Shown one piece after another: positions 1 to 48,981 of a DNA stretch of 48,981 nt (position 1 is the stretch's first letter; every line of letters starts with the position of its first letter). The stretch is from positions 1-48,981 of the IMG/VR virus record IMGVR_UViG_3300045971_000856, one strand, 5' to 3'. Position numbers and translations under genes: made by a program. The DNA comes from a virus. Below the pieces are notes generated by a model. The model saw only the letters and a program-made list of their open reading frames with translations, did no database searches and was not told the origin of the DNA.

Positions 1-32
1 GGAGGCCGCAGGTTCGAATCCTGCCACCCCGA
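1..32 (+). tRNA. 3' end of a tRNA, probably tRNA-Pro (partial)
   Basis: Only the 3' part is present. A T-arm is visible (GCAGG stem, TTCGAAT loop, CCTGC stem), followed by acceptor strand CACCCCG and discriminator A at 32. An acceptor 5' strand of CGGGGTG would be expected, which fits bacterial tRNA-Pro, but the anticodon lies outside the window, so the identity is inferred. CCA is not encoded. The gene sits 20 bp before tRNA-Arg, so the two are probably co-transcribed. Confidence 0.75.
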
Positions 33-52
33 CTATATTATTCAAGAGCAAT

Positions 53-110
<58 letters not shown>

Positions 111-126
<16 letters not shown>

Positions 127-237
127 CAAATGGCTATAGTTAGCTAAAAAACAAGTGCACATACAGGTCGTGAGACCAAGTATAGTGCGCTTTTTTCTTT
201 TTTAACTATTTAATGATAGCCTTATGATGAATGCTTC
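111..237 (+). repeat. Attachment-site direct repeat, left copy (attL side)
   Basis: These 127 bases are identical to 48855-48981. The copies diverge at the base before (G110 against T48854), and the right copy ends at the window edge. The repeat covers the last 16 bases of tRNA-Arg, its terminator and the DNA up to the first possible integrase start codons. The 16 tRNA bases are the probable attachment core. The remainder is better explained as phage DNA read twice than as a long core (see findings). Confidence 0.9.
153..205 (+). terminator. Rho-independent terminator after tRNA-Arg
   Basis: A long interrupted hairpin is built from AAGTGCAC (153-160) with GTGCGCTT (185-192, one G-U pair), ATAC with GTAT, and GGTC with GACC around a GTGA loop. 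A T-rich tract follows. It should end the tRNA transcript and shield the integrase. It lies inside the 127-base repeat, so the same hairpin is present at 48897-48949. Confidence 0.85.
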
Positions 238-1411
238 CGAAAGGATTTTTGACACGCTGGTAGACACCACCAAACTTTACGTGTCAATGAAAACTTATTT
301 TACAATTAGACCTTATAAAAAAAATCCAGAAAAGGCATTGGTCTACCTTTTTATTACTGGAGACAAAAAAAGAGAACGAATTAATTTTGATGTCCAAGTA
401 CAGGTTAAGGACTGGGACAAAGAGAAACAACGCCTTTTTCCAACATCAAAAGAAAATCAGGACAAAAATTTGATTTTAGAAAACCTGAATTCTAAAGTCA
501 CTGCAGCTAAAACTATTTTCCGTTTATCTGAAAAGGCTTTGACCCCCGCAATGCTTAAAAAAGAATTACTTAACGAAATGCCTCGGGTACGATTTACCGC
601 ATTTTACAAAGCCCAACTCGAAGAAGAGAAGGTAATGATGGCAATTGGTTCTTATAACCGATACAAATCGTTATTGGAAAAAATTATTGCTTTTGATAAT
701 GATGCCACGTTTATTGATATCGATCATGATTGGTTAGAGAAATATAGAAAGTACTACACAAGATTAGGAAACCAGTATACAACAGTTTCAGGCAATATTG
801 CAGGAATAAAAAAATTTTTAGGATTGGCAGTTAAAGCAGGAATCAAACTTAAAATTGATTTGAAAACTATTAATGTTGGGAGTACAAAAGGTAATAGAAC
901 TAGCTTAATGCCTTTTGAGTTAAAGAAATGTTCTACTTATTATTATAGTGAATTCATATCCGATTCGCATCGGTTGATATTGGGTTATTTTCTTTTTAGT
1001 TGTATGACTGGATTGCGTATTTCGGATGTTCAAAAATTAACTAGAAGTAATTTTATGGATAATTTCATCACTTTTGTAAATCAAAAAACAGGAATAGATC
1101 AATCTATTGCAATGAATATGAATGCTCGTAGACTTGTTTTTTTTGAACCATTATTATTTGAAAAAAAGTTTGCGGATCAACATATAAATGATGATTTGAA
1201 AAAGATTATGAAACTATTAGGCATTAACAAAAATGTTACATTTCACGTAGCGAGACATACTTTTGCGACTAGTTTTTTAAGAGCAGGTGGTCAAGTAGAA
1301 AAATTACAGCTTTTGCTAGGCCATAGTGATATAAAACAGACAATGATATATTCTCATATTGTTCAAGCCGATGCAAATGCAGAAATTTTTCTACTCGATA
1401 ACTTATTTTAA
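224..1411 (+). CDS. int: Tyrosine site-specific recombinase (phage integrase)
   Basis: This protein catalyses integration at the tRNA-Arg 3' end and takes part in excision. The N-terminal arm-binding region has the form usual for Bacteroidetes integrases (from MKTYFTIRPYKKN at residue 22), followed by a SAM-like core-binding domain at about 125-215. Catalytic residues are visible: R265 (GLRISD), K288, H341 and R344 (HVARH), H367 (LLGHSD) and nucleophile Y376. The length of about 395 residues is normal. The start may be 224, 227 or 287; the residue-22 methionine at 287 fits the family better. Its 3' end overlaps the convergent tail gene by 9 bp with no terminator between them. It is one of the few rightward genes, next to the attachment site as expected. 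Confidence 0.95.
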   Translation: MMNASERIFDTLVDTTKLYVSMKTYFTIRPYKKNPEKALVYLFITGDKKRERINFDVQVQVKDWDKEKQRLFPTSKENQDKNLILENLNSKVTAAKTIFRLSEKALTPAMLKKELLNEMPRVRFTAFYKAQLEEEKVMMAIGSYNRYKSLLEKIIAFDNDATFIDIDHDWLEKYRKYYTRLGNQYTTVSGNIAGIKKFLGLAVKAGIKLKIDLKTINVGSTKGNRTSLMPFELKKCSTYYYSEFISDSHRLILGYFLFSCMTGLRISDVQKLTRSNFMDNFITFVNQKTGIDQSIAMNMNARRLVFFEPLLFEKKFADQHINDDLKKIMKLLGINKNVTFHVARHTFATSFLRAGGQVEKLQLLLGHSDIKQTMIYSHIVQADANAEIFLLDNLF

Positions 1412-3223
1412 GGCATTAGTTTCAATCTCCACAGAGAATTGTCCTGGTATTGTTTCGGTTTTGTTTATATTTTTTATAATGTGAAATCTACCATAGGCGA
1501 AAATCTTTGTTTTCGCCTTTATTTTTGAAAGTTGTTCCTCCCAAGCTTTGAATCCCCAACTAAATGCTTGTGTAAATATTCTGAACTCAAACCATTTTTT
1601 CCAGTATCTTGAATGGATGGCAGGTATTTGGTATTCAATTGTGGATTGTGCCAAATTATTTCCATTGTATAATCCATCGTATTTTACTAAGAATACTTTT
1701 GAATCATTACTTTCAAATGCATATGATGTTTGAGCACCATTTCGGGTAAGTAATGGTAAAGGCAATCCATTTATTTCTATAGTTGTATTTTTTTCATCGA
1801 CTGTATATCCTGAATTCAAAATGCTTTCTTTATTTTGAAATACTGGTAAAAAAGTATAATCAGTATTATCTATATCTTGAAATTTCAATAGGAAAGAGGC
1901 TCCTTGTGTAAATTTTCGAAGTGGTTTTTTTATTTCAGAAAATTGTAAATCCTCTGCATCATTATAATTAATTTCATCTTCTATTGGATTCATTATGGCA
2001 AGTTTACCAACTATATCCAAATCATAATTGAACCAGTTTTTAACAACTTTTACAAAATCTCCAAAAGTTATATCAGATACTGCTTTGGTTAAATCAACTT
2101 TATTTTCATTGATTACAGAAGGCGTGGCAATTCCTGAAGAATCATTTGCTCTGAGTAATATAAAATCAATATCAAATATTACCTGCCCTTCACTTTCTCT
2201 TTGATAACTTAAAATAGTAATTTCGTGTGGATTTAAATCTACAATTGTTTCAAAATTTATATCAACATTTTTTGTATATCCAGATATAATTGCAAGGGGC
2301 TTTGAATGTGAATATAAAATGGTATTTCTATATTTTATTTCAAAATAACCGATTCCGCCTCCTCTTAAAAAAAAATCTCCTGCAATATTATATTTACCAG
2401 GAGTAACCAAAGTAACATTACCAATATATGTTGCCATACGGTACCCATGAAATGTATATTCGAAATGGTCTACATCCTCGGACATTTTTATACTATTAAT
2501 ATCTTCTATCACTAGTCTTTTAAAATAATCTACATCGCCATAAAGGCAAGCTTTCATTATTAGTTCATCGGTTAGGATTTTACCCGATAAAACATAACCT
2601 GCATCAATCATACCTCGTTGTAAAATATGAAGAAAATACGGTAATGGTTGCGTAATATTTCTATTGTAGGTAACGTCTTCAACTGTATCTACTGTATTTT
2701 GTAGAAAAGTACCGCTTATACGATTGTTTAATATTCCTCCAAAGAACTCCCATAAATCATCTGTAGTGTTATATTTGTCTGTATGTATTTGTGGAAAATT
2801 ATAATTAACAGCAGGCCATGTTTGAGTAATAACAGTTTCTGCATGTTGGTAAATAGTTACACCCGAATTTAAATTTATTTTTTCCAATGATAATTCAGAT
2901 ATTTTTTTATCAAAACTTGGAAGCTGTTCAAATCCATATCTGAGTACGCAACTTAACTTCTCCTGATGGGATTCTATTTCTAAGACTGCAATTTCAATTT
3001 TATCACCATGAACATATTGTAAATCAAAATAGGTTTCCACTTGATCTGAATTGTATTGAGATATAAATCCAAATGCTACATCCAAATCTTCTTCTAAATC
3101 TATTTCAAAAGGGAATGAATATTTTAAGAAAAAGCTATCCGAAAACCAATTATTCTCTTCGGTATCGGATATTTTGAAAGGGGATAGGTCTAGTTCGAAA
3201 CTAGAGTGTATAAGTTTCCTCAT
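1403..3223 (-). CDS. Probable tail-tip/baseplate structural protein
   Basis: This 606-residue protein is the last gene of the leftward late transcript. No domain is recognised with confidence. It is rich in aromatic and acidic residues with predicted beta structure, has no signal peptide and no membrane segment, and ends in a charged segment. It lies directly after the tape measure gene and one further large tail gene, where siphophages keep distal tail or baseplate proteins. Its start overlaps the previous gene by 23 bp, suggesting translational coupling. The role comes from position only. Confidence 0.55.
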   Translation of the reverse strand: MRKLIHSSFELDLSPFKISDTEENNWFSDSFFLKYSFPFEIDLEEDLDVAFGFISQYNSDQVETYFDLQYVHGDKIEIAVLEIESHQEKLSCVLRYGFEQLPSFDKKISELSLEKINLNSGVTIYQHAETVITQTWPAVNYNFPQIHTDKYNTTDDLWEFFGGILNNRISGTFLQNTVDTVEDVTYNRNITQPLPYFLHILQRGMIDAGYVLSGKILTDELIMKACLYGDVDYFKRLVIEDINSIKMSEDVDHFEYTFHGYRMATYIGNVTLVTPGKYNIAGDFFLRGGGIGYFEIKYRNTILYSHSKPLAIISGYTKNVDINFETIVDLNPHEITILSYQRESEGQVIFDIDFILLRANDSSGIATPSVINENKVDLTKAVSDITFGDFVKVVKNWFNYDLDIVGKLAIMNPIEDEINYNDAEDLQFSEIKKPLRKFTQGASFLLKFQDIDNTDYTFLPVFQNKESILNSGYTVDEKNTTIEINGLPLPLLTRNGAQTSYAFESNDSKVFLVKYDGLYNGNNLAQSTIEYQIPAIHSRYWKKWFEFRIFTQAFSWGFKAWEEQLSKIKAKTKIFAYGRFHIIKNINKTETIPGQFSVEIETNALK

Positions 3224-4994
3224 CGTAGGCTCTGTTAATTGTGAATTCTAAAGGGAAAGAAATTAATTCATTTTCATAATCTTGCTTCGGAAGTTGTTTG
3301 CCAATAGGGCGAAGAGATATTTCCTTATCATCTTGTATCAGCCATGCTCTTTTGGAACGCATTAAACTTTCGATTGTGTCAATATCTGTAAATAATATCC
3401 AACCCGTATCGATATAAAGTTTAACGTCTTTGGAAGAAGCTAAATGCTCTAGCGTTTCGACTAAGTTTTGATACACTTTTTGGGATTGAAATTCTAAATC
3501 AGGGTCAAGAGAAGCAATTCCAGTACACTCTATCGCCGATTGCATTTTGAATTCATTTTCCCAAACGATCATGTTGGAATAATTACTATCTGGAAAAATA
3601 CAAAATGTTTTTTTAGGTACATTAGTATTATTTTGACCAGCTATATCAATGACATATTCAATTACATCTCCTTGGTTGAAGGAATTGAATTGTACTTTTT
3701 TGCAAAGTGTGGTATTGGCGTTGGTTGGTAATGCTTCGGTATTTATGATTATTCCATTCTTTAACGTTCTTAATTCATAACTGCCTACTGGGATTAGAAT
3801 GTTTAAATATGCAAAGCTTTTTTGAGTAACTCGATTAGGTTTTGGGTTGAATTCAAGAAAACCAAAATCAGTAAACCCACGACTTAATCCTGCAACAAAA
3901 GGAATTACTGCAGATGTACCAGATCGAACAATACTATCATCAAGGATTAGTTTTTCGGCAACTGATAATTGTACTTTTGCAAATTGATATTGCAAAAGCG
4001 AATCGTTAACTTCATTAAATTTTCGCATCAATCGATGAATAACTTGCCCTATATTTACTTTTGATTTTGCTTTGAATAAAACTATCTTTTGTTTAAGTGT
4101 ATTCTCGGTAACGTTATCTGTAAAGAAATCATAGGTTTTTATTAGTGCATTAAATTGAAAGTAAGTATCTGTATTTGTTGATTGAAAATTAAAAAATATA
4201 GGGTCAAGTGTAAATGCCTTTTGCCCGCTTGGATAAGGTATTTGAAAGAAATCGGATAGCCTTGATACACTAACCATGTAATTAATTACTCCAAACTGGA
4301 CATCATTTTTAAAAACATTGAAACTTCCTGCTAAATCAGTGCCCGTGAAAACTGCCTCACTATCATAATATTCACTTAAACCAATACCAATAACTGCATT
4401 ACCCGAACCTGAAGCTACAAAGTAGGTCCCACTACTATCGGTAATTGAGACTAACGATACACTAGGCGTTGAAGAACTTAAAATAAAATTATTTTTCGCC
4501 ACTATTTTCCATAAATTACCAGTAATTGCAATTATCTGAAGTAGTCTAGGCTCATTTTGCTTATGTACAAATGTTAAATTATTCGGGGTAAAACTAAATA
4601 TTGAGCCTTCGCCTTGATTATTAACGGTTATACTAACAGCTTCCGCATCTGTTGTATAACTGAAAAAGGCATCAGGGTAATTAGCAGTAATTATAATAAC
4701 TCCAACGCCCGTTGCATCTGTAGCTGGATAATCATCTATTGTAAATAAATCAGCTGTGTTATAATCTAAATTAAAAGCTTCTTTATAGTTGGAAGAAACA
4801 TAACCGATATAATCGCCCGGATTTATATAATCACCAAATGGAATTAAAAAAGGCAATAAGGTTTGTCCTGATTCTAACCTTGACTGCTTGAATATTTCAT
4901 TTAAATTTATATTTAAATTTGATTCATTAATATTAATAAAATTATTTATTTCTGGTACAGCATTATACTGAATCATTATACTTGAATTTGCCAT
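3201..4994 (-). CDS. Probable tail protein with Ig-like (BACON-like) segment
   Basis: This 597-residue protein starts 3 bp after the tape measure stop codon. Residues of about 95-215 are rich in Ser, Thr, Asn and Gly, with a WKIVAKNNF...SGSGNAVIG pattern that recalls BACON or Ig-like beta-sandwich repeats of Bacteroidetes surface and phage tail proteins. The C-terminal 150 residues look globular (SRPIGKQLP-type basic stretch, acidic end). Distal tail or tail-tip assembly is the likely role from its place between the tape measure and the terminal tail gene. The BACON comparison is by eye and uncertain. Confidence 0.5.
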   Translation of the reverse strand: MANSSIMIQYNAVPEINNFININESNLNINLNEIFKQSRLESGQTLLPFLIPFGDYINPGDYIGYVSSNYKEAFNLDYNTADLFTIDDYPATDATGVGVIIITANYPDAFFSYTTDAEAVSITVNNQGEGSIFSFTPNNLTFVHKQNEPRLLQIIAITGNLWKIVAKNNFILSSSTPSVSLVSITDSSGTYFVASGSGNAVIGIGLSEYYDSEAVFTGTDLAGSFNVFKNDVQFGVINYMVSVSRLSDFFQIPYPSGQKAFTLDPIFFNFQSTNTDTYFQFNALIKTYDFFTDNVTENTLKQKIVLFKAKSKVNIGQVIHRLMRKFNEVNDSLLQYQFAKVQLSVAEKLILDDSIVRSGTSAVIPFVAGLSRGFTDFGFLEFNPKPNRVTQKSFAYLNILIPVGSYELRTLKNGIIINTEALPTNANTTLCKKVQFNSFNQGDVIEYVIDIAGQNNTNVPKKTFCIFPDSNYSNMIVWENEFKMQSAIECTGIASLDPDLEFQSQKVYQNLVETLEHLASSKDVKLYIDTGWILFTDIDTIESLMRSKRAWLIQDDKEISLRPIGKQLPKQDYENELISFPLEFTINRAYDEETYTL

Positions 4995-4997
4995 CTT

Positions 4998-7900
4998 TTA
5001 TCTTTTTGATTTAGTTCTTAATTCGGTGTATGCCTCTATACCTTCTTTTAGGTTTTTCATTGATGGTAAATCTTTGTTTGAAACGATAGCGAGAATACCC
5101 GATTCTTTTATCTCTTTCATTACTGCTGTGTTCTCGGATACTACAGCCAATACCATTTGTAACAATTGGTTATTATCTCCTGATGGAGTAGGGCTATTGC
5201 TCTCTTTTGGAACTTCATAACGTTTAAGTTCTGGATTGTATAGTCCTTTTTCAAACCCTTTTATTCCATTGAGTTCTCTGATAAGGGAATCCTTAACCTC
5301 TGGGTTCATTTGTCGCCATGCTTTATTATCGATTACCATTTCGGGACCCTTCTCGGCCACAAGGAAATGACTGGTGTCACTTACCAATCCCGAACGGGTT
5401 TTACCGGCATATTTTGATTTGAATACTTTGCCATCCTGTTGGCGTTTTACGTAGTCTCCGTATAATCCTGATTCATAACCTTTGGCGGGTAGAGGCGTTT
5501 TCATTATGGTCGCAATCTGTAAACCTCCCATTACGCCTACAAGTGCTCCCATTGCTATACCTAACCATACCGGTTGTGTACTTAATGCATTGATTACAGC
5601 AACCGCAGTACCTGTTATTGCATTTGCAATGGCTATTGTTCTTTGTCTTTTGGCTTGATTGTATTCAATCTCTGCCTTTTTCTTGTCTAACTGTTTATCT
5701 ATTCGCTCTACTTGTTTAGTGTATGTTTTTTGGGAAATCATACCGCTATCCAATTGCCTTTTTAGTTTTGTTTTTTTGGCATCGGAGGTAGTTTCAAATT
5801 TCTTAAGTTGTGCGTTTTCATTGGCAGTCATATACTCGCCATATTGGGACCATACAGCAGTCAATGCTTGAACAGCAAACACCATATCTTCGACACCAAT
5901 TTTACCAGTTTTAAGATTCTCATAAAACTGCACCCAATTATCTTGGGTAAACCCAAAAATATCAGTCTCTCCTTTTAGTCCTAAAGCTTGGGACATAGAA
6001 GGTCCAGAGTTCCCTTGAAGTTCGTTTCTTTTTGCTATTAGTTCGGCTAATGTTAAACCCGCTTCTTTGGCTAGTTTTGTAAACTCTACGACCTGCTCCG
6101 GAGTAAGCAAGGACATGTCCATTTTTTCGAAATTTCCTTTGCCTATTATGGTATTGAAATCTTCAATAAGCTTTTTAAGAAACTTTTCCTGTTCTACTGA
6201 TTCAGTTTCTTCAAATTTTCTGCGGAGTTTAGCCTTTTTAAATTCATTATTACCTAAAGCAACTAGTTCCTCATTATACTTAATCTCACGTTCCGTTTTT
6301 GCTAAATCAAAAGCTTCTTTTTCTCTTTGAATTTGGTCTTTTGCTCCCTTTTCTTCAATAGTGGCAACCCTAAGATTATGGATATAAAGTTTTCCTTCCT
6401 TGATCTCGTTTATTTGTTCATCAAGTGCCAAGTTCTTTTCGTCCCATCCTTTTCTGATGGCAAGTAGGGCTTTGTATTTGGTAATGTCTTTGGATTCTTT
6501 GGCTTTGGCTATATCTTCATCTAGTTTTGCCAATTCAACAGTATGCACTTTTTGGCGGTCAAGATCGTCGATTTCACGGTTATATCGCTGTGCTTCGATA
6601 GCCATTTCTTTTGCATAACCATCCTGCATTGTTGCTATCCTATCATCCTCTAACTGGCGTTGCTGTTTTAATAACAGTTCTGCATATTTGGCTTCGTTTT
6701 CAAGTTTTAATCGGTTAATTTCTTCTTGAGTTGAGTTTGGGTCTTTTTTGGTTTTTTTATCATCAGTTCCGCCTCCTGGTACATTATAATTTGATTTTGA
6801 ACCATCTGGATTTGGTTTTCCTAAATCGTTAATTTGATTTTTTAAAACCTCACCCTCTAATGCTTTCATTTGATCGTCAATAGCTTTCATAGCATTATTC
6901 TTTTCACTCAATCCAGAGGCTTCCATCATTTGGTCTACATAGTTTTTTAACCATGCTTTATCTGTATTTTTATACTTTTTCTTAGCGTAAGCCTCTAATT
7001 CTTTTCTAGATTTTAGATCGTCAAATTCAGAATTTCCAAGCCAACTACTTACACTTTCTTTTCTGTAAGAACCTGCTGTTCTTCCTTCTGCATCAACTTT
7101 TTCTTTGGCTAATTCATCAAATTTGCTTTTAACTGCTTTCGCTCTTGCATTTGCATAAAGTTCAGCATTGTATTTTTTTAATATTTCCGTTCCTTCAGCA
7201 GTTTTAATATTTTCAAGCGTTAGATTACCTATATAATCGGGAATGATTTTATTTAATTTATCAATAGCAGCTAAACGCTTGCCTTTTTCAATGGTTTCAT
7301 CTTTAGCAATTTTTGTCAAAATTTCAAGTTCTGCCTTTTCAGCCGCAATAGATTTTACCGCCTCCTGATGGACTTCGTTTAAAGTTTTTGAAACCGCACT
7401 TACTTTATCTGCTTCATTTCTAAATGCAAAATATGCTGCAGTAATAGCAGCTATTGCACCTAATATAAAACCCCAAGGAGTTGTCATCATAGTAGTAGTC
7501 ATCAACCTAAATGCGGTAATTGCTCCACGAATGTTTCCAGTCATTAGCATAGTTGCAATAGTATACGCTTGTGATGCTACCATAGCAATACCATCGGCTA
7601 CCGCTCTGGCTTTTGCCCCTATAATGTATAGTAGATTTGCTTCGGTACTTCTAGTAGTCCATAAAGCAACTAATTTTTGCCAAGCCACATTTGTAACCAT
7701 TGCAGCGGTAATTATTCCGATGATTTTAGCAGTTAGCACTAAAGTGTTTTTCCATCTATTTACAGAACCATCAGTATCTTCAGTTGCACCAATAAATTTT
7801 GCAAGCCAATCCACACCTGCCGCTAACCATTTGATAAAGGTTTCTGATGAAAACCAACCTGATACTGTTTTGCTAATTTTTTCTAGAGTTGCAGCAAGAT

Positions 7901-9269
7901 TATTATTTTTAATATTATATTCATTTACTAGTGATGTTCCATCTCTAAATGAATTATTTGATAAAAGCATGAGTTCACGGAAACGTTTTGTATTATTCCC
8001 CATTGCCCCAATTACCTTATTTGCACCATCGGCACTTATACCAAGGAAATCCAACGTTTTTGCAGTTTCTGTTCCAGACATACCTTTCATACCTTCTGCA
8101 AATTTCAGCATGAAATCTAGCGGGTTTTTATTGATCATGGTCTCAACTTCTTTTTGAGTTAATCCCATTACTTTTGCAAACTTGGCCGTCTCGGTACTGG
8201 CTTGCTTCATGAAAATACCATAAGCACGAGCCGAAACTTCGGACTCAATTCCAGACTCTTCAAAAGCGGTACCCAAAGCCAATGTTTCTTGTATAGTTGG
8301 TTTCAATACATCTGTAAGTGAACCAATACGGGTGGTGAAATCTGCTATATTTGCTTCGGAGGCTGTTCCATTGGCACCAAGATCATTGATAGCCGAACCG
8401 ATAGAGTTATATGCCTGTTCTACACCTAAATCTTTAGTTTCTTGGAAAAGAAATTTAATTTTCCCAAGTTTATTAGCTACTTCTTCAGCACCTCCGGTAA
8501 ATGAATCACCTAATGATACCGAAGCTTTATTCATTACATCAACGAAATCGACTATTTCGGCTTTGGCAATACCAATACGACCTCCTTGCTCGGCTATGCC
8601 TAAAAGGTCTATTCTTGAAGTTCGGGTTTGGAGCAGTCCAAAGGATTTTGTGAGTTCATCAACTTCAATTTTGGTCATTCCCGTAGTTTTCATAACATCC
8701 GATTGGGCATCGGATAACTTACCGTTGATGTCGATAATTTTTTGAATAGATAATACTAGACCTGTTAAGGCTGCTACCATAGAAAGTGCAATTCCTTGGT
8801 ATTTATTGAAGCCATCAGCAAGGGAACTGATAGACATTTTTGCAGTATTTGATTTCCCTTTTAACTCATCCAAACGGGCAGTAACTTGACCTAATTCTTC
8901 TGTATATTTTTTATGTGCTTCGCCTCCTGGTACTGCATTGGCCAATGACAATCTTAAAAGTTTGGCTTTCTCAATCAATTGATGCATTGTCAAACCGGTT
9001 ATTCCGATTTGATCCTGCAACTCTTTCATTTTGGTTTTGTTGGATGTAATCTCAGCATTATTGGCTTTGATGGTGGCAGTTAGTTTTTTATACTCTTCTG
9101 TTTCTTCCTTGCCCTGCTTAATTAAAAGCTTTTTTTGTAGGCCTAATGCTTTGTTTTCCTCGGTAAGTTTACGAGTTGCTTTCTCTAGGTCAAAAAGTTC
9201 TTTTTGCGCTGGATTACCGTCGATAATTATCGAAAGTTTTATCTTTTCGTCGGATATTGTCTTTGCCAT
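4998..9269 (-). CDS. Phage tail tape measure protein (TP901 type)
   Basis: At 1423 residues this is the longest protein in the window. The N-terminal 130 residues are Lys/Glu-rich coiled coil. Residues of about 185-460 match the TP901 tape measure core, with the run KTTGMTKIEVDELTKSFG, then GIAEQGGRIGIAK and LGTAFEESG. Hydrophobic helices occur at about 500-620 and again at about 1215-1245. Long Lys/Glu coiled coils fill residues 830-1200. The protein would set tail length; at the usual 1.5 angstrom per residue that is very roughly 200 nm. It heads its own unit, with a TGTCACA-type promoter 46 bp upstream. Confidence 0.93.
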   Translation of the reverse strand: MAKTISDEKIKLSIIIDGNPAQKELFDLEKATRKLTEENKALGLQKKLLIKQGKEETEEYKKLTATIKANNAEITSNKTKMKELQDQIGITGLTMHQLIEKAKLLRLSLANAVPGGEAHKKYTEELGQVTARLDELKGKSNTAKMSISSLADGFNKYQGIALSMVAALTGLVLSIQKIIDINGKLSDAQSDVMKTTGMTKIEVDELTKSFGLLQTRTSRIDLLGIAEQGGRIGIAKAEIVDFVDVMNKASVSLGDSFTGGAEEVANKLGKIKFLFQETKDLGVEQAYNSIGSAINDLGANGTASEANIADFTTRIGSLTDVLKPTIQETLALGTAFEESGIESEVSARAYGIFMKQASTETAKFAKVMGLTQKEVETMINKNPLDFMLKFAEGMKGMSGTETAKTLDFLGISADGANKVIGAMGNNTKRFRELMLLSNNSFRDGTSLVNEYNIKNNNLAATLEKISKTVSGWFSSETFIKWLAAGVDWLAKFIGATEDTDGSVNRWKNTLVLTAKIIGIITAAMVTNVAWQKLVALWTTRSTEANLLYIIGAKARAVADGIAMVASQAYTIATMLMTGNIRGAITAFRLMTTTMMTTPWGFILGAIAAITAAYFAFRNEADKVSAVSKTLNEVHQEAVKSIAAEKAELEILTKIAKDETIEKGKRLAAIDKLNKIIPDYIGNLTLENIKTAEGTEILKKYNAELYANARAKAVKSKFDELAKEKVDAEGRTAGSYRKESVSSWLGNSEFDDLKSRKELEAYAKKKYKNTDKAWLKNYVDQMMEASGLSEKNNAMKAIDDQMKALEGEVLKNQINDLGKPNPDGSKSNYNVPGGGTDDKKTKKDPNSTQEEINRLKLENEAKYAELLLKQQRQLEDDRIATMQDGYAKEMAIEAQRYNREIDDLDRQKVHTVELAKLDEDIAKAKESKDITKYKALLAIRKGWDEKNLALDEQINEIKEGKLYIHNLRVATIEEKGAKDQIQREKEAFDLAKTEREIKYNEELVALGNNEFKKAKLRRKFEETESVEQEKFLKKLIEDFNTIIGKGNFEKMDMSLLTPEQVVEFTKLAKEAGLTLAELIAKRNELQGNSGPSMSQALGLKGETDIFGFTQDNWVQFYENLKTGKIGVEDMVFAVQALTAVWSQYGEYMTANENAQLKKFETTSDAKKTKLKRQLDSGMISQKTYTKQVERIDKQLDKKKAEIEYNQAKRQRTIAIANAITGTAVAVINALSTQPVWLGIAMGALVGVMGGLQIATIMKTPLPAKGYESGLYGDYVKRQQDGKVFKSKYAGKTRSGLVSDTSHFLVAEKGPEMVIDNKAWRQMNPEVKDSLIRELNGIKGFEKGLYNPELKRYEVPKESNSPTPSGDNNQLLQMVLAVVSENTAVMKEIKESGILAIVSNKDLPSMKNLKEGIEAYTELRTKSKR

Positions 9270-9286
9270 TAGGTGCTGATTTTAAG

Positions 9287-9322
9287 TAAAATTGCACCTA
9301 TTTTATAGGTTATGTTGTGACA
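9287..9322 (-). promoter_or_regulatory. Late promoter before the tape measure unit
   Basis: On the minus strand TGTCACA (9316-9322) is followed after exactly 21 bp by CAATTTTA (9287-9294), a variant of the Bacteroidetes TAnnTTTG -7 box. The tape measure start codon lies about 17 bp further on. The same arrangement with identical spacing occurs at four other late units. The motif immediately follows the T-run of the terminator of the antirepressor islet. Confidence 0.7.
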
Positions 9323-9323
9323 T

Positions 9324-9350
9324 AAAAAAACCCCGTGAGTACGGGGCTTT
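9324..9350 (-). terminator. Rho-independent terminator of the antirepressor islet
   Basis: CCCCGT (9331-9336), a GAGT loop and ACGGGG (9341-9346) form the stem. Seven A residues on the plus strand at 9324-9330 give a T-run in the leftward transcript. It ends the P22_AR_N transcript and separates it from the late promoter that begins at once downstream. Confidence 0.85.
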
Positions 9351-9361
9351 GGGTGGTATTT

Positions 9362-9715
9362 TTAGTTTTTAGTTATATGATTACAAATGTCGAGATAGCA
9401 AATATTTTTGTATTTAATGAGTTCCTCACGTGCATCCTCCTTTATGTTTTTTTCGCATATTGTAAAAAGCCATCCTAAAACATATTTTACTGGCAAACAA
9501 AGCATTTTATATTTTTTATTATCTGCAGACAATGCTTTTATAAGTTTATATTTTTTTAATAAAATAGGATCTTCTTTAATTTTATCAAACTGAGCCTTAT
9601 AATTTATTCCTAAAGCTGTACATATTGGTTTTATCGGGAGATATTCAATTCCAAATTCATCTATTACTGAAAAAATCCCTTGATTATTTATTGTTGTAAC
9701 TAATTTTGAATTCAT
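9362..9715 (-). CDS. Antirepressor, P22_AR N-terminal domain family
   Basis: The segment running from PIKPICTALGINYKAQFDKI through KYKMLCLPVKYVLGWLFTI to EDAREELIKYK follows the P22_AR_N antirepressor domain closely and fills the whole protein (about 117 residues). Proteins of this family bind a phage repressor and can trigger induction or change immunity. A longer frame reaches 9760, but a hairpin (9739-9756) lies in that extension, so the internal ATG at 9715 is preferred. The gene follows a KilA-N gene; terminators bracket the pair. No C-terminal DNA-binding domain is attached, so it may act with its neighbour. Confidence 0.8.
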   Translation of the reverse strand: MNSKLVTTINNQGIFSVIDEFGIEYLPIKPICTALGINYKAQFDKIKEDPILLKKYKLIKALSADNKKYKMLCLPVKYVLGWLFTICEKNIKEDAREELIKYKNICYLDICNHITKN

Positions 9716-9738
9716 GTCTTTAATTTTTTGGTGTGAGG

Positions 9739-9756
9739 CGAGGACATACATCCTCG
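9739..9756 (-). terminator. Hairpin between the two antirepressor genes
   Basis: CGAGGA (9739-9744) and TCCTCG (9751-9756) form a perfect 6-bp stem with a 6-base loop between the KilA-N stop codon and the preferred start of the P22_AR_N gene. No T-run follows, so it may be an attenuator or RNA-processing site rather than a true terminator. Confidence 0.4.
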
Positions 9757-9771
9757 ACAAGATTCTTCTAT

Positions 9772-10311
9772 TTAATTAAATTCCATTTTGAATTGATTAG
9801 AAAATTGTGCCATTGCTTTTTTCTTTTCTTTCTCGATTACTTTTAATTCTTCAAGATTATCCAAAAGAGAAATTGCTGTTTGGTCGCCTGTCTCACGAAC
9901 TTTTTTTATCAGGTCAGCAATTTGTTGTTTTTTAATTTCAGCTTCTGAAATTTTAGTTCCTACAACCTTTTGGCTTCCAAAAAGTAAATTATCGAGTGTG
10001 TCGAATATCCAAACTTCAAATTTAACATCTAACCAAGTTGCAAATTTTAAAGCCAATCTTCTTTCGAAATAGATACCCATGTGACCGCGATTATCTATTA
10101 TTTTTAAATCTGAATGGACGCTTTTTAGCGTCTGTTCAACTTCAAAAATATAATCTTTTGTTGATTGATTTGCTAAAAAATCTTTTGTTCGTTTTCCAAA
10201 TGCTTTTGCCATTTCGGTTGCATTAACCATTACATTTTTTTCACATCCAAAAAGGAAGTGAATTTCGGTGTCTTGATAGATGAACTCAAGTGCTTTTGAT
10301 TCGTTTTTCAT
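9772..10311 (-). CDS. KilA-N domain protein (antirepressor-like)
   Basis: This 179-residue protein carries a KilA-N domain at about residues 10-115. The signature VNATEMAKAFGKRTKDFLAN is followed by RGHMGIYFERRLALKFATWL and FEVWIFDTL. The C-terminal 60 residues are Lys/Glu-rich and probably coiled coil. KilA-N proteins of phages bind DNA and often act as antirepressors. Its promoter has host-type spacing, not the phage late element, so it could be expressed from the prophage. It probably works with the P22_AR_N protein encoded just downstream. Confidence 0.85.
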   Translation of the reverse strand: MKNESKALEFIYQDTEIHFLFGCEKNVMVNATEMAKAFGKRTKDFLANQSTKDYIFEVEQTLKSVHSDLKIIDNRGHMGIYFERRLALKFATWLDVKFEVWIFDTLDNLLFGSQKVVGTKISEAEIKKQQIADLIKKVRETGDQTAISLLDNLEELKVIEKEKKKAMAQFSNQFKMEFN

Positions 10312-10342
10312 AATAATTATTTTTTTAATAAGTTATTTAATA

Positions 10343-10372
10343 CAAATATATATGTAAATAATTGATAATCAA
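10343..10372 (-). promoter_or_regulatory. Host-type promoter of the antirepressor islet
   Basis: On the minus strand TTG (10370-10372) lies 19 bp before TATATTTG (10343-10350), a perfect match to the Bacteroidetes TAnnTTTG -7 box with normal -33/-7 spacing. The KilA-N start codon is 31 bp downstream. No TGTCACA element is present, in contrast to the late units. Confidence 0.65.
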
Positions 10373-10401
10373 TACATTAAATTAAAAATTAACATAAATA
10401 A

Positions 10402-10430
10402 ATAAAAAAGCCCCAAATGAATGAGGCTTA
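10402..10430 (-). terminator. Rho-independent terminator after the chaperone-position genes
   Basis: AAGCCCC (10408-10414) pairs with GAGGCTT (10423-10429) with one G-U pair around an 8-base loop. The A-rich plus strand at 10402-10409 gives the leftward transcript a T-run. It separates the upstream tail genes from the KilA-N islet. Confidence 0.75.
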
Positions 10431-10460
10431 AAGTGGCATTTGTGGTATTTGCTTCTGGAA

Positions 10461-10862
10461 TTATTCTGCTATTTCAAAAATTGATATTTCATGTTTTGTG
10501 GTAGCAATATTATCATCATCGATTAGAGTAAGCTCGTTACGGTATGATTTCCATAATGAACCTGCATCTACTATGGTTGCATACTCAGTAAGGTAATCCT
10601 TTGTATTTCGATACAACTCATCGCACTGGGTTTGGGTAATCAATGTTGCGATGTCGATTTCACCTTTTAGGTAATGGAGAAAGGCTTGCCTATCGGCATA
10701 CAGAATCTTACCTGTAGTGGTCAACTGTATTTTTAGTGGATCGTAATTACTAAAAGCGGGTGAATCCCAAACAAGGTTCATGGCTTCCTTGAATGATTTG
10801 TCTTTGATAGATAATCTTATGCCCTTGCCATAGAATACTTTTACATTTACCACGCTAGACAT
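10461..10862 (-). CDS. Unknown protein in tail-chaperone position
   Basis: This 133-residue soluble protein has no recognised domain. It begins with a beta-rich segment (MSSVVNVKVFYGKGIRLS) and continues with helical, acidic sequence. It overlaps the preceding gene by 8 bp. Two small overlapping genes upstream of a tape measure gene are classically tail assembly chaperones (lambda gpG/gpGT arrangement), but here the antirepressor islet intervenes and no programmed frameshift signal was identified. The assignment as a tail chaperone is positional only. Confidence 0.5.
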   Translation of the reverse strand: MSSVVNVKVFYGKGIRLSIKDKSFKEAMNLVWDSPAFSNYDPLKIQLTTTGKILYADRQAFLHYLKGEIDIATLITQTQCDELYRNTKDYLTEYATIVDAGSLWKSYRNELTLIDDDNIATTKHEISIFEIAE

Positions 10863-11148
10863 TTTTTAAGCATTTTTGTAGTTCGCGATATTCGGTAACT
10901 GCTGTACGAAACTCTTCTCCGGTAAAAGGCTGTAGGTTTTCGGCTAAGCATTTCAAAATACTTATGGCATTGATACACTCTTTTCTAAGAGTTAGATCAT
11001 CCATGTGTTCGGTTTCCAATTCGAGGTTGAAAATTAATTGAAAAGTGGCTGGCATTTGTTGTACTTCTTCGGGAGTAATACTCCATAGGAAGTCTGCCAT
11101 TGCTGGCATTACATCAGTGTGTGATGTTTTTACATTTTCTTTTAGCAT
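10855..11148 (-). CDS. Unknown small protein in tail-chaperone position
   Basis: About 97 residues, largely helical and acidic (for example PEEVQQMPATFQLIFNLELE), with no recognised domain. A GTG start at 11169 is possible, but the ATG at 11148 (MLKENVKTS) is preferred. It is the first gene after a structured, roughly 150-base leader and overlaps the next gene by 8 bp. Position before the tape measure gene suggests a tail assembly chaperone; this is inference. Confidence 0.5.
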   Translation of the reverse strand: MLKENVKTSHTDVMPAMADFLWSITPEEVQQMPATFQLIFNLELETEHMDDLTLRKECINAISILKCLAENLQPFTGEEFRTAVTEYRELQKCLKNV

Positions 11149-11171
11149 AATCGAAAATATTAGATACACGA

Positions 11172-11307
11172 AATCCTCGCTTTAGATGTGCTAAAATACC
11201 CTTAACGGATAGATTTCCCTTCGTTTCCTAAGGGACATCATTGCGAGGATTCGCTTATGTTAACTTTAAAAAAGTTTTTGTGGATTGCTCCGTTAAGTAT
11301 TTTAGCA
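11172..11307 (-). promoter_or_regulatory. Structured leader with overlapping inverted repeats
   Basis: Three inverted repeats interleave: AATCCTCGC (11172-11180) with GCGAGGATT (11243-11251); an 18-20 base pair of arms at 11190-11209 and 11289-11306 that match except for a two-base insertion; and CCCTT (11217-11221) with AAGGG (11230-11234). The first two overlap without nesting, so they could not both form as simple hairpins. A -7 box TATATTTG lies at 11319-11326 on the minus strand, which would place all of this in the 5' leader of the chaperone-position genes. Confidence 0.5.
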
Positions 11308-11338
11308 GAGCAAACGTACAAATATAAATTGAATGCAC

Positions 11339-11370
11339 AAAAAAAAAGATGTGTATTTGCACATCTTTAT
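11339..11370 (-). terminator. Rho-independent terminator of the lipoprotein islet
   Basis: AAAGATGTG (11345-11353) and CACATCTTT (11360-11368) form a perfect 9-bp stem with a 6-base loop. Nine A residues at 11339-11347 give a strong T-run on the leftward transcript. Confidence 0.88.
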
Positions 11371-11387
11371 ATTTAATGAATAAAATT

Positions 11388-11603
11388 CTATTTTTTTAAG
11401 TTAAATAAAACAAAGGCGGTTAAGAAGCCACCAATTAACGTGAAATAGAACCAAAATTGAAGATTTAGTTTAATTCGAGTGTTGCTTTTTTCAATTTCAG
11501 TTAATAACCGAGTCTGTTTTTCTTGAAGTTCACGATCTGTGAGTTTCTCAATACTTTCATAAAAATTTTTTGAGTTATTATCTTTGTAATAAATTGGATT
11601 CAT
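11388..11603 (-). CDS. Small membrane protein with coiled coil
   Basis: 71 residues. The first 45 are charged and helical (KLTDRELQEKQTRLLTEIEK), probably a coiled coil. They are followed by one hydrophobic helix (FWFYFTLIGGFLTAFVLFNL) ending in two lysines. No signal peptide is present; a C-terminal anchor in the inner membrane is likely. It is the second gene of the two-gene lipoprotein islet, bracketed by terminators. The function is not recognised; superinfection exclusion is one possibility for such islets but there is no direct evidence. Confidence 0.65.
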   Translation of the reverse strand: MNPIYYKDNNSKNFYESIEKLTDRELQEKQTRLLTEIEKSNTRIKLNLQFWFYFTLIGGFLTAFVLFNLKK

Positions 11604-11622
11604 ATGTTATAGTTTATGGTTA

Positions 11623-12324
11623 TTATTTATACTCTTCTGATTGAATTTTAATTAAGTCCCAATTATCCATATCTACCCAATTTCCTCCCTTGAAACCTAA
11701 AGTAACTTTATAGATAAATTCTTTTTCAACACCATATGAATTCTTAGCACTTACTTTTCTTAAAACGGTATAAGTTCCATCTGAGTTTTTATCGTTTGAA
11801 CAATCAAACATTGAAAAATCTGCAGTAGATGGGTTTTGTAGATCTTTTTTTATAAAATCTTCTGAGATGATACAAGGGTTTGCTGAATCATCGGAATTTG
11901 TATAGGATGATGAATTTGAATAAGATTCGTCCTTTTGTATAGGTCTTGCATCGCAAACTTTAGGACCATACATAAAAAGTAAATCTTCAAAATATGGTAT
12001 TTTATGATACTTTTTCATGTATTGTTTCAATTCAGTTCCTTGTAATTTTAATCCTTTTTGATATACTTCACAAAAGGATTCTTTTTTAAATAATCCTGAC
12101 TGTATTGTAGATTTGAATTCTTTAAACTGAGATTCAGTAAAATCAGCATTTTCTTTAAATCCATTCTCTTTTAAAAATTGTTGCTGAGGAGTTAAAGGCT
12201 TTTCGTCAACAATAATTTCAGTGGTATCAACAGCAATAGTTTCTTCACTTGTTAAGTCTTGGCTTTCTTGATTTTTACAAGAAACAATACTTAGGGTAAT
12301 GAATAACAGAATAATTTTTTTCAT
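11623..12324 (-). CDS. Predicted prophage-encoded lipoprotein
   Basis: The N-terminus MKKIILLFITLSIVSC is a lipoprotein signal peptide with cleavage before C16. An acidic linker follows. The C-terminal 75 residues (from about 155: IKKDLQNPSTADFSMF, then KVSAKNSYGVEKEFIYKVTLGF) resemble a widespread extracytoplasmic domain with the pattern LksPsTAdFp...NsfG. Two internal cysteines (about 83 and 124) could pair. The gene has a -7-like box (TATATTTA, 12348-12355) and terminators on both sides, so it can be expressed apart from the late genes. A lysogenic-conversion function at the cell surface is plausible but unproven. Confidence 0.75.
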   Translation of the reverse strand: MKKIILLFITLSIVSCKNQESQDLTSEETIAVDTTEIIVDEKPLTPQQQFLKENGFKENADFTESQFKEFKSTIQSGLFKKESFCEVYQKGLKLQGTELKQYMKKYHKIPYFEDLLFMYGPKVCDARPIQKDESYSNSSSYTNSDDSANPCIISEDFIKKDLQNPSTADFSMFDCSNDKNSDGTYTVLRKVSAKNSYGVEKEFIYKVTLGFKGGNWVDMDNWDLIKIQSEEYK

Positions 12325-12356
12325 AATTAAATTTTTTAGTTAAGTTGTAAATATAA

Positions 12357-12386
12357 GAAAATCCCTCTTTACGGGAGGGATTTTCT
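12357..12386. terminator. Bidirectional terminator hairpin after the neck genes
   Basis: AAAATCCCTC (12358-12367) and GAGGGATTTT (12375-12384) form a perfect 10-bp stem with a 7-base loop. T-runs are available in both directions. It starts 3 bp from the stop codon of the leftward morphogenesis gene and isolates the lipoprotein islet downstream. Confidence 0.85.
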
Positions 12387-12764
12387 TTAATCTTCTAAAT
12401 TTCTTAACTCTTCCTTGATGGCATTGGTAAATCCAAAATGCAACTCCTTGATGATGTTGTTGTAATGGCCCCAAATAATACGGTTGTGTATAGGGTGTGA
12501 TTTCTTTCGGGTTTTGCCTTTTTTGGAAGTTCGCATTTTCATATCGACAAATCGATGTTTCTTGAGGTGGGTGTAATCCAATCCGTTTTCGGTAACGGTA
12601 AAGCCACGCCCTGAGTACCAATCGTTATTCTCAAAACCACGACTTGACATATATTTTCGCTGTGCCTGGTCAATGTCTTTGGCGCTATCCTGCATCACTC
12701 TGCGTATGAAACGCCCTTGGAGGATTTGTTCTGAAAGGTTTTCGCGGGATTGGAGTAGACTCAT
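12387..12764 (-). CDS. Putative virion morphogenesis/neck protein
   Basis: 125 residues, very basic, with no membrane segment. The sequence contains SSRGFENNDWYSGRGFTVTEN and a Lys/Arg-rich stretch (KMRTSKKGKTRKKSHPIHNR). It is the last gene of the portal/neck unit, where head-tail joining or tail completion proteins are expected. The start overlaps the stop codon of the small HTH gene by 4 bp (ATGA), so the two are translationally coupled. No family is recognised with confidence. Confidence 0.55.
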   Translation of the reverse strand: MSLLQSRENLSEQILQGRFIRRVMQDSAKDIDQAQRKYMSSRGFENNDWYSGRGFTVTENGLDYTHLKKHRFVDMKMRTSKKGKTRKKSHPIHNRIIWGHYNNIIKELHFGFTNAIKEELRNLED

Positions 12765-12949
12765 GATTCTGTGACTTTAATTTTATTCAACTGATGCAAA
12801 ACATTTAACATGTCGCCAATATTTGGTTTTGCACCACGGCCTTTACGCCAATTGTAAATTTTGTCTTCGGAAATGTCATTTAATTTTTTGTAAATCGCTT
12901 TCTCTTCAATTACTGAATGAAACAATACTTCGATTTGTTCTGTTGTCAT
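12761..12949 (-). CDS. Small HTH-like DNA-binding protein
   Basis: 62 residues, all of it a compact helical domain: EQIEVLFHSVIEEKAIYKKL, then DISEDKIYNWRKGRGAKPNIGDMLNVLHQL. The stretch SEDKIYNWRKGRG looks like a recognition-helix segment similar to small Cro/XRE-like proteins, although the fold cannot be proved by eye. A perfect palindrome (12959-12980) lies just upstream of its start codon and a related one lies before the rightward SymE islet, so it may be an autoregulated repressor. It sits inside the neck gene cluster, an unusual place for a regulator. Confidence 0.6.
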   Translation of the reverse strand: MTTEQIEVLFHSVIEEKAIYKKLNDISEDKIYNWRKGRGAKPNIGDMLNVLHQLNKIKVTES

Positions 12950-12958
12950 GGCTCTTTG

Positions 12959-12980
12959 TTTTCCGTAAAGATACGGAAAA
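12959..12980. promoter_or_regulatory. Palindromic operator TTTTCCGTA-N4-TACGGAAAA
   Basis: Two perfect 9-base arms (12959-12967 and 12972-12980) are separated by four bases. The palindrome lies between the stop codon of the preceding leftward gene and the start of the small HTH gene, 10 bp before that start. On the minus strand it contains TATCTTTA, close to a -7 box. The same core occurs at 17723-17740. Confidence 0.65.
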
Positions 12981-12981
12981 A

Positions 12982-13458
12982 CTACGGAGTATCAAAATTT
13001 AATTCGACCATCCAACCGTTGCATTGATCCATTTTCCAGACTGGACTTACCCGTATCGAATTTTCGTCTAGCCACGAAAGGAAATTGCAAAAAACACCTT
13101 CACGATTGCTTTTATCTTCGATAAGCTTATCTACCAAAGCCTGTGCTTTGGCTTGGGTTTGCACAAATATATTAAGATAACCATCACGGTCATGCTCGGA
13201 ATAATCGGTTTTGTCGAGTATGAAAAACTGCAGCATATTTTCCCACTTGGAGCGGTCTTCTTCGCCTTTCATTTGAAACTCGGGCATTACTGCGATAAGA
13301 AAGGTATTATCCTCTTCAACTCGCTCTTTGAGAAGTTTGGATAACTCGCTATTATCGATTATCATATCGGTGTAATTGAATAGCTTTTTGCCGTTTTCGT
13401 CTAGTAGTTGTGCGCACACTTCGGCTTGATATTCTCGTAATCTATTTAGTGGTAGCAT
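12982..13458 (-). CDS. Unknown structural-module protein
   Basis: 158 residues, acidic, mixed alpha/beta, no membrane segment. No family is recognised. It overlaps the preceding gene by 17 bp and ends beside the palindromic operator. Its place between portal and tape measure suggests a neck, connector or tail-completion role; this is positional inference only. The C-terminal part contains VSPVWKMDQCNGWMVELNF. Confidence 0.5.
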   Translation of the reverse strand: MLPLNRLREYQAEVCAQLLDENGKKLFNYTDMIIDNSELSKLLKERVEEDNTFLIAVMPEFQMKGEEDRSKWENMLQFFILDKTDYSEHDRDGYLNIFVQTQAKAQALVDKLIEDKSNREGVFCNFLSWLDENSIRVSPVWKMDQCNGWMVELNFDTP

Positions 13459-14356
13459 TTTTCTCGTGGTTTTGGCGTTCTAAATCGGTTCGTCTCAAAT
13501 CGTACATTCTGACCATTATATCCCAAAAATTGGTATTACGGACTTGCTCAATGTTCCCGAAGGTTCCGCTTTCGGCAAGGCTAAAGGCGATACTGTCCAT
13601 TCCTATTCCTGGTATATCGTCAGATTCGGGTTCGTTGCTCTCTTCTTTACCGCTTTCGAACAAAATTGAGAAATCAATTTCTTTTCCTCCCCACGGTATT
13701 TTGGCATCGATAAGGTATTTTTGAAAACTCGCAAACAGCAAATAAAATCCGTAAACAAAGCCTATATGTGCGTGCTTAAGTTGTTCGACATTGATTTCAA
13801 GTAACTTTGAATTGTACGGTTCCCGAATGTCACCATCGTAGGAACTCAATCGTTTCTTGATGAAATGAAAGGACTTTTTGGGACGATAGAATAATGCAGT
13901 CAAGAGTTTTAAGAGTTCCATGTCGCCCGTGGCGTGGAAATCAAGAAATAAACGCAAGGCATCGGTGTACTCGCCAAAAGTCATATTCATAAAACTATCG
14001 CTTGGACCATAAAGCGTTTTGAATAATGGTCTAAAGCTTGGAATCGGGTTATGAATGTAATATTGCTTGATGATTTTCTGTCCCTGTTCGTCGGTATCAA
14101 AGAAATCGTCGATTAGTTCGGAAATTAAATAAATATTAGCAAACTTCAAATCATCATCGTCACCCTCTTTTTTGGATGGTACCATATTCATGAGTTTGTA
14201 AACTGCATGGATACGGAATTCATCATACGTAATCTGTTGATTCTGATAATAGAATATCAACTCGCACATATCCATATATTGCTGTTGGTCACACTCGGAT
14301 AAATCGCTAGGGATGTAGCGTTTTATATTAGTCTCTGGGCTTTCGATAACGTGCAT
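13442..14356 (-). CDS. Unknown neck/tail assembly protein
   Basis: 304 residues, mostly helical and acidic, with a low-complexity acidic linker (ESGKEESNEPESDD). The C-terminus reads GTFGNIEQVRNTNFWDIMVRMYDLRR, a pattern seen in proteins of tail-assembly-chaperone position in some phages, but the comparison is weak. It lies one base from the upstream gene and overlaps the next by 17 bp, so it is co-translated with its neighbours. Confidence 0.5.
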   Translation of the reverse strand: MHVIESPETNIKRYIPSDLSECDQQQYMDMCELIFYYQNQQITYDEFRIHAVYKLMNMVPSKKEGDDDDLKFANIYLISELIDDFFDTDEQGQKIIKQYYIHNPIPSFRPLFKTLYGPSDSFMNMTFGEYTDALRLFLDFHATGDMELLKLLTALFYRPKKSFHFIKKRLSSYDGDIREPYNSKLLEINVEQLKHAHIGFVYGFYLLFASFQKYLIDAKIPWGGKEIDFSILFESGKEESNEPESDDIPGIGMDSIAFSLAESGTFGNIEQVRNTNFWDIMVRMYDLRRTDLERQNHEKNATTK

Positions 14357-14668
14357 TTATGCGGATAGCTTTAAGTTACGGTATAATTTTATATCAAGTT
14401 GCTTCATTTGATCGCCATACTTGATTAATACTTCCTCTCTTATTTCGGCATCGCTTTTGTACCATGGTGGAATGAACTTAGAAGATGTATTGATCGCAAT
14501 GAATTCTTTAACCATTTGCAGAATTTTTCCTTTTAGGATGATTCTATCGACTTCACGGTCTTCGATGGTTTTGTACAATTTTTTGTTGATTTTTTTGAAC
14601 TTCATTATTGTTTTGAAATTCCATAGGTAATTAAAGAAAAGGGCAATTTTGTTTAATAGTGACTTCAT
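14357..14668 (-). CDS. Small basic protein of the neck unit, unknown
   Basis: 103 residues, Lys-rich and helical. The N-terminal 20 residues (LLNKIALFFNYLWNFKTIM) are amphipathic rather than a clear membrane helix. The C-terminal half contains FIPPWYKSDAEIREEVLIKYGDQ cut by charged turns. Immediately adjacent to the next gene (no gap). Function unknown; probably structural or assembly-related from context. Confidence 0.5.
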   Translation of the reverse strand: MKSLLNKIALFFNYLWNFKTIMKFKKINKKLYKTIEDREVDRIILKGKILQMVKEFIAINTSSKFIPPWYKSDAEIREEVLIKYGDQMKQLDIKLYRNLKLSA

Positions 14669-14696
14669 TAGTTAAGGTTTTGGATGGATATATTTA

Positions 14697-15689
14697 TTAT
14701 GCTGATATGTATTTATCTCCAAATATTTGTTCTGGGATTACATTAATAGTTTCTTCAATGGTTGGTGATGGTTCTAAAAGTTTTTCTATTTCTAGAATTA
14801 CCCTGTCAAAATCCAAAGTCCAAGCTTGTGCTGCTTCTTGTGTTTCATTTTTCAAGGCTGGTTTTGCTCCTCTAGTAGTCGCTCTATCACTGGTTACATG
14901 CTGTAAAACACCTTCGGGATACAATTGAACAGATAATCGTGGCATAGCCCAAGCAAATGAATACGCTACCGATGCTTTTTGAATTAAGCGAATCAACTCT
15001 AAATCATTGGCATCGGTTATAGGCGTATTCTCTTTTAGCGCCTGTTTCAATGCGTTTAATTTTTCAGAACCTACACGAGGTCTGATTTCATATTGCTCGC
15101 AATCCGAAATGCCAGGGGCTAATTTTATTAATAACAATCTTGATTTAAGCGGAAATACTTTGTCGAAATCGGAAACTGTTCTGATGAATAGATCATGCGT
15201 TGCTTTAAAAGCATCGCTAGTAGTCCAGATGGTGTATAAGGTTGTAGAAATTTCAACCTCTATTTTTGAACGGTCAAGGAATTTGATTAAATCATCCAAT
15301 GCACGGTAATAGCGTTTTTCCATTGCTGCATTGTCTTTGTCAAGTAACCACTCGAACGCTTGTTTTTCGTTTTCATCTTGGCGCATTTTACGACCATTAT
15401 TGGTGTGTGACAAATCATTTGTAGGAGAGAACAATCGATAAGCGTTTACGGCTATCGGATAACGAATGGCATAAATAAAATCTTTGTCTTCTTCTGCGAT
15501 TGTTCCATTATTAAAGGCTTCAACTGCTTTTTTATATACTTTTTCTCCAACCAAATCTATCACATCATTGGTGGCAGTGATTAGGTCGGGGATAAGATTT
15601 TTTAACTTCAAATCGGCATCGATGAAACCCATTAACTCTTTGAGTTCGGTATTGCCTGTAGTTCCTGTGGTTGTAAATAGTAGTTTCAT
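14697..15689 (-). CDS. Putative head-tail connector protein
   Basis: 330 residues, helical, following the portal gene with a 1-bp gap. It resembles the uncharacterised proteins that sit directly after portal genes in Bacteroidetes phages. The N-terminus (MKLLFTTTGTTGNTELKELMGF) and the motif YAIRYPIAVNAYRLFSPTND are notable. The position immediately after portal in many tailed phages belongs to adaptor or neck proteins, which is the basis of the call. No catalytic motif is seen. Confidence 0.55.
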   Translation of the reverse strand: MKLLFTTTGTTGNTELKELMGFIDADLKLKNLIPDLITATNDVIDLVGEKVYKKAVEAFNNGTIAEEDKDFIYAIRYPIAVNAYRLFSPTNDLSHTNNGRKMRQDENEKQAFEWLLDKDNAAMEKRYYRALDDLIKFLDRSKIEVEISTTLYTIWTTSDAFKATHDLFIRTVSDFDKVFPLKSRLLLIKLAPGISDCEQYEIRPRVGSEKLNALKQALKENTPITDANDLELIRLIQKASVAYSFAWAMPRLSVQLYPEGVLQHVTSDRATTRGAKPALKNETQEAAQAWTLDFDRVILEIEKLLEPSPTIEETINVIPEQIFGDKYISA

Positions 15690-15690
15690 C

Positions 15691-17064
15691 TTACTTATTT
15701 ATTATTCGGTCTTTTGGTGTAACGGCTTCTTCTTTTTCGGGCTTTTCGTGGTAGAAACCAAGTTTTAGCCCTTTGTTCGGAAAATTGACTTTGAGCGCAT
15801 AGTTTATGGCTTTCATAATTATTAGTTCGGGAATATCAATACCGGTCTGAAGAAAGGTTTTAAGCGCGTATATTTGTTCGGAACCTGAATCACTTTTTCC
15901 ACTCTCGGAAACGTTACCCAACGCAGAGTGCAGATTTAGACCCGCAGACAATGCATGATCGGCACGCTCTGATATTGATATTTGAGCTTCAACAAAGTCT
16001 TTGATGTTCTGGTCTATCACTTTGATTTCCCAACCGTGCTCAATAAGGTTTGTTCCTTCTACTGTAAAACTTTTGGTAGTATGGAGATACTTACCTGTAT
16101 TTTCATCTCCTGATAGTACTACCGATATCTTTTCAAGGAATTGTTTTTGGTACTCCAATAGCATTGAGGGTTTATAAATCTGTCCTTTTTGTACGCAACT
16201 GGATTCTATTTCATTTTTCTTTTTATCCCAAAATGCTTGAGGCGAAACAATATGGTACTTTAGGTTAATAGAGTTTTTGGATAAAGCCTTGAATATTAAC
16301 GGCACCGCAGTAGAGCGATTCAGCCATTCGAGAGAACCGTATAAATCGGGTACTGTATAATAATCTGTACAAAAGCTGTACATATTGGAATATAGTATGG
16401 CATTGGCATTGGCAAAAGGATTTTGGAAATCGAATAAGGCATATACATTAAAATCTGTCAAGGCTTGAACATTGCTAAACGACCAGTCTGATGTGATAGC
16501 GTGAGTAGCTTTACGGCTTTTGTTATTCTTAGCTGTGCCCAGTCGTGTTCTATCGCAATACTGATGCACTAACTTAGATATAAACGGAATACCAATGCGA
16601 GAACCTTTATTCAATTCAAACTTAGTAAATACTCCCTCTATGTGTTGGTAATCTGTACAAGCTTTTAGTAAGTAATCTTCATGCTCCCAAGACTCTAGCC
16701 ACTCCTGTACTTCAATATCTTCTTGAGGTATTCTAATCCGTTTATAACCTTCTGAGGTCTCTACTATTTTTTCTTTATATAATACAGGACCAGTACCCCA
16801 AATCAATTGAGTCTTCTTCTTTAATATACCAGGAGCAATGTAGTTAGTCTGTACTGTTTGTTTAATGATATCCGGTAGATCATTGTTGCTACCATAAGGA
16901 TGTACCAAGTAATCACCAATGAAACTACACTGACTATTCCAATCAAGGTTATTGTTGTCTGTCTTGAATTTATAGAAGTCTCTAGGTGTCTCACTCACTT
17001 GGTATGTGAATGCTACATCTGGTGTATCTATAATGGCATCTCTACCTATGTACTCTATATTCAT
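15691..17064 (-). CDS. Phage portal protein
   Basis: A 457-residue protein with features of Bacteroidetes phage portals: an N-terminal wing (NDLPDIIKQTVQTNYIAPGILKKK), a central region with GTGPVLYKEK, and a C-terminal helical domain with QISISERADHALSAGLNLH and SGKSDSGSEQIYALKTFL. Portal forms the DNA-entry channel of the capsid. The frame extends upstream to 17121, but the ATG at 17064 lies 2 bp after the stop codon of the preceding gene and is preferred. It follows that small gene in the portal/neck unit and precedes a putative connector. Confidence 0.75.
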   Translation of the reverse strand: MNIEYIGRDAIIDTPDVAFTYQVSETPRDFYKFKTDNNNLDWNSQCSFIGDYLVHPYGSNNDLPDIIKQTVQTNYIAPGILKKKTQLIWGTGPVLYKEKIVETSEGYKRIRIPQEDIEVQEWLESWEHEDYLLKACTDYQHIEGVFTKFELNKGSRIGIPFISKLVHQYCDRTRLGTAKNNKSRKATHAITSDWSFSNVQALTDFNVYALFDFQNPFANANAILYSNMYSFCTDYYTVPDLYGSLEWLNRSTAVPLIFKALSKNSINLKYHIVSPQAFWDKKKNEIESSCVQKGQIYKPSMLLEYQKQFLEKISVVLSGDENTGKYLHTTKSFTVEGTNLIEHGWEIKVIDQNIKDFVEAQISISERADHALSAGLNLHSALGNVSESGKSDSGSEQIYALKTFLQTGIDIPELIIMKAINYALKVNFPNKGLKLGFYHEKPEKEEAVTPKDRIINK

Positions 17065-17066
17065 AA

Positions 17067-17345
17067 CTATGGTTTTATCGTGTATCCGTTGAACTTCATT
17101 AGCAATGGGAGGTAGAACCAACGGCTCTTATCGTTACCATTCACATACCCTATCAAGATGTCAGCCTTATCACTCTGGTCATCACGGTAGCCCTTCCTTA
17201 GTTGAGCGTTTGCGACATCTTTGAACCCATCGCTCGTACCATTGGTCGCATTGAATGATAAGAAACTGAACGTGAACGGCACGCCTAACTCGGTTAGTCT
17301 TCGCATTCTTTTCAATGCATCGTACAGCTTGATGGTTTGGGACAT
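17067..17345 (-). CDS. Unknown small protein preceding the portal gene
   Basis: 92 residues, basic, no membrane segment, no recognised family. It begins MSQTIKLYDALKRMRRLTEL and contains FKDVANAQLRKGYR and a C-terminal aromatic patch (SRWFYLPLLMKFNGY). It is the first gene of the portal/neck transcription unit, 55 bp after a TGTCACA element, and ends 2 bp before the preferred portal start. It is probably co-translated with portal and may be a virion or assembly factor. Confidence 0.55.
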   Translation of the reverse strand: MSQTIKLYDALKRMRRLTELGVPFTFSFLSFNATNGTSDGFKDVANAQLRKGYRDDQSDKADILIGYVNGNDKSRWFYLPLLMKFNGYTIKP

Positions 17346-17370
17346 GTAATTACCTATTCTTAATGTTATA

Positions 17371-17406
17371 CAATAGTACTATTACCATAGCACTAATGGT
17401 GTGACA
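17371..17406 (-). promoter_or_regulatory. Late promoter of the portal/neck unit
   Basis: TGTCACA (17400-17406, minus strand), then exactly 21 bp, then TACTATTG (17371-17378), one base from the TAnnTTTG -7 consensus. The first start codon is about 26 bp further on. Spacing is identical to the other four late elements. Confidence 0.7.
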
Positions 17407-17722
17407 TGAACAATAGCAAGGGGTTAGGTATCCTTCGGAGCGTAAACGGTGGGCGGTGGCTTGACGCCCTCGATCATATCTCTTTCATTTTAAGGCATAG
17501 GTAACGAGAAACCGAGTTTTGAGCGGGACGGTATTTCGAAGAACAAAAACAGCTTTTACCCCTTTTTGATTTGGGTTAATTCGCTTGTTTTCAGTTTCTT
17601 ACTATTTTTTATTTTTTTGTAACTGATTATTATTGAGTATTTTAAAAGGTAATTTTCCCTATTTAGAATCATTCTTTATTTTGATTTTAAAGTAAAAAAA
17701 GCTTCTTATTACCTCTTAATAT

Positions 17723-17753
17723 TTCCGTATAAATACGGAATTTTGTATCTTTA
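17723..17753 (+). promoter_or_regulatory. Operator and promoter of the SymE islet
   Basis: A palindrome TTCCGTA (17723-17729) N4 TACGGAA (17734-17740) is followed by TATCTTTA (17746-17753), close to the Bacteroidetes -7 box. The start codon of the first islet gene is at 17783. The palindrome shares its 7-base arms and 4-base spacing with the one at 12959-12980 and sits where a repressor would block the -33 region. Confidence 0.65.
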
Positions 17754-17782
17754 AGTATTGAAAATCACTTAATTATAACATT

Positions 17783-18190
17783 ATGAATGCAGTAAAACAA
17801 GAAGTAAAAAAAGTAGAAGTTGCAAAAGCATTACCTACACTAAACAAAGTTCAACCTACCGAAGTAGGACAAAAAACGGCTATTATGGCAAGCATTGAAA
17901 AGTTTGCCTTAAAATTACCGCCAACGGCAGAGGAACGCATCCAAAGAATAACCCATTTTGATGCAACATCAAAACGTTACAAGCACTTAAAAGAAAAGGC
18001 AAACGATTTGAAAATGTTCGATGCGGGAAATGACAAAATAAACGCAAAAATCATTTTGAAAAATCAAGCGGGTTTTGAATTTGAAGTAAGCAACTCTAAC
18101 GTAATAAAAAAAGTTAGGGACACAATGGAAGAGGAATTGAATATTTTACTCGCAGAAGCAGAAAACGAAGTCTTAAACTTCGAAATCTAG
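17783..18190 (+). CDS. Unknown protein, first gene of the rightward islet
   Basis: 135 residues, Lys/Glu-rich and helical. The N-terminus (NAVKQEVKKVEVAKALPTLN) is probably disordered; residues of about 45-135 look folded, with KLPPTAEERIQRITHFDATSK and an Asn-rich turn near 105. No family is recognised. It runs against the surrounding late genes, has its own promoter and palindromic operator, and is followed by a 12-bp hairpin. It may be the antitoxin-like or accessory partner of the SymE-like protein, but that is only inference from position. Confidence 0.7.
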   Translation: MNAVKQEVKKVEVAKALPTLNKVQPTEVGQKTAIMASIEKFALKLPPTAEERIQRITHFDATSKRYKHLKEKANDLKMFDAGNDKINAKIILKNQAGFEFEVSNSNVIKKVRDTMEEELNILLAEAENEVLNFEI

Positions 18191-18192
18191 AT

Positions 18193-18234
18193 TAAAAAAC
18201 AAAACTCCTGTACTGGTCGAAGAGTACAGGAGTT
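18193..18234 (-). terminator. 12-bp hairpin, terminator-like for leftward transcription
   Basis: AACTCCTGTACT (18203-18214) and AGTACAGGAGTT (18223-18234) form a perfect 12-bp stem with an 8-base loop. An A-rich tract on the left (18193-18202) gives a T-run only to a leftward transcript. It would stop antisense read-through into the first islet gene. For rightward transcription it has no T-run and may only stabilise the mRNA end. Confidence 0.65.
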
Positions 18235-18259
18235 AATAATCACTTAAATTATATAAGCC

Positions 18260-18487
18260 ATGACGCAAATACAATCTAACAGCCACAAAAATACAGCTTT
18301 TAAACTGTCTGAGCAAGTAAAAGCAACACTACACGCCAAAGGATATTCTTTCCTTTTCAATTATTCCGATTACGAATACTACAAAAAACAGGCAAAAAAG
18401 GCATTTAATAAAGCCCAAGCCATTGCCGATTTATTTATCCAAGATAACACAACTCAAAAAAGTGACTACAATGGGTATATTTTTTAA
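18260..18487 (+). CDS. Unknown small protein of the SymE islet
   Basis: 75 residues, helical and aromatic-rich (YSFLFNYSDYEYYKKQAKKAFNKAQ). No family recognised. It overlaps the SymE-like gene by 17 bp, so translation of the two is probably linked. The start context (TATAAGCCATGAC, 18252-18264) is repeated exactly before the tiny frame at 18663. Confidence 0.6.
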   Translation: MTQIQSNSHKNTAFKLSEQVKATLHAKGYSFLFNYSDYEYYKKQAKKAFNKAQAIADLFIQDNTTQKSDYNGYIF

Positions 18488-18659
18488 ATCTCACATTCTT
18501 ACCGTTTCATCACAATTTGTTAAAAATCTTTGGAGCAAACCAACCATTAAACCAAAAATAGTTCTTTCGGGAAAATGGATGCAGGAAGCAGGATTTAAAA
18601 CAGGGGAAAAGGTAAACATTTCAGTATCTCAAAATTTACTCATAATCACAAAACTATAA
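18471..18659 (+). CDS. SymE-like toxin family protein
   Basis: 62 residues starting at the ATG at 18471. The C-terminal half (residues about 29-62: PKIVLSGKWMQEAGF, TGEKVNISV, LLIITKL) matches the core of the SymE toxin family, which has an AbrB-like swapped-hairpin fold. E. coli SymE is an SOS-induced RNA-associated toxin silenced by an antisense RNA. Here it forms the third gene of a rightward islet inside leftward late genes. No antisense RNA was identified. Domain match good by pattern; toxicity in this host unknown. Confidence 0.75.
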   Translation: MGIFFKSHILTVSSQFVKNLWSKPTIKPKIVLSGKWMQEAGFKTGEKVNISVSQNLLIITKL

Positions 18660-18662
18660 GCC

Positions 18663-18734
18663 ATGACACTGTCACGACTCTATAATGATGGACAAGCCCC
18701 GCTTTTATTTAGCCACAAATTACAAATTTTGTAA
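18663..18734 (+). CDS. Possible 23-residue peptide after the SymE-like gene
   Basis: A short frame beginning MTLSRLYNDGQAPLLF starts 3 bp after the SymE-like stop codon. The 13 bases around its start (TATAAGCCATGAC, 18655-18667) are identical to those around the start at 18260, which suggests that it is translated. It could equally be a decayed duplicate. Short length keeps confidence low. Confidence 0.3.
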   Translation: MTLSRLYNDGQAPLLFSHKLQIL

Positions 18735-18772
18735 AAACAAAACTCACTCTATTCTCTTTTATAAGAATAATT

Positions 18773-18801
18773 AAAACGGCTCATTTCAAGCCGTTTTTTT
18801 T
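18773..18801 (+). terminator. Rho-independent terminator of the SymE islet
   Basis: AAAACGGCT (18773-18781) and AGCCGTTTT (18789-18797) form a 9-bp stem with a 7-base loop followed by T residues. It ends the rightward islet and faces the terminator of the leftward packaging unit. Confidence 0.88.
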
Positions 18802-18805
18802 ATTC

Positions 18806-18832
18806 AAAAAAAAATCCGCCCAAGCGGGCGGA
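18806..18832 (-). terminator. Rho-independent terminator of the packaging unit
   Basis: TCCGCCC (18815-18821), loop AAGC, GGGCGGA (18826-18832). Nine A residues at 18806-18814 give the T-run for leftward transcription. It lies 32 bp after the last packaging-unit stop codon. Confidence 0.88.
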
Positions 18833-18864
18833 GGTAGAATTAAAGTTTTTCTTTTTGTTAAAAA

Positions 18865-19095
18865 CTAGCGTTTTTCTATTGAAAAAATACCATCTGATGC
18901 GAGTGTCTGATTCACCCTTTTTATGTATTTCTCCCAATGAGCATTCGTCTCAGGATATAATGCATCAGTAAAGTGATCTTTTCTATCCACTGTCTGCAAC
19001 TCTACAGGAACCCCATTTTTATTTATTACTAATTCTGCTTGTCTACTTTGTTCAAAACCAAAATCAATTCCGTATTTAATTCCCATAATATTCAC
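18865..19095 (-). CDS. Unknown small protein after the terminase gene
   Basis: 76 residues (or 73 from the second ATG, MGIKYGIDFGFEQS). Mixed alpha/beta, soluble. No family recognised. It abuts the preceding gene and is the last gene of the packaging unit, directly before a terminator. Confidence 0.5.
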   Translation of the reverse strand: MNIMGIKYGIDFGFEQSRQAELVINKNGVPVELQTVDRKDHFTDALYPETNAHWEKYIKRVNQTLASDGIFSIEKR

Positions 19096-19383
19096 TTATA
19101 AGTTAACCGTTTCCTTAAACCCAACAAAATGTTTTCCCTCTGTAATTTCAATCAAAGCAGACGAAAAGAACAAAGGAGCATCCACTTTTTTATAAATAGG
19201 CAATTCCTCTTTAATTTTTTTCAAAGCTTCAAACTCATTTATCTGATTGGCATCCATAACCATTTGAATGATTTTTACATAAGGCGTCACGAGAGCCTCA
19301 TATTTGTCTCCCAATTCAGCTTTTACACTTTTTTGGGCATCTTTTAAAACGGATAAGTTCTTGAATGTGTTGTTGTTTGTCAT
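19096..19383 (-). CDS. Unknown helical protein, paralogue of the 35981 gene product
   Basis: 95 residues from the ATG at 19383 (a longer frame to 19404 is less likely). Helical and soluble. The segment YEALVTPYVKIIQMVMDANQ lines up with LEPYTDLIQAVMKANK of the early-region protein encoded at 35981-36268, and both continue with AL..I....Y and an F..A..E.. ending. The two are paralogues by inspection. One is made with the packaging genes and one at the end of the early operon. Function unknown. Confidence 0.6.
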   Translation of the reverse strand: MTNNNTFKNLSVLKDAQKSVKAELGDKYEALVTPYVKIIQMVMDANQINEFEALKKIKEELPIYKKVDAPLFFSSALIEITEGKHFVGFKETVNL

Positions 19384-19416
19384 GGCTTTTGTTTTGATTC
19401 TCAAATATACAAAAAA

Positions 19417-21120
19417 TTAATCCCCCACACTCGGGTCCATCCCAGTATATTGAGAATGTGTGTTTACCATACCTACAAAAGCACGACGATAAATCAAATA
19501 CTTAAACGCATCCGAGAAGTTCGTAGAAAACATTGGTCTTTGAGGTAGAGGCAAACTCTCTGTAGATTTATCCTTATACAAAGTACGAGAACCAGTAGTG
19601 GTAACAGTTTTCAATTTTATTTTTGTCAGTTCTAAGGAACTTTTTAAACATTTACACTGAAACTTATCAATCTTAAGTTTTAATAGCCCCTCGGCAGTTT
19701 CTCCCATCATTGCTTTGGCAAATGCAAACTCTTGATCTTGGTAAATTGTTCCCTGCCCTTCAGACATTAAATTCACAGTCCAACCTGTTGACGAACCGTT
19801 TTCCCATTCAATGGCATTTTTTACCGCATTTGCCCAGTCGCGTTTGGTCGATGCGTTTTGGTTCCCCGAGCGATCATAGTACAAATCAATTATTTTTACT
19901 TTATGATGCTTGAAAAATTCACGGAACTTTTGTCCCATTTGCAATTCATTCTCCGGAGCCAATGTATAGAATTCTTTTAGGCAATATAAGTACTTTCCTC
20001 TAGGCTGTGCCGTCACCAAACTACACATATCGCCAAAATCCATACCGCCTTCCAGTTTCGCATTGTGGTCTATATACCGCAAAGCCAAACTACTTTCCTC
20101 TATTGTTTCCGTCAAAGTAAATTTGTCATAGTAGGAAGTGATCACACCATCATCATAAAAATGATGTTCGCCAAGATTACCGTAGAATTTCTCTCCTTTT
20201 TTTATTTCACTTTTAAATCCTAAAATTGCAGATTTAAATTCCTCAATACCCAAAACAGTATAAGTATCTTTAAAAAAACCTTCTTGCAAAACATCGGCAT
20301 TCACCAAAGAGGAAACCATATAGAAAAATGTAGAATCCTTTCGAACCCGAACCCACTTTTCAGTCCATCTTGCAATTTGTTTTAAAAGTAATTCGGCTTT
20401 TTTGGCATCCCTGTCAATTTGAGCATTATACAATTCACATTTTATATCATTCAAAATTTTACCACATTCCAAAGCAGCTTTTATTTGATCAAGATTCATA
20501 TCTTTTTCGCGCTTAAGCATCCAATCAAAATCTCCTTGTAAAATATTTGGATTATCAGATAAGAATGTTCTACCACGATAATAAACTGAATGTTGAAAAC
20601 TAGCATGTTCTCCACGAATTGCAGGCTCTAATTTTTTAAGTTTGGCAAAATTCAACAATCTCCCTTCATCTCCGTACATATGTTGAAATGAGTTACCTGC
20701 TAATCCGCTAGGCTGATCTAAACTTCCTAAAATCAATCTGACCCCTATCTTAGTAGAAATGGTATGTTTAAATGAATCGGTAGGTTTATAACAGTTTTTG
20801 AAGTGAGAGGGCGGGCGAGTATCTGTAACGTAATCCCTTCCGTGAATCCATCCTTTACGCGCCCAACCTTCAAAAAGAGTAGGTACAATGTTTTTAGCTG
20901 CATTCACATAAGTATCCGAAACAACAACCTGCTGACTATGTTGCATATCATACATAACATTCATAGAACGTTGTGCGAAAATATCAGTTTTAGCAGCACC
21001 ACGACCCGCTAGTAAGATTAAGTCTTTTGGAGCAATCAACTCACATAGCATATTTAACCAATTTACATAAACCGGATTAACAAACGGATCTTTGCTACTT
21101 ACGTGGGTTTTCCGACTCAT
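19417..21120 (-). CDS. terL: Terminase large subunit
   Basis: 567 residues. The ATPase half has a Walker A variant AGRGAAKT (38-45) and a Walker B ending in D151-E152 (HMYGDEG). The nuclease half has the expected acidic residues: D361 (GGMDFGD), D416 (LYYDRSG) and D537 (FSDAFKY). It packages phage DNA into proheads through the portal and cuts concatemers. The order small subunit, large subunit agrees with the two upstream genes, and it overlaps the preceding gene by 26 bp. The motifs are complete. Confidence 0.93.
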   Translation of the reverse strand: MSRKTHVSSKDPFVNPVYVNWLNMLCELIAPKDLILLAGRGAAKTDIFAQRSMNVMYDMQHSQQVVVSDTYVNAAKNIVPTLFEGWARKGWIHGRDYVTDTRPPSHFKNCYKPTDSFKHTISTKIGVRLILGSLDQPSGLAGNSFQHMYGDEGRLLNFAKLKKLEPAIRGEHASFQHSVYYRGRTFLSDNPNILQGDFDWMLKREKDMNLDQIKAALECGKILNDIKCELYNAQIDRDAKKAELLLKQIARWTEKWVRVRKDSTFFYMVSSLVNADVLQEGFFKDTYTVLGIEEFKSAILGFKSEIKKGEKFYGNLGEHHFYDDGVITSYYDKFTLTETIEESSLALRYIDHNAKLEGGMDFGDMCSLVTAQPRGKYLYCLKEFYTLAPENELQMGQKFREFFKHHKVKIIDLYYDRSGNQNASTKRDWANAVKNAIEWENGSSTGWTVNLMSEGQGTIYQDQEFAFAKAMMGETAEGLLKLKIDKFQCKCLKSSLELTKIKLKTVTTTGSRTLYKDKSTESLPLPQRPMFSTNFSDAFKYLIYRRAFVGMVNTHSQYTGMDPSVGD

Positions 21121-21733
21121 TAGGGAAGATTTTTAAAGGTAAAAGCAATGCTTCTTGCTTGATTCTTATTTTTTCTCTCTCGGTCAGTTCTGGTAAAGTA
21201 TCAATAAACTTATCCAATACAGGTCTATTCGCTTCGCCAAATTCAAAAATTCGGGCATCGTAAGACATCAAATTGATTGGTTTATCAAAGAAGTGGTCAG
21301 GAATAACTTCTTTGTCGGGGTCATTCACACCTCGGGAGATCATAGTGTCAAATAACATTTTATGAACTTTAGCGGCATCAGCAACATCTTTCATTATCAA
21401 CATAGCAAAATTGGTCACTTTATCCATTCTATCAGCATAGTAATTTCTATAAGCATCTTTCGAAATTTCATTGTCTACATGAAAATATTCAATAGTTTCA
21501 TTGTATATTTTTTTTGCTTTATAATGAGATAATTTATCAACTAAAATTAAATGCTTTATAACCGCTTCTTTATTACCAAAAATATCAATACGTCGAATCA
21601 TACCCATTACTTTATCCAAAAGCAATAAGTAATCTACTATTTCAGGAGGAGCATTTTTAATGCTTCCACTTTTCATAAAGTCATAAATCTGATCTAACGT
21701 AACATCATCTAAATTCATATTCCGAAAAGGCAT
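21095..21733 (-). CDS. Putative terminase-associated protein
   Basis: 212 residues, helical, no recognised motif beyond general similarity to proteins found between small and large terminase genes in Bacteroidetes phages. It contains NKEAVIKHLILVDKLSHYKA and a C-terminal region with ELTEREKIRIKQEALLLPLK. It overlaps both neighbours (19 and 26 bp). A role in DNA recognition with the large subunit is likely from context. It could itself be the functional small subunit. Confidence 0.55.
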   Translation of the reverse strand: MPFRNMNLDDVTLDQIYDFMKSGSIKNAPPEIVDYLLLLDKVMGMIRRIDIFGNKEAVIKHLILVDKLSHYKAKKIYNETIEYFHVDNEISKDAYRNYYADRMDKVTNFAMLIMKDVADAAKVHKMLFDTMISRGVNDPDKEVIPDHFFDKPINLMSYDARIFEFGEANRPVLDKFIDTLPELTEREKIRIKQEALLLPLKIFPNESENPRK

Positions 21734-22032
21734 TGATTTCTAATATTATTTACTTCTGTTCTCTCGGCTTCTTTCAGGAATATTTGCGCTGCAGTAATAT
21801 TCCCTGTATTGGCTAATTCTTTTTGTTTGTTATTTATATTGAATTCAGAAACTAATTTCCCGCGCTCATAAGCAACCCGTACCGTACTTTCCTTATCATA
21901 CCATAACTGCATGAAAGCCTTTTTGTCTACCTGAAGATAAAGCGCAATTTTCTCAGGCGAATAATTGCATCCTGCCAAATCCTCAATCGAGGTAAACTCT
22001 TCTTCCGAAAACTTAAGATCTAATAAGTTCAT
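21715..22032 (-). CDS. Putative terminase small subunit
   Basis: 105 residues with an N-terminal HTH-like unit (SIEDLAGCNYSPEKIALYLQ then VDKKAFMQLWYDKES), followed by a helical segment with NTGNITAAQIFLKEAER, which is typical of small-subunit-like proteins that bind pac or cos DNA. It lies two genes before the large subunit and overlaps both neighbours by a few bases. Assignment is by HTH pattern plus position. Confidence 0.6.
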   Translation of the reverse strand: MNLLDLKFSEEEFTSIEDLAGCNYSPEKIALYLQVDKKAFMQLWYDKESTVRVAYERGKLVSEFNINNKQKELANTGNITAAQIFLKEAERTEVNNIRNQCLFGI

Positions 22033-22259
22033 GTGATTCTATCTTTTGGAAATTCAGGTCTATATATTCTACCGTGTAGAGTTATTCCAACACATTTCTT
22101 TGGCGGAAGAGGTGGATTCTTCATTTTTGGCACTCCTTCTTTTTTCTTAGGTCTCAGATGCTCGGGTGGCATTGGTATTTTTCTACCGCCACTCCTTCCA
22201 CTGGTATTCAGCATCAACGAAAACCACCCAAAAAACATTATTAAATAAATTAGTTCCAT
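22029..22259 (-). CDS. Small membrane-anchored basic protein
   Basis: 76 residues: one N-terminal hydrophobic helix (LIYLIMFFGWFSLML) and then a Pro/Lys/Arg-rich tail (PPEHLRPKKKEG, NPPLPPKK). It overlaps the genes on both sides by 4 and 10 bp. Function unknown; a phage membrane protein in a packaging cluster might act in lysis timing, but nothing shows this. Confidence 0.55.
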   Translation of the reverse strand: MELIYLIMFFGWFSLMLNTSGRSGGRKIPMPPEHLRPKKKEGVPKMKNPPLPPKKCVGITLHGRIYRPEFPKDRIT

Positions 22260-22408
22260 TTTGATTTTATTAAAAGATACATACTCAATAAAAAATACCC
22301 AAACGCCAATCCTACAACTGGCTCAATAGGAAATCCAATTGGTAGATAATCCGATATAATACCAAGTATCAATGAAGATACTAGCAATGTTATTCCTATT
22401 TTTTTCAT
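22250..22408 (-). CDS. Small two-helix membrane protein
   Basis: 52 residues, beginning MKKIGITLLVSSLILGIISDY and ending LIKSKWN, with two hydrophobic segments separated by a short loop containing IGFPIEP. The start codon overlaps the stop of the PLD-like gene (ATGA) and the stop overlaps the next start by 10 bp, which supports a real gene. Two-helix proteins of this size can be holins, but the known lysis gene lies elsewhere, so the function is open. Confidence 0.6.
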   Translation of the reverse strand: MKKIGITLLVSSLILGIISDYLPIGFPIEPVVGLAFGYFLLSMYLLIKSKWN

Positions 22409-23001
22409 GAGTATTTTTTAAGTTTTGAATCCGTGAACAATTTCATTCTAAAATTATACAATCCCTTGCTGTTGGCAAAAGTGTATTGCTCATATTGTGC
22501 GTTTTCGCTCCAGTTCCCCGAGCCTTCAATCACAAAATGAGAATCATGCGTAGCCAGTAAACAAACTTTTGCATGTATCCAAGCATACAGTACGTTTACA
22601 TTAGGTCTACTTTTTGCCATTGCCATAAGGTTATCAATCACAAGAGGATTTCGCTTGATCATACTATCACTTACCAATAGTGTGATACGCTCAATTTGAC
22701 CTTTGTCATGCATTTCAATCAATGCATCGATAACCTTTCTACTCAAACTATAAGTAGAAGCGTGCAACTCCTTGATAGGATAAATTTTAGCTACAAGCGG
22801 AATAAATGTGAAGGCATTAAATGCCGTATCGCTCTGCAAAAAGAAAAACTCTTCGGGAGTGGGCACCCGCATTAGGTCATTTTCCAACGAAGAAACCTTT
22901 TCATAATGCGAAACCAAGTACTTTGATGTAAAGACCTCCGTTTCTCTATCGCTTGGGAGTGCTTCATGGGTAAGGAGGTCTTTATAATTAAACCAAGACA
23001 T
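22405..23001 (-). CDS. Phospholipase D-like (single HKD) family protein
   Basis: 198 residues. The segment WIHAKVCLLATHDSHFVIEG followed by SGNWSENAQYEQY is an HKD-type motif (HxK...GSxN) of the phospholipase D/Nuc superfamily at about residues 140-175. A single copy suggests that the active form is a dimer, as in bacterial Nuc. Possible roles are DNA or RNA cleavage during packaging or host takeover. It starts at the stop codon of the preceding gene (shared base 23001) and overlaps the next by 4 bp. Confidence 0.75.
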   Translation of the reverse strand: MSWFNYKDLLTHEALPSDRETEVFTSKYLVSHYEKVSSLENDLMRVPTPEEFFFLQSDTAFNAFTFIPLVAKIYPIKELHASTYSLSRKVIDALIEMHDKGQIERITLLVSDSMIKRNPLVIDNLMAMAKSRPNVNVLYAWIHAKVCLLATHDSHFVIEGSGNWSENAQYEQYTFANSKGLYNFRMKLFTDSKLKKYS

Positions 23002-24155
23002 TACTTGGAGCTGATACCCAAAGTTTTGTTTACCAAAGCCAATTTCACTTCACGATCAGCAACACGAGTATTAATTTCTAATATTCGCTCCTCATTTTTT
23101 TCCTTAACTGCTTTGGCTAATTGTTTTCTATTATCAGAAAAATATTTTGCAGATGAACCTTTAAAATTATGTAATTCATCAGGAGTCATTACTTCCACTT
23201 CTCTAGTCAATTGCAGTCTTCTGAATATTGGATGAATACCAAGTACTTTTCCTGTAGCTTGGTAAGCATTCAACTCATCATATATTTTTTGATTTTCATC
23301 AAAACATATTATAGCTTCAGCACCTAGTTTCGCCAAATCGCCATCAGAAACAATAGTTTTACCCGAGTGAGCATCTGCTATTTGTTCTTGCAATTCTAAG
23401 TAAAGATTCCAAGCGGTAATCTTATCTGCAATCAGTATTTTGAATTCATCCGGACAATCAGAATTATTCAAGAATGGAAATTCAACACGAATTGATTGAT
23501 TGTCAATTTTTGGAGTAAGTTTTAAAGTTTGAATTTTTTCTTTCAAAGATTCATTTTCTTCAAGCAATTCTGTTTTTTCATCCTGTAAATCTTCATTTTC
23601 AGATGTTAAATCTTCGTTTTCTTCTACTAAAGCTTTTACATCAATATCGTTCACGACATCAATGTCGTTAACCTCTTTCATTTTCTGATTAGGAATAGTA
23701 ATTGTCAAATAAGCCCAAACGTTACCCAAACATTCTGAAACTTCTGTAATTCCAGTTTCATTTGCTAATTCCAACAAAACATCTACATCGTTAAATTGTT
23801 CTTGGCGAGCAACTCCCCATGAGCAAGCATCATGAAACGTCAGCCTAAGCAATGATTTAAATAATTGAACTATATCTTCGTCTAACAAATTCCATTTTTC
23901 AGTATCATCTTCATTCTGTAAACTGAGAACCGGTACCTGAACTGGAACTTTCTCTACGTCTGAAATGTCATGCATCTTTTGCAGGTCATACAATAGATTT
24001 TCTAATACACGTTCAGAATATCCTCCGGCATTTAATGTGCGTTCTACAATTACATTTTTATTTGGGGAATCACGATATAATTTAAAGGCTTCGTTAAACT
24101 GTTCGTGTTTTTCAACTGGTAAGTTCTGGAAGAACTTGATTACATTATGTTTCAT
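23001..24155 (-). CDS. Unknown acidic coiled-coil protein
   Basis: 384 residues. The centre (about 165-210) is a strongly acidic coiled coil (LVEENEDLTSENEDLQDEKT). Just before it comes a tandem VNDIDV repeat. No enzymatic motif is visible. It is the first gene of the packaging unit and has its own TGTCACA late promoter. A scaffold- or packaging-associated role is possible. The predicted charge pattern resembles assembly proteins, but the family is not recognised. Confidence 0.5.
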   Translation of the reverse strand: MKHNVIKFFQNLPVEKHEQFNEAFKLYRDSPNKNVIVERTLNAGGYSERVLENLLYDLQKMHDISDVEKVPVQVPVLSLQNEDDTEKWNLLDEDIVQLFKSLLRLTFHDACSWGVARQEQFNDVDVLLELANETGITEVSECLGNVWAYLTITIPNQKMKEVNDIDVVNDIDVKALVEENEDLTSENEDLQDEKTELLEENESLKEKIQTLKLTPKIDNQSIRVEFPFLNNSDCPDEFKILIADKITAWNLYLELQEQIADAHSGKTIVSDGDLAKLGAEAIICFDENQKIYDELNAYQATGKVLGIHPIFRRLQLTREVEVMTPDELHNFKGSSAKYFSDNRKQLAKAVKEKNEERILEINTRVADREVKLALVNKTLGISSK

Positions 24156-24179
24156 GGCTTTTTAGTTTTTGAATGATTG

Positions 24180-24215
24180 TAAAATTGGTAATTACTTAGT
24201 AAAAATGCTGTGACA
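24180..24215 (-). promoter_or_regulatory. Late promoter of the packaging unit
   Basis: TGTCACA (24209-24215, minus strand), 21 bp, then CAATTTTA (24180-24187), identical to the box before the tape measure gene. The start codon is 24 bp further. The motif directly follows the T-run of the capsid-unit terminator. Confidence 0.7.
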
Positions 24216-24216
24216 T

Positions 24217-24248
24217 GAAAAAAGCCACTGCAATTGCAGTGGCTTTTC
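24217..24248 (-). terminator. Rho-independent terminator of the capsid unit
   Basis: AAAAGCCACTGC (24220-24231), loop AATT, GCAGTGGCTTTT (24236-24247): a perfect 12-bp stem. A residues at 24218-24223 give the T-run for the leftward transcript. The next late promoter begins 2 bp beyond it. Confidence 0.9.
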
Positions 24249-24275
24249 ATCCAAACTAACTAACCAAAAAAATAC

Positions 24276-25097
24276 CTATGATCTTGATCTTTCAATTAAA
24301 AAAGTCAATGCTCCATTTACAAATACTTCCAAGTTTATCGTTGCGCCCGCAAGACCTACCCATGTAGTACCATCTTTCAGGATTGCTTTCTTATCAGTAA
24401 CACCAGTACCCAATGTAGCAGGAGCAACGCCACCGCCACCAATCAAGGTAATTTTATCACCATGATTCAAACTGATCTCAGAAAAAGCAATAGCAGCTGT
24501 AACTGCCAAACTTGGTAACTGATAGATATATCCGTTTGTTGCATTCAATGGAACTGCAGTCGATGAAACTACAGCAAAAGGATCGGCAAAGCTCAACGTT
24601 CCAGTGTAGTGTCCTGGTACATATCCCGATTTTGCCATTTGCTCAAAAACAAGCATGTGTTTTCTAGAATCGTTATCATCTGTCAAAGATGGTTTCAATT
24701 GCACCGGAGCACACTTGGTACCAATTACTTTTCTGAAAGAATCAGAACAGCTTCCATAAATAACAATGGCATTTACACCAGTCCAGTTTTGTACAAACTC
24801 GGCAAGGTCCAATTCATTACCTGGAGATTCTCCCTCAAATTTTTGTTTGAATGAAACGGCATCTTCATCACCATCACTTTCAAAACCCGCTTTGATTTTG
24901 GAAGGCGTCATATACACCTGATACATTTTTGCATTGGGTTTCATTATAAAATCCCCCGTATGGTTTACACCATTACCATCACGCTGTGGCCATGTTGCGA
25001 TATCATCAACTGCAACAACAGTTACATTTGGCTCTTTTGGAGCAGCCGCCCCCGGTGATTTACCGGTGGGCTTTACTATATTTTTTCTTACGTACAT
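24276..25097 (-). CDS. Candidate major tail tube (or second head) protein
   Basis: 273 residues, beta-rich, following the major capsid gene by 14 bp. The middle (residues about 55-165) reads FIMKPNAKMYQVYMTPSKIK, then DAVSFKQKFEG and VQNWTGVNAIVIYGSCSDSF, then KVIGTKCAPVQL; similar layouts occur in tail tube proteins of Bacteroidetes siphophages. The C-terminal 80 residues look like a separate Ig-like or decorative domain ending GALTFLIERSRS. The alternative is a head decoration or head-completion protein, which its place beside the capsid gene also fits. Confidence 0.5.
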   Translation of the reverse strand: MYVRKNIVKPTGKSPGAAAPKEPNVTVVAVDDIATWPQRDGNGVNHTGDFIMKPNAKMYQVYMTPSKIKAGFESDGDEDAVSFKQKFEGESPGNELDLAEFVQNWTGVNAIVIYGSCSDSFRKVIGTKCAPVQLKPSLTDDNDSRKHMLVFEQMAKSGYVPGHYTGTLSFADPFAVVSSTAVPLNATNGYIYQLPSLAVTAAIAFSEISLNHGDKITLIGGGGVAPATLGTGVTDKKAILKDGTTWVGLAGATINLEVFVNGALTFLIERSRS

Positions 25098-25111
25098 GAT
25101 TTATATGTTTA

Positions 25112-27277
25112 CTAAGTTATACTTCTGCCTGTTTCAACCCATACAGCATTGACACAAGTCAATTGTAAGTAGTCGTTACTGTCTCCCAATGTTGCAGCAG
25201 ATGCTACATCAATTTTACCAACTACATCAGCGAAAGTAACATCTACTCCAACAGCATCTGTTCCATAAATCTTAATAGTTTTTCCTTCCACACCATTAAT
25301 GATGTTAGTGATTGCAGTTGTAACCGCACCTGTAAATTTAAAAACAGAACCTCCTTTAGAATCAATTACTCCAGTGGCAAATGAAATATCAGTCGTTGCA
25401 GCCACATCTGGCGCACTAGTTCTACTCAATTCCTTGAATGTTCCATCTTCTTTGGCAAACAATACAATTGTTCCTCCAGTAGATAAATCAAAGTTTGCTG
25501 TCAAATCTAATCCTGCGCCATCAATCAAGTTTTTAGCAGCTGCCAATCCAGTGTTCCCTTTTATTCTGATAACAGAACCTTTGGTAGCACCTTCGATAGC
25601 TGTGATGTTTGTTTTCCAACTAGCATCCACTTCGATATTTTGGAAAGTGATTTTCAAAATTCCAGATACATCATCAAATGCAGGAGCAAAAATTGAGTTG
25701 TCAAATACCGGAACGTTGTTAGACCATACTTTTTGGATTTCAAACGCTCTTGGGTCTCCCGCGGCAAGTTTAGTTCCAACTAGTATAAAACGGATTCCCA
25801 AACGATAATCTGCAAAAATATCAGTACCTCTTTTGTTATGGGTAATTGTGAATTTACCTTTTTCAGAAGCGTTGTATTCTAATACCTGAACATTCTTAGA
25901 TTGAGTAATTCCAATAAAATCTGTTTGTGTTTGATCTACCAACTCTTGAAAAATAAAGTTTGGATAATCAATAGGTGAATTTGATTGGTAATCAGACTTG
26001 CTTTGGTCAGATGCATTGTTTACTAATTGTGGGCGCAATTCTCCCGCACGTTTCAAGTAAGCTTTTAACCATTTAGATGACAATTGAATCTCAAGACCTT
26101 GCTCTTTTCTTTCAATTTCTGGCATCATCTTAATCATCGTTTCGATGTAGTCAACGATGTTGGCTTCTGTTGGTGCTCCAATATCAAATGCACGGTATTT
26201 TTTGGCTACATCTCTGTAGTAATACCATAAGTAACGCAAACCATTTTGAGAGTTCACATTAGCCCCAGGCATACCGTCACCATCTGGAGACTGAACGAAG
26301 ATTCCATTGATTTGAGCAATACGATCATCCAACATTTGTTGTTTGATTAATTCACTCAAAAGGAATCCAATAAAGGACATTTTCCAAGGATGTGAACCAT
26401 CAGCTTTATTGTATTGACGAATCCAAGTATTCTCAATTTCTTGCAATTCGAAACCATCAAATGTAATATCGATTTTCTTACGATACACTTGACCTTGCTC
26501 TGATACAATTTTGAAAAGATTTTTAGGAGACCAGCCTTTGGCACGTCCTTGAACAATTTCACCAGTGATAATTCCACCGTTTGAAACCCTGTCAAGTACA
26601 CCGCTACGAGTTCCCCACTGAGTTGGTAAACCACGGAAATCATTAAACAATGATTCAAGAACACCGTTGTTCTCTTCAACAAAGTGCTCTAAATCCGATT
26701 GCAATAATGGAACAACACCGCTTTTATTAAAGTCAGTTGCTTGAATTCCACCATCTCTCAAACGAGCATTCCAATCTCTACCGCCCTCAAAGGCATCATA
26801 AGATTGACCAGTACCAAACAAGTGTGTTGCAGAATGTGTCATAGTTGCTTTTCCTCCTGGGATTACTGCCAATGGTTTATCACCTTCTGGCTCGTTGATT
26901 AATTTTTGAATTGTGGAGGCCATTTCTTTTTGCTTTTCTCCAAGTGCTTTTAGAGTCGCCAGTGTTCCCGCCTCTCCTTTTTCATCCTTAGCGATATTCT
27001 TAATTTCCTCCTCAGTCAAACTTGATTCTTTTACCAAAGCATCAATTTCGTCCTGTATGGCTTTCAAATCGAGATTTTCTTGAGCCATGTTCTTGATCTC
27101 GGAATCAATTCCGCTAATAGCTTCTGCAGCTAATTTTTCGCCTAATGCATCGACAATCTTTTGTCGTTGTGCAGCATCCAGATTCAGGCTTTTGTTTTCG
27201 CCATCAATCGGGAGTTCTTTGACCGATAACAGTGCTGCGAACATCGCAACTGTTTTTGCCATAAATTTCCATTTCAT
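25112..27277 (-). CDS. Major capsid protein with C-terminal decoration domains
   Basis: 721 residues, long for a capsid protein. Residues 1-140 are helical and Glu/Lys-rich, like a fused scaffolding (delta) domain. Residues of about 160-545 are the likely HK97-fold shell part (region from DFNKSGVVPLLQSDLEHFVE to RAFEIQKVWSNNVPVFD). Residues of about 555-720 hold two related beta-rich units (NITAIEGATKGSVIRI and AITNIINGVEGKTIKI), probably displayed on the capsid surface. It follows the S49 protease by 27 bp, as expected if the protease removes the N-terminal domain during maturation. Confidence 0.82.
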   Translation of the reverse strand: MKWKFMAKTVAMFAALLSVKELPIDGENKSLNLDAAQRQKIVDALGEKLAAEAISGIDSEIKNMAQENLDLKAIQDEIDALVKESSLTEEEIKNIAKDEKGEAGTLATLKALGEKQKEMASTIQKLINEPEGDKPLAVIPGGKATMTHSATHLFGTGQSYDAFEGGRDWNARLRDGGIQATDFNKSGVVPLLQSDLEHFVEENNGVLESLFNDFRGLPTQWGTRSGVLDRVSNGGIITGEIVQGRAKGWSPKNLFKIVSEQGQVYRKKIDITFDGFELQEIENTWIRQYNKADGSHPWKMSFIGFLLSELIKQQMLDDRIAQINGIFVQSPDGDGMPGANVNSQNGLRYLWYYYRDVAKKYRAFDIGAPTEANIVDYIETMIKMMPEIERKEQGLEIQLSSKWLKAYLKRAGELRPQLVNNASDQSKSDYQSNSPIDYPNFIFQELVDQTQTDFIGITQSKNVQVLEYNASEKGKFTITHNKRGTDIFADYRLGIRFILVGTKLAAGDPRAFEIQKVWSNNVPVFDNSIFAPAFDDVSGILKITFQNIEVDASWKTNITAIEGATKGSVIRIKGNTGLAAAKNLIDGAGLDLTANFDLSTGGTIVLFAKEDGTFKELSRTSAPDVAATTDISFATGVIDSKGGSVFKFTGAVTTAITNIINGVEGKTIKIYGTDAVGVDVTFADVVGKIDVASAATLGDSNDYLQLTCVNAVWVETGRSIT

Positions 27278-27304
27278 AGGAGTTTTGTTTTAAGGGGTTA
27301 AAAA

Positions 27305-28177
27305 TTAATTATAGTGTTTCGTTTCACTCATTATATGAAGCCTTTGAACGGCTTGGTCTCGGCTACCAATTGCATCAATCATTCCATACTCAAGGGCTTT
27401 GTCTGCTCCAAAAGTTTTTCCTGTCAATACTCCAACTTCTTCTTTTAAGTTAGGATTTGAAGCTCTCACTGCGTTTTGAAATTGTATCGCCAAAGGAGAA
27501 AGATGTTCTGCATTTATCATATCATACTTTCCATCTAGCGCCAATCTCCAAGCGAGGTTTTTATGCTCACTTTCTTTTGGATAGATATCATGAAATACAT
27601 ATCCAAGAGTTTCCAAAAATTTTCTATTATCGGCAAACGATGTGGTAACACCCACAGAACCGAAAGAAGCCGATACGTTATTGTCTGCCATTTTATAATC
27701 TGCAATGGCGCACATTGCCCAATAATGCAAAGAGCAACATTGATCGGCAATAGCAACAACTGGCTTTGTTTTATCTTTTGCAAATTGCAGAAAGGGACCT
27801 ATTGCCGAAACTCCACCTCCTGGTCCATCTTCGTTAAAAACAGTTCCAATAATATTCGGATTTCTATCTGCCAGACGTAAAGCATTTACAATTTCATCGG
27901 CACCATACGTGCACATATCACCGTACTTCATTACGGGGCCTACCATATCAATAATAGCAACCGAACCTTTTGGCGCATTTATCAAACCATTGGCATCGGG
28001 AGCAACACGTTTTCCATTATGATCTACAACATTCATAAGCGAATGTGTTTTCTCGGAAATGTCTACATGTTGGCCTGTAATTATTTTATGTGCTATTGGA
28101 GCAAATGCAGAAATACCTTCAAAGGACATTAGCCAATCCGAACGCATTAAATCCATTAATAATCTATCTACTCTCAT
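27305..28177 (-). CDS. S49 (SppA/ClpP-like) prohead protease
   Basis: 290 residues. The oxyanion-hole segment EDGPGGGVSA (about 116-125) corresponds to the SPGG motif of S49 peptidases. The probable nucleophile is S149 in CCSLHYWAMCA, and the FGSVGV segment at about 172 with downstream lysine (about 186) fits the SppA dyad. Phage S49 proteases cleave scaffold and capsid N-termini. It is the first gene of the capsid unit and has its own late promoter. Confidence 0.85.
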   Translation of the reverse strand: MRVDRLLMDLMRSDWLMSFEGISAFAPIAHKIITGQHVDISEKTHSLMNVVDHNGKRVAPDANGLINAPKGSVAIIDMVGPVMKYGDMCTYGADEIVNALRLADRNPNIIGTVFNEDGPGGGVSAIGPFLQFAKDKTKPVVAIADQCCSLHYWAMCAIADYKMADNNVSASFGSVGVTTSFADNRKFLETLGYVFHDIYPKESEHKNLAWRLALDGKYDMINAEHLSPLAIQFQNAVRASNPNLKEEVGVLTGKTFGADKALEYGMIDAIGSRDQAVQRLHIMSETKHYN

Positions 28178-28193
28178 CGTGTAATTTTTTTTA

Positions 28194-28229
28194 CGAAGTT
28201 CATTTTATTATTTCAAAACCTTTGTGACA
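28194..28229 (-). promoter_or_regulatory. Late promoter of the capsid unit
   Basis: TGTCACA (28223-28229, minus strand), 21 bp, then GAACTTCG (28194-28201), the weakest -7 match of the five. The protease start codon is 16 bp further. No hairpin separates it from the lysis unit, so the lysis transcript may read through. Confidence 0.6.
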
Positions 28230-28238
28230 CGTTATTTT

Positions 28239-28421
28239 TTACTCACTTAAGTTGTTTTCAACTGTTCGAATCAGTTCTTTTTTTAGCTTCAAAATTTCGG
28301 CTTCGAGTTTTCCAAATTGGGTAAACATTTTTTCTTCCACTTCTGCCAGTGATTCAATTTGAGCAAAAAGAAATGCTTTTTTAAATTTTAAATCCCGTAG
28401 TTTTATTTCTAATTCGTTCAT
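28239..28421 (-). CDS. Small coiled-coil protein of the lysis unit
   Basis: 60 residues, entirely heptad-like (LEIKLRDLKFKKAFLFAQIE, then EVEEKMFTQFGKLEAEILKL). No membrane segment or signal. It overlaps the preceding gene by 4 bp and is the last gene of the lysis unit. Function unknown. Confidence 0.55.
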   Translation of the reverse strand: MNELEIKLRDLKFKKAFLFAQIESLAEVEEKMFTQFGKLEAEILKLKKELIRTVENNLSE

Positions 28422-29086
28422 CGTTTAACATTTAGAATTGAAAAATTATAACCCACCCAAATAGTCTGATTGGTATCAAATGAAGCACTCAGAATGTTTC
28501 CTTTTCTGTTTTGGAACATTATATTCGCTTTGACCTTAAAATCGTTTAGAGCCGTGTTATTACCAACTTCCATTCCTGCCAAAATTCTGAAAGCAGTTTC
28601 TTTGGCTTGCACCGGAACTTCCAATTTTCTTTCCTTGATCGTGTAGGTCGGAGAAAATCCTTTGACTTCGCCCTGAGCGATTCCATTTATATTTATTTTG
28701 ATAGCATCATCCTCGAATATAGAATTGAACTTATTCAACTGAATCGCTTTTGAATATTGCAATTTCTTGATGCTGTCATTGGCTTTGGCAAAATCCTGTT
28801 TTAGTTTTTCGCTTTCAGCAATCATTTTATCAATTTCATTTTCGTAAAAGGCAGCTTCCCCTTTTTGCACTTCTGCTTCATTCTTTGAATTCATGACAAT
28901 TGGAGTATGTTTTGGAACTTTCGAATTAAAACTTCCTTTTACTTCTGGTACCGTAATTTTTGCAGAAGCTACCGCCTTTTCTTTTCTCGAATAGCCATTG
29001 AACCATAAGAATACGAATAGCAATATCCATCCCAGATATTTGAAAAACTCTTTGAAACCTGAAGAATAAGGATTGATTTGTATCAT
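28418..29086 (-). CDS. Membrane-anchored coiled-coil protein of the lysis unit
   Basis: 222 residues. One N-terminal membrane helix (FFKYLGWILLFVFLWFNGY) precedes a coiled coil (ENEIDKMIAESEKLKQDFAK) and a beta-rich C-terminal domain. The topology is inner-membrane anchor with a periplasmic body, as in i-spanin-like proteins or phage membrane regulators. It lies 3 bp after the endolysin gene. A spanin-like role is inference. Confidence 0.55.
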   Translation of the reverse strand: MIQINPYSSGFKEFFKYLGWILLFVFLWFNGYSRKEKAVASAKITVPEVKGSFNSKVPKHTPIVMNSKNEAEVQKGEAAFYENEIDKMIAESEKLKQDFAKANDSIKKLQYSKAIQLNKFNSIFEDDAIKININGIAQGEVKGFSPTYTIKERKLEVPVQAKETAFRILAGMEVGNNTALNDFKVKANIMFQNRKGNILSASFDTNQTIWVGYNFSILNVKR

Positions 29087-29089
29087 GAT

Positions 29090-29614
29090 TTAAGCTTCGT
29101 TTATAGAAAGTGCACCAGTGCCTTCCAATTTTATTACTCGAATGTTATCTGGTTGTGCAATCTTCCACGGAGTTCTGCGAATAGCGACACAACGTTCTTT
29201 TCGAATCCGGGTAATACACACCATATCCGATTGATTTCCACCCAATACATGGTATGCTGTTCTGTCTTCACCAACATAAATACCCACGTGCCCGCCACCA
29301 TCACGAACAAATACCAAGATATCCCCAAGCATAGCAATAGCCTCTTTCTTTCCAAAGTTTGCCCAATTTCTTGCCCACAAGGGTTTGTCAACCACATCAA
29401 AACCCGCTTTGTGGACCACATAGGCCACATACAAACCGCACCACGGAATATCATCTTTGCGATAGTCTTTTTCCAGTCCCAAAGTTTCTGCCCATTTTAG
29501 TATCTCGATATTATCGCCCGCACCTGGTACTTCTTTAATCCCTAATAATTTTAGAGCTTCAATTAGAATTTTTGGAGACTTCTCGGCTTTTAGCCATTTA
29601 TAAATATTAGCCAT
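29090..29614 (-). CDS. Endolysin, CHAP/NlpC-like cysteine peptidase
   Basis: 174 residues. The core matches the TIGR02594-type phage peptidase: C59 in DIPWCGLYVAYV, H109 in GGGHVGIYVG and N127 in LGGNQSD form a plausible Cys-His-Asn triad. Substrate would be peptidoglycan peptide cross-links. There is no signal peptide, so it needs a holin for release. Small membrane proteins directly upstream (29617-30134) are candidates. Starts 2 bp after the preceding stop codon. Confidence 0.85.
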   Translation of the reverse strand: MANIYKWLKAEKSPKILIEALKLLGIKEVPGAGDNIEILKWAETLGLEKDYRKDDIPWCGLYVAYVVHKAGFDVVDKPLWARNWANFGKKEAIAMLGDILVFVRDGGGHVGIYVGEDRTAYHVLGGNQSDMVCITRIRKERCVAIRRTPWKIAQPDNIRVIKLEGTGALSINEA

Positions 29615-29616
29615 AA

Positions 29617-29820
29617 TTATTTAAGCGTTTCATTGTGAATACTATCCAGTACGATATTGCTTTCTATAGCATTTATAATTCTTTCAATTTTGGCTTCTTT
29701 ACACACGATTTCCTTTCGCTGTTCCAAGACTATTTTTGGAGGATATTCCTTTGGTAATTTTGGCGAAAGCATAAGCGCACTAAATGCTATGATGGCTATA
29801 CAATATAAAGTCGTTTTCAT
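29617..29820 (-). CDS. Small membrane/secreted protein of the lysis unit
   Basis: 67 residues, with an N-terminal hydrophobic helix (TTLYCIAIIAFSALMLSP) that could be a signal anchor. The rest is charged, with a cysteine (IVCKEAKIER). Overlaps the upstream gene by 4 bp. A holin or spanin component is possible from context; nothing is diagnostic. Confidence 0.55.
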   Translation of the reverse strand: MKTTLYCIAIIAFSALMLSPKLPKEYPPKIVLEQRKEIVCKEAKIERIINAIESNIVLDSIHNETLK

Positions 29821-30134
29821 TTGTCTTCTTTTATTTGTTTGATCTCTTTCCTTTGTTGGATAAGTACAACCAAAAGGCTATTAAACTTATCTGTATATAA
29901 TTCCAATTTTGCAGTATATTTTTCCTGTTCTTTGGCACGATTATTATTAACATTATCAATTCTAGCAGAAAGAATTGCATAATTTTCGTTATGTCGTTTA
30001 TCATTATAGTAGGCCATTGTAAACACTATCGAAAGGATAATGATGTAGTTCAATTGTATTCTTTTAATTTGGGGCAATAAGAAGTACCAGTCGAATAACT
30101 TAGGGATTTCCTTGAAAAAGTCTAGTATCTTCAT
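29817..30134 (-). CDS. Holin/spanin candidate with one membrane helix
   Basis: 105 residues. One hydrophobic helix at about residues 27-43 (NYIIILSIVFTMAYY) is followed by a long Lys/Glu coiled coil (RAKEQEKYTAKLELYTDKF). First gene of the lysis unit, 25 bp after the -7 box of its late promoter. The architecture fits an inner-membrane spanin-like or pinholin-like protein, but there is no specific family match. Confidence 0.55.
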   Translation of the reverse strand: MKILDFFKEIPKLFDWYFLLPQIKRIQLNYIIILSIVFTMAYYNDKRHNENYAILSARIDNVNNNRAKEQEKYTAKLELYTDKFNSLLVVLIQQRKEIKQIKEDK

Positions 30135-30158
30135 AGAGCGTATGTTTTTTATTTAAGT

Positions 30159-30194
30159 CAAAAATACTTACCTACTGAATAAAAAGCTGTGACA
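30159..30194 (-). promoter_or_regulatory. Late promoter of the lysis unit
   Basis: TGTCACA (30188-30194, minus strand), 21 bp, then TATTTTTG (30159-30166), a perfect TAnnTTTG match. The motif lies inside the 3' arm of the fibre-unit terminator, so the two signals share DNA. Confidence 0.75.
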
Positions 30195-30217
30195 GGATTT
30201 GACCGCCACAGCTTTTT
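30181..30217 (-). terminator. Terminator of the tail fibre unit
   Basis: AAAAAGCTGTG (30181-30191) and CACAGCTTTTT (30207-30217) form a perfect 11-bp stem with a 15-base loop; the leftward transcript has a T-run. The downstream arm overlaps the TGTCACA element of the next unit. Confidence 0.8.
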
Positions 30218-30260
30218 ATTTAACTTAATAAATTAATACTAGAAATGATGTAACAAGAAA

Positions 30261-30821
30261 TCAAGCCGTATAATTCAGTATTCGTGCCGATTTTTTATTT
30301 TGGAATCTAGCGATTATTTTACCGTTTTTTTTTTCACGATAATACAATTGTCGAAGTGTATCATTCGAGAACCCAAATTCAAGAAGTTCGTATTTATCAA
30401 TCCACTTATCAATTGCGCTTACTACTACGGCTTCGCTATTGTTCTCAATACAGCCGTTCATATAGGAGATAAATGACATGCGGAACATATCCTCCAGAAG
30501 GTCATTAATATCCTCATTGGCTTCTTCTGGTAACATTAAATAGGAGTTTCTGCCACTCTCATGTTTGTAGAACTGGCCACTGTATTTTTTTCTATTGCCA
30601 TCATCCGAAACCGTTAGGCATAAATTGAAGTTATTTATCTTCAATGGCTTTCCGGATTTTGTCATCAGCATTCTTATAATCTTTCCAACACTAGATACAT
30701 CAGGAGAAAACAACGCAGTCTTTACTTTCTGATTACCATAGGTAAAAACTTCTCCTTCACTTTCTTTAAAAAAGTAGGGTACCAAATGTTTACGGATCAT
30801 AATTGGGACAATGGATGACAT
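30261..30821 (-). CDS. Unknown protein at the end of the tail fibre unit
   Basis: 186 residues, soluble. The C-terminal third is basic (LRQLYYREKKNGKIIARFQN) and ends NKKSARILNYTA. No known domain recognised. It follows the membrane protein gene by 9 bp and precedes the unit terminator. Could be a regulator or assembly factor; not determinable. Confidence 0.45.
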   Translation of the reverse strand: MSSIVPIMIRKHLVPYFFKESEGEVFTYGNQKVKTALFSPDVSSVGKIIRMLMTKSGKPLKINNFNLCLTVSDDGNRKKYSGQFYKHESGRNSYLMLPEEANEDINDLLEDMFRMSFISYMNGCIENNSEAVVVSAIDKWIDKYELLEFGFSNDTLRQLYYREKKNGKIIARFQNKKSARILNYTA

Positions 30822-30830
30822 AGGCTTAAT

Positions 30831-31298
30831 TTATCTAATTAATATTTTATAATCATTTGATATTTGTATTTTCTGAGTTTCAGACATTTTTCCCCGATTA
30901 AAATAAGCGTATGGAACAAAACCAACTCCTATTATCGTTAAACCAACAAAGCGACTGAATGCGCTATATTGCCCTTTTCCTTTGCGTTCGTTACCTTTAG
31001 CATACATCCAATCGGCTTGAAATTTTGTTTTGAAACTAGCACCAGCATTATAAACCAAATAATGGTAATCATGCAGCATAGCGTCTAAATCCAAATGTGG
31101 TAAATCCTGTAAGTCTTTTACAATTGTAGCCCCATCAAAATCGTTTGGATTTTTACAGAAGTAATCAAATGCTTTCAAATAGATTATGATTTCATTAATA
31201 TCATATCCTTTATAGTCTAAGAGTTTCATTACTCGAGTTCTATTTGTATCGAGTACTTCTTTGTTTTGGGCGAAATATTTTGATTGTGAGCCTAGCAT
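30831..31298 (-). CDS. Unknown protein with HDxxY motif and a membrane helix
   Basis: 155 residues. LDAMLHDYHYLVYNA (about residues 72-86) contains HDxxY, the active-site pattern of phospholipase A2-like domains. A hydrophobic helix follows (FVGLTIIGVGFVPYAYF, about 117-133). The motif alone is weak evidence for lipase activity. Placed between fibre-associated genes, it could act in host membrane penetration or be structural. Confidence 0.45.
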   Translation of the reverse strand: MLGSQSKYFAQNKEVLDTNRTRVMKLLDYKGYDINEIIIYLKAFDYFCKNPNDFDGATIVKDLQDLPHLDLDAMLHDYHYLVYNAGASFKTKFQADWMYAKGNERKGKGQYSAFSRFVGLTIIGVGFVPYAYFNRGKMSETQKIQISNDYKILIR

Positions 31299-31299
31299 A

Positions 31300-31941
31300 T
31301 TATTGTAAATTCATGATTATTAACTCTTTGATAGTCATTGGCTCAAAACCAAAAACTTCATTATTTAATACTGCTAAAATATCTGTATTTGATTCCGTAT
31401 TTAGAGCTGTGACAAACTCAGTTTTAATTCCAGTTCTTAAATACGCACTATATTGATTCTGGTAAAGATTATATAGCATAGCGTATAATTGCGGATTCAT
31501 AGCTTGTAAATAATCATCGGCACTAAATCGTTCTGACTTCAAAATTTGGCGTTGCTTTTGTGATGAAAAACCAACTATTGTTTCGTTACCATCACCCAAA
31601 AAAACAGGCTGTAAATCAAAAGAGTAGAATTGTTTCTTTTTTGGGTAAGCAATATTACCCGCATAATCCATATAATTAACCGTTTTTTGAAGGCCTAAAA
31701 ATATATTTGGGTAAATTGTCCCATTGTACTCATAGTCACCAAATACACGGTCATAAGTTATACGTATTGCTTCTTTCCCTTTTTGATCGTAATATGATTT
31801 GGATACTTTTTGTCCTTTCATATTATAAATTGGCTCTCGCTCTTGTAAGAATGACAAATTACCAAAATCAATATCCGTCAAGGTATTTCCTAATGTTTGA
31901 TATTGATCTAAGTAATGATCTAGTACTATTTTTGCGCTCAT
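31300..31941 (-). CDS. Putative tail fibre-associated protein
   Basis: 213 residues, aromatic-rich, no membrane segment, no recognised domain. It lies 2 bp from the tail fibre gene and 1 bp from the next gene, so it is certainly co-transcribed. Position suggests a fibre attachment, chaperone or baseplate role. The sequence includes DLQPVFLGDGNETIVGFSSQ and a Tyr-rich stretch near residue 160. Confidence 0.5.
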   Translation of the reverse strand: MSAKIVLDHYLDQYQTLGNTLTDIDFGNLSFLQEREPIYNMKGQKVSKSYYDQKGKEAIRITYDRVFGDYEYNGTIYPNIFLGLQKTVNYMDYAGNIAYPKKKQFYSFDLQPVFLGDGNETIVGFSSQKQRQILKSERFSADDYLQAMNPQLYAMLYNLYQNQYSAYLRTGIKTEFVTALNTESNTDILAVLNNEVFGFEPMTIKELIIMNLQ

Positions 31942-31943
31942 AA

Positions 31944-34550
31944 TTAATGAATTATTAATTTAATGTTTCTGAAATCAACCTCTTTGGCAACACACTTCAA
32001 TAACATTTCACCTGAATGTTGATATGAAAAAGTATTCATCAGAACAGAATCTCTATAGAAATACATGATGTCAGAGATTCTTTTAAATGAATAATTATAT
32101 CCATCAATAATAGATAAGGTAACACCATTACTGCTAGTTCCAAATAGCACTCCATTTTGATACATTTGTAGTGTCTCAAATCCAAATCCAGATCCATTAG
32201 CAAAATATCGCGCTGAATAAATAGGAGTTAAAGTTGTTTTGTCAACTAACTCAAATCTTTGAACTGTACTATTGTCGTTCGGTGTTAATTCAAATGGTGA
32301 TTGTTTGAATGAAAAAGAGCATGTAAAATTTCCTAATGATAAAGCAGGTAATGTCAAAAATGAAGCCTTTATGTTTGCTGATACAGTAGCATCCCTTAAT
32401 GTTATTTTAAAAGTACCAGGATCAGTAACATCAAGAGTTCCCGTAATATTTTCCCAAGAGGTAGATATAGGAGTATAAATAGTTCCAATAACTAGTAATA
32501 ATGCATTTGGGAAAGTTGCTGATAATCCATTGTTTAATGTAACCGCATAGCTTCCTACAGTTGCTCCAGTTGTTACATTCACTTTAATCAAATTATCACT
32601 AACAAAAGTGATATAATTAATAGTCTGACCAACAATCGAAACAGTCATTGTTGGAGTAAAAAATGCACCTTTGATTGTAAAATTAGTTGTAATTGAAGGT
32701 AATGAACTATCCGGAATCAAAACCTCCATATATGGTGCGGGAGCAGTTGCAATCGTATACATTTTTAAATTTCCCAAAGCATCAGTACTTAGTATTCTAT
32801 TTGTTGGTATTTGCCCATCATTTCTAGTATTAGGAAAAGCGGGTAATATTATTTCACCATTTAGGTTATTACCCTCAATTGTCCAGGTATTTAATGCCGT
32901 TTTTTCTAATGTAATAGTTTGGCCTTTTATCGTATAAAGAGGTGAACTGGACACGATGGTTATTCCAGTAACTACCAATGTAACCACTCCATTGCCTTGC
33001 TGTGTCAATTTAATTCTTGCACCAATTGGTAAAGCCACAACGGCATTGGTAGGAATAGTAACCGTAACCGCTGTAGCACTCGAGGTAACTATTTTTTTTC
33101 CATTATCTGTAAGTAGGAATTGATAGGTTGTTCCTGCTACATCTACAATTCCAAATATCACACCGTAAAGTGTATCAAAATAGGATTTAAATAAAGACTT
33201 AATTTGTGCAAAAGTGGTTTTCTTAGCTTTATTAGAATCAGCAGAATCAATAATAGAAATAGAATCTGCATCTATAGGTGTAGGTTTTGCAGTTAAAGAT
33301 GTTTCAAATGCTCCAAAATTTATATCAGTCAATGTATTTTGTTTGCCTGACACTACTGTAGTCAAAGCAACAATCAAATCATTTAATACTTTACCCTGTC
33401 TAGCATCAAGTACTTTGTTGGCAACAATACAATCAAGAGCATTGTATATATCTGTTTTGTCAACCTTGGAAGCAATTAGCATACTAACATCAACGCCTTC
33501 TGGAAAGGAAGCAAATACAGATAGTAATTCCGTTACTGTATTAATAATACTATCTCCATCCGCAGTTGTTCCTCCAACAATAGCCTGTAATGCAACTATT
33601 TTATCATTTAGTTCTTTTAAAGTATCAGCATTGGAAGGAGCGCCATTAATAATTTGCGTAATCAAACTTAAAGCATAATTCTGAGCCGTAATTAAGTTTA
33701 CCGCGTCGGCAGTATCAACTTCTGTTTTATTGTAGTAATTAGTAAAGTCTGTGATTACTCCAATGTAATCTAACCTAGCATTTCCAGTCTCTCTAAAATC
33801 AACTTGCTCATTTGGTTTTAAAATAAAATCAAGACTATTGGGAAATGTAAAAAACTTTTTGTTATTCTCAGAACTTGTGGCATCATGAGTAATAGTTAAG
33901 TTTGATCCTGTCTTATTTTTTATAGTATAAATTTTGCCCACATAACCAGACCCTTGATTGTAAACGTAATTAATAGACCCAGTAAAACCAGTGATTTCAA
34001 AAAAAGAACTTTCGTCGCTTACTGCTATACTATTACCACCTCCTGCAATTTCTACGACTGCTTTTTCTTTTTTGGTAATATATCCACTGCTATTTGGATT
34101 TACAATACTTATGATGTTGGAACCATAAACTGTAATTACCGTAACAAACAAAGTATCTTCGGGAGTAGGGATTTGTATGGCAGACATTGCATCTTCTGGA
34201 CCTTGATACAAACTAAAACTTCCCAATGTATTGGCTACAAGTATATCACTTCTATATTTTCCGTCGGTAGCTGGAAGAATATTTGCAGAAAAAGGAATAG
34301 TATTTTCTAAAACATTATGATTCAAAATCCATTTAAAATCTAGCGCAGCAATAGAGACAACATTTCCCACACGGGTCAATGGCGTTGTTTTTATAAATCC
34401 ATCGGGTAAACCCAACTCGTTTATGGCGCGCTTGATTTGATTAATCTCTTCGGAAGAAAGATAGGTTTCTTCACCAAATTGCTGAAAATAAGCAAGTAGA
34501 GCGGGGCTGTTTACTTTGTCTTGCCAAACGATAGGTAGGTTTGTACTCAT
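31944..34550 (-). CDS. Tail fibre / receptor-binding protein
   Basis: 868 residues. The N-terminal region (1-260) probably attaches to the tail. Residues of about 270-410 contain fibre hallmarks: YYNKTEVDTADAVNLI, NGAPSNADTLKELNDKI and NKVLDARQGKVLNDLI, typical of trimeric helical shafts. Residues of about 620-700 look like an IPT/TIG beta-sandwich (FTIKGAFFTPTMTVSIVGQT). The last 160 residues are beta-rich and could be a lectin-like receptor-binding tip. It overlaps the previous gene by one base (34550). The fibre gene lies upstream of the head genes, which is unusual for siphophages. Confidence 0.82.
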   Translation of the reverse strand: MSTNLPIVWQDKVNSPALLAYFQQFGEETYLSSEEINQIKRAINELGLPDGFIKTTPLTRVGNVVSIAALDFKWILNHNVLENTIPFSANILPATDGKYRSDILVANTLGSFSLYQGPEDAMSAIQIPTPEDTLFVTVITVYGSNIISIVNPNSSGYITKKEKAVVEIAGGGNSIAVSDESSFFEITGFTGSINYVYNQGSGYVGKIYTIKNKTGSNLTITHDATSSENNKKFFTFPNSLDFILKPNEQVDFRETGNARLDYIGVITDFTNYYNKTEVDTADAVNLITAQNYALSLITQIINGAPSNADTLKELNDKIVALQAIVGGTTADGDSIINTVTELLSVFASFPEGVDVSMLIASKVDKTDIYNALDCIVANKVLDARQGKVLNDLIVALTTVVSGKQNTLTDINFGAFETSLTAKPTPIDADSISIIDSADSNKAKKTTFAQIKSLFKSYFDTLYGVIFGIVDVAGTTYQFLLTDNGKKIVTSSATAVTVTIPTNAVVALPIGARIKLTQQGNGVVTLVVTGITIVSSSPLYTIKGQTITLEKTALNTWTIEGNNLNGEIILPAFPNTRNDGQIPTNRILSTDALGNLKMYTIATAPAPYMEVLIPDSSLPSITTNFTIKGAFFTPTMTVSIVGQTINYITFVSDNLIKVNVTTGATVGSYAVTLNNGLSATFPNALLLVIGTIYTPISTSWENITGTLDVTDPGTFKITLRDATVSANIKASFLTLPALSLGNFTCSFSFKQSPFELTPNDNSTVQRFELVDKTTLTPIYSARYFANGSGFGFETLQMYQNGVLFGTSSNGVTLSIIDGYNYSFKRISDIMYFYRDSVLMNTFSYQHSGEMLLKCVAKEVDFRNIKLIIH

Positions 34551-35044
34551 TAGTAAAGTGTTAATGGGATGAATGCCGGCAATCCGTAAGCATCTGGATT
34601 TGGAACAAAACCAGATGGAAAAATAGAAACAGTCTCAAATACTGCTTCGGCCGTTTTGATGTTCGTTTTTATTTTAATTTTTGGTCGTGCATTTTGTACA
34701 AAGTCATTACGACCAATAACGATGTCTAGGCCATTGGTCAATTTCAATTTTAGGAAAGTCACCTCCTGCATCATTGCCAATCGCTCGGCTCGTTTATCAT
34801 CTGTGGATGGAAAACGGATGGAAATGCTTTGCTTATAAGATGGTCCCGAATTACTATTGTCACTTTCTTCGGAGAATGAAACGGATCCCAAACCAAAATG
34901 CGCTTTTGAAAAATCAGTACCGGACATAATGGAATTTGAGAATTGTTGCCAGTCCAAAATCTTGGAAGGAATAAGAGTTCCGGTAAATGCAAGTTCTACC
35001 CCGCATATATTTGGATTAGTCTTCACTCTGTCAAGTAGTTCCAT
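34550..35044 (-). CDS. Unknown virion protein, first gene of the fibre unit
   Basis: 164 residues, beta-rich (SKAHFGLGSVSFSEESDNSN, then KLKLTNGLDIVIGRN). No recognised domain. It is the first gene after the operator cluster and -7-like box TATCTTCG (35060-35067). Immediately followed by the tail fibre gene, so a fibre-attachment or distal tail function is likely. Confidence 0.5.
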   Translation of the reverse strand: MELLDRVKTNPNICGVELAFTGTLIPSKILDWQQFSNSIMSGTDFSKAHFGLGSVSFSEESDNSNSGPSYKQSISIRFPSTDDKRAERLAMMQEVTFLKLKLTNGLDIVIGRNDFVQNARPKIKIKTNIKTAEAVFETVSIFPSGFVPNPDAYGLPAFIPLTLY

Positions 35045-35059
35045 AAAAAAATGTTTTTA

Positions 35060-35157
35060 CGAAGATAAGTAAAACTATACTTTTATGTATAGTTTTTTGA
35101 ATAAAATTGTACTAAAAAGTATAATTATTTTATAAGTTATACTTATTTGTATAGTTC
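35060..35157 (-). promoter_or_regulatory. Operator cluster and promoter of the tail fibre unit
   Basis: Three inverted repeats with 6-bp spacing share the core TATAC-N6-GTATA. Site 1 has perfect 10-base arms (35071-35080 and 35087-35096, AAAACTATAC arm). Site 2 has core 35108-35112 with 35119-35123 and one mismatch. Site 3 has core 35138-35142 with 35149-35153. TATCTTCG (35060-35067) is the likely -7 box, so site 1 would cover the -33 region. The same sites recur at 48397-48469. Confidence 0.75.
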
Positions 35158-35185
35158 TGTGTTTGGCTAAAAGTCTCTAGAAAAA

Positions 35186-35408
35186 TGTAATAATGTAACA
35201 TAGCTATGCAATAGTAGCTTAACCCCAATAAATAGTGGAGTTGCCGAGTTACAGCAGTTTTGTAATGAAGTGAAGAAAGGAAAATGTATTTTTGTAACCC
35301 TATTATTAGTTACATTTTTTTTGTAATTACGATTACATTAATAAAAGTAAAATGTAACTTAAATTACTATAGTTTACGGCACATTTCGGCAATGATTACA
35401 AAATTACA
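35186..35408. repeat. Cluster of eleven TGTAA/TTACA repeats (iteron-like)
   Basis: Copies start at 35186, 35194, 35249, 35261, 35293, 35310, 35322, 35333, 35353, 35396 and 35404, in both orientations, often extended to TTTGTAAC or ATGTAAC. In DNA that is about two-thirds A+T, about one copy would be expected by chance in this length. Iteron clusters mark phage origins or regulator-binding regions. Confidence 0.5.
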
Positions 35409-35535
35409 ATTTTTTATATGCTTATAATAAATAGGGGGTAAGGGGAAAACAACGTAAGAATGCGCCTACCTGTTTTGAGATTTTCAAGAAAAATTAATCT
35501 TATTTGGGGAGGTGGGATTTTAAACCAACAAACAC

Positions 35536-35829
35536 ATGTATTTTACTGCAGAACAGATCGAGGATATGAAGACCATTTTACGAAGATTGGAACCGGATAC
35601 TATAACAGCATCACAGTTTTTTACGCCCGATAACGAGTTTAGAACGGGTTGTCCTATTGTGATCAATAACAAATTTGGAAAACCTATCTGCTTATTCCAG
35701 AATTATGAGAACTTATCGGCTTATCGTAAGCGTCTTATACTTCGTTTATCTATACAAATCCCTTTTGAAATTCATATAACGCAACCTCGTGAAAGTATCA
35801 CGAGAATAGGATGGAAGTATAAAAAATAG
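35536..35829 (+). CDS. Unknown rightward protein beside the regulatory region
   Basis: 97 residues, basic C-terminal half, no membrane segment. It begins MYFTAEQIEDMKTILRRLEP; a purine-rich GGGGAGGTGGGA stretch lies about 20 bp before the ATG. It is followed directly by the bidirectional terminator. It faces the early operon and is not part of either main unit. No family recognised. Confidence 0.6.
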   Translation: MYFTAEQIEDMKTILRRLEPDTITASQFFTPDNEFRTGCPIVINNKFGKPICLFQNYENLSAYRKRLILRLSIQIPFEIHITQPRESITRIGWKYKK

Positions 35830-35857
35830 AAAATCCCCTGATTAAGAGGGGATTTTT
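35830..35857. terminator. Bidirectional terminator at the end of the early operon
   Basis: AAAATCCCCT (35830-35839) and AGGGGATTTT (35847-35856) form a perfect 10-bp stem with a 7-base loop. It serves the rightward gene at 35536 and the whole leftward early operon, whose last stop codon falls in the loop. Confidence 0.88.
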
Positions 35858-36027
35858 GTTGCAAGGTAGTTATTGATGCATTTATGGATTTGAGAGGCAG
35901 AGCAATTAAATTCTATTGCCATTTGTGGGATTGAGTTAAGAGGATAGTACCGCCAACGTTCTACTATCTTGATCTTAATTTCATCCGACAGTGGTGGGTG
36001 GTTTCTCGTTTGCTTTTTCATTATCAT
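35842..36027 (-). CDS. Small HTH (homeodomain-like) protein
   Basis: 61 residues. The segment LSDEIKIKIVERWRYYPLNS, then IPQMAIEFNCSASQIHKCINNY has the shape of a homeodomain-like HTH found in transposases and small terminases. Last gene of the early operon; its stop lies within the terminator loop. It overlaps the upstream gene by 47 bp. May be a regulator of the switch to late genes; unproven. Confidence 0.6.
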   Translation of the reverse strand: MIMKKQTRNHPPLSDEIKIKIVERWRYYPLNSIPQMAIEFNCSASQIHKCINNYLATKIPS

Positions 36028-36268
36028 TTTCTAATAGTTCTACCGTTGCAGCCATAAACATCATTTGTCCCATTCCATTTTCTTGGTAAGTTTCTGTTTT
36101 ACTGATTTCCAATAAAGCGGGAATGACTTCAATTTTATTAGCTTTCATCACCGCCTGTATTAAGTCAGTGTAGGGTTCTAATTTTTTAGGGAATTCTTCT
36201 CTGAAAAACCTTTTTGCAGTATCTCTGCAGTGATATAGTTTTTGACTGTTTTCTAGTTCTTGTATCAT
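35981..36268 (-). CDS. Unknown helical protein, paralogue of the 19096 gene product
   Basis: 95 residues. The central EPYTDLIQAVMKANKIEVIP and FMAATVELLEN segments match the protein encoded at 19096-19383. No catalytic motif. Its start overlaps the preceding gene stop (ATGA). Function unknown; the duplication inside one phage suggests dosage or timing differences. Confidence 0.6.
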   Translation of the reverse strand: MIQELENSQKLYHCRDTAKRFFREEFPKKLEPYTDLIQAVMKANKIEVIPALLEISKTETYQENGMGQMMFMAATVELLENDNEKANEKPPTTVG

Positions 36269-36417
36269 CTGGTGTATTTTTTTATTGCATCTTCAATACT
36301 AAATTCTTTGTCGTACCACTTATCTCTAATAAAATCTTTCGTTTTTTCAATTATTAAATTTTTGGAATAAGCTAATTCTGTGAATGCTTCCCACCAGTCA
36401 AAAAAATTGTCGTTCAT
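36265..36417 (-). CDS. Small unknown protein of the early operon
   Basis: 50 residues, starting MNDNFFDWWEAFTELAYSKN and ending IKKYTR. Acidic and aromatic N-terminus, charged helix after it. The stop codon overlaps the next start (ATGA), which supports the frame. Function unknown. Confidence 0.6.
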   Translation of the reverse strand: MNDNFFDWWEAFTELAYSKNLIIEKTKDFIRDKWYDKEFSIEDAIKKYTR

Positions 36418-36443
36418 AATTTATGTTTTTAAAGTTTATTTGT

Positions 36444-37220
36444 TTATAGTAAATTCAATGAGACTTGATCAACATGGTAATTTGTTATCAAAATTTCTTG
36501 GCTCCTTTTTTTAATATTTCTGCGTTCTTTTAAATAGATAACGTTCATTTTATAATCTACAGCTAATTTCAATACTAGATCATTGTCAAATTCACTCATT
36601 GCCGATGGTATTCCTGAATTCGCCATAATTTTAAAACAGTCTTCAGTATCTTTTACCGTCCATTTTGGCACTTTGTAAAAGTGTGTTGTTCCTAAATAAA
36701 TTGGATCCAGATATAAAAAAGCTTCATCTTTCCTTAAGAGAGTATCACTAAAATTTATTTTCTTAATGACATCCCTAAAATCACTATTCATTAGTGTAGC
36801 GTCTTGGAGCCATAAAAAAGTTGGCTCAATATTTTTAATAATATTCTTTTTTACATTTTCCAAGCCAAACCGAAGAGTATCGCCTTTCCCTAAATAAGTG
36901 AAATTTGACAAAAGCAAAAATCGAATCGCTTTTCTCATTGGTTCTATTTCAATATTTTTTTTCCAATCCTTGAGTAAGCTTTCTGTAATTGGCATTAATC
37001 GGATTTGATGAATTAATTCATCTTTTTGATCAAGAATAATTTTATATAAATTATAGACATCATCATCCAAATCATTAAGTATTGCATATTTTGGTTTTGG
37101 TAAATAAAAATAGCTTCCTCCCGCACCAAAAAATAATTCAATCCTCATTTTATGTTTTGGGAAATACCTGTGTAATTGATCTTTCATTTTTCGCTTATTT
37201 CCTAATCTCGTTAAAATCAT
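36444..37220 (-). CDS. D12-class DNA adenine methyltransferase (Dam-like)
   Basis: 258 residues. The AdoMet-binding motif is ELFFGAGGSYF (FGAGGS 31-36). The catalytic motif is DPIY (172-175) in place of the usual DPPY. N-terminal LTRLGNKRKMKDQL also fits D12 enzymes, which methylate adenine N6 within short sites such as GATC. No restriction enzyme gene is nearby, so it is a stand-alone methylase that may protect phage DNA or affect gene control. The Pro-to-Ile change could weaken activity. Confidence 0.85.
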   Translation of the reverse strand: MILTRLGNKRKMKDQLHRYFPKHKMRIELFFGAGGSYFYLPKPKYAILNDLDDDVYNLYKIILDQKDELIHQIRLMPITESLLKDWKKNIEIEPMRKAIRFLLLSNFTYLGKGDTLRFGLENVKKNIIKNIEPTFLWLQDATLMNSDFRDVIKKINFSDTLLRKDEAFLYLDPIYLGTTHFYKVPKWTVKDTEDCFKIMANSGIPSAMSEFDNDLVLKLAVDYKMNVIYLKERRNIKKRSQEILITNYHVDQVSLNLL

Positions 37221-37230
37221 AATTTCTAAT

Positions 37231-38835
37231 TTAAGCAGCTAATAATCTTTCTTTTAATGCATCATAATTGGATTCAACCAACTTTTTGGCAACCAAAGGA
37301 ACTACTGAGTTGCCAATAAATTTCTTTTGATCGGTTTGAGTTCCTTGCAATTTATAACCTTCTGGAAAGCCTTGAATGCGTAACATTTCGTCAACCAAGA
37401 GCATTCTCATTTTAATGTCAATGATTCCATGCTCGGCCATAAACTCTTTTATCTTGACCATGATTGGTGTATCATTCTCATATATGATAATTTGTCCTTG
37501 GCCAGTCTCGGCACTCACTATGTATGGCGGTTTTTTGTCCATGCGTGCAATAAGCGTGAAGCATGGATCATCGATAGAACTTCCTTTACTGGTAAATTGT
37601 GGATTCAACAACCACTGCTGCACATTTACCAAAGCCAATTTTGGAACATTGGTCAATGTATTGGCGGGAACTTCTACAGATGCGGGAGTCGAATTACCGT
37701 ACTGCTGATCTATGAAATGACTATTGATAACAGAAACCCTGTCTTTGGTCGTTAGGGTGGGGCAGACGCTATCTATTGAATGAACACCGCCGTTTCCATA
37801 ATAAGTATTCAGATGAATTGCAGATACTACAGCATGACTGTTTTGAGTAGTTAATGTTCCCACTGGTTCCTCAGTCGACTTGCAACGATTGGCATCGTTA
37901 CCAGAATTATATACTTTGGTGAAAACAGTTTTTACAATTGCCTGACCGCCTACAGTTGTTATGGTTCCCGCAGGTTCTTCGCAACTGATCACTTTTCCTG
38001 CAGGTCTCCCCGAATAATATTTCTTAATAAATATTCCTTCTCCGGAAAACTTGATTAATCCAGCATAGATTCTTTCAAGGGTTTTGTCTACCAAAGCTTT
38101 CTTTCTGTCAAAAATACTTTCTCCTTCTTCATCCAACAAAAGGACTTCGCGAACGGCTTTCCATTTTAGTCTAGGAGATTCAAATAGACCAGGAGCAAGA
38201 TTTATTTTTTTGCTGTGTGTGGCTTCTGGCCAACTGATAGGCATTCCTTTTTTGGCAAACTGACCAAAGAAACGCTCACGAGAAGTATAGGCTCCAAAAT
38301 CGGCAGCATTCAATAAACGGAAATCAAATTTGTAACCACGTTTTTTGATGTTGTTTACCCATTTTAGGTAATCTTTTCCTTTGTCCTTGCTTACGGGCTT
38401 ACCGAATATATCAAGAGAACCCCATGCCATAAACTCACGTACATTTTCGATGTATAGATAGTCCGGATTCAATTCGTCAAGATACATGAATAGATGTTCG
38501 GCCAGTGTTCGACTATCTGCATTGCGTGGCTGACCTCCTTTGGCTTTGCTGTAATTGGTGCATTCGAGTGATGCCCAAATATTGATAATGCAATTTGGCT
38601 CTTTGGCTCGTACTTCGTCAACGAGTTTTTTAATTTTCAGTACTACTGCAAAATCCCGAATATCTTCGGTAAAATGTACACATCCGGGATGATTGGCTTC
38701 GTGTGCTGCAATGGCTTTGGCATCGTGATTAACACAAGCCAATACGATTGCATTGGCTTCGGCTAAGTGTATTCCTGTGGTTGTTCCTCCTGCTCCGCAA
38801 AATAGATCAATCCAGTAAACTGTTGGGTGTATCAT
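37231..38835 (-). CDS. DNA (cytosine-5) methyltransferase
   Basis: 534 residues. Motif I is WIDLFCGAGGTTTG (8-21); the catalytic cysteine is C92 in SLECTNYSKAKGG, a variant of PCQ found in phage enzymes; motif VI is ENV (130-132); motif VIII is TSRERFF (184-190). The C-terminal motifs RIQGFPEGY and FIGNSVVPLVAKKLV close the fold. Between them (about 285-450) the target-recognition region has five related units of the EEPAGTITT type. It overlaps the upstream gene by 4 bp. It likely protects phage DNA from host restriction. Confidence 0.92.
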   Translation of the reverse strand: MIHPTVYWIDLFCGAGGTTTGIHLAEANAIVLACVNHDAKAIAAHEANHPGCVHFTEDIRDFAVVLKIKKLVDEVRAKEPNCIINIWASLECTNYSKAKGGQPRNADSRTLAEHLFMYLDELNPDYLYIENVREFMAWGSLDIFGKPVSKDKGKDYLKWVNNIKKRGYKFDFRLLNAADFGAYTSRERFFGQFAKKGMPISWPEATHSKKINLAPGLFESPRLKWKAVREVLLLDEEGESIFDRKKALVDKTLERIYAGLIKFSGEGIFIKKYYSGRPAGKVISCEEPAGTITTVGGQAIVKTVFTKVYNSGNDANRCKSTEEPVGTLTTQNSHAVVSAIHLNTYYGNGGVHSIDSVCPTLTTKDRVSVINSHFIDQQYGNSTPASVEVPANTLTNVPKLALVNVQQWLLNPQFTSKGSSIDDPCFTLIARMDKKPPYIVSAETGQGQIIIYENDTPIMVKIKEFMAEHGIIDIKMRMLLVDEMLRIQGFPEGYKLQGTQTDQKKFIGNSVVPLVAKKLVESNYDALKERLLAA

Positions 38836-39107
38836 ACTCCGATGTGTTTTAAAAGTTTATCTGCATACTCTTGATCTACAGTATGCGCAACCCTTTGTAA
38901 TAAATAAATTTTAATAGGGTAGGTGTCTGTATTTCCTGCAATCATAAAATCTTGTCCACATGTTGCAGAATTACCTTTAGAATCAATCCAAATGTAATTT
39001 TCTGCCATTGGCAATTTCAGCAATGCTCCTGGAAAAGCATTTACCCAATGACGAAAAGATGTAATCTCAAAAACTAGGGTTCCGTTTATTTTTATTTCTT
39101 GTAACAT
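38832..39107 (-). CDS. Unknown small protein before the cytosine methylase
   Basis: 91 residues, mixed alpha/beta, starting MLQEIKINGTLVFEITSFRH, with GNSATCGQDFMIAGNTDTYP in the middle. No family recognised. It overlaps the methyltransferase by 4 bp (ATGA), so expression is coupled. Confidence 0.55.
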   Translation of the reverse strand: MLQEIKINGTLVFEITSFRHWVNAFPGALLKLPMAENYIWIDSKGNSATCGQDFMIAGNTDTYPIKIYLLQRVAHTVDQEYADKLLKHIGV

Positions 39108-39118
39108 AAGTTTTTAGT

Positions 39119-39565
39119 TTAAAACGGTAACCCGTTATTTTTAGAAGTTTTTAAAAAGTCAGTTTGGACAGTTAATTCCCCCTGATATTTTATCATATCA
39201 GGGCGGAAGAAATTAGCTTTTCCATTATCGAAAGTAACATTTCCATTATATGATATATCAGTTATTTTATGCGGTTGATCTAAATCAAAATTTGCACATT
39301 GCGAACCACTTCCTGATCTTGTTATTAAAACAACATCGTTTACGATTACACCCAAATCTCTTAAAGTTGCAGCCATTTCTTGACTTGTATAATCTTCAAT
39401 GTCTATTTGATCTGTAAGCAGTCTGATTGTTCCTTCTGGAGTTTCTGCTAGGTACAAATCAGGTCCTTTGCCAGTGTGGTATAAATCATAATATGCAATA
39501 TGACCCTGTAACCTTTGATTAAAAAATTCATGTTTTTTATCTGTAATTAATACTGTATTTTTCAT
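39119..39565 (-). CDS. Unknown early protein
   Basis: 148 residues, beta-rich C-terminus (ITDISYNGNVTFDNGKANFF). It shares one base with the end of the preceding gene. No membrane segment or recognised motif. Early expression is implied by operon position. Confidence 0.5.
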   Translation of the reverse strand: MKNTVLITDKKHEFFNQRLQGHIAYYDLYHTGKGPDLYLAETPEGTIRLLTDQIDIEDYTSQEMAATLRDLGVIVNDVVLITRSGSGSQCANFDLDQPHKITDISYNGNVTFDNGKANFFRPDMIKYQGELTVQTDFLKTSKNNGLPF

Positions 39566-40326
39566 TATATAAAGTCGTTAGGTTTTTCAATGCGTTCAAA
39601 CTCGTAAACCCAAACGAATGGGTTATGTTCCCAATTATCGCAACCATTTATTGTGCACCAAATTGCTAAAAATCCAAACTGATGTTCCAGAAAAGGACTT
39701 GGAATATTCCAATTTTTTAATCCTTCTAAAACTTTTAAATCAGAATGTCTTAAACGGTTTTTGGCTCCTTCTGCTTTAGCATCATCCTCACTTATATCCT
39801 GCAACCGCTCAACTCTAATCGATTTTATTTTAAGGAAAATACGGCAGGCTTGTTTTGGCATGAAGATGGAAGGATGAAAAATTGATTTATTGATTTTACT
39901 ATTTTCAATTTCAAGTAATGCTTTCTTTGCTTTAGATTTAGCTACTGAAATTTCTTCTGATATTTTTCCGTCTGCTTTAAATTGAATTTTTATAGAACTA
40001 GTGTTTTTAATAATATCTGAGTTATAATCCAATGTGCTTTCAAAATATTCAAAAGTTTCCCTTACCCAAAGAATATCTCCAACATTGTAAGGACATTTAA
40101 AATACATCCATGTCTCAGTATTTTTTATAGTGAAAAAGGCATGAAGGTTTTTATCATTTTCATTCATAGGATTAGTCCCTAATGATTCAAATTTTATATT
40201 GTTAGGATTTAGATTTACATATTCCAATCCTTTAGTTCTGCGGGTTTTTGTTTTTCTGTCTTCAAGGATTCCTTGAACCATTGGAGTAGAAAATAATATT
40301 GGGTGAAATTTTATATCTGTATTCAT
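39565..40326 (-). CDS. ASCH/PUA-like phage protein
   Basis: 253 residues. The N-terminal pattern ILFSTPMVQGILEDRKTKTR, followed by CPYNVGDILWVRETF, and the C-terminal DISEDDAKAEGA match a phage family with an ASCH-like, probably nucleic-acid-binding beta-barrel. Such proteins occur in phage early regions; their target is not established. It shares one base with the previous gene and one with the next. Confidence 0.7.
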   Translation of the reverse strand: MNTDIKFHPILFSTPMVQGILEDRKTKTRRTKGLEYVNLNPNNIKFESLGTNPMNENDKNLHAFFTIKNTETWMYFKCPYNVGDILWVRETFEYFESTLDYNSDIIKNTSSIKIQFKADGKISEEISVAKSKAKKALLEIENSKINKSIFHPSIFMPKQACRIFLKIKSIRVERLQDISEDDAKAEGAKNRLRHSDLKVLEGLKNWNIPSPFLEHQFGFLAIWCTINGCDNWEHNPFVWVYEFERIEKPNDFI

Positions 40327-40595
40327 TATTTCTCTTGGATTATAATTCCTTTATATGGAATTGTGAATGTTCTTAGAACTTGATTATGGTGCCCGTTTTC
40401 AGTAAAATGAATAGAATCGTTTCTGATCTCGTACATGTTGGTATAATAATTTCTTTTGGCCGTATCCGTGATTTTATAATTGGTAATAATCTGAGTTTTG
40501 CACGAATAGAAGTAGAGCGGAAAAGAGGATAAGAACCCGAGTGCAAACCACAATAGCCTAGCTTTTTGGTTTGCTGTTTTGGTAGAATTATTCAT
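40326..40595 (-). CDS. Small membrane protein (first of a related pair)
   Basis: 89 residues with one helix (LLWFALGFLSSFPLYFYSC). The charged tail lies on the other side. The helix region resembles the one in the protein encoded immediately upstream (LWFALGF in both), so the two appear to be duplicates. Function unknown. Confidence 0.6.
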   Translation of the reverse strand: MNNSTKTANQKARLLWFALGFLSSFPLYFYSCKTQIITNYKITDTAKRNYYTNMYEIRNDSIHFTENGHHNQVLRTFTIPYKGIIIQEK

Positions 40596-40734
40596 TTATA
40601 ATTGCTATAAACATGACTACTAAAGCCGATATAAATCCTAGTGCGAACCATAGTATTCGAGCCACTCGAATGTCTTCTTTGCATTGAGGGTCTTGTGGTT
40701 CTGAAATTTTGAAATTGAATAAATGTTTTGTCAT
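40588..40734 (-). CDS. Small membrane protein (second of a related pair)
   Basis: 48 residues, starting MTKHLFNFKISEPQDPQCKE and ending in a hydrophobic helix ARILWFALGFISALVVMFIA. The stop region overlaps the start of the next gene by 8 bp. Shares RxARxLWFALGFxS with that gene product. Small membrane proteins of early phage regions may act in exclusion of other phages; unproven here. Confidence 0.65.
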   Translation of the reverse strand: MTKHLFNFKISEPQDPQCKEDIRVARILWFALGFISALVVMFIAIINE

Positions 40735-40753
40735 GGTGTTATTATTTAAGTGA

Positions 40754-41017
40754 TTAAAATGGGGTTTCTTGCCCCTCGATTAGTATTACTTTTTCATTGC
40801 AACGGATCATAAATTGATATAGTCTTTTCTTGGTAACCCATTGCGAATTGATTCGGTATGCTTTGCGGTCTTTATTGTATGTGAGTTTTTTAAGTGGACA
40901 TGTACGCTTTTTTTTGGAGTGACTCAACTGCCAAAGTTCTTTCTTTTCATTGCAAACAATGTTTTCATATTTAGAAAACCGTGCTTTTATTATGATTGAT
41001 AACTCATTGACATACAT
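40754..41017 (-). CDS. Small basic unknown protein
   Basis: 87 residues, very basic in the middle (HSKKKRTCPLKKLTYNKDRK). No membrane segment. Two cysteines lie 13 residues or more apart and do not form an obvious zinc site. No family recognised. Confidence 0.55.
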   Translation of the reverse strand: MYVNELSIIIKARFSKYENIVCNEKKELWQLSHSKKKRTCPLKKLTYNKDRKAYRINSQWVTKKRLYQFMIRCNEKVILIEGQETPF

Positions 41018-41155
41018 GGTTTAGAACAGTTTAGTGACACATATTGAATAGTTATAGGCTATTAATAAACCCGATTCCGTAAATCAGGAGGTCTATTGCA
41101 AATAATTGCGCTAAGACTGAGCAAGTGAAATACAATTTTTGCAATCACAGATTTT

Positions 41156-41344
41156 TTAATCTTGAAGGCTTATCAATTCTTTTTTACAAGAAAAACAAGT
41201 CCAAGTATTAAAAGTTCTTCGTTTACCCTCCTTCATAGGTGTAGAAACAAAAGCAATAGGCTTATAACTTGTATCACCACAGTTAGGACATTCTTTTAAA
41301 TTTTTTACGTTATCTCCGATATCATAGCCTTCAAACTTTTCCAT
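41156..41344 (-). CDS. Small zinc-ribbon protein
   Basis: 62 residues from the ATG at 41344, which lies 1 bp before the preceding stop codon (a longer frame to 41380 is less likely). Two CxxC pairs (CPNCGD and CFSCKK) about 32 residues apart form a probable zinc ribbon. Nucleic-acid or protein binding is usual for such small phage proteins. Confidence 0.65.
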   Translation of the reverse strand: MEKFEGYDIGDNVKNLKECPNCGDTSYKPIAFVSTPMKEGKRRTFNTWTCFSCKKELISLQD

Positions 41345-41345
41345 A

Positions 41346-41537
41346 TTATATTTTTTTAGGTTCAACAACGCCAAAAACACTGTTCTTTTCTATCGGTATT
41401 GCATTAGGATAGTACCTTCTGTCTACAATTTCTCCGTTAGGCAATACTCCAGCAAAACCTGATGCATTTAATAATTCAATCCATAAAGCATCGTAGGCTT
41501 TTTTTTCTTTTAACAACTCATAAGTTTCTTTTTTCAT
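41346..41537 (-). CDS. Small unknown early protein
   Basis: 63 residues, starting MKKETYELLKEKKAYDALWI, with GFAGVLPNGEIVDRRYYPN. No family recognised. It begins after an attC-like spacer and directly precedes the zinc-ribbon gene. Confidence 0.55.
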   Translation of the reverse strand: MKKETYELLKEKKAYDALWIELLNASGFAGVLPNGEIVDRRYYPNAIPIEKNSVFGVVEPKKI

Positions 41538-41559
41538 AATTCGTGTAATTTTAACAGCC

Positions 41560-41690
41560 TATAACAGCTACTACAAGCCATTTTGGCATAGTGATTTAAT
41601 TAATAATTAGTTTGTATTTGCAAGGATTTGGCTTGCCCGATACATTGTTTTTTATAGCCCCAAACGGCGTGTAGTACCAGAACGTTAGGG
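41560..41690. repeat. attC-like imperfect inverted repeat (spacer A)
   Basis: GCTACTACAAGCC (41567-41579) and GGCGTGTAGTACC (41666-41678) pair imperfectly. A second small AGCCA/TGGC hairpin lies inside. The outer ends read TATAAC and GTTAGGG, similar to the R'' and R' boxes of integron attC sites. It lies between two leftward genes; the stop codon of the YopX-like gene follows 8 bases after GTTAGGG. Confidence 0.4.
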
Positions 41691-41698
41691 ATAACCGC

Positions 41699-42121
41699 CT
41701 ATTGGATTAGATTATAATTCTCATAAATATTTCCTATTATTTCGCTCTCTAAATAAAAGGCTGAAAACTCATAATCTACAGCTTCACTTCCGTGACTTTT
41801 AATAGCATATCCATTATTATCAAAAACCATAAATCCAATTCCTGACGGTGTTTTTAAAATATCACCTTCATAAATATCATTTCCTTTTTTATCTTTTAAA
41901 TTTGTAAATTGCATTAATGGAAATTTCTCTGGTTGCAATTCAAAAAAATGATATAAATTAATGTATGATGCAGAATACAACATAGATTTATTATTATAAA
42001 AACTTCTGAATTTTATTTTAGGAACTATAACATTATTCTCTATTAATTTTTCTTTAAATTCTTCTTTAGATAAATTATGCTCTTTAGATTCCTTCCAAAT
42101 TTGGTGTGCTGATTTTTTCAT
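41699..42121 (-). CDS. YopX-like family phage protein
   Basis: 140 residues. The C-terminal half has the YopX signature: LMQFTNLKDKKGNDIYEGDI, with a later ESEIIGNIYEN. YopX proteins are common in phages and plasmids of Gram-positives and Bacteroidetes and have no established function. The gene is bracketed by a perfect inverted decamer GTTAGGGATA (41684-41693, 42155-42164), unlike its neighbours, and may have arrived as a cassette. Confidence 0.75.
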   Translation of the reverse strand: MKKSAHQIWKESKEHNLSKEEFKEKLIENNVIVPKIKFRSFYNNKSMLYSASYINLYHFFELQPEKFPLMQFTNLKDKKGNDIYEGDILKTPSGIGFMVFDNNGYAIKSHGSEAVDYEFSAFYLESEIIGNIYENYNLIQ

Positions 42122-42157
42122 TTTTCATTTTTATTTGATTAGTAATTCGTGGTATAT

Positions 42158-42247
42158 CCCTAACATACGCTTGTAGCTATATGCAGAAACTCCCTGCTAT
42201 TATTCATATTTTGTGGTGGCATACAGCTACAAGCTACACCGTTAGTA
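42158..42247. repeat. attC-like inverted repeat (spacer B)
   Basis: GCTTGTAGCTATATGC (42169-42184) and GCATACAGCTACAAGC (42219-42234) are complementary at 15 of 16 positions. The outer boxes are CCCTAAC (42158-42164) and GTTAGTA (42241-42247). Together with spacer A it flanks the YopX-like gene. The layout resembles an integron attC site, although no integron integrase is present. Confidence 0.45.
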
Positions 42248-42248
42248 A

Positions 42249-42280
42249 ATCGGAATTACTGGAATTCCAGTAATTCCGAT
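42249..42280. repeat. Perfect 32-bp palindrome
   Basis: Sixteen bases (42249-42264, beginning ATCGGAATTACTGG) are followed without a gap by their exact reverse complement (42265-42280). It begins 2 bp beyond spacer B and lies 12 bp after the Tad2-like stop codon. No T-run follows, so it is not a standard terminator. Confidence 0.75.
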
Positions 42281-42292
42281 AAATTCCAGTGA

Positions 42293-42559
42293 TTAAAATT
42301 TCATTAATTGTTCATTCAATGAATTTCGCATTGCCATTTTTTGCATGGGTTCATCAAGCATGTAAGTGAGTTCCCAATCATAGGCTTGTAAATCTGCATT
42401 GGTTGGTACATAAGGATATCGAATTCCGGTACCGATACAATAGTGATACAATCTCTTATTGTATATCATTATTACCGTGTCGTTTTTTACGACTTCTCGT
42501 TTTGCTGTCCCCTCATTTTGGAGGTGTAAGAGCACTAAAGAAAAATTACAATTTTTCAT
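42293..42559 (-). CDS. Tad2-like (DUF2829) protein, anti-Thoeris candidate
   Basis: 88 residues from the ATG at 42559 (longer frame to 42598 less likely). The N-terminal FSLVLLHLQNEGTAKRE and C-terminal YPYVPTNADLQAYDWELTYM agree with DUF2829, whose ending is (S/T)..DL.A.DWE. Some DUF2829 proteins (Tad2) bind and sequester the signalling molecule of Thoeris defence. Placed in the early operon, it could protect the phage at entry. Similarity is by pattern only, and other functions are possible. Confidence 0.6.
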   Translation of the reverse strand: MKNCNFSLVLLHLQNEGTAKREVVKNDTVIMIYNKRLYHYCIGTGIRYPYVPTNADLQAYDWELTYMLDEPMQKMAMRNSLNEQLMKF

Positions 42560-42609
42560 TTTAAATTGATTTGATTTGCGATGTTTGTTCCCGAACATTG
42601 CTTACGGGT

Positions 42610-43101
42610 TTAAGCTGCTTTTTTATTCTCTTTTTTTCTGAAATGCTGTCTCTCATTCGGAATGAAAATTTGCTTTTTTGAAACTAAATTTTCGATATAC
42701 AAACTCGTTGTACTATTGTCTGTGTAGAATGGTCCCGATAGTTTTTGGCTAGCGTAGGTATAATATAGTACGTCCATACGAATGTGTTTTGAATTGTACT
42801 TTAGATCATCTACAGAAGCTTCACGCAACACTAAGTCGAAAATGAAATCGTTGGTAACTACGTTTGGAACGGGAGTGATAACCCCGCATAATCCCCAACT
42901 CATTCGAGTAAACAATGTCATGAAGTTGGTACCTTCATGAAGACGGTATGGTCCTGATATTGCTTTTGTTTTTTCGTCGAGATAGAAAACTGTTACGTTC
43001 TCTTTGATGCCTTGTATGGCATGCATTTCGTTTACATTTCCTGTAAATAGATCGTGCTTATTGGCGGTTCTTAGTGCTGTGCGAACTTCTAGTAGTATCA
43101 T
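42610..43101 (-). CDS. Unknown early protein with internal repeat
   Basis: 163 residues. Two related segments occur, one with FYLDEKTKAISGPYRLHEGT and one with YYTYASQKLSGPFYTDNSTT, suggesting an internal duplication. Basic C-terminus (HFRKKENKKAA). No family recognised. It begins 4 bp after the preceding stop codon. Confidence 0.5.
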   Translation of the reverse strand: MILLEVRTALRTANKHDLFTGNVNEMHAIQGIKENVTVFYLDEKTKAISGPYRLHEGTNFMTLFTRMSWGLCGVITPVPNVVTNDFIFDLVLREASVDDLKYNSKHIRMDVLYYTYASQKLSGPFYTDNSTTSLYIENLVSKKQIFIPNERQHFRKKENKKAA

Positions 43102-43105
43102 GATT

Positions 43106-43279
43106 TTATACTTTAAGTTGTCTGAATCTTACAAGTGACTGCATTCTTGTGTATCGTTCCAGTTCTTGTGGTAAATCACCATCCTCGATGATTAACTGAA
43201 ACCCGAGGCATACTTTCTCTAACTCGACATAATCCTTGCATCGAGCGAATATTATTCTTATTTCATTGAAGGTGTACAT
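43106..43279 (-). CDS. Small unknown early protein
   Basis: 57 residues, starting MYTFNEIRIIFARCKDYVEL and ending LVRFRQLKV; helical and charged. It overlaps the upstream gene by 22 bp and lies 4 bp before the next start. Tight packing on both sides supports the frame. Function unknown. Confidence 0.65.
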   Translation of the reverse strand: MYTFNEIRIIFARCKDYVELEKVCLGFQLIIEDGDLPQELERYTRMQSLVRFRQLKV

Positions 43280-43485
43280 AAGTCAGAACCTTTTAAAATT
43301 ATCTCTTCTCCTGGTTGTAACACTATCTGTTTGCAGTCTGCCAAAACGATTATCAAACCGCCTCGATGATGTTCGGGTCCCGATTCAGGAACTGGAACAA
43401 TTTTGTTCACAGTCCTGAAATTTTGTTGTCTTGGCATCCACTTGAATTCGTCACCAGACTTTAGGTCTTTTGCTGTCGCTATCAT
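43258..43485 (-). CDS. Small beta-rich unknown early protein
   Basis: 75 residues from the ATG at 43485, whose last base overlaps the preceding stop codon. It reads MIATAKDLKSGDEFKWMP with several beta strands (GGLIIVLADCKQIVLQPGEE), possibly a small barrel. No family recognised. Embedded between the OB-fold gene and small early genes. Confidence 0.55.
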   Translation of the reverse strand: MIATAKDLKSGDEFKWMPRQQNFRTVNKIVPVPESGPEHHRGGLIIVLADCKQIVLQPGEEIILKGSDLCTPSMK

Positions 43486-43760
43486 TAGGCTAGTTTTTCG
43501 ATTTTCCAACCATCAATTTTATTCCAGACTGTGGCTTTATTATCCTTAATTACTTCGTTTCCTTTTAGGTTTACGTGAACTTTTACCTTTTGGCCAACTG
43601 CAAAACCATCAAGTAAAATCACTCTTCCCTGTGTAAACTGTATTGATAAAGTTTGTGAATGTTGTTCTTCGGTAACGACTACCAATTCTCTTACTTCGAA
43701 ACCATTGGTTCCAACTGTTTTTGTTTCTTCGATTCTTTTGATTACTGCTAATACTTCCAT
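43485..43760 (-). CDS. DUF3127-like OB-fold protein (ssDNA-binding candidate)
   Basis: 91 residues. The order VIKRIEETKTVGTNGFEVRE, LVVVTEEQ, then LSIQFTQGRVILLDGFAVGQ, VKVHVNLKGNE and WNKIDGWKI follows DUF3127, an OB-fold family typical of Bacteroidetes and likely to bind single-stranded DNA. Placement beside the primase-helicase and a small ATPase agrees with a role in phage replication. Confidence 0.75.
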   Translation of the reverse strand: MEVLAVIKRIEETKTVGTNGFEVRELVVVTEEQHSQTLSIQFTQGRVILLDGFAVGQKVKVHVNLKGNEVIKDNKATVWNKIDGWKIEKLA

Positions 43761-43773
43761 TTTTATATTTATT

Positions 43774-44184
43774 TTAAATTGATTCTATTAATTTTCCTAA
43801 ATCTTCTTTTTTACATTCAATAACCTCTAATCTTCTTCGTGTAGAAGGATTTAGTTCATCAATCTGTGTTTTTGTAATCCCTTCGGAATAAGTAATTATA
43901 ATTTTAGGATTAATTCCAAAAGGCCTTTTATACCTTTTATTCACTTGAACTCCAGTTGTTAATGAACTAATAAAATCAACAGATAATAGTTCGCATACTT
44001 CATCTATAATTATGCACTTTGTATTTGTTGAGCAATTCTGAAAAAGGAAATTTTGTTTATAAAACTTTGGCATTTTACCATCAATCCATGTTACTTCTTC
44101 TTCTTTATAATTTTTAGCCAGTAGCCTAGCTGTTAAAGTTTTTCCTGACTGATTTTTTCCAATAATTATTGTTGCTGATTTCAT
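43774..44184 (-). CDS. Small P-loop ATPase of the replication module
   Basis: 136 residues. Walker A GKNQSGKT (9-16) and Walker B CIIIDEV (about 57-63) are clear. The small size resembles minimal AAA+/DnaC-like loaders or viral packaging-type ATPases. Between the OB-fold gene and the primase-helicase, a helicase loader or accessory ATPase role is likely. Confidence 0.7.
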   Translation of the reverse strand: MKSATIIIGKNQSGKTLTARLLAKNYKEEEVTWIDGKMPKFYKQNFLFQNCSTNTKCIIIDEVCELLSVDFISSLTTGVQVNKRYKRPFGINPKIIITYSEGITKTQIDELNPSTRRRLEVIECKKEDLGKLIESI

Positions 44185-44209
44185 GGCTTTTAGTTTATTA
44201 AGTGATTAA

Positions 44210-47101
44210 TTATTTTTCGTTAAATAGGTCTTCTTCGCTTTTGTATTCTGTAACATTATCCGAGTTGGTAAAAGCCTTTGGCATTTCGATTGTTCTGATG
44301 TAAATGGATTCTTGTGTTTTTCCTCCAATATTTTGAACGATACGGTCTTTACCGTTCTGCAAATCTTTTGGATTGAAAATGTATCCGTTTAATTTGCAAT
44401 AGGCTTTAATTGCTTTTTTGAATTTATGAACTGTCCATTTTCCTAATTTGGTAGCTTTTATAAAATCTTCGAAAGCCATTTCTTTGGCAAAATAATTGTC
44501 CAAATACCTTGGAGTTTCGGCAAAAGTGGTTTCGTTTACATCCATTGTCGAAAAGAAAGCATCTGCCCATCCCATAAATGCATCTCCCATTTCGGCTTGT
44601 AAACTTCGTTTGGTTACATTGTCCATTGGTGGATTTACTTTGTCGGGATGCGCCAAAAAGAATTGTACACACTGTGCACAAAAATTATAGTAGGCGTTCC
44701 ATTCGGCCTCCGTAAAGTCCTTGAATAAATTTCGACCTCCAAAATCATCAGATACCTGGCGAACTTGCTTGTATTCGTCATCTTTATTAAAGTGATAATA
44801 GTCTGAGAATACTACATACAATAAACGTCTGGCTGTTGATGGGTCGGCATCGCGTATGGTAAAGTTGGATGATATCACAAACTTGGGCGCTTTGCTAAAA
44901 GGTATCTCATACGGTTGTGCGTTCTTTGGGTTTACCTTTAATGAGCCTGTAATCTCCGAGAAGAAGAAATCAAATTTCAAATACTGCGAGGCATCATCGA
45001 TCATGATATAGTCTGTATCCTCGGTAACACCGTGGTAAATGAAATCGTTTTGCGTAAGCTTTTCGTCTCTTCCTTTTAGGTAGAATCTGCGTTTCAAAAC
45101 ATTATTCAAATACCCATAACACAATGACTTTCCGGAACCCCCGTGAGATTCTCCGCTTTCTGAAATCTTATTGTCCATCGCGAATACACACCACGCTTTT
45201 GACTCGTCTTTGTATTTGTGAAGCAAATACCCAATCGAATACATTTTGTTGATTAGGTGAAGCTTTTGCTCGTGTTTTTCGTCTTCACTTAAATTGTCTC
45301 CAGCGATATTGAATTGATTGGCTTTGAAATATTCGTCAGCTTCTTTCTCTGGTTTTCCTTCGTAATGCTCCTCCAATTCTTTGCGCCAATGAACACGTGA
45401 AGTATTAATCAGATAGTTGAGGAAAGGATTGTCTTTTTTTATTATTTCGATATCCAAATCACCTGTAGCATCTGTTGTTACTTTGAAATGAGCTTCTTCT
45501 TTTTTGATGTTGAAATCGATGATCTTATCCTCCCAAATGAACTTGTCTACTTCGCCCTGTTTAAACTCTACTATTTCGGTAGGTGTAATTTTCAATACTT
45601 TTTTTGGAAAGAAAAGATATTGCGTATGCTTGTCTGAATCGGTAAAGTCTATGTCTAACTTAGGTAGTTTTGACATGGAGCGTTCTCCCAATTGATTGCT
45701 TTTGTAGATGTAATCGCGTAAGTCTGGTGACATTTGGCGCTCTTCCAAAAAAGCATGAACATAGTTCTCAATCTCGTAAGGATGCAGCACTTTAACAATA
45801 CTTCCTTCTTTACGGATATAAAGGAAACCTTCCTTTAGATTCTCGCTTTCGTACCTCCCAAATCCCATGTGAGAAAGAAAATGATACAATCTGGTATTTG
45901 ATAGGTTGTAGTTTGTTTTACCTCCTTTAAACCATTCTGTCCAGAACTGTAGGGGTAAGGAGTTTAAAACCAATTTATCAAATCCGTTATTGAAAGCGTT
46001 TACACTTTCGGCACGGTAAAACTTCTCTACATAATCCTTGAAATCTTTGCAAGGATTTCCGCGTTTATCCTTGTAGGCTTTTAGTTTTTCGGGCAACCAA
46101 AACAATCTGATATCAAGAAATTTTAAACCCATTGCAATAGCTTGTTTTACCCCTGTGGCGTCAAGGTCTGCCACATAGTAGATATCTTTTGCCCAAACTT
46201 TTAGTTGCTTGTATTCTGCCCAATCCAAATGCTCACTTTCAGAGTTGAACCAAATTGGAAACTTACCAAAACTTCTGAGGTTAATACCGTCAGAACCACC
46301 GCTAATAATAAATACAGCATCCAATTTGTAGTCTTTCTTTTTGATAGTGATCTTTTCTTCATCATCGTTATTATCTGAATCATCACTCACTGAATAATTA
46401 TACTCTTCTTCAAATTTTTCTTTTAGCCTGTTGTATTCTTTTTCAATTAAATCCAACCCGAAAACGTGACGGTTTGGCTTTTCACCCGCATAACGGAAAC
46501 GGTATTGTTTATCAAATGAATTGGCTTGGTAAATCTTTTGCCATGTGCCAAAGTCAAAAACAAGAATAGGGTAGTCCTCTGTAGCTGTTGTAACAATAGT
46601 TTCGTTTGTTTTACAATAGGCATAGGATTTGCAAGAACGTAGCTTAAAATCATTGCAATGTTGTTCATTCACACGAGGACCAAGAAGAGCCAATTCTTTT
46701 TCGGATATTGAATCATTGTAAACAAAATGATAGGTTCCTGCCACTTCATCAGGATTAAGTGGGCGTTTCTCAATTACTGGTTTATAGACTTGCAATTCTG
46801 CTCCTTTGATATTGAAACGAGCACCAAGCAAAGCACAAGCTTCTCCGTATGAAATTCCCTCTTCGAGTTGGCAAACCATAATCCCATTTCTTGGAACTTG
46901 ATCACCACCAAAATCAGTAACCACCCAAACACCGTTTTGAAGTTGCTTCAAAGAAGCCGATGCTGTTTTCTCGGAATCCCTAACCTTAAACTGTCTGGCG
47001 GTTTTAGTAATTACATTATGAGCATTTGGATAGTAGGAAGTGATAATCTCTAGACCGCCATTGGTAGCGTCAAATATGTCAGTGTCTTTTACGTAACTCA
47101 T
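44210..47101 (-). CDS. Primase-helicase (TOPRIM-like plus D5/SF3-like ATPase)
   Basis: 963 residues. The N-terminal 95 residues look like a CHC2-type primase zinc domain without the cysteines. A TOPRIM-like region follows: FIISGGSDGINL (about 265-275) and ADLDATG (D312, D314), but the usual glutamate of the first motif is replaced by Ser. The helicase domain has Walker A GESHGGSGKS (650-659), Walker B IMIDDASQ (D702-D703) and an STARRLL arginine-finger region. It should prime and unwind phage DNA. The longest early gene and centre of the replication module. Confidence 0.82.
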   Translation of the reverse strand: MSYVKDTDIFDATNGGLEIITSYYPNAHNVITKTARQFKVRDSEKTASASLKQLQNGVWVVTDFGGDQVPRNGIMVCQLEEGISYGEACALLGARFNIKGAELQVYKPVIEKRPLNPDEVAGTYHFVYNDSISEKELALLGPRVNEQHCNDFKLRSCKSYAYCKTNETIVTTATEDYPILVFDFGTWQKIYQANSFDKQYRFRYAGEKPNRHVFGLDLIEKEYNRLKEKFEEEYNYSVSDDSDNNDDEEKITIKKKDYKLDAVFIISGGSDGINLRSFGKFPIWFNSESEHLDWAEYKQLKVWAKDIYYVADLDATGVKQAIAMGLKFLDIRLFWLPEKLKAYKDKRGNPCKDFKDYVEKFYRAESVNAFNNGFDKLVLNSLPLQFWTEWFKGGKTNYNLSNTRLYHFLSHMGFGRYESENLKEGFLYIRKEGSIVKVLHPYEIENYVHAFLEERQMSPDLRDYIYKSNQLGERSMSKLPKLDIDFTDSDKHTQYLFFPKKVLKITPTEIVEFKQGEVDKFIWEDKIIDFNIKKEEAHFKVTTDATGDLDIEIIKKDNPFLNYLINTSRVHWRKELEEHYEGKPEKEADEYFKANQFNIAGDNLSEDEKHEQKLHLINKMYSIGYLLHKYKDESKAWCVFAMDNKISESGESHGGSGKSLCYGYLNNVLKRRFYLKGRDEKLTQNDFIYHGVTEDTDYIMIDDASQYLKFDFFFSEITGSLKVNPKNAQPYEIPFSKAPKFVISSNFTIRDADPSTARRLLYVVFSDYYHFNKDDEYKQVRQVSDDFGGRNLFKDFTEAEWNAYYNFCAQCVQFFLAHPDKVNPPMDNVTKRSLQAEMGDAFMGWADAFFSTMDVNETTFAETPRYLDNYFAKEMAFEDFIKATKLGKWTVHKFKKAIKAYCKLNGYIFNPKDLQNGKDRIVQNIGGKTQESIYIRTIEMPKAFTNSDNVTEYKSEEDLFNEK

Positions 47102-47104
47102 GGT

Positions 47105-47431
47105 TTAGGCCTCCTGTTGATTTGGGGTTAGTATTTGTGCATCGATAACATTCATGTTAAGGATTCTTTTTTCATTAGTAGCTTCCATTTTTGCCACACA
47201 TTCTCTGAATTTTGACGCACCTTCAGCAATCTGGATTAAATTAATTTCATATTTATGGATAGATTTTGAAAGTTTAGAGAATGATAATTGATATTTCAAT
47301 ATTTCTAACTCTATACGGTATGGATATACTTTTGAATCTATTTCTTTCTCGGTGTAAAATCCTGATTTCTCAATACTATCAATTTGCTCCTGGAGTAAAT
47401 CTATTTTTGATTTTAGTAGATCGTCTGACAT
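47105..47431 (-). CDS. Coiled-coil early protein
   Basis: 108 residues, mostly helical heptads (SDDLLKSKIDLLQEQIDSIE and EILKYQLSFSKLSKSIHKYE). No membrane segment. Three bases separate it from the primase-helicase. It could be a replication accessory factor; unknown. Confidence 0.55.
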   Translation of the reverse strand: MSDDLLKSKIDLLQEQIDSIEKSGFYTEKEIDSKVYPYRIELEILKYQLSFSKLSKSIHKYEINLIQIAEGASKFRECVAKMEATNEKRILNMNVIDAQILTPNQQEA

Positions 47432-47457
47432 ATAGTTGTATTTTTTGGTTTAGTAAT

Positions 47458-47482
47458 AAAAACCACCCACTAGGAGTGGTTT
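47458..47482 (-). terminator. Weak terminator or attenuator in the early operon
   Basis: AAACCAC (47460-47466) and GTGGTTT (47476-47482) form a 7-bp stem; A residues at 47458-47462 give only a short T-run. A second small GTGTG/CACAC hairpin follows upstream (47484-47501). It lies between the regulator gene and the replication genes and may set their ratio. Confidence 0.45.
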
Positions 47483-47527
47483 CGTGTGTAAGTGCACACA
47501 CAGGATTTGTAAGAACGTGACCCAGTT

Positions 47528-48106
47528 TTACAACTGAATAAGGTTCAAGAAAAAGGAAATCATCACTCCTTCTTGTTTGGTCTGAATGCCAAGATTTGAC
47601 CATAGTATTTTTTTGAGTTTGTGGAAAGAGCCAAGCGGTAGGTTTAATTCTTCGGCAATAACATCATTGGTTTTGTTGGTGGCAGTAAGCTGTAGCAGCT
47701 TTACTTCTTGTGGCTGCAGTCTCTTGCCATTGTAGGATGGTAGTTTACAAAGGATTCCTTCGCTCTGGCATGAGCCTCTTTTTGGACATTCCCAATATTC
47801 ACCTTCTTGTAGTTGTCCATCTTTGATGTCACCTTGATAATCTAATCCTCCTAATCGGCAACGGGCAAATTGTTCGGTTCTCTTGATCTTGGATGTTGGG
47901 TGCATGTCCAATAAATGGATTTTAACCAAAGGATCTTTCTCTATTTCTTCATCCAGTAATTGGATAACTGAAAATGAAACTTCGCTAAAGGGTAAAACTT
48001 TACAGTTTTGTATAACTTTTGTTTCTTCACCGTCTGCAAAAAATTCTATTGAAGAATCTGCAAGACCAGGATAAAGTCTGTTGATTGCGGGAGTTGTTGG
48101 TGTCAT
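47528..48106 (-). CDS. Phage regulator with Cys cluster and LuxR-like HTH
   Basis: 192 residues. A cysteine cluster (ARCRLGGL, then YWECPKRGSCQSEGILCKLP, about 93-125) may bind zinc. The C-terminal 65 residues (LQPQEVKLLQLTATNKTNDV, IAEELNLPLGSFHKLKKILW, NLGIQTK) follow the LuxR/GerE four-helix HTH. Second gene of the early operon. It is a good candidate for the activator that recognises TGTCACA at late promoters, but that link is untested. Confidence 0.7.
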   Translation of the reverse strand: MTPTTPAINRLYPGLADSSIEFFADGEETKVIQNCKVLPFSEVSFSVIQLLDEEIEKDPLVKIHLLDMHPTSKIKRTEQFARCRLGGLDYQGDIKDGQLQEGEYWECPKRGSCQSEGILCKLPSYNGKRLQPQEVKLLQLTATNKTNDVIAEELNLPLGSFHKLKKILWSNLGIQTKQEGVMISFFLNLIQL

Positions 48107-48119
48107 GGATTTTAATTCT

Positions 48120-48383
48120 TTAAGTGGTTAATCTTTCTAATTCATCTATTAACTTCTTGTTATCCAATGCTACTTCGACCAAAGCATTGATAACATCAAT
48201 TCGTTTAGATAATTTTTTCTTGGCATTTCTGATGATACCCTTGCTTACGTCGGTATCCTGTGGAAGTTTAGCTAAAACGGAATCTACATAATTGACAGGC
48301 AAATACTTGTCAATTATTATATACGCTTTCTCGATGTGTAACTGCACATTACCAGCTTTGTTATTTATTGTTATATTTGTCAT
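48120..48383 (-). CDS. First gene of the early operon, unknown regulator
   Basis: 87 residues. Beta-rich beginning (MTNITINNKAGNVQLHIEKA) and a basic helical end with NAKKKLSKRIDVINALVEVA. No family recognised; Cro-like or accessory function is suggested only by being transcribed first, opposite the repressor. Its start codon is 20 bp from the early -7 box. Confidence 0.55.
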   Translation of the reverse strand: MTNITINNKAGNVQLHIEKAYIIIDKYLPVNYVDSVLAKLPQDTDVSKGIIRNAKKKLSKRIDVINALVEVALDNKKLIDELERLTT

Positions 48384-48396
48384 CAGATAGTTATTT

Positions 48397-48469
48397 GTTA
48401 TACAAAAGTATTAAATAGTTATACATAAAAGTATAGTTTTACAGAATAATTATACTATTTAGTATAATT
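48397..48469. promoter_or_regulatory. Operator cluster and early promoter between repressor and early operon
   Basis: Three palindromes resemble those near 35.1 kb. One has core 48399-48412 with a 4-bp spacer. One has TATAC (48420-48424) N6 GTATA (48431-48435) and shares 21 consecutive bases with the reverse complement of the left site 1. One has perfect 8-base arms AATTATAC (48448-48455) and GTATAATT (48462-48469). On the minus strand TACTTTTG (48403-48410) is a perfect -7 box for the early operon, covered by the first palindrome. Confidence 0.8.
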
Positions 48470-48485
48470 TAAAATCATTCTAAAC

Positions 48486-48812
48486 ATGGGGTTTTCAAAA
48501 AAAATAAAAGAATTCTTTGATAGCAAGGGTTTGACACAAAGAGACGTAGGTAAAATAATGGATAACTATAACGAACAGATGGTTAGTCGTTATATGAATA
48601 GCGATGAAATTTCCGCTACATTCATTAAGAAAATTGCAAAGTATTTCCCCGACGCGGATATCGACTATTTAATACGTGAAGAAAATGATACAAATAATGT
48701 TTTAAACGAACCGAGCGATTCTTACAACACCGAAGCGGTGCAATTGGTAGTTGAAATAGAGGAAAGATTAAATAAATTAAAAGAAATTTTGGCACTAAAA
48801 TGTCACCAATAA
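48486..48812 (+). CDS. HTH repressor (Cro/CI-type), probable lysogeny regulator
   Basis: 108 residues. HTH at about residues 15-45 (LTQRDVGKIM, then QMVSRYMNSD), then a linker and a C-terminal helix (VQLVVEIEERLNKLKEILAL) fit for dimerisation. Divergent from the early operon with TATAC-N6-GTATA operators between. No LexA-like peptidase domain, so induction would need an antirepressor, which the KilA-N/P22_AR_N pair could supply. Confidence 0.82.
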   Translation: MGFSKKIKEFFDSKGLTQRDVGKIMDNYNEQMVSRYMNSDEISATFIKKIAKYFPDADIDYLIREENDTNNVLNEPSDSYNTEAVQLVVEIEERLNKLKEILALKCHQ

Positions 48813-48854
48813 AAAACGAAGTCAATAATAACGTGCCTTGACGAGTGTGTCAGT

Positions 48855-48981
48855 AATCCTTCTGCCTTCACAAATGGCTATAGTTAGCTAAAAAACAAGT
48901 GCACATACAGGTCGTGAGACCAAGTATAGTGCGCTTTTTTCTTTTTTAACTATTTAATGATAGCCTTATGATGAATGCTTC
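48855..48981 (+). repeat. Attachment-site direct repeat, right copy
   Basis: Identical to 111-237 over 127 bases up to the end of the window. It includes the terminator hairpin (48897-48949) but only 16 bases of the tRNA. What follows in the genome is not visible, so it cannot be said whether this is attR or the attP junction of a circular phage. Confidence 0.9.

Follow-up and report, generated by a model that had tools for sequence, protein, structure and literature searches.

Genome organization and late units

The DNA analyzed here (hereafter the window) is an IMG/VR virus record of 48,981 bases, whose head, tail, portal and terminase genes are homologous to those of Duneviridae phages of Flavobacterium and Cellulophaga. 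More distant homologues of its structural and packaging genes occur in Bacteroides phage BT-TP2 and in Porphyromonas prophages. With a homologous terminase, portal, capsid and tape measure, and with the corresponding gene order, the window is, judging from its sequence, a Duneviridae-like phage of flavobacteria. The names given to its late units in the original prediction (tape measure, portal, packaging, protease/capsid and lysis) were borne out by PHROG matches and annotated homologues (Table 1).

An antirepressor/regulator islet (9362-10372) sits between the tape-measure unit and the upstream late genes. The TTG-N19-TATATTTG promoter that had been assigned to it is present at 10343-10372, although the window contains three matches of this kind, a count that does not exceed chance. 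A weak match to a Tad2-like anti-Thoeris domain was recorded at 42293-42598 (E 6e-4, below the curated cut-off). In phage 6H, phosphoadenosine phosphosulfate reductase-like and ParB-like genes are inserted in the packaging unit (L020 21249-22938).

Table 1. Positions of the genes, promoter elements and predicted operators in the window.
Feature	Position	Strand	Basis
Tape measure protein	4998..9269	-	homology
-7 box CAATTTTA, tape-measure unit	9287..9294	-	
TGTCACA, tape-measure unit	9316..9322	-	sequence and relatives
Portal protein	15691..17121	-	Ingeline and Porphyromonas homologues annotated as portal
-7 box TACTATTG, portal unit	17371..17378	-	
TGTCACA, portal unit	17400..17406	-	sequence and relatives
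Large terminase	19417..21120	-	homology, including BT-TP2 terminase
-7 box CAATTTTA, packaging unit	24180..24187	-	
TGTCACA, packaging (terminase) unit	24209..24215	-	sequence and relatives
Head maturation protease, first gene of capsid unit	27305..28177	-	homology
-7 box GAACTTCG, protease/capsid unit	28194..28201	-	
TGTCACA, protease/capsid unit	28223..28229	-	sequence and relatives
Lysozyme/endolysin-like gene, lysis unit	29090..29614	-	homology
-7 box TATTTTTG, lysis unit	30159..30166	-	
TGTCACA, lysis unit, predicted -40 to -34	30188..30194	-	sequence; same site in laban6-1 and relatives
P1, 186 aa, phrog_21888 (unknown function), candidate late activator	30261..30821	-	position, co-occurrence, predicted structure
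Putative -7 box TATCTTCG of the operon ending with P1	35060..35067	-	read from sequence
Predicted operator palindrome TATAC-N6-GTATA, just upstream of the P1-operon -7 box	35076..35091	.	
Second predicted operator palindrome upstream of the P1 operon	35138..35153	.	
Predicted operator palindrome, repressor/early divergent region; 16-mer is the reverse complement of 35076-35091	48420..48435	.	
Second predicted operator palindrome, repressor/early region	48451..48466	.	
CI-like repressor (HTH_3)	48486..48812	+	domain match

A composite element upstream of the five late units

Each of the five late units is preceded by the word TGTCACA, located 52-61 nt upstream of the start codon (5/5), and a TAnnTTTG-like -7 box begins exactly 28 nt after the start of the word at all five sites. 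The five minus-strand positions, the gap of 21 nt and the 8-mers named in the original prediction all proved exact when checked again on the sequence. Two further copies of TGTCACA, at 15406-15412 and 31408-31414, are intragenic and have no box. Copy number was rejected as evidence, with seven copies in the window vs 5.25 expected by chance. When all 7-mers were compared, TGTCACA was the one most concentrated 45-65 nt upstream of gene starts, where five of its seven copies lie (p = 2.6e-9 in a binomial calculation for this 7-mer alone, uncorrected for the number of 7-mers). The signal in the window is the placement of TGTCACA, not its abundance. The boxes had been said to fit the consensus loosely to perfectly, and they match it at 6, 5, 4, 4 and 4 of six bases. 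Because boxes as uneven as these come from a single genome, the fixed spacing between word and box could not be proved from the window alone; the proof comes from the sequences of relatives.

Close to the -7 box or the start codon, the packaging and portal promoters share a further palindromic word (window 24180-24200 and 17345-17360). This word is lineage-dependent, being GTAATTAC in the window and in laban6-1 and GCAATTGC-like in others, and it was seen elsewhere at L017 8710, L038 11302, L050 4108 and L095 13982.

Conservation of the spacing and variation of the word

Phage laban6-1, which is 42-61% identical to the window in the main head and packaging proteins, carries TGTCACA and the box ahead of these same five units, and at no other place where a start codon follows within range. 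When many relatives are taken together, agreement with TAnnTTTG rises to a sharp peak at an offset of 28 nt from the start of the word, with a mean of 4.5 of 6 vs about 1.8. In the same scan, reversed, reverse-complement and one-mismatch control words gave no peak at offset 28. A more stringent filter against similar sites left 62 TGTCACA sites in the relatives that resemble one another only to a limited extent; in 89% of them, a box agreeing with the consensus at 4 or more of 6 bases stands at offset 28, compared with a mean of 4% at other offsets. A profile of 91 sites consists of a strong word and a strong box with almost no information in the spacer. Since flavobacterial start-site maps place the -7 box at -12 to -5 (PMC9723704), the word spans -40 to -34 and thereby occupies part of the -33 place, where none of the 91 sites has TTG. 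Hence, of the features of a sigma-ABfr promoter, TAnnTTTG at -7 is present and TTTG around -33 is absent.

The original prediction had further tied the regulon to the presence of both motif and spacing in relatives that keep the genes, and the relatives were informative on this point. At these same units, TGTCACA is missing from 6H, Ingeline, BT-TP2 and the Porphyromonas phages, but a spacing of 27 or 28 nt is kept there with a lineage-specific word in its place. In 6H and 23T the word is TGTCTTAA, i.e., TGTC[C/T]TAA, at offset 27; all four copies in 6H lie at late units, one of them with the offset off by one. Ingeline has five promoters with TGTCCTTTTAA (the [T/A]GTCCTTT type) at offset 28, and several uncultured relatives use TGT[T/A]ACA or TGATAC[A/T]. 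The [T/A]GTCCTTT word or close variants of it are also found at offset 28 in BT-TP2, the Porphyromonas phages and one faecal phage, and where genes are annotated, words of the GTCCTTT type precede late genes (protease, portal, neck/tape-measure). TGTCACA is therefore, on this comparison of sequences, one dialect of a wider promoter class.

P1 as candidate activator

The gene directly upstream of the first late promoter encodes P1, which matches the phrog_21888 profile over the whole protein. When the genes of the window were compared with the reference phages, only the structural genes, the integrase, the primase and P1 had relatives in essentially all of them, P1 being the sole universal gene not assigned to structure, replication or integration (in BT-TP2 it was detected by profile, not in the gene-by-gene comparison). 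P1 is present in every phage with the element and missing from four control Bacteroidota phages without it; composite sites at the fixed spacing number 3-7 in P1-bearing phages vs 0-1 in these four controls, which lack P1. In laban6-1, 6H, Ingeline and numerous uncultured relatives, its gene immediately precedes the first late promoter; BT-TP2 and the Porphyromonas phages have it two genes ahead of the protease. The AlphaFold model is confident (pLDDT 88) and comprises an alpha/beta N-terminal part, a long helix and two C-terminal helices (SNDTLRQLYYREKK), which look helix-turn-helix-like in this model. Sequence and fold searches of P1 against known DNA-binding families and solved folds gave nothing significant. 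From its position, its co-occurrence with the element and the predicted helix pair, P1 is most likely the activator and the best candidate for this role. Its gene stands at the end of an operon with tail-fibre-like genes and may be structural or accessory as well.

The second of these helices reads LR-L-YYRE in most phages with a TGTnACA word; 6H, Ingeline and others have a different sequence there. A well supported branch of the P1 tree has the GTCCTTT group on one side, and six changes of word are needed on this tree vs seven on the protease tree. Since the distribution of words is accounted for by the protease tree to nearly the same degree, and since some GTCCTTT phages also carry YYR in the second helix, the covariation of helix and word is suggestive only and does not separate co-evolution from common descent.

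The same promoter class could be served by another phage protein, for instance the LuxR-type regulator P2 encoded next to the repressor (47528-48106). Its Ingeline version contains a recognizable GerE helix-turn-helix (1.8e-6), and the annotations of laban6-1 and 6H list it as a transcriptional regulator. However, no P2 turned up in BT-TP2, in the Porphyromonas phages or in the faecal phage L087, phages that all carry the element, and it is not favoured as activator because it is missing from the Bacteroidales phages. Moreover, its putative recognition helix is nearly alike in laban6-1 and 6H, which use TGTCACA and TGTCTTAA, respectively, and its early location fits an early or lysogeny role. 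An activator other than P1 is thus unlikely.

Loci selected by P1 alone and matches in host genomes

P1 was sought in 201 Flavobacteriaceae genomes, which gave seven matches, one of them already known, and in 396 genomes of the phylum, which gave one further match. All seven new host-genome loci selected in this way carry the element at offset 28. Two of them (L095 and L100) had no match to the known words at first, and new variants were read by eye, namely TGTAACA and TGTCCTAT; both stand at offset 28 and both then gave several more sites, TGTCCTAT occurring at six promoter-like places in its locus. A P1 profile built from Bacteroidales phages found no match in 396 genomes, a negative of little weight in a sample without a positive genome for it. 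In one locus (L097, G100:C8:202951-203493), P1 has an in-frame TGA while the late elements are intact, and this prophage may be decaying.

A second alternative is that a host transcription factor reads the word and that the phages have adopted its promoters. Host regulators are often used by phages, and the -7 box is that of the host. However, the words differ among phages of one genus, Flavobacterium (laban6-1 vs 6H), which speaks against a host factor, and strict composite matches are rare in host genomes and fall mostly inside prophages. In a 4.4-Mb host genome, all four lie within the prophage; the counts inside prophages over three host genomes are 4/4, 4/7 and 1/1, and the single strict TGTCACA match of F. 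denitrificans (4.8 Mb) falls in a prophage. Control by a host factor is hence very improbable.

We consider it equally doubtful that an alternative sigma factor, of phage or host, reads word and box together. A fixed spacing of two boxes would also be expected from a sigma factor; however, the downstream box follows the consensus of the primary sigma factor, TAnnTTTG, P1 gave no match to sigma families, and a scan of the early-region proteins gave no Pfam sigma-factor match. Finally, that the word is some other signal near late genes, for example for packaging or transcript processing, would agree with its copies at unit borders, several of them just after terminator-like T runs, but is hardly credible, since dozens of diverged sites keep the same exact distance to a promoter box and each genome has several copies, every one of them oriented with transcription.

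Predicted repressor operators and a proposed regulatory circuit

The palindrome TATAC-N6-GTATA occurs four times in the window vs 0.04 expected, and only in the repressor region and at the P1 operon: two copies lie between the repressor and the early operon and two upstream of the P1 operon. Further imperfect copies were seen at both places (35045-35160 and 48384-48485). A parallel arrangement with another operator is found in laban6-1, where AAAAGTTTTCCTTTTT occurs at 36317 and 42835. In 6H, a similar element is present at both places, as a weak match whose pattern count is not above chance. The P1 operon thus carries the operators of the phage repressor, which implies the order repressor, then activator, then late genes. 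The simplest circuit implied by these sequences leads from the repressor to P1 and from P1 to the late units, with repression of the first step and activation of the second as we infer them.

In Ingeline, the P1 operon itself seems to begin with a late element (L021 22912), and the P1 operons of L097 (1797) and L098 (17158) probably start with one as well. A late element before the P1 operon suggests positive feedback, i.e., self-activation.

Proposed mechanism and significance

From these comparisons, the five sites are, with good confidence, activator-dependent late promoters, with P1 as the most likely activator and the CI-like repressor predicted upstream in the circuit. The host RNA polymerase, carrying the primary sigma factor of Bacteroidota, would read the -7 box (TAnnTTTG, -12 to -5) of promoters in which the usual TTTG at -33 is missing. 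A phage protein would bind the word (TGTCACA here) at -40 to -34 and hold the polymerase there, and once bound it would probably touch sigma region 4, by analogy with T4 MotA at its box. This protein would most likely be P1, with recognition of the word by its C-terminal helix-turn-helix-like part. During lysogeny, the CI-like repressor bound to TATAC-N6-GTATA would keep two operons shut, the early one and the one that ends in P1, and upon induction P1 would be made and would turn on the five late units. The phage-specific late regulon with an activator next to -33, as originally proposed, is supported by the comparative evidence as the best reading, its late timing and activation being what we infer from it.

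On a broader scale, it seems likely that P1 represents an undescribed family of phage late activators, matching no known fold, which is conserved in phages of Flavobacteriales and Bacteroidales and cooperates with the primary sigma factor of Bacteroidota at promoters of one class, with a fixed spacing of 27-28 nt. The word would have changed several times (GTCCTTT, TGTCYTAA, TGTnACA) while the geometry stayed fixed, yielding a natural series of orthogonal activator-promoter pairs. In the literature searched, there was no earlier description of the P1 activator family, of the promoter class and its spread in Bacteroidota phages, or of how phages of this kind time their late genes.

With this element, late operons and prophage activity become predictable from sequence. 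Besides, family phrog_21888 gains a likely function, and the repressor, the activator and the late units are tied into one testable circuit. If P1 is the activator, the varied words in one geometry would serve as orthogonal switches in Flavobacterium and Bacteroides, and they would add a new example in which a phage supplants the upstream half of a promoter.

Comparison with known systems

Small late activators that serve several late operons with the host polymerase are known from phage P2 (Ogr/Delta) and Mu (C). Sites of the P2 type lie at about -55, and Ogr is a zinc protein. The likeness to the window lies in a small activator, here the candidate P1, for several late operons; the P2-type sites are further upstream than the word of the window, and P1 has no match to such families.

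Among the Duneviridae (laban6-1, 6H, Ingeline; PMC8776804), the window agrees in gene order and in its head, packaging, portal and tail homologues, and the literature searched gave no account of a late regulon or activator in these phages. The canonical sigma-ABfr promoter of Bacteroidota has TTTG at -33 and TAnnTTTG at -7 (PMC7366714, PMC9723704). The window matches it in the -7 box and in the place of this box relative to the gene, but instead of TTTG at -33 it has a phage-specific word just upstream, overlapping that place.

Control by a phage activator in place of an upstream promoter element is already known from T4 MotA, whose box is centred at -30, 12 +/- 1 bp from the -10 element (PMC2988021). 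A search for MotA homology of P1 gave no match, and one for an AsiA-like partner gave a single match at chance level (E 0.039). Unlike the MotA box, the word here lies at -40 to -34 and serves late genes in a Bacteroidota host with a different primary sigma factor. As in the T4 middle promoters (MotA/AsiA), the -35/-33 element is replaced by a phage word whose distance from the host -10/-7 box is fixed.
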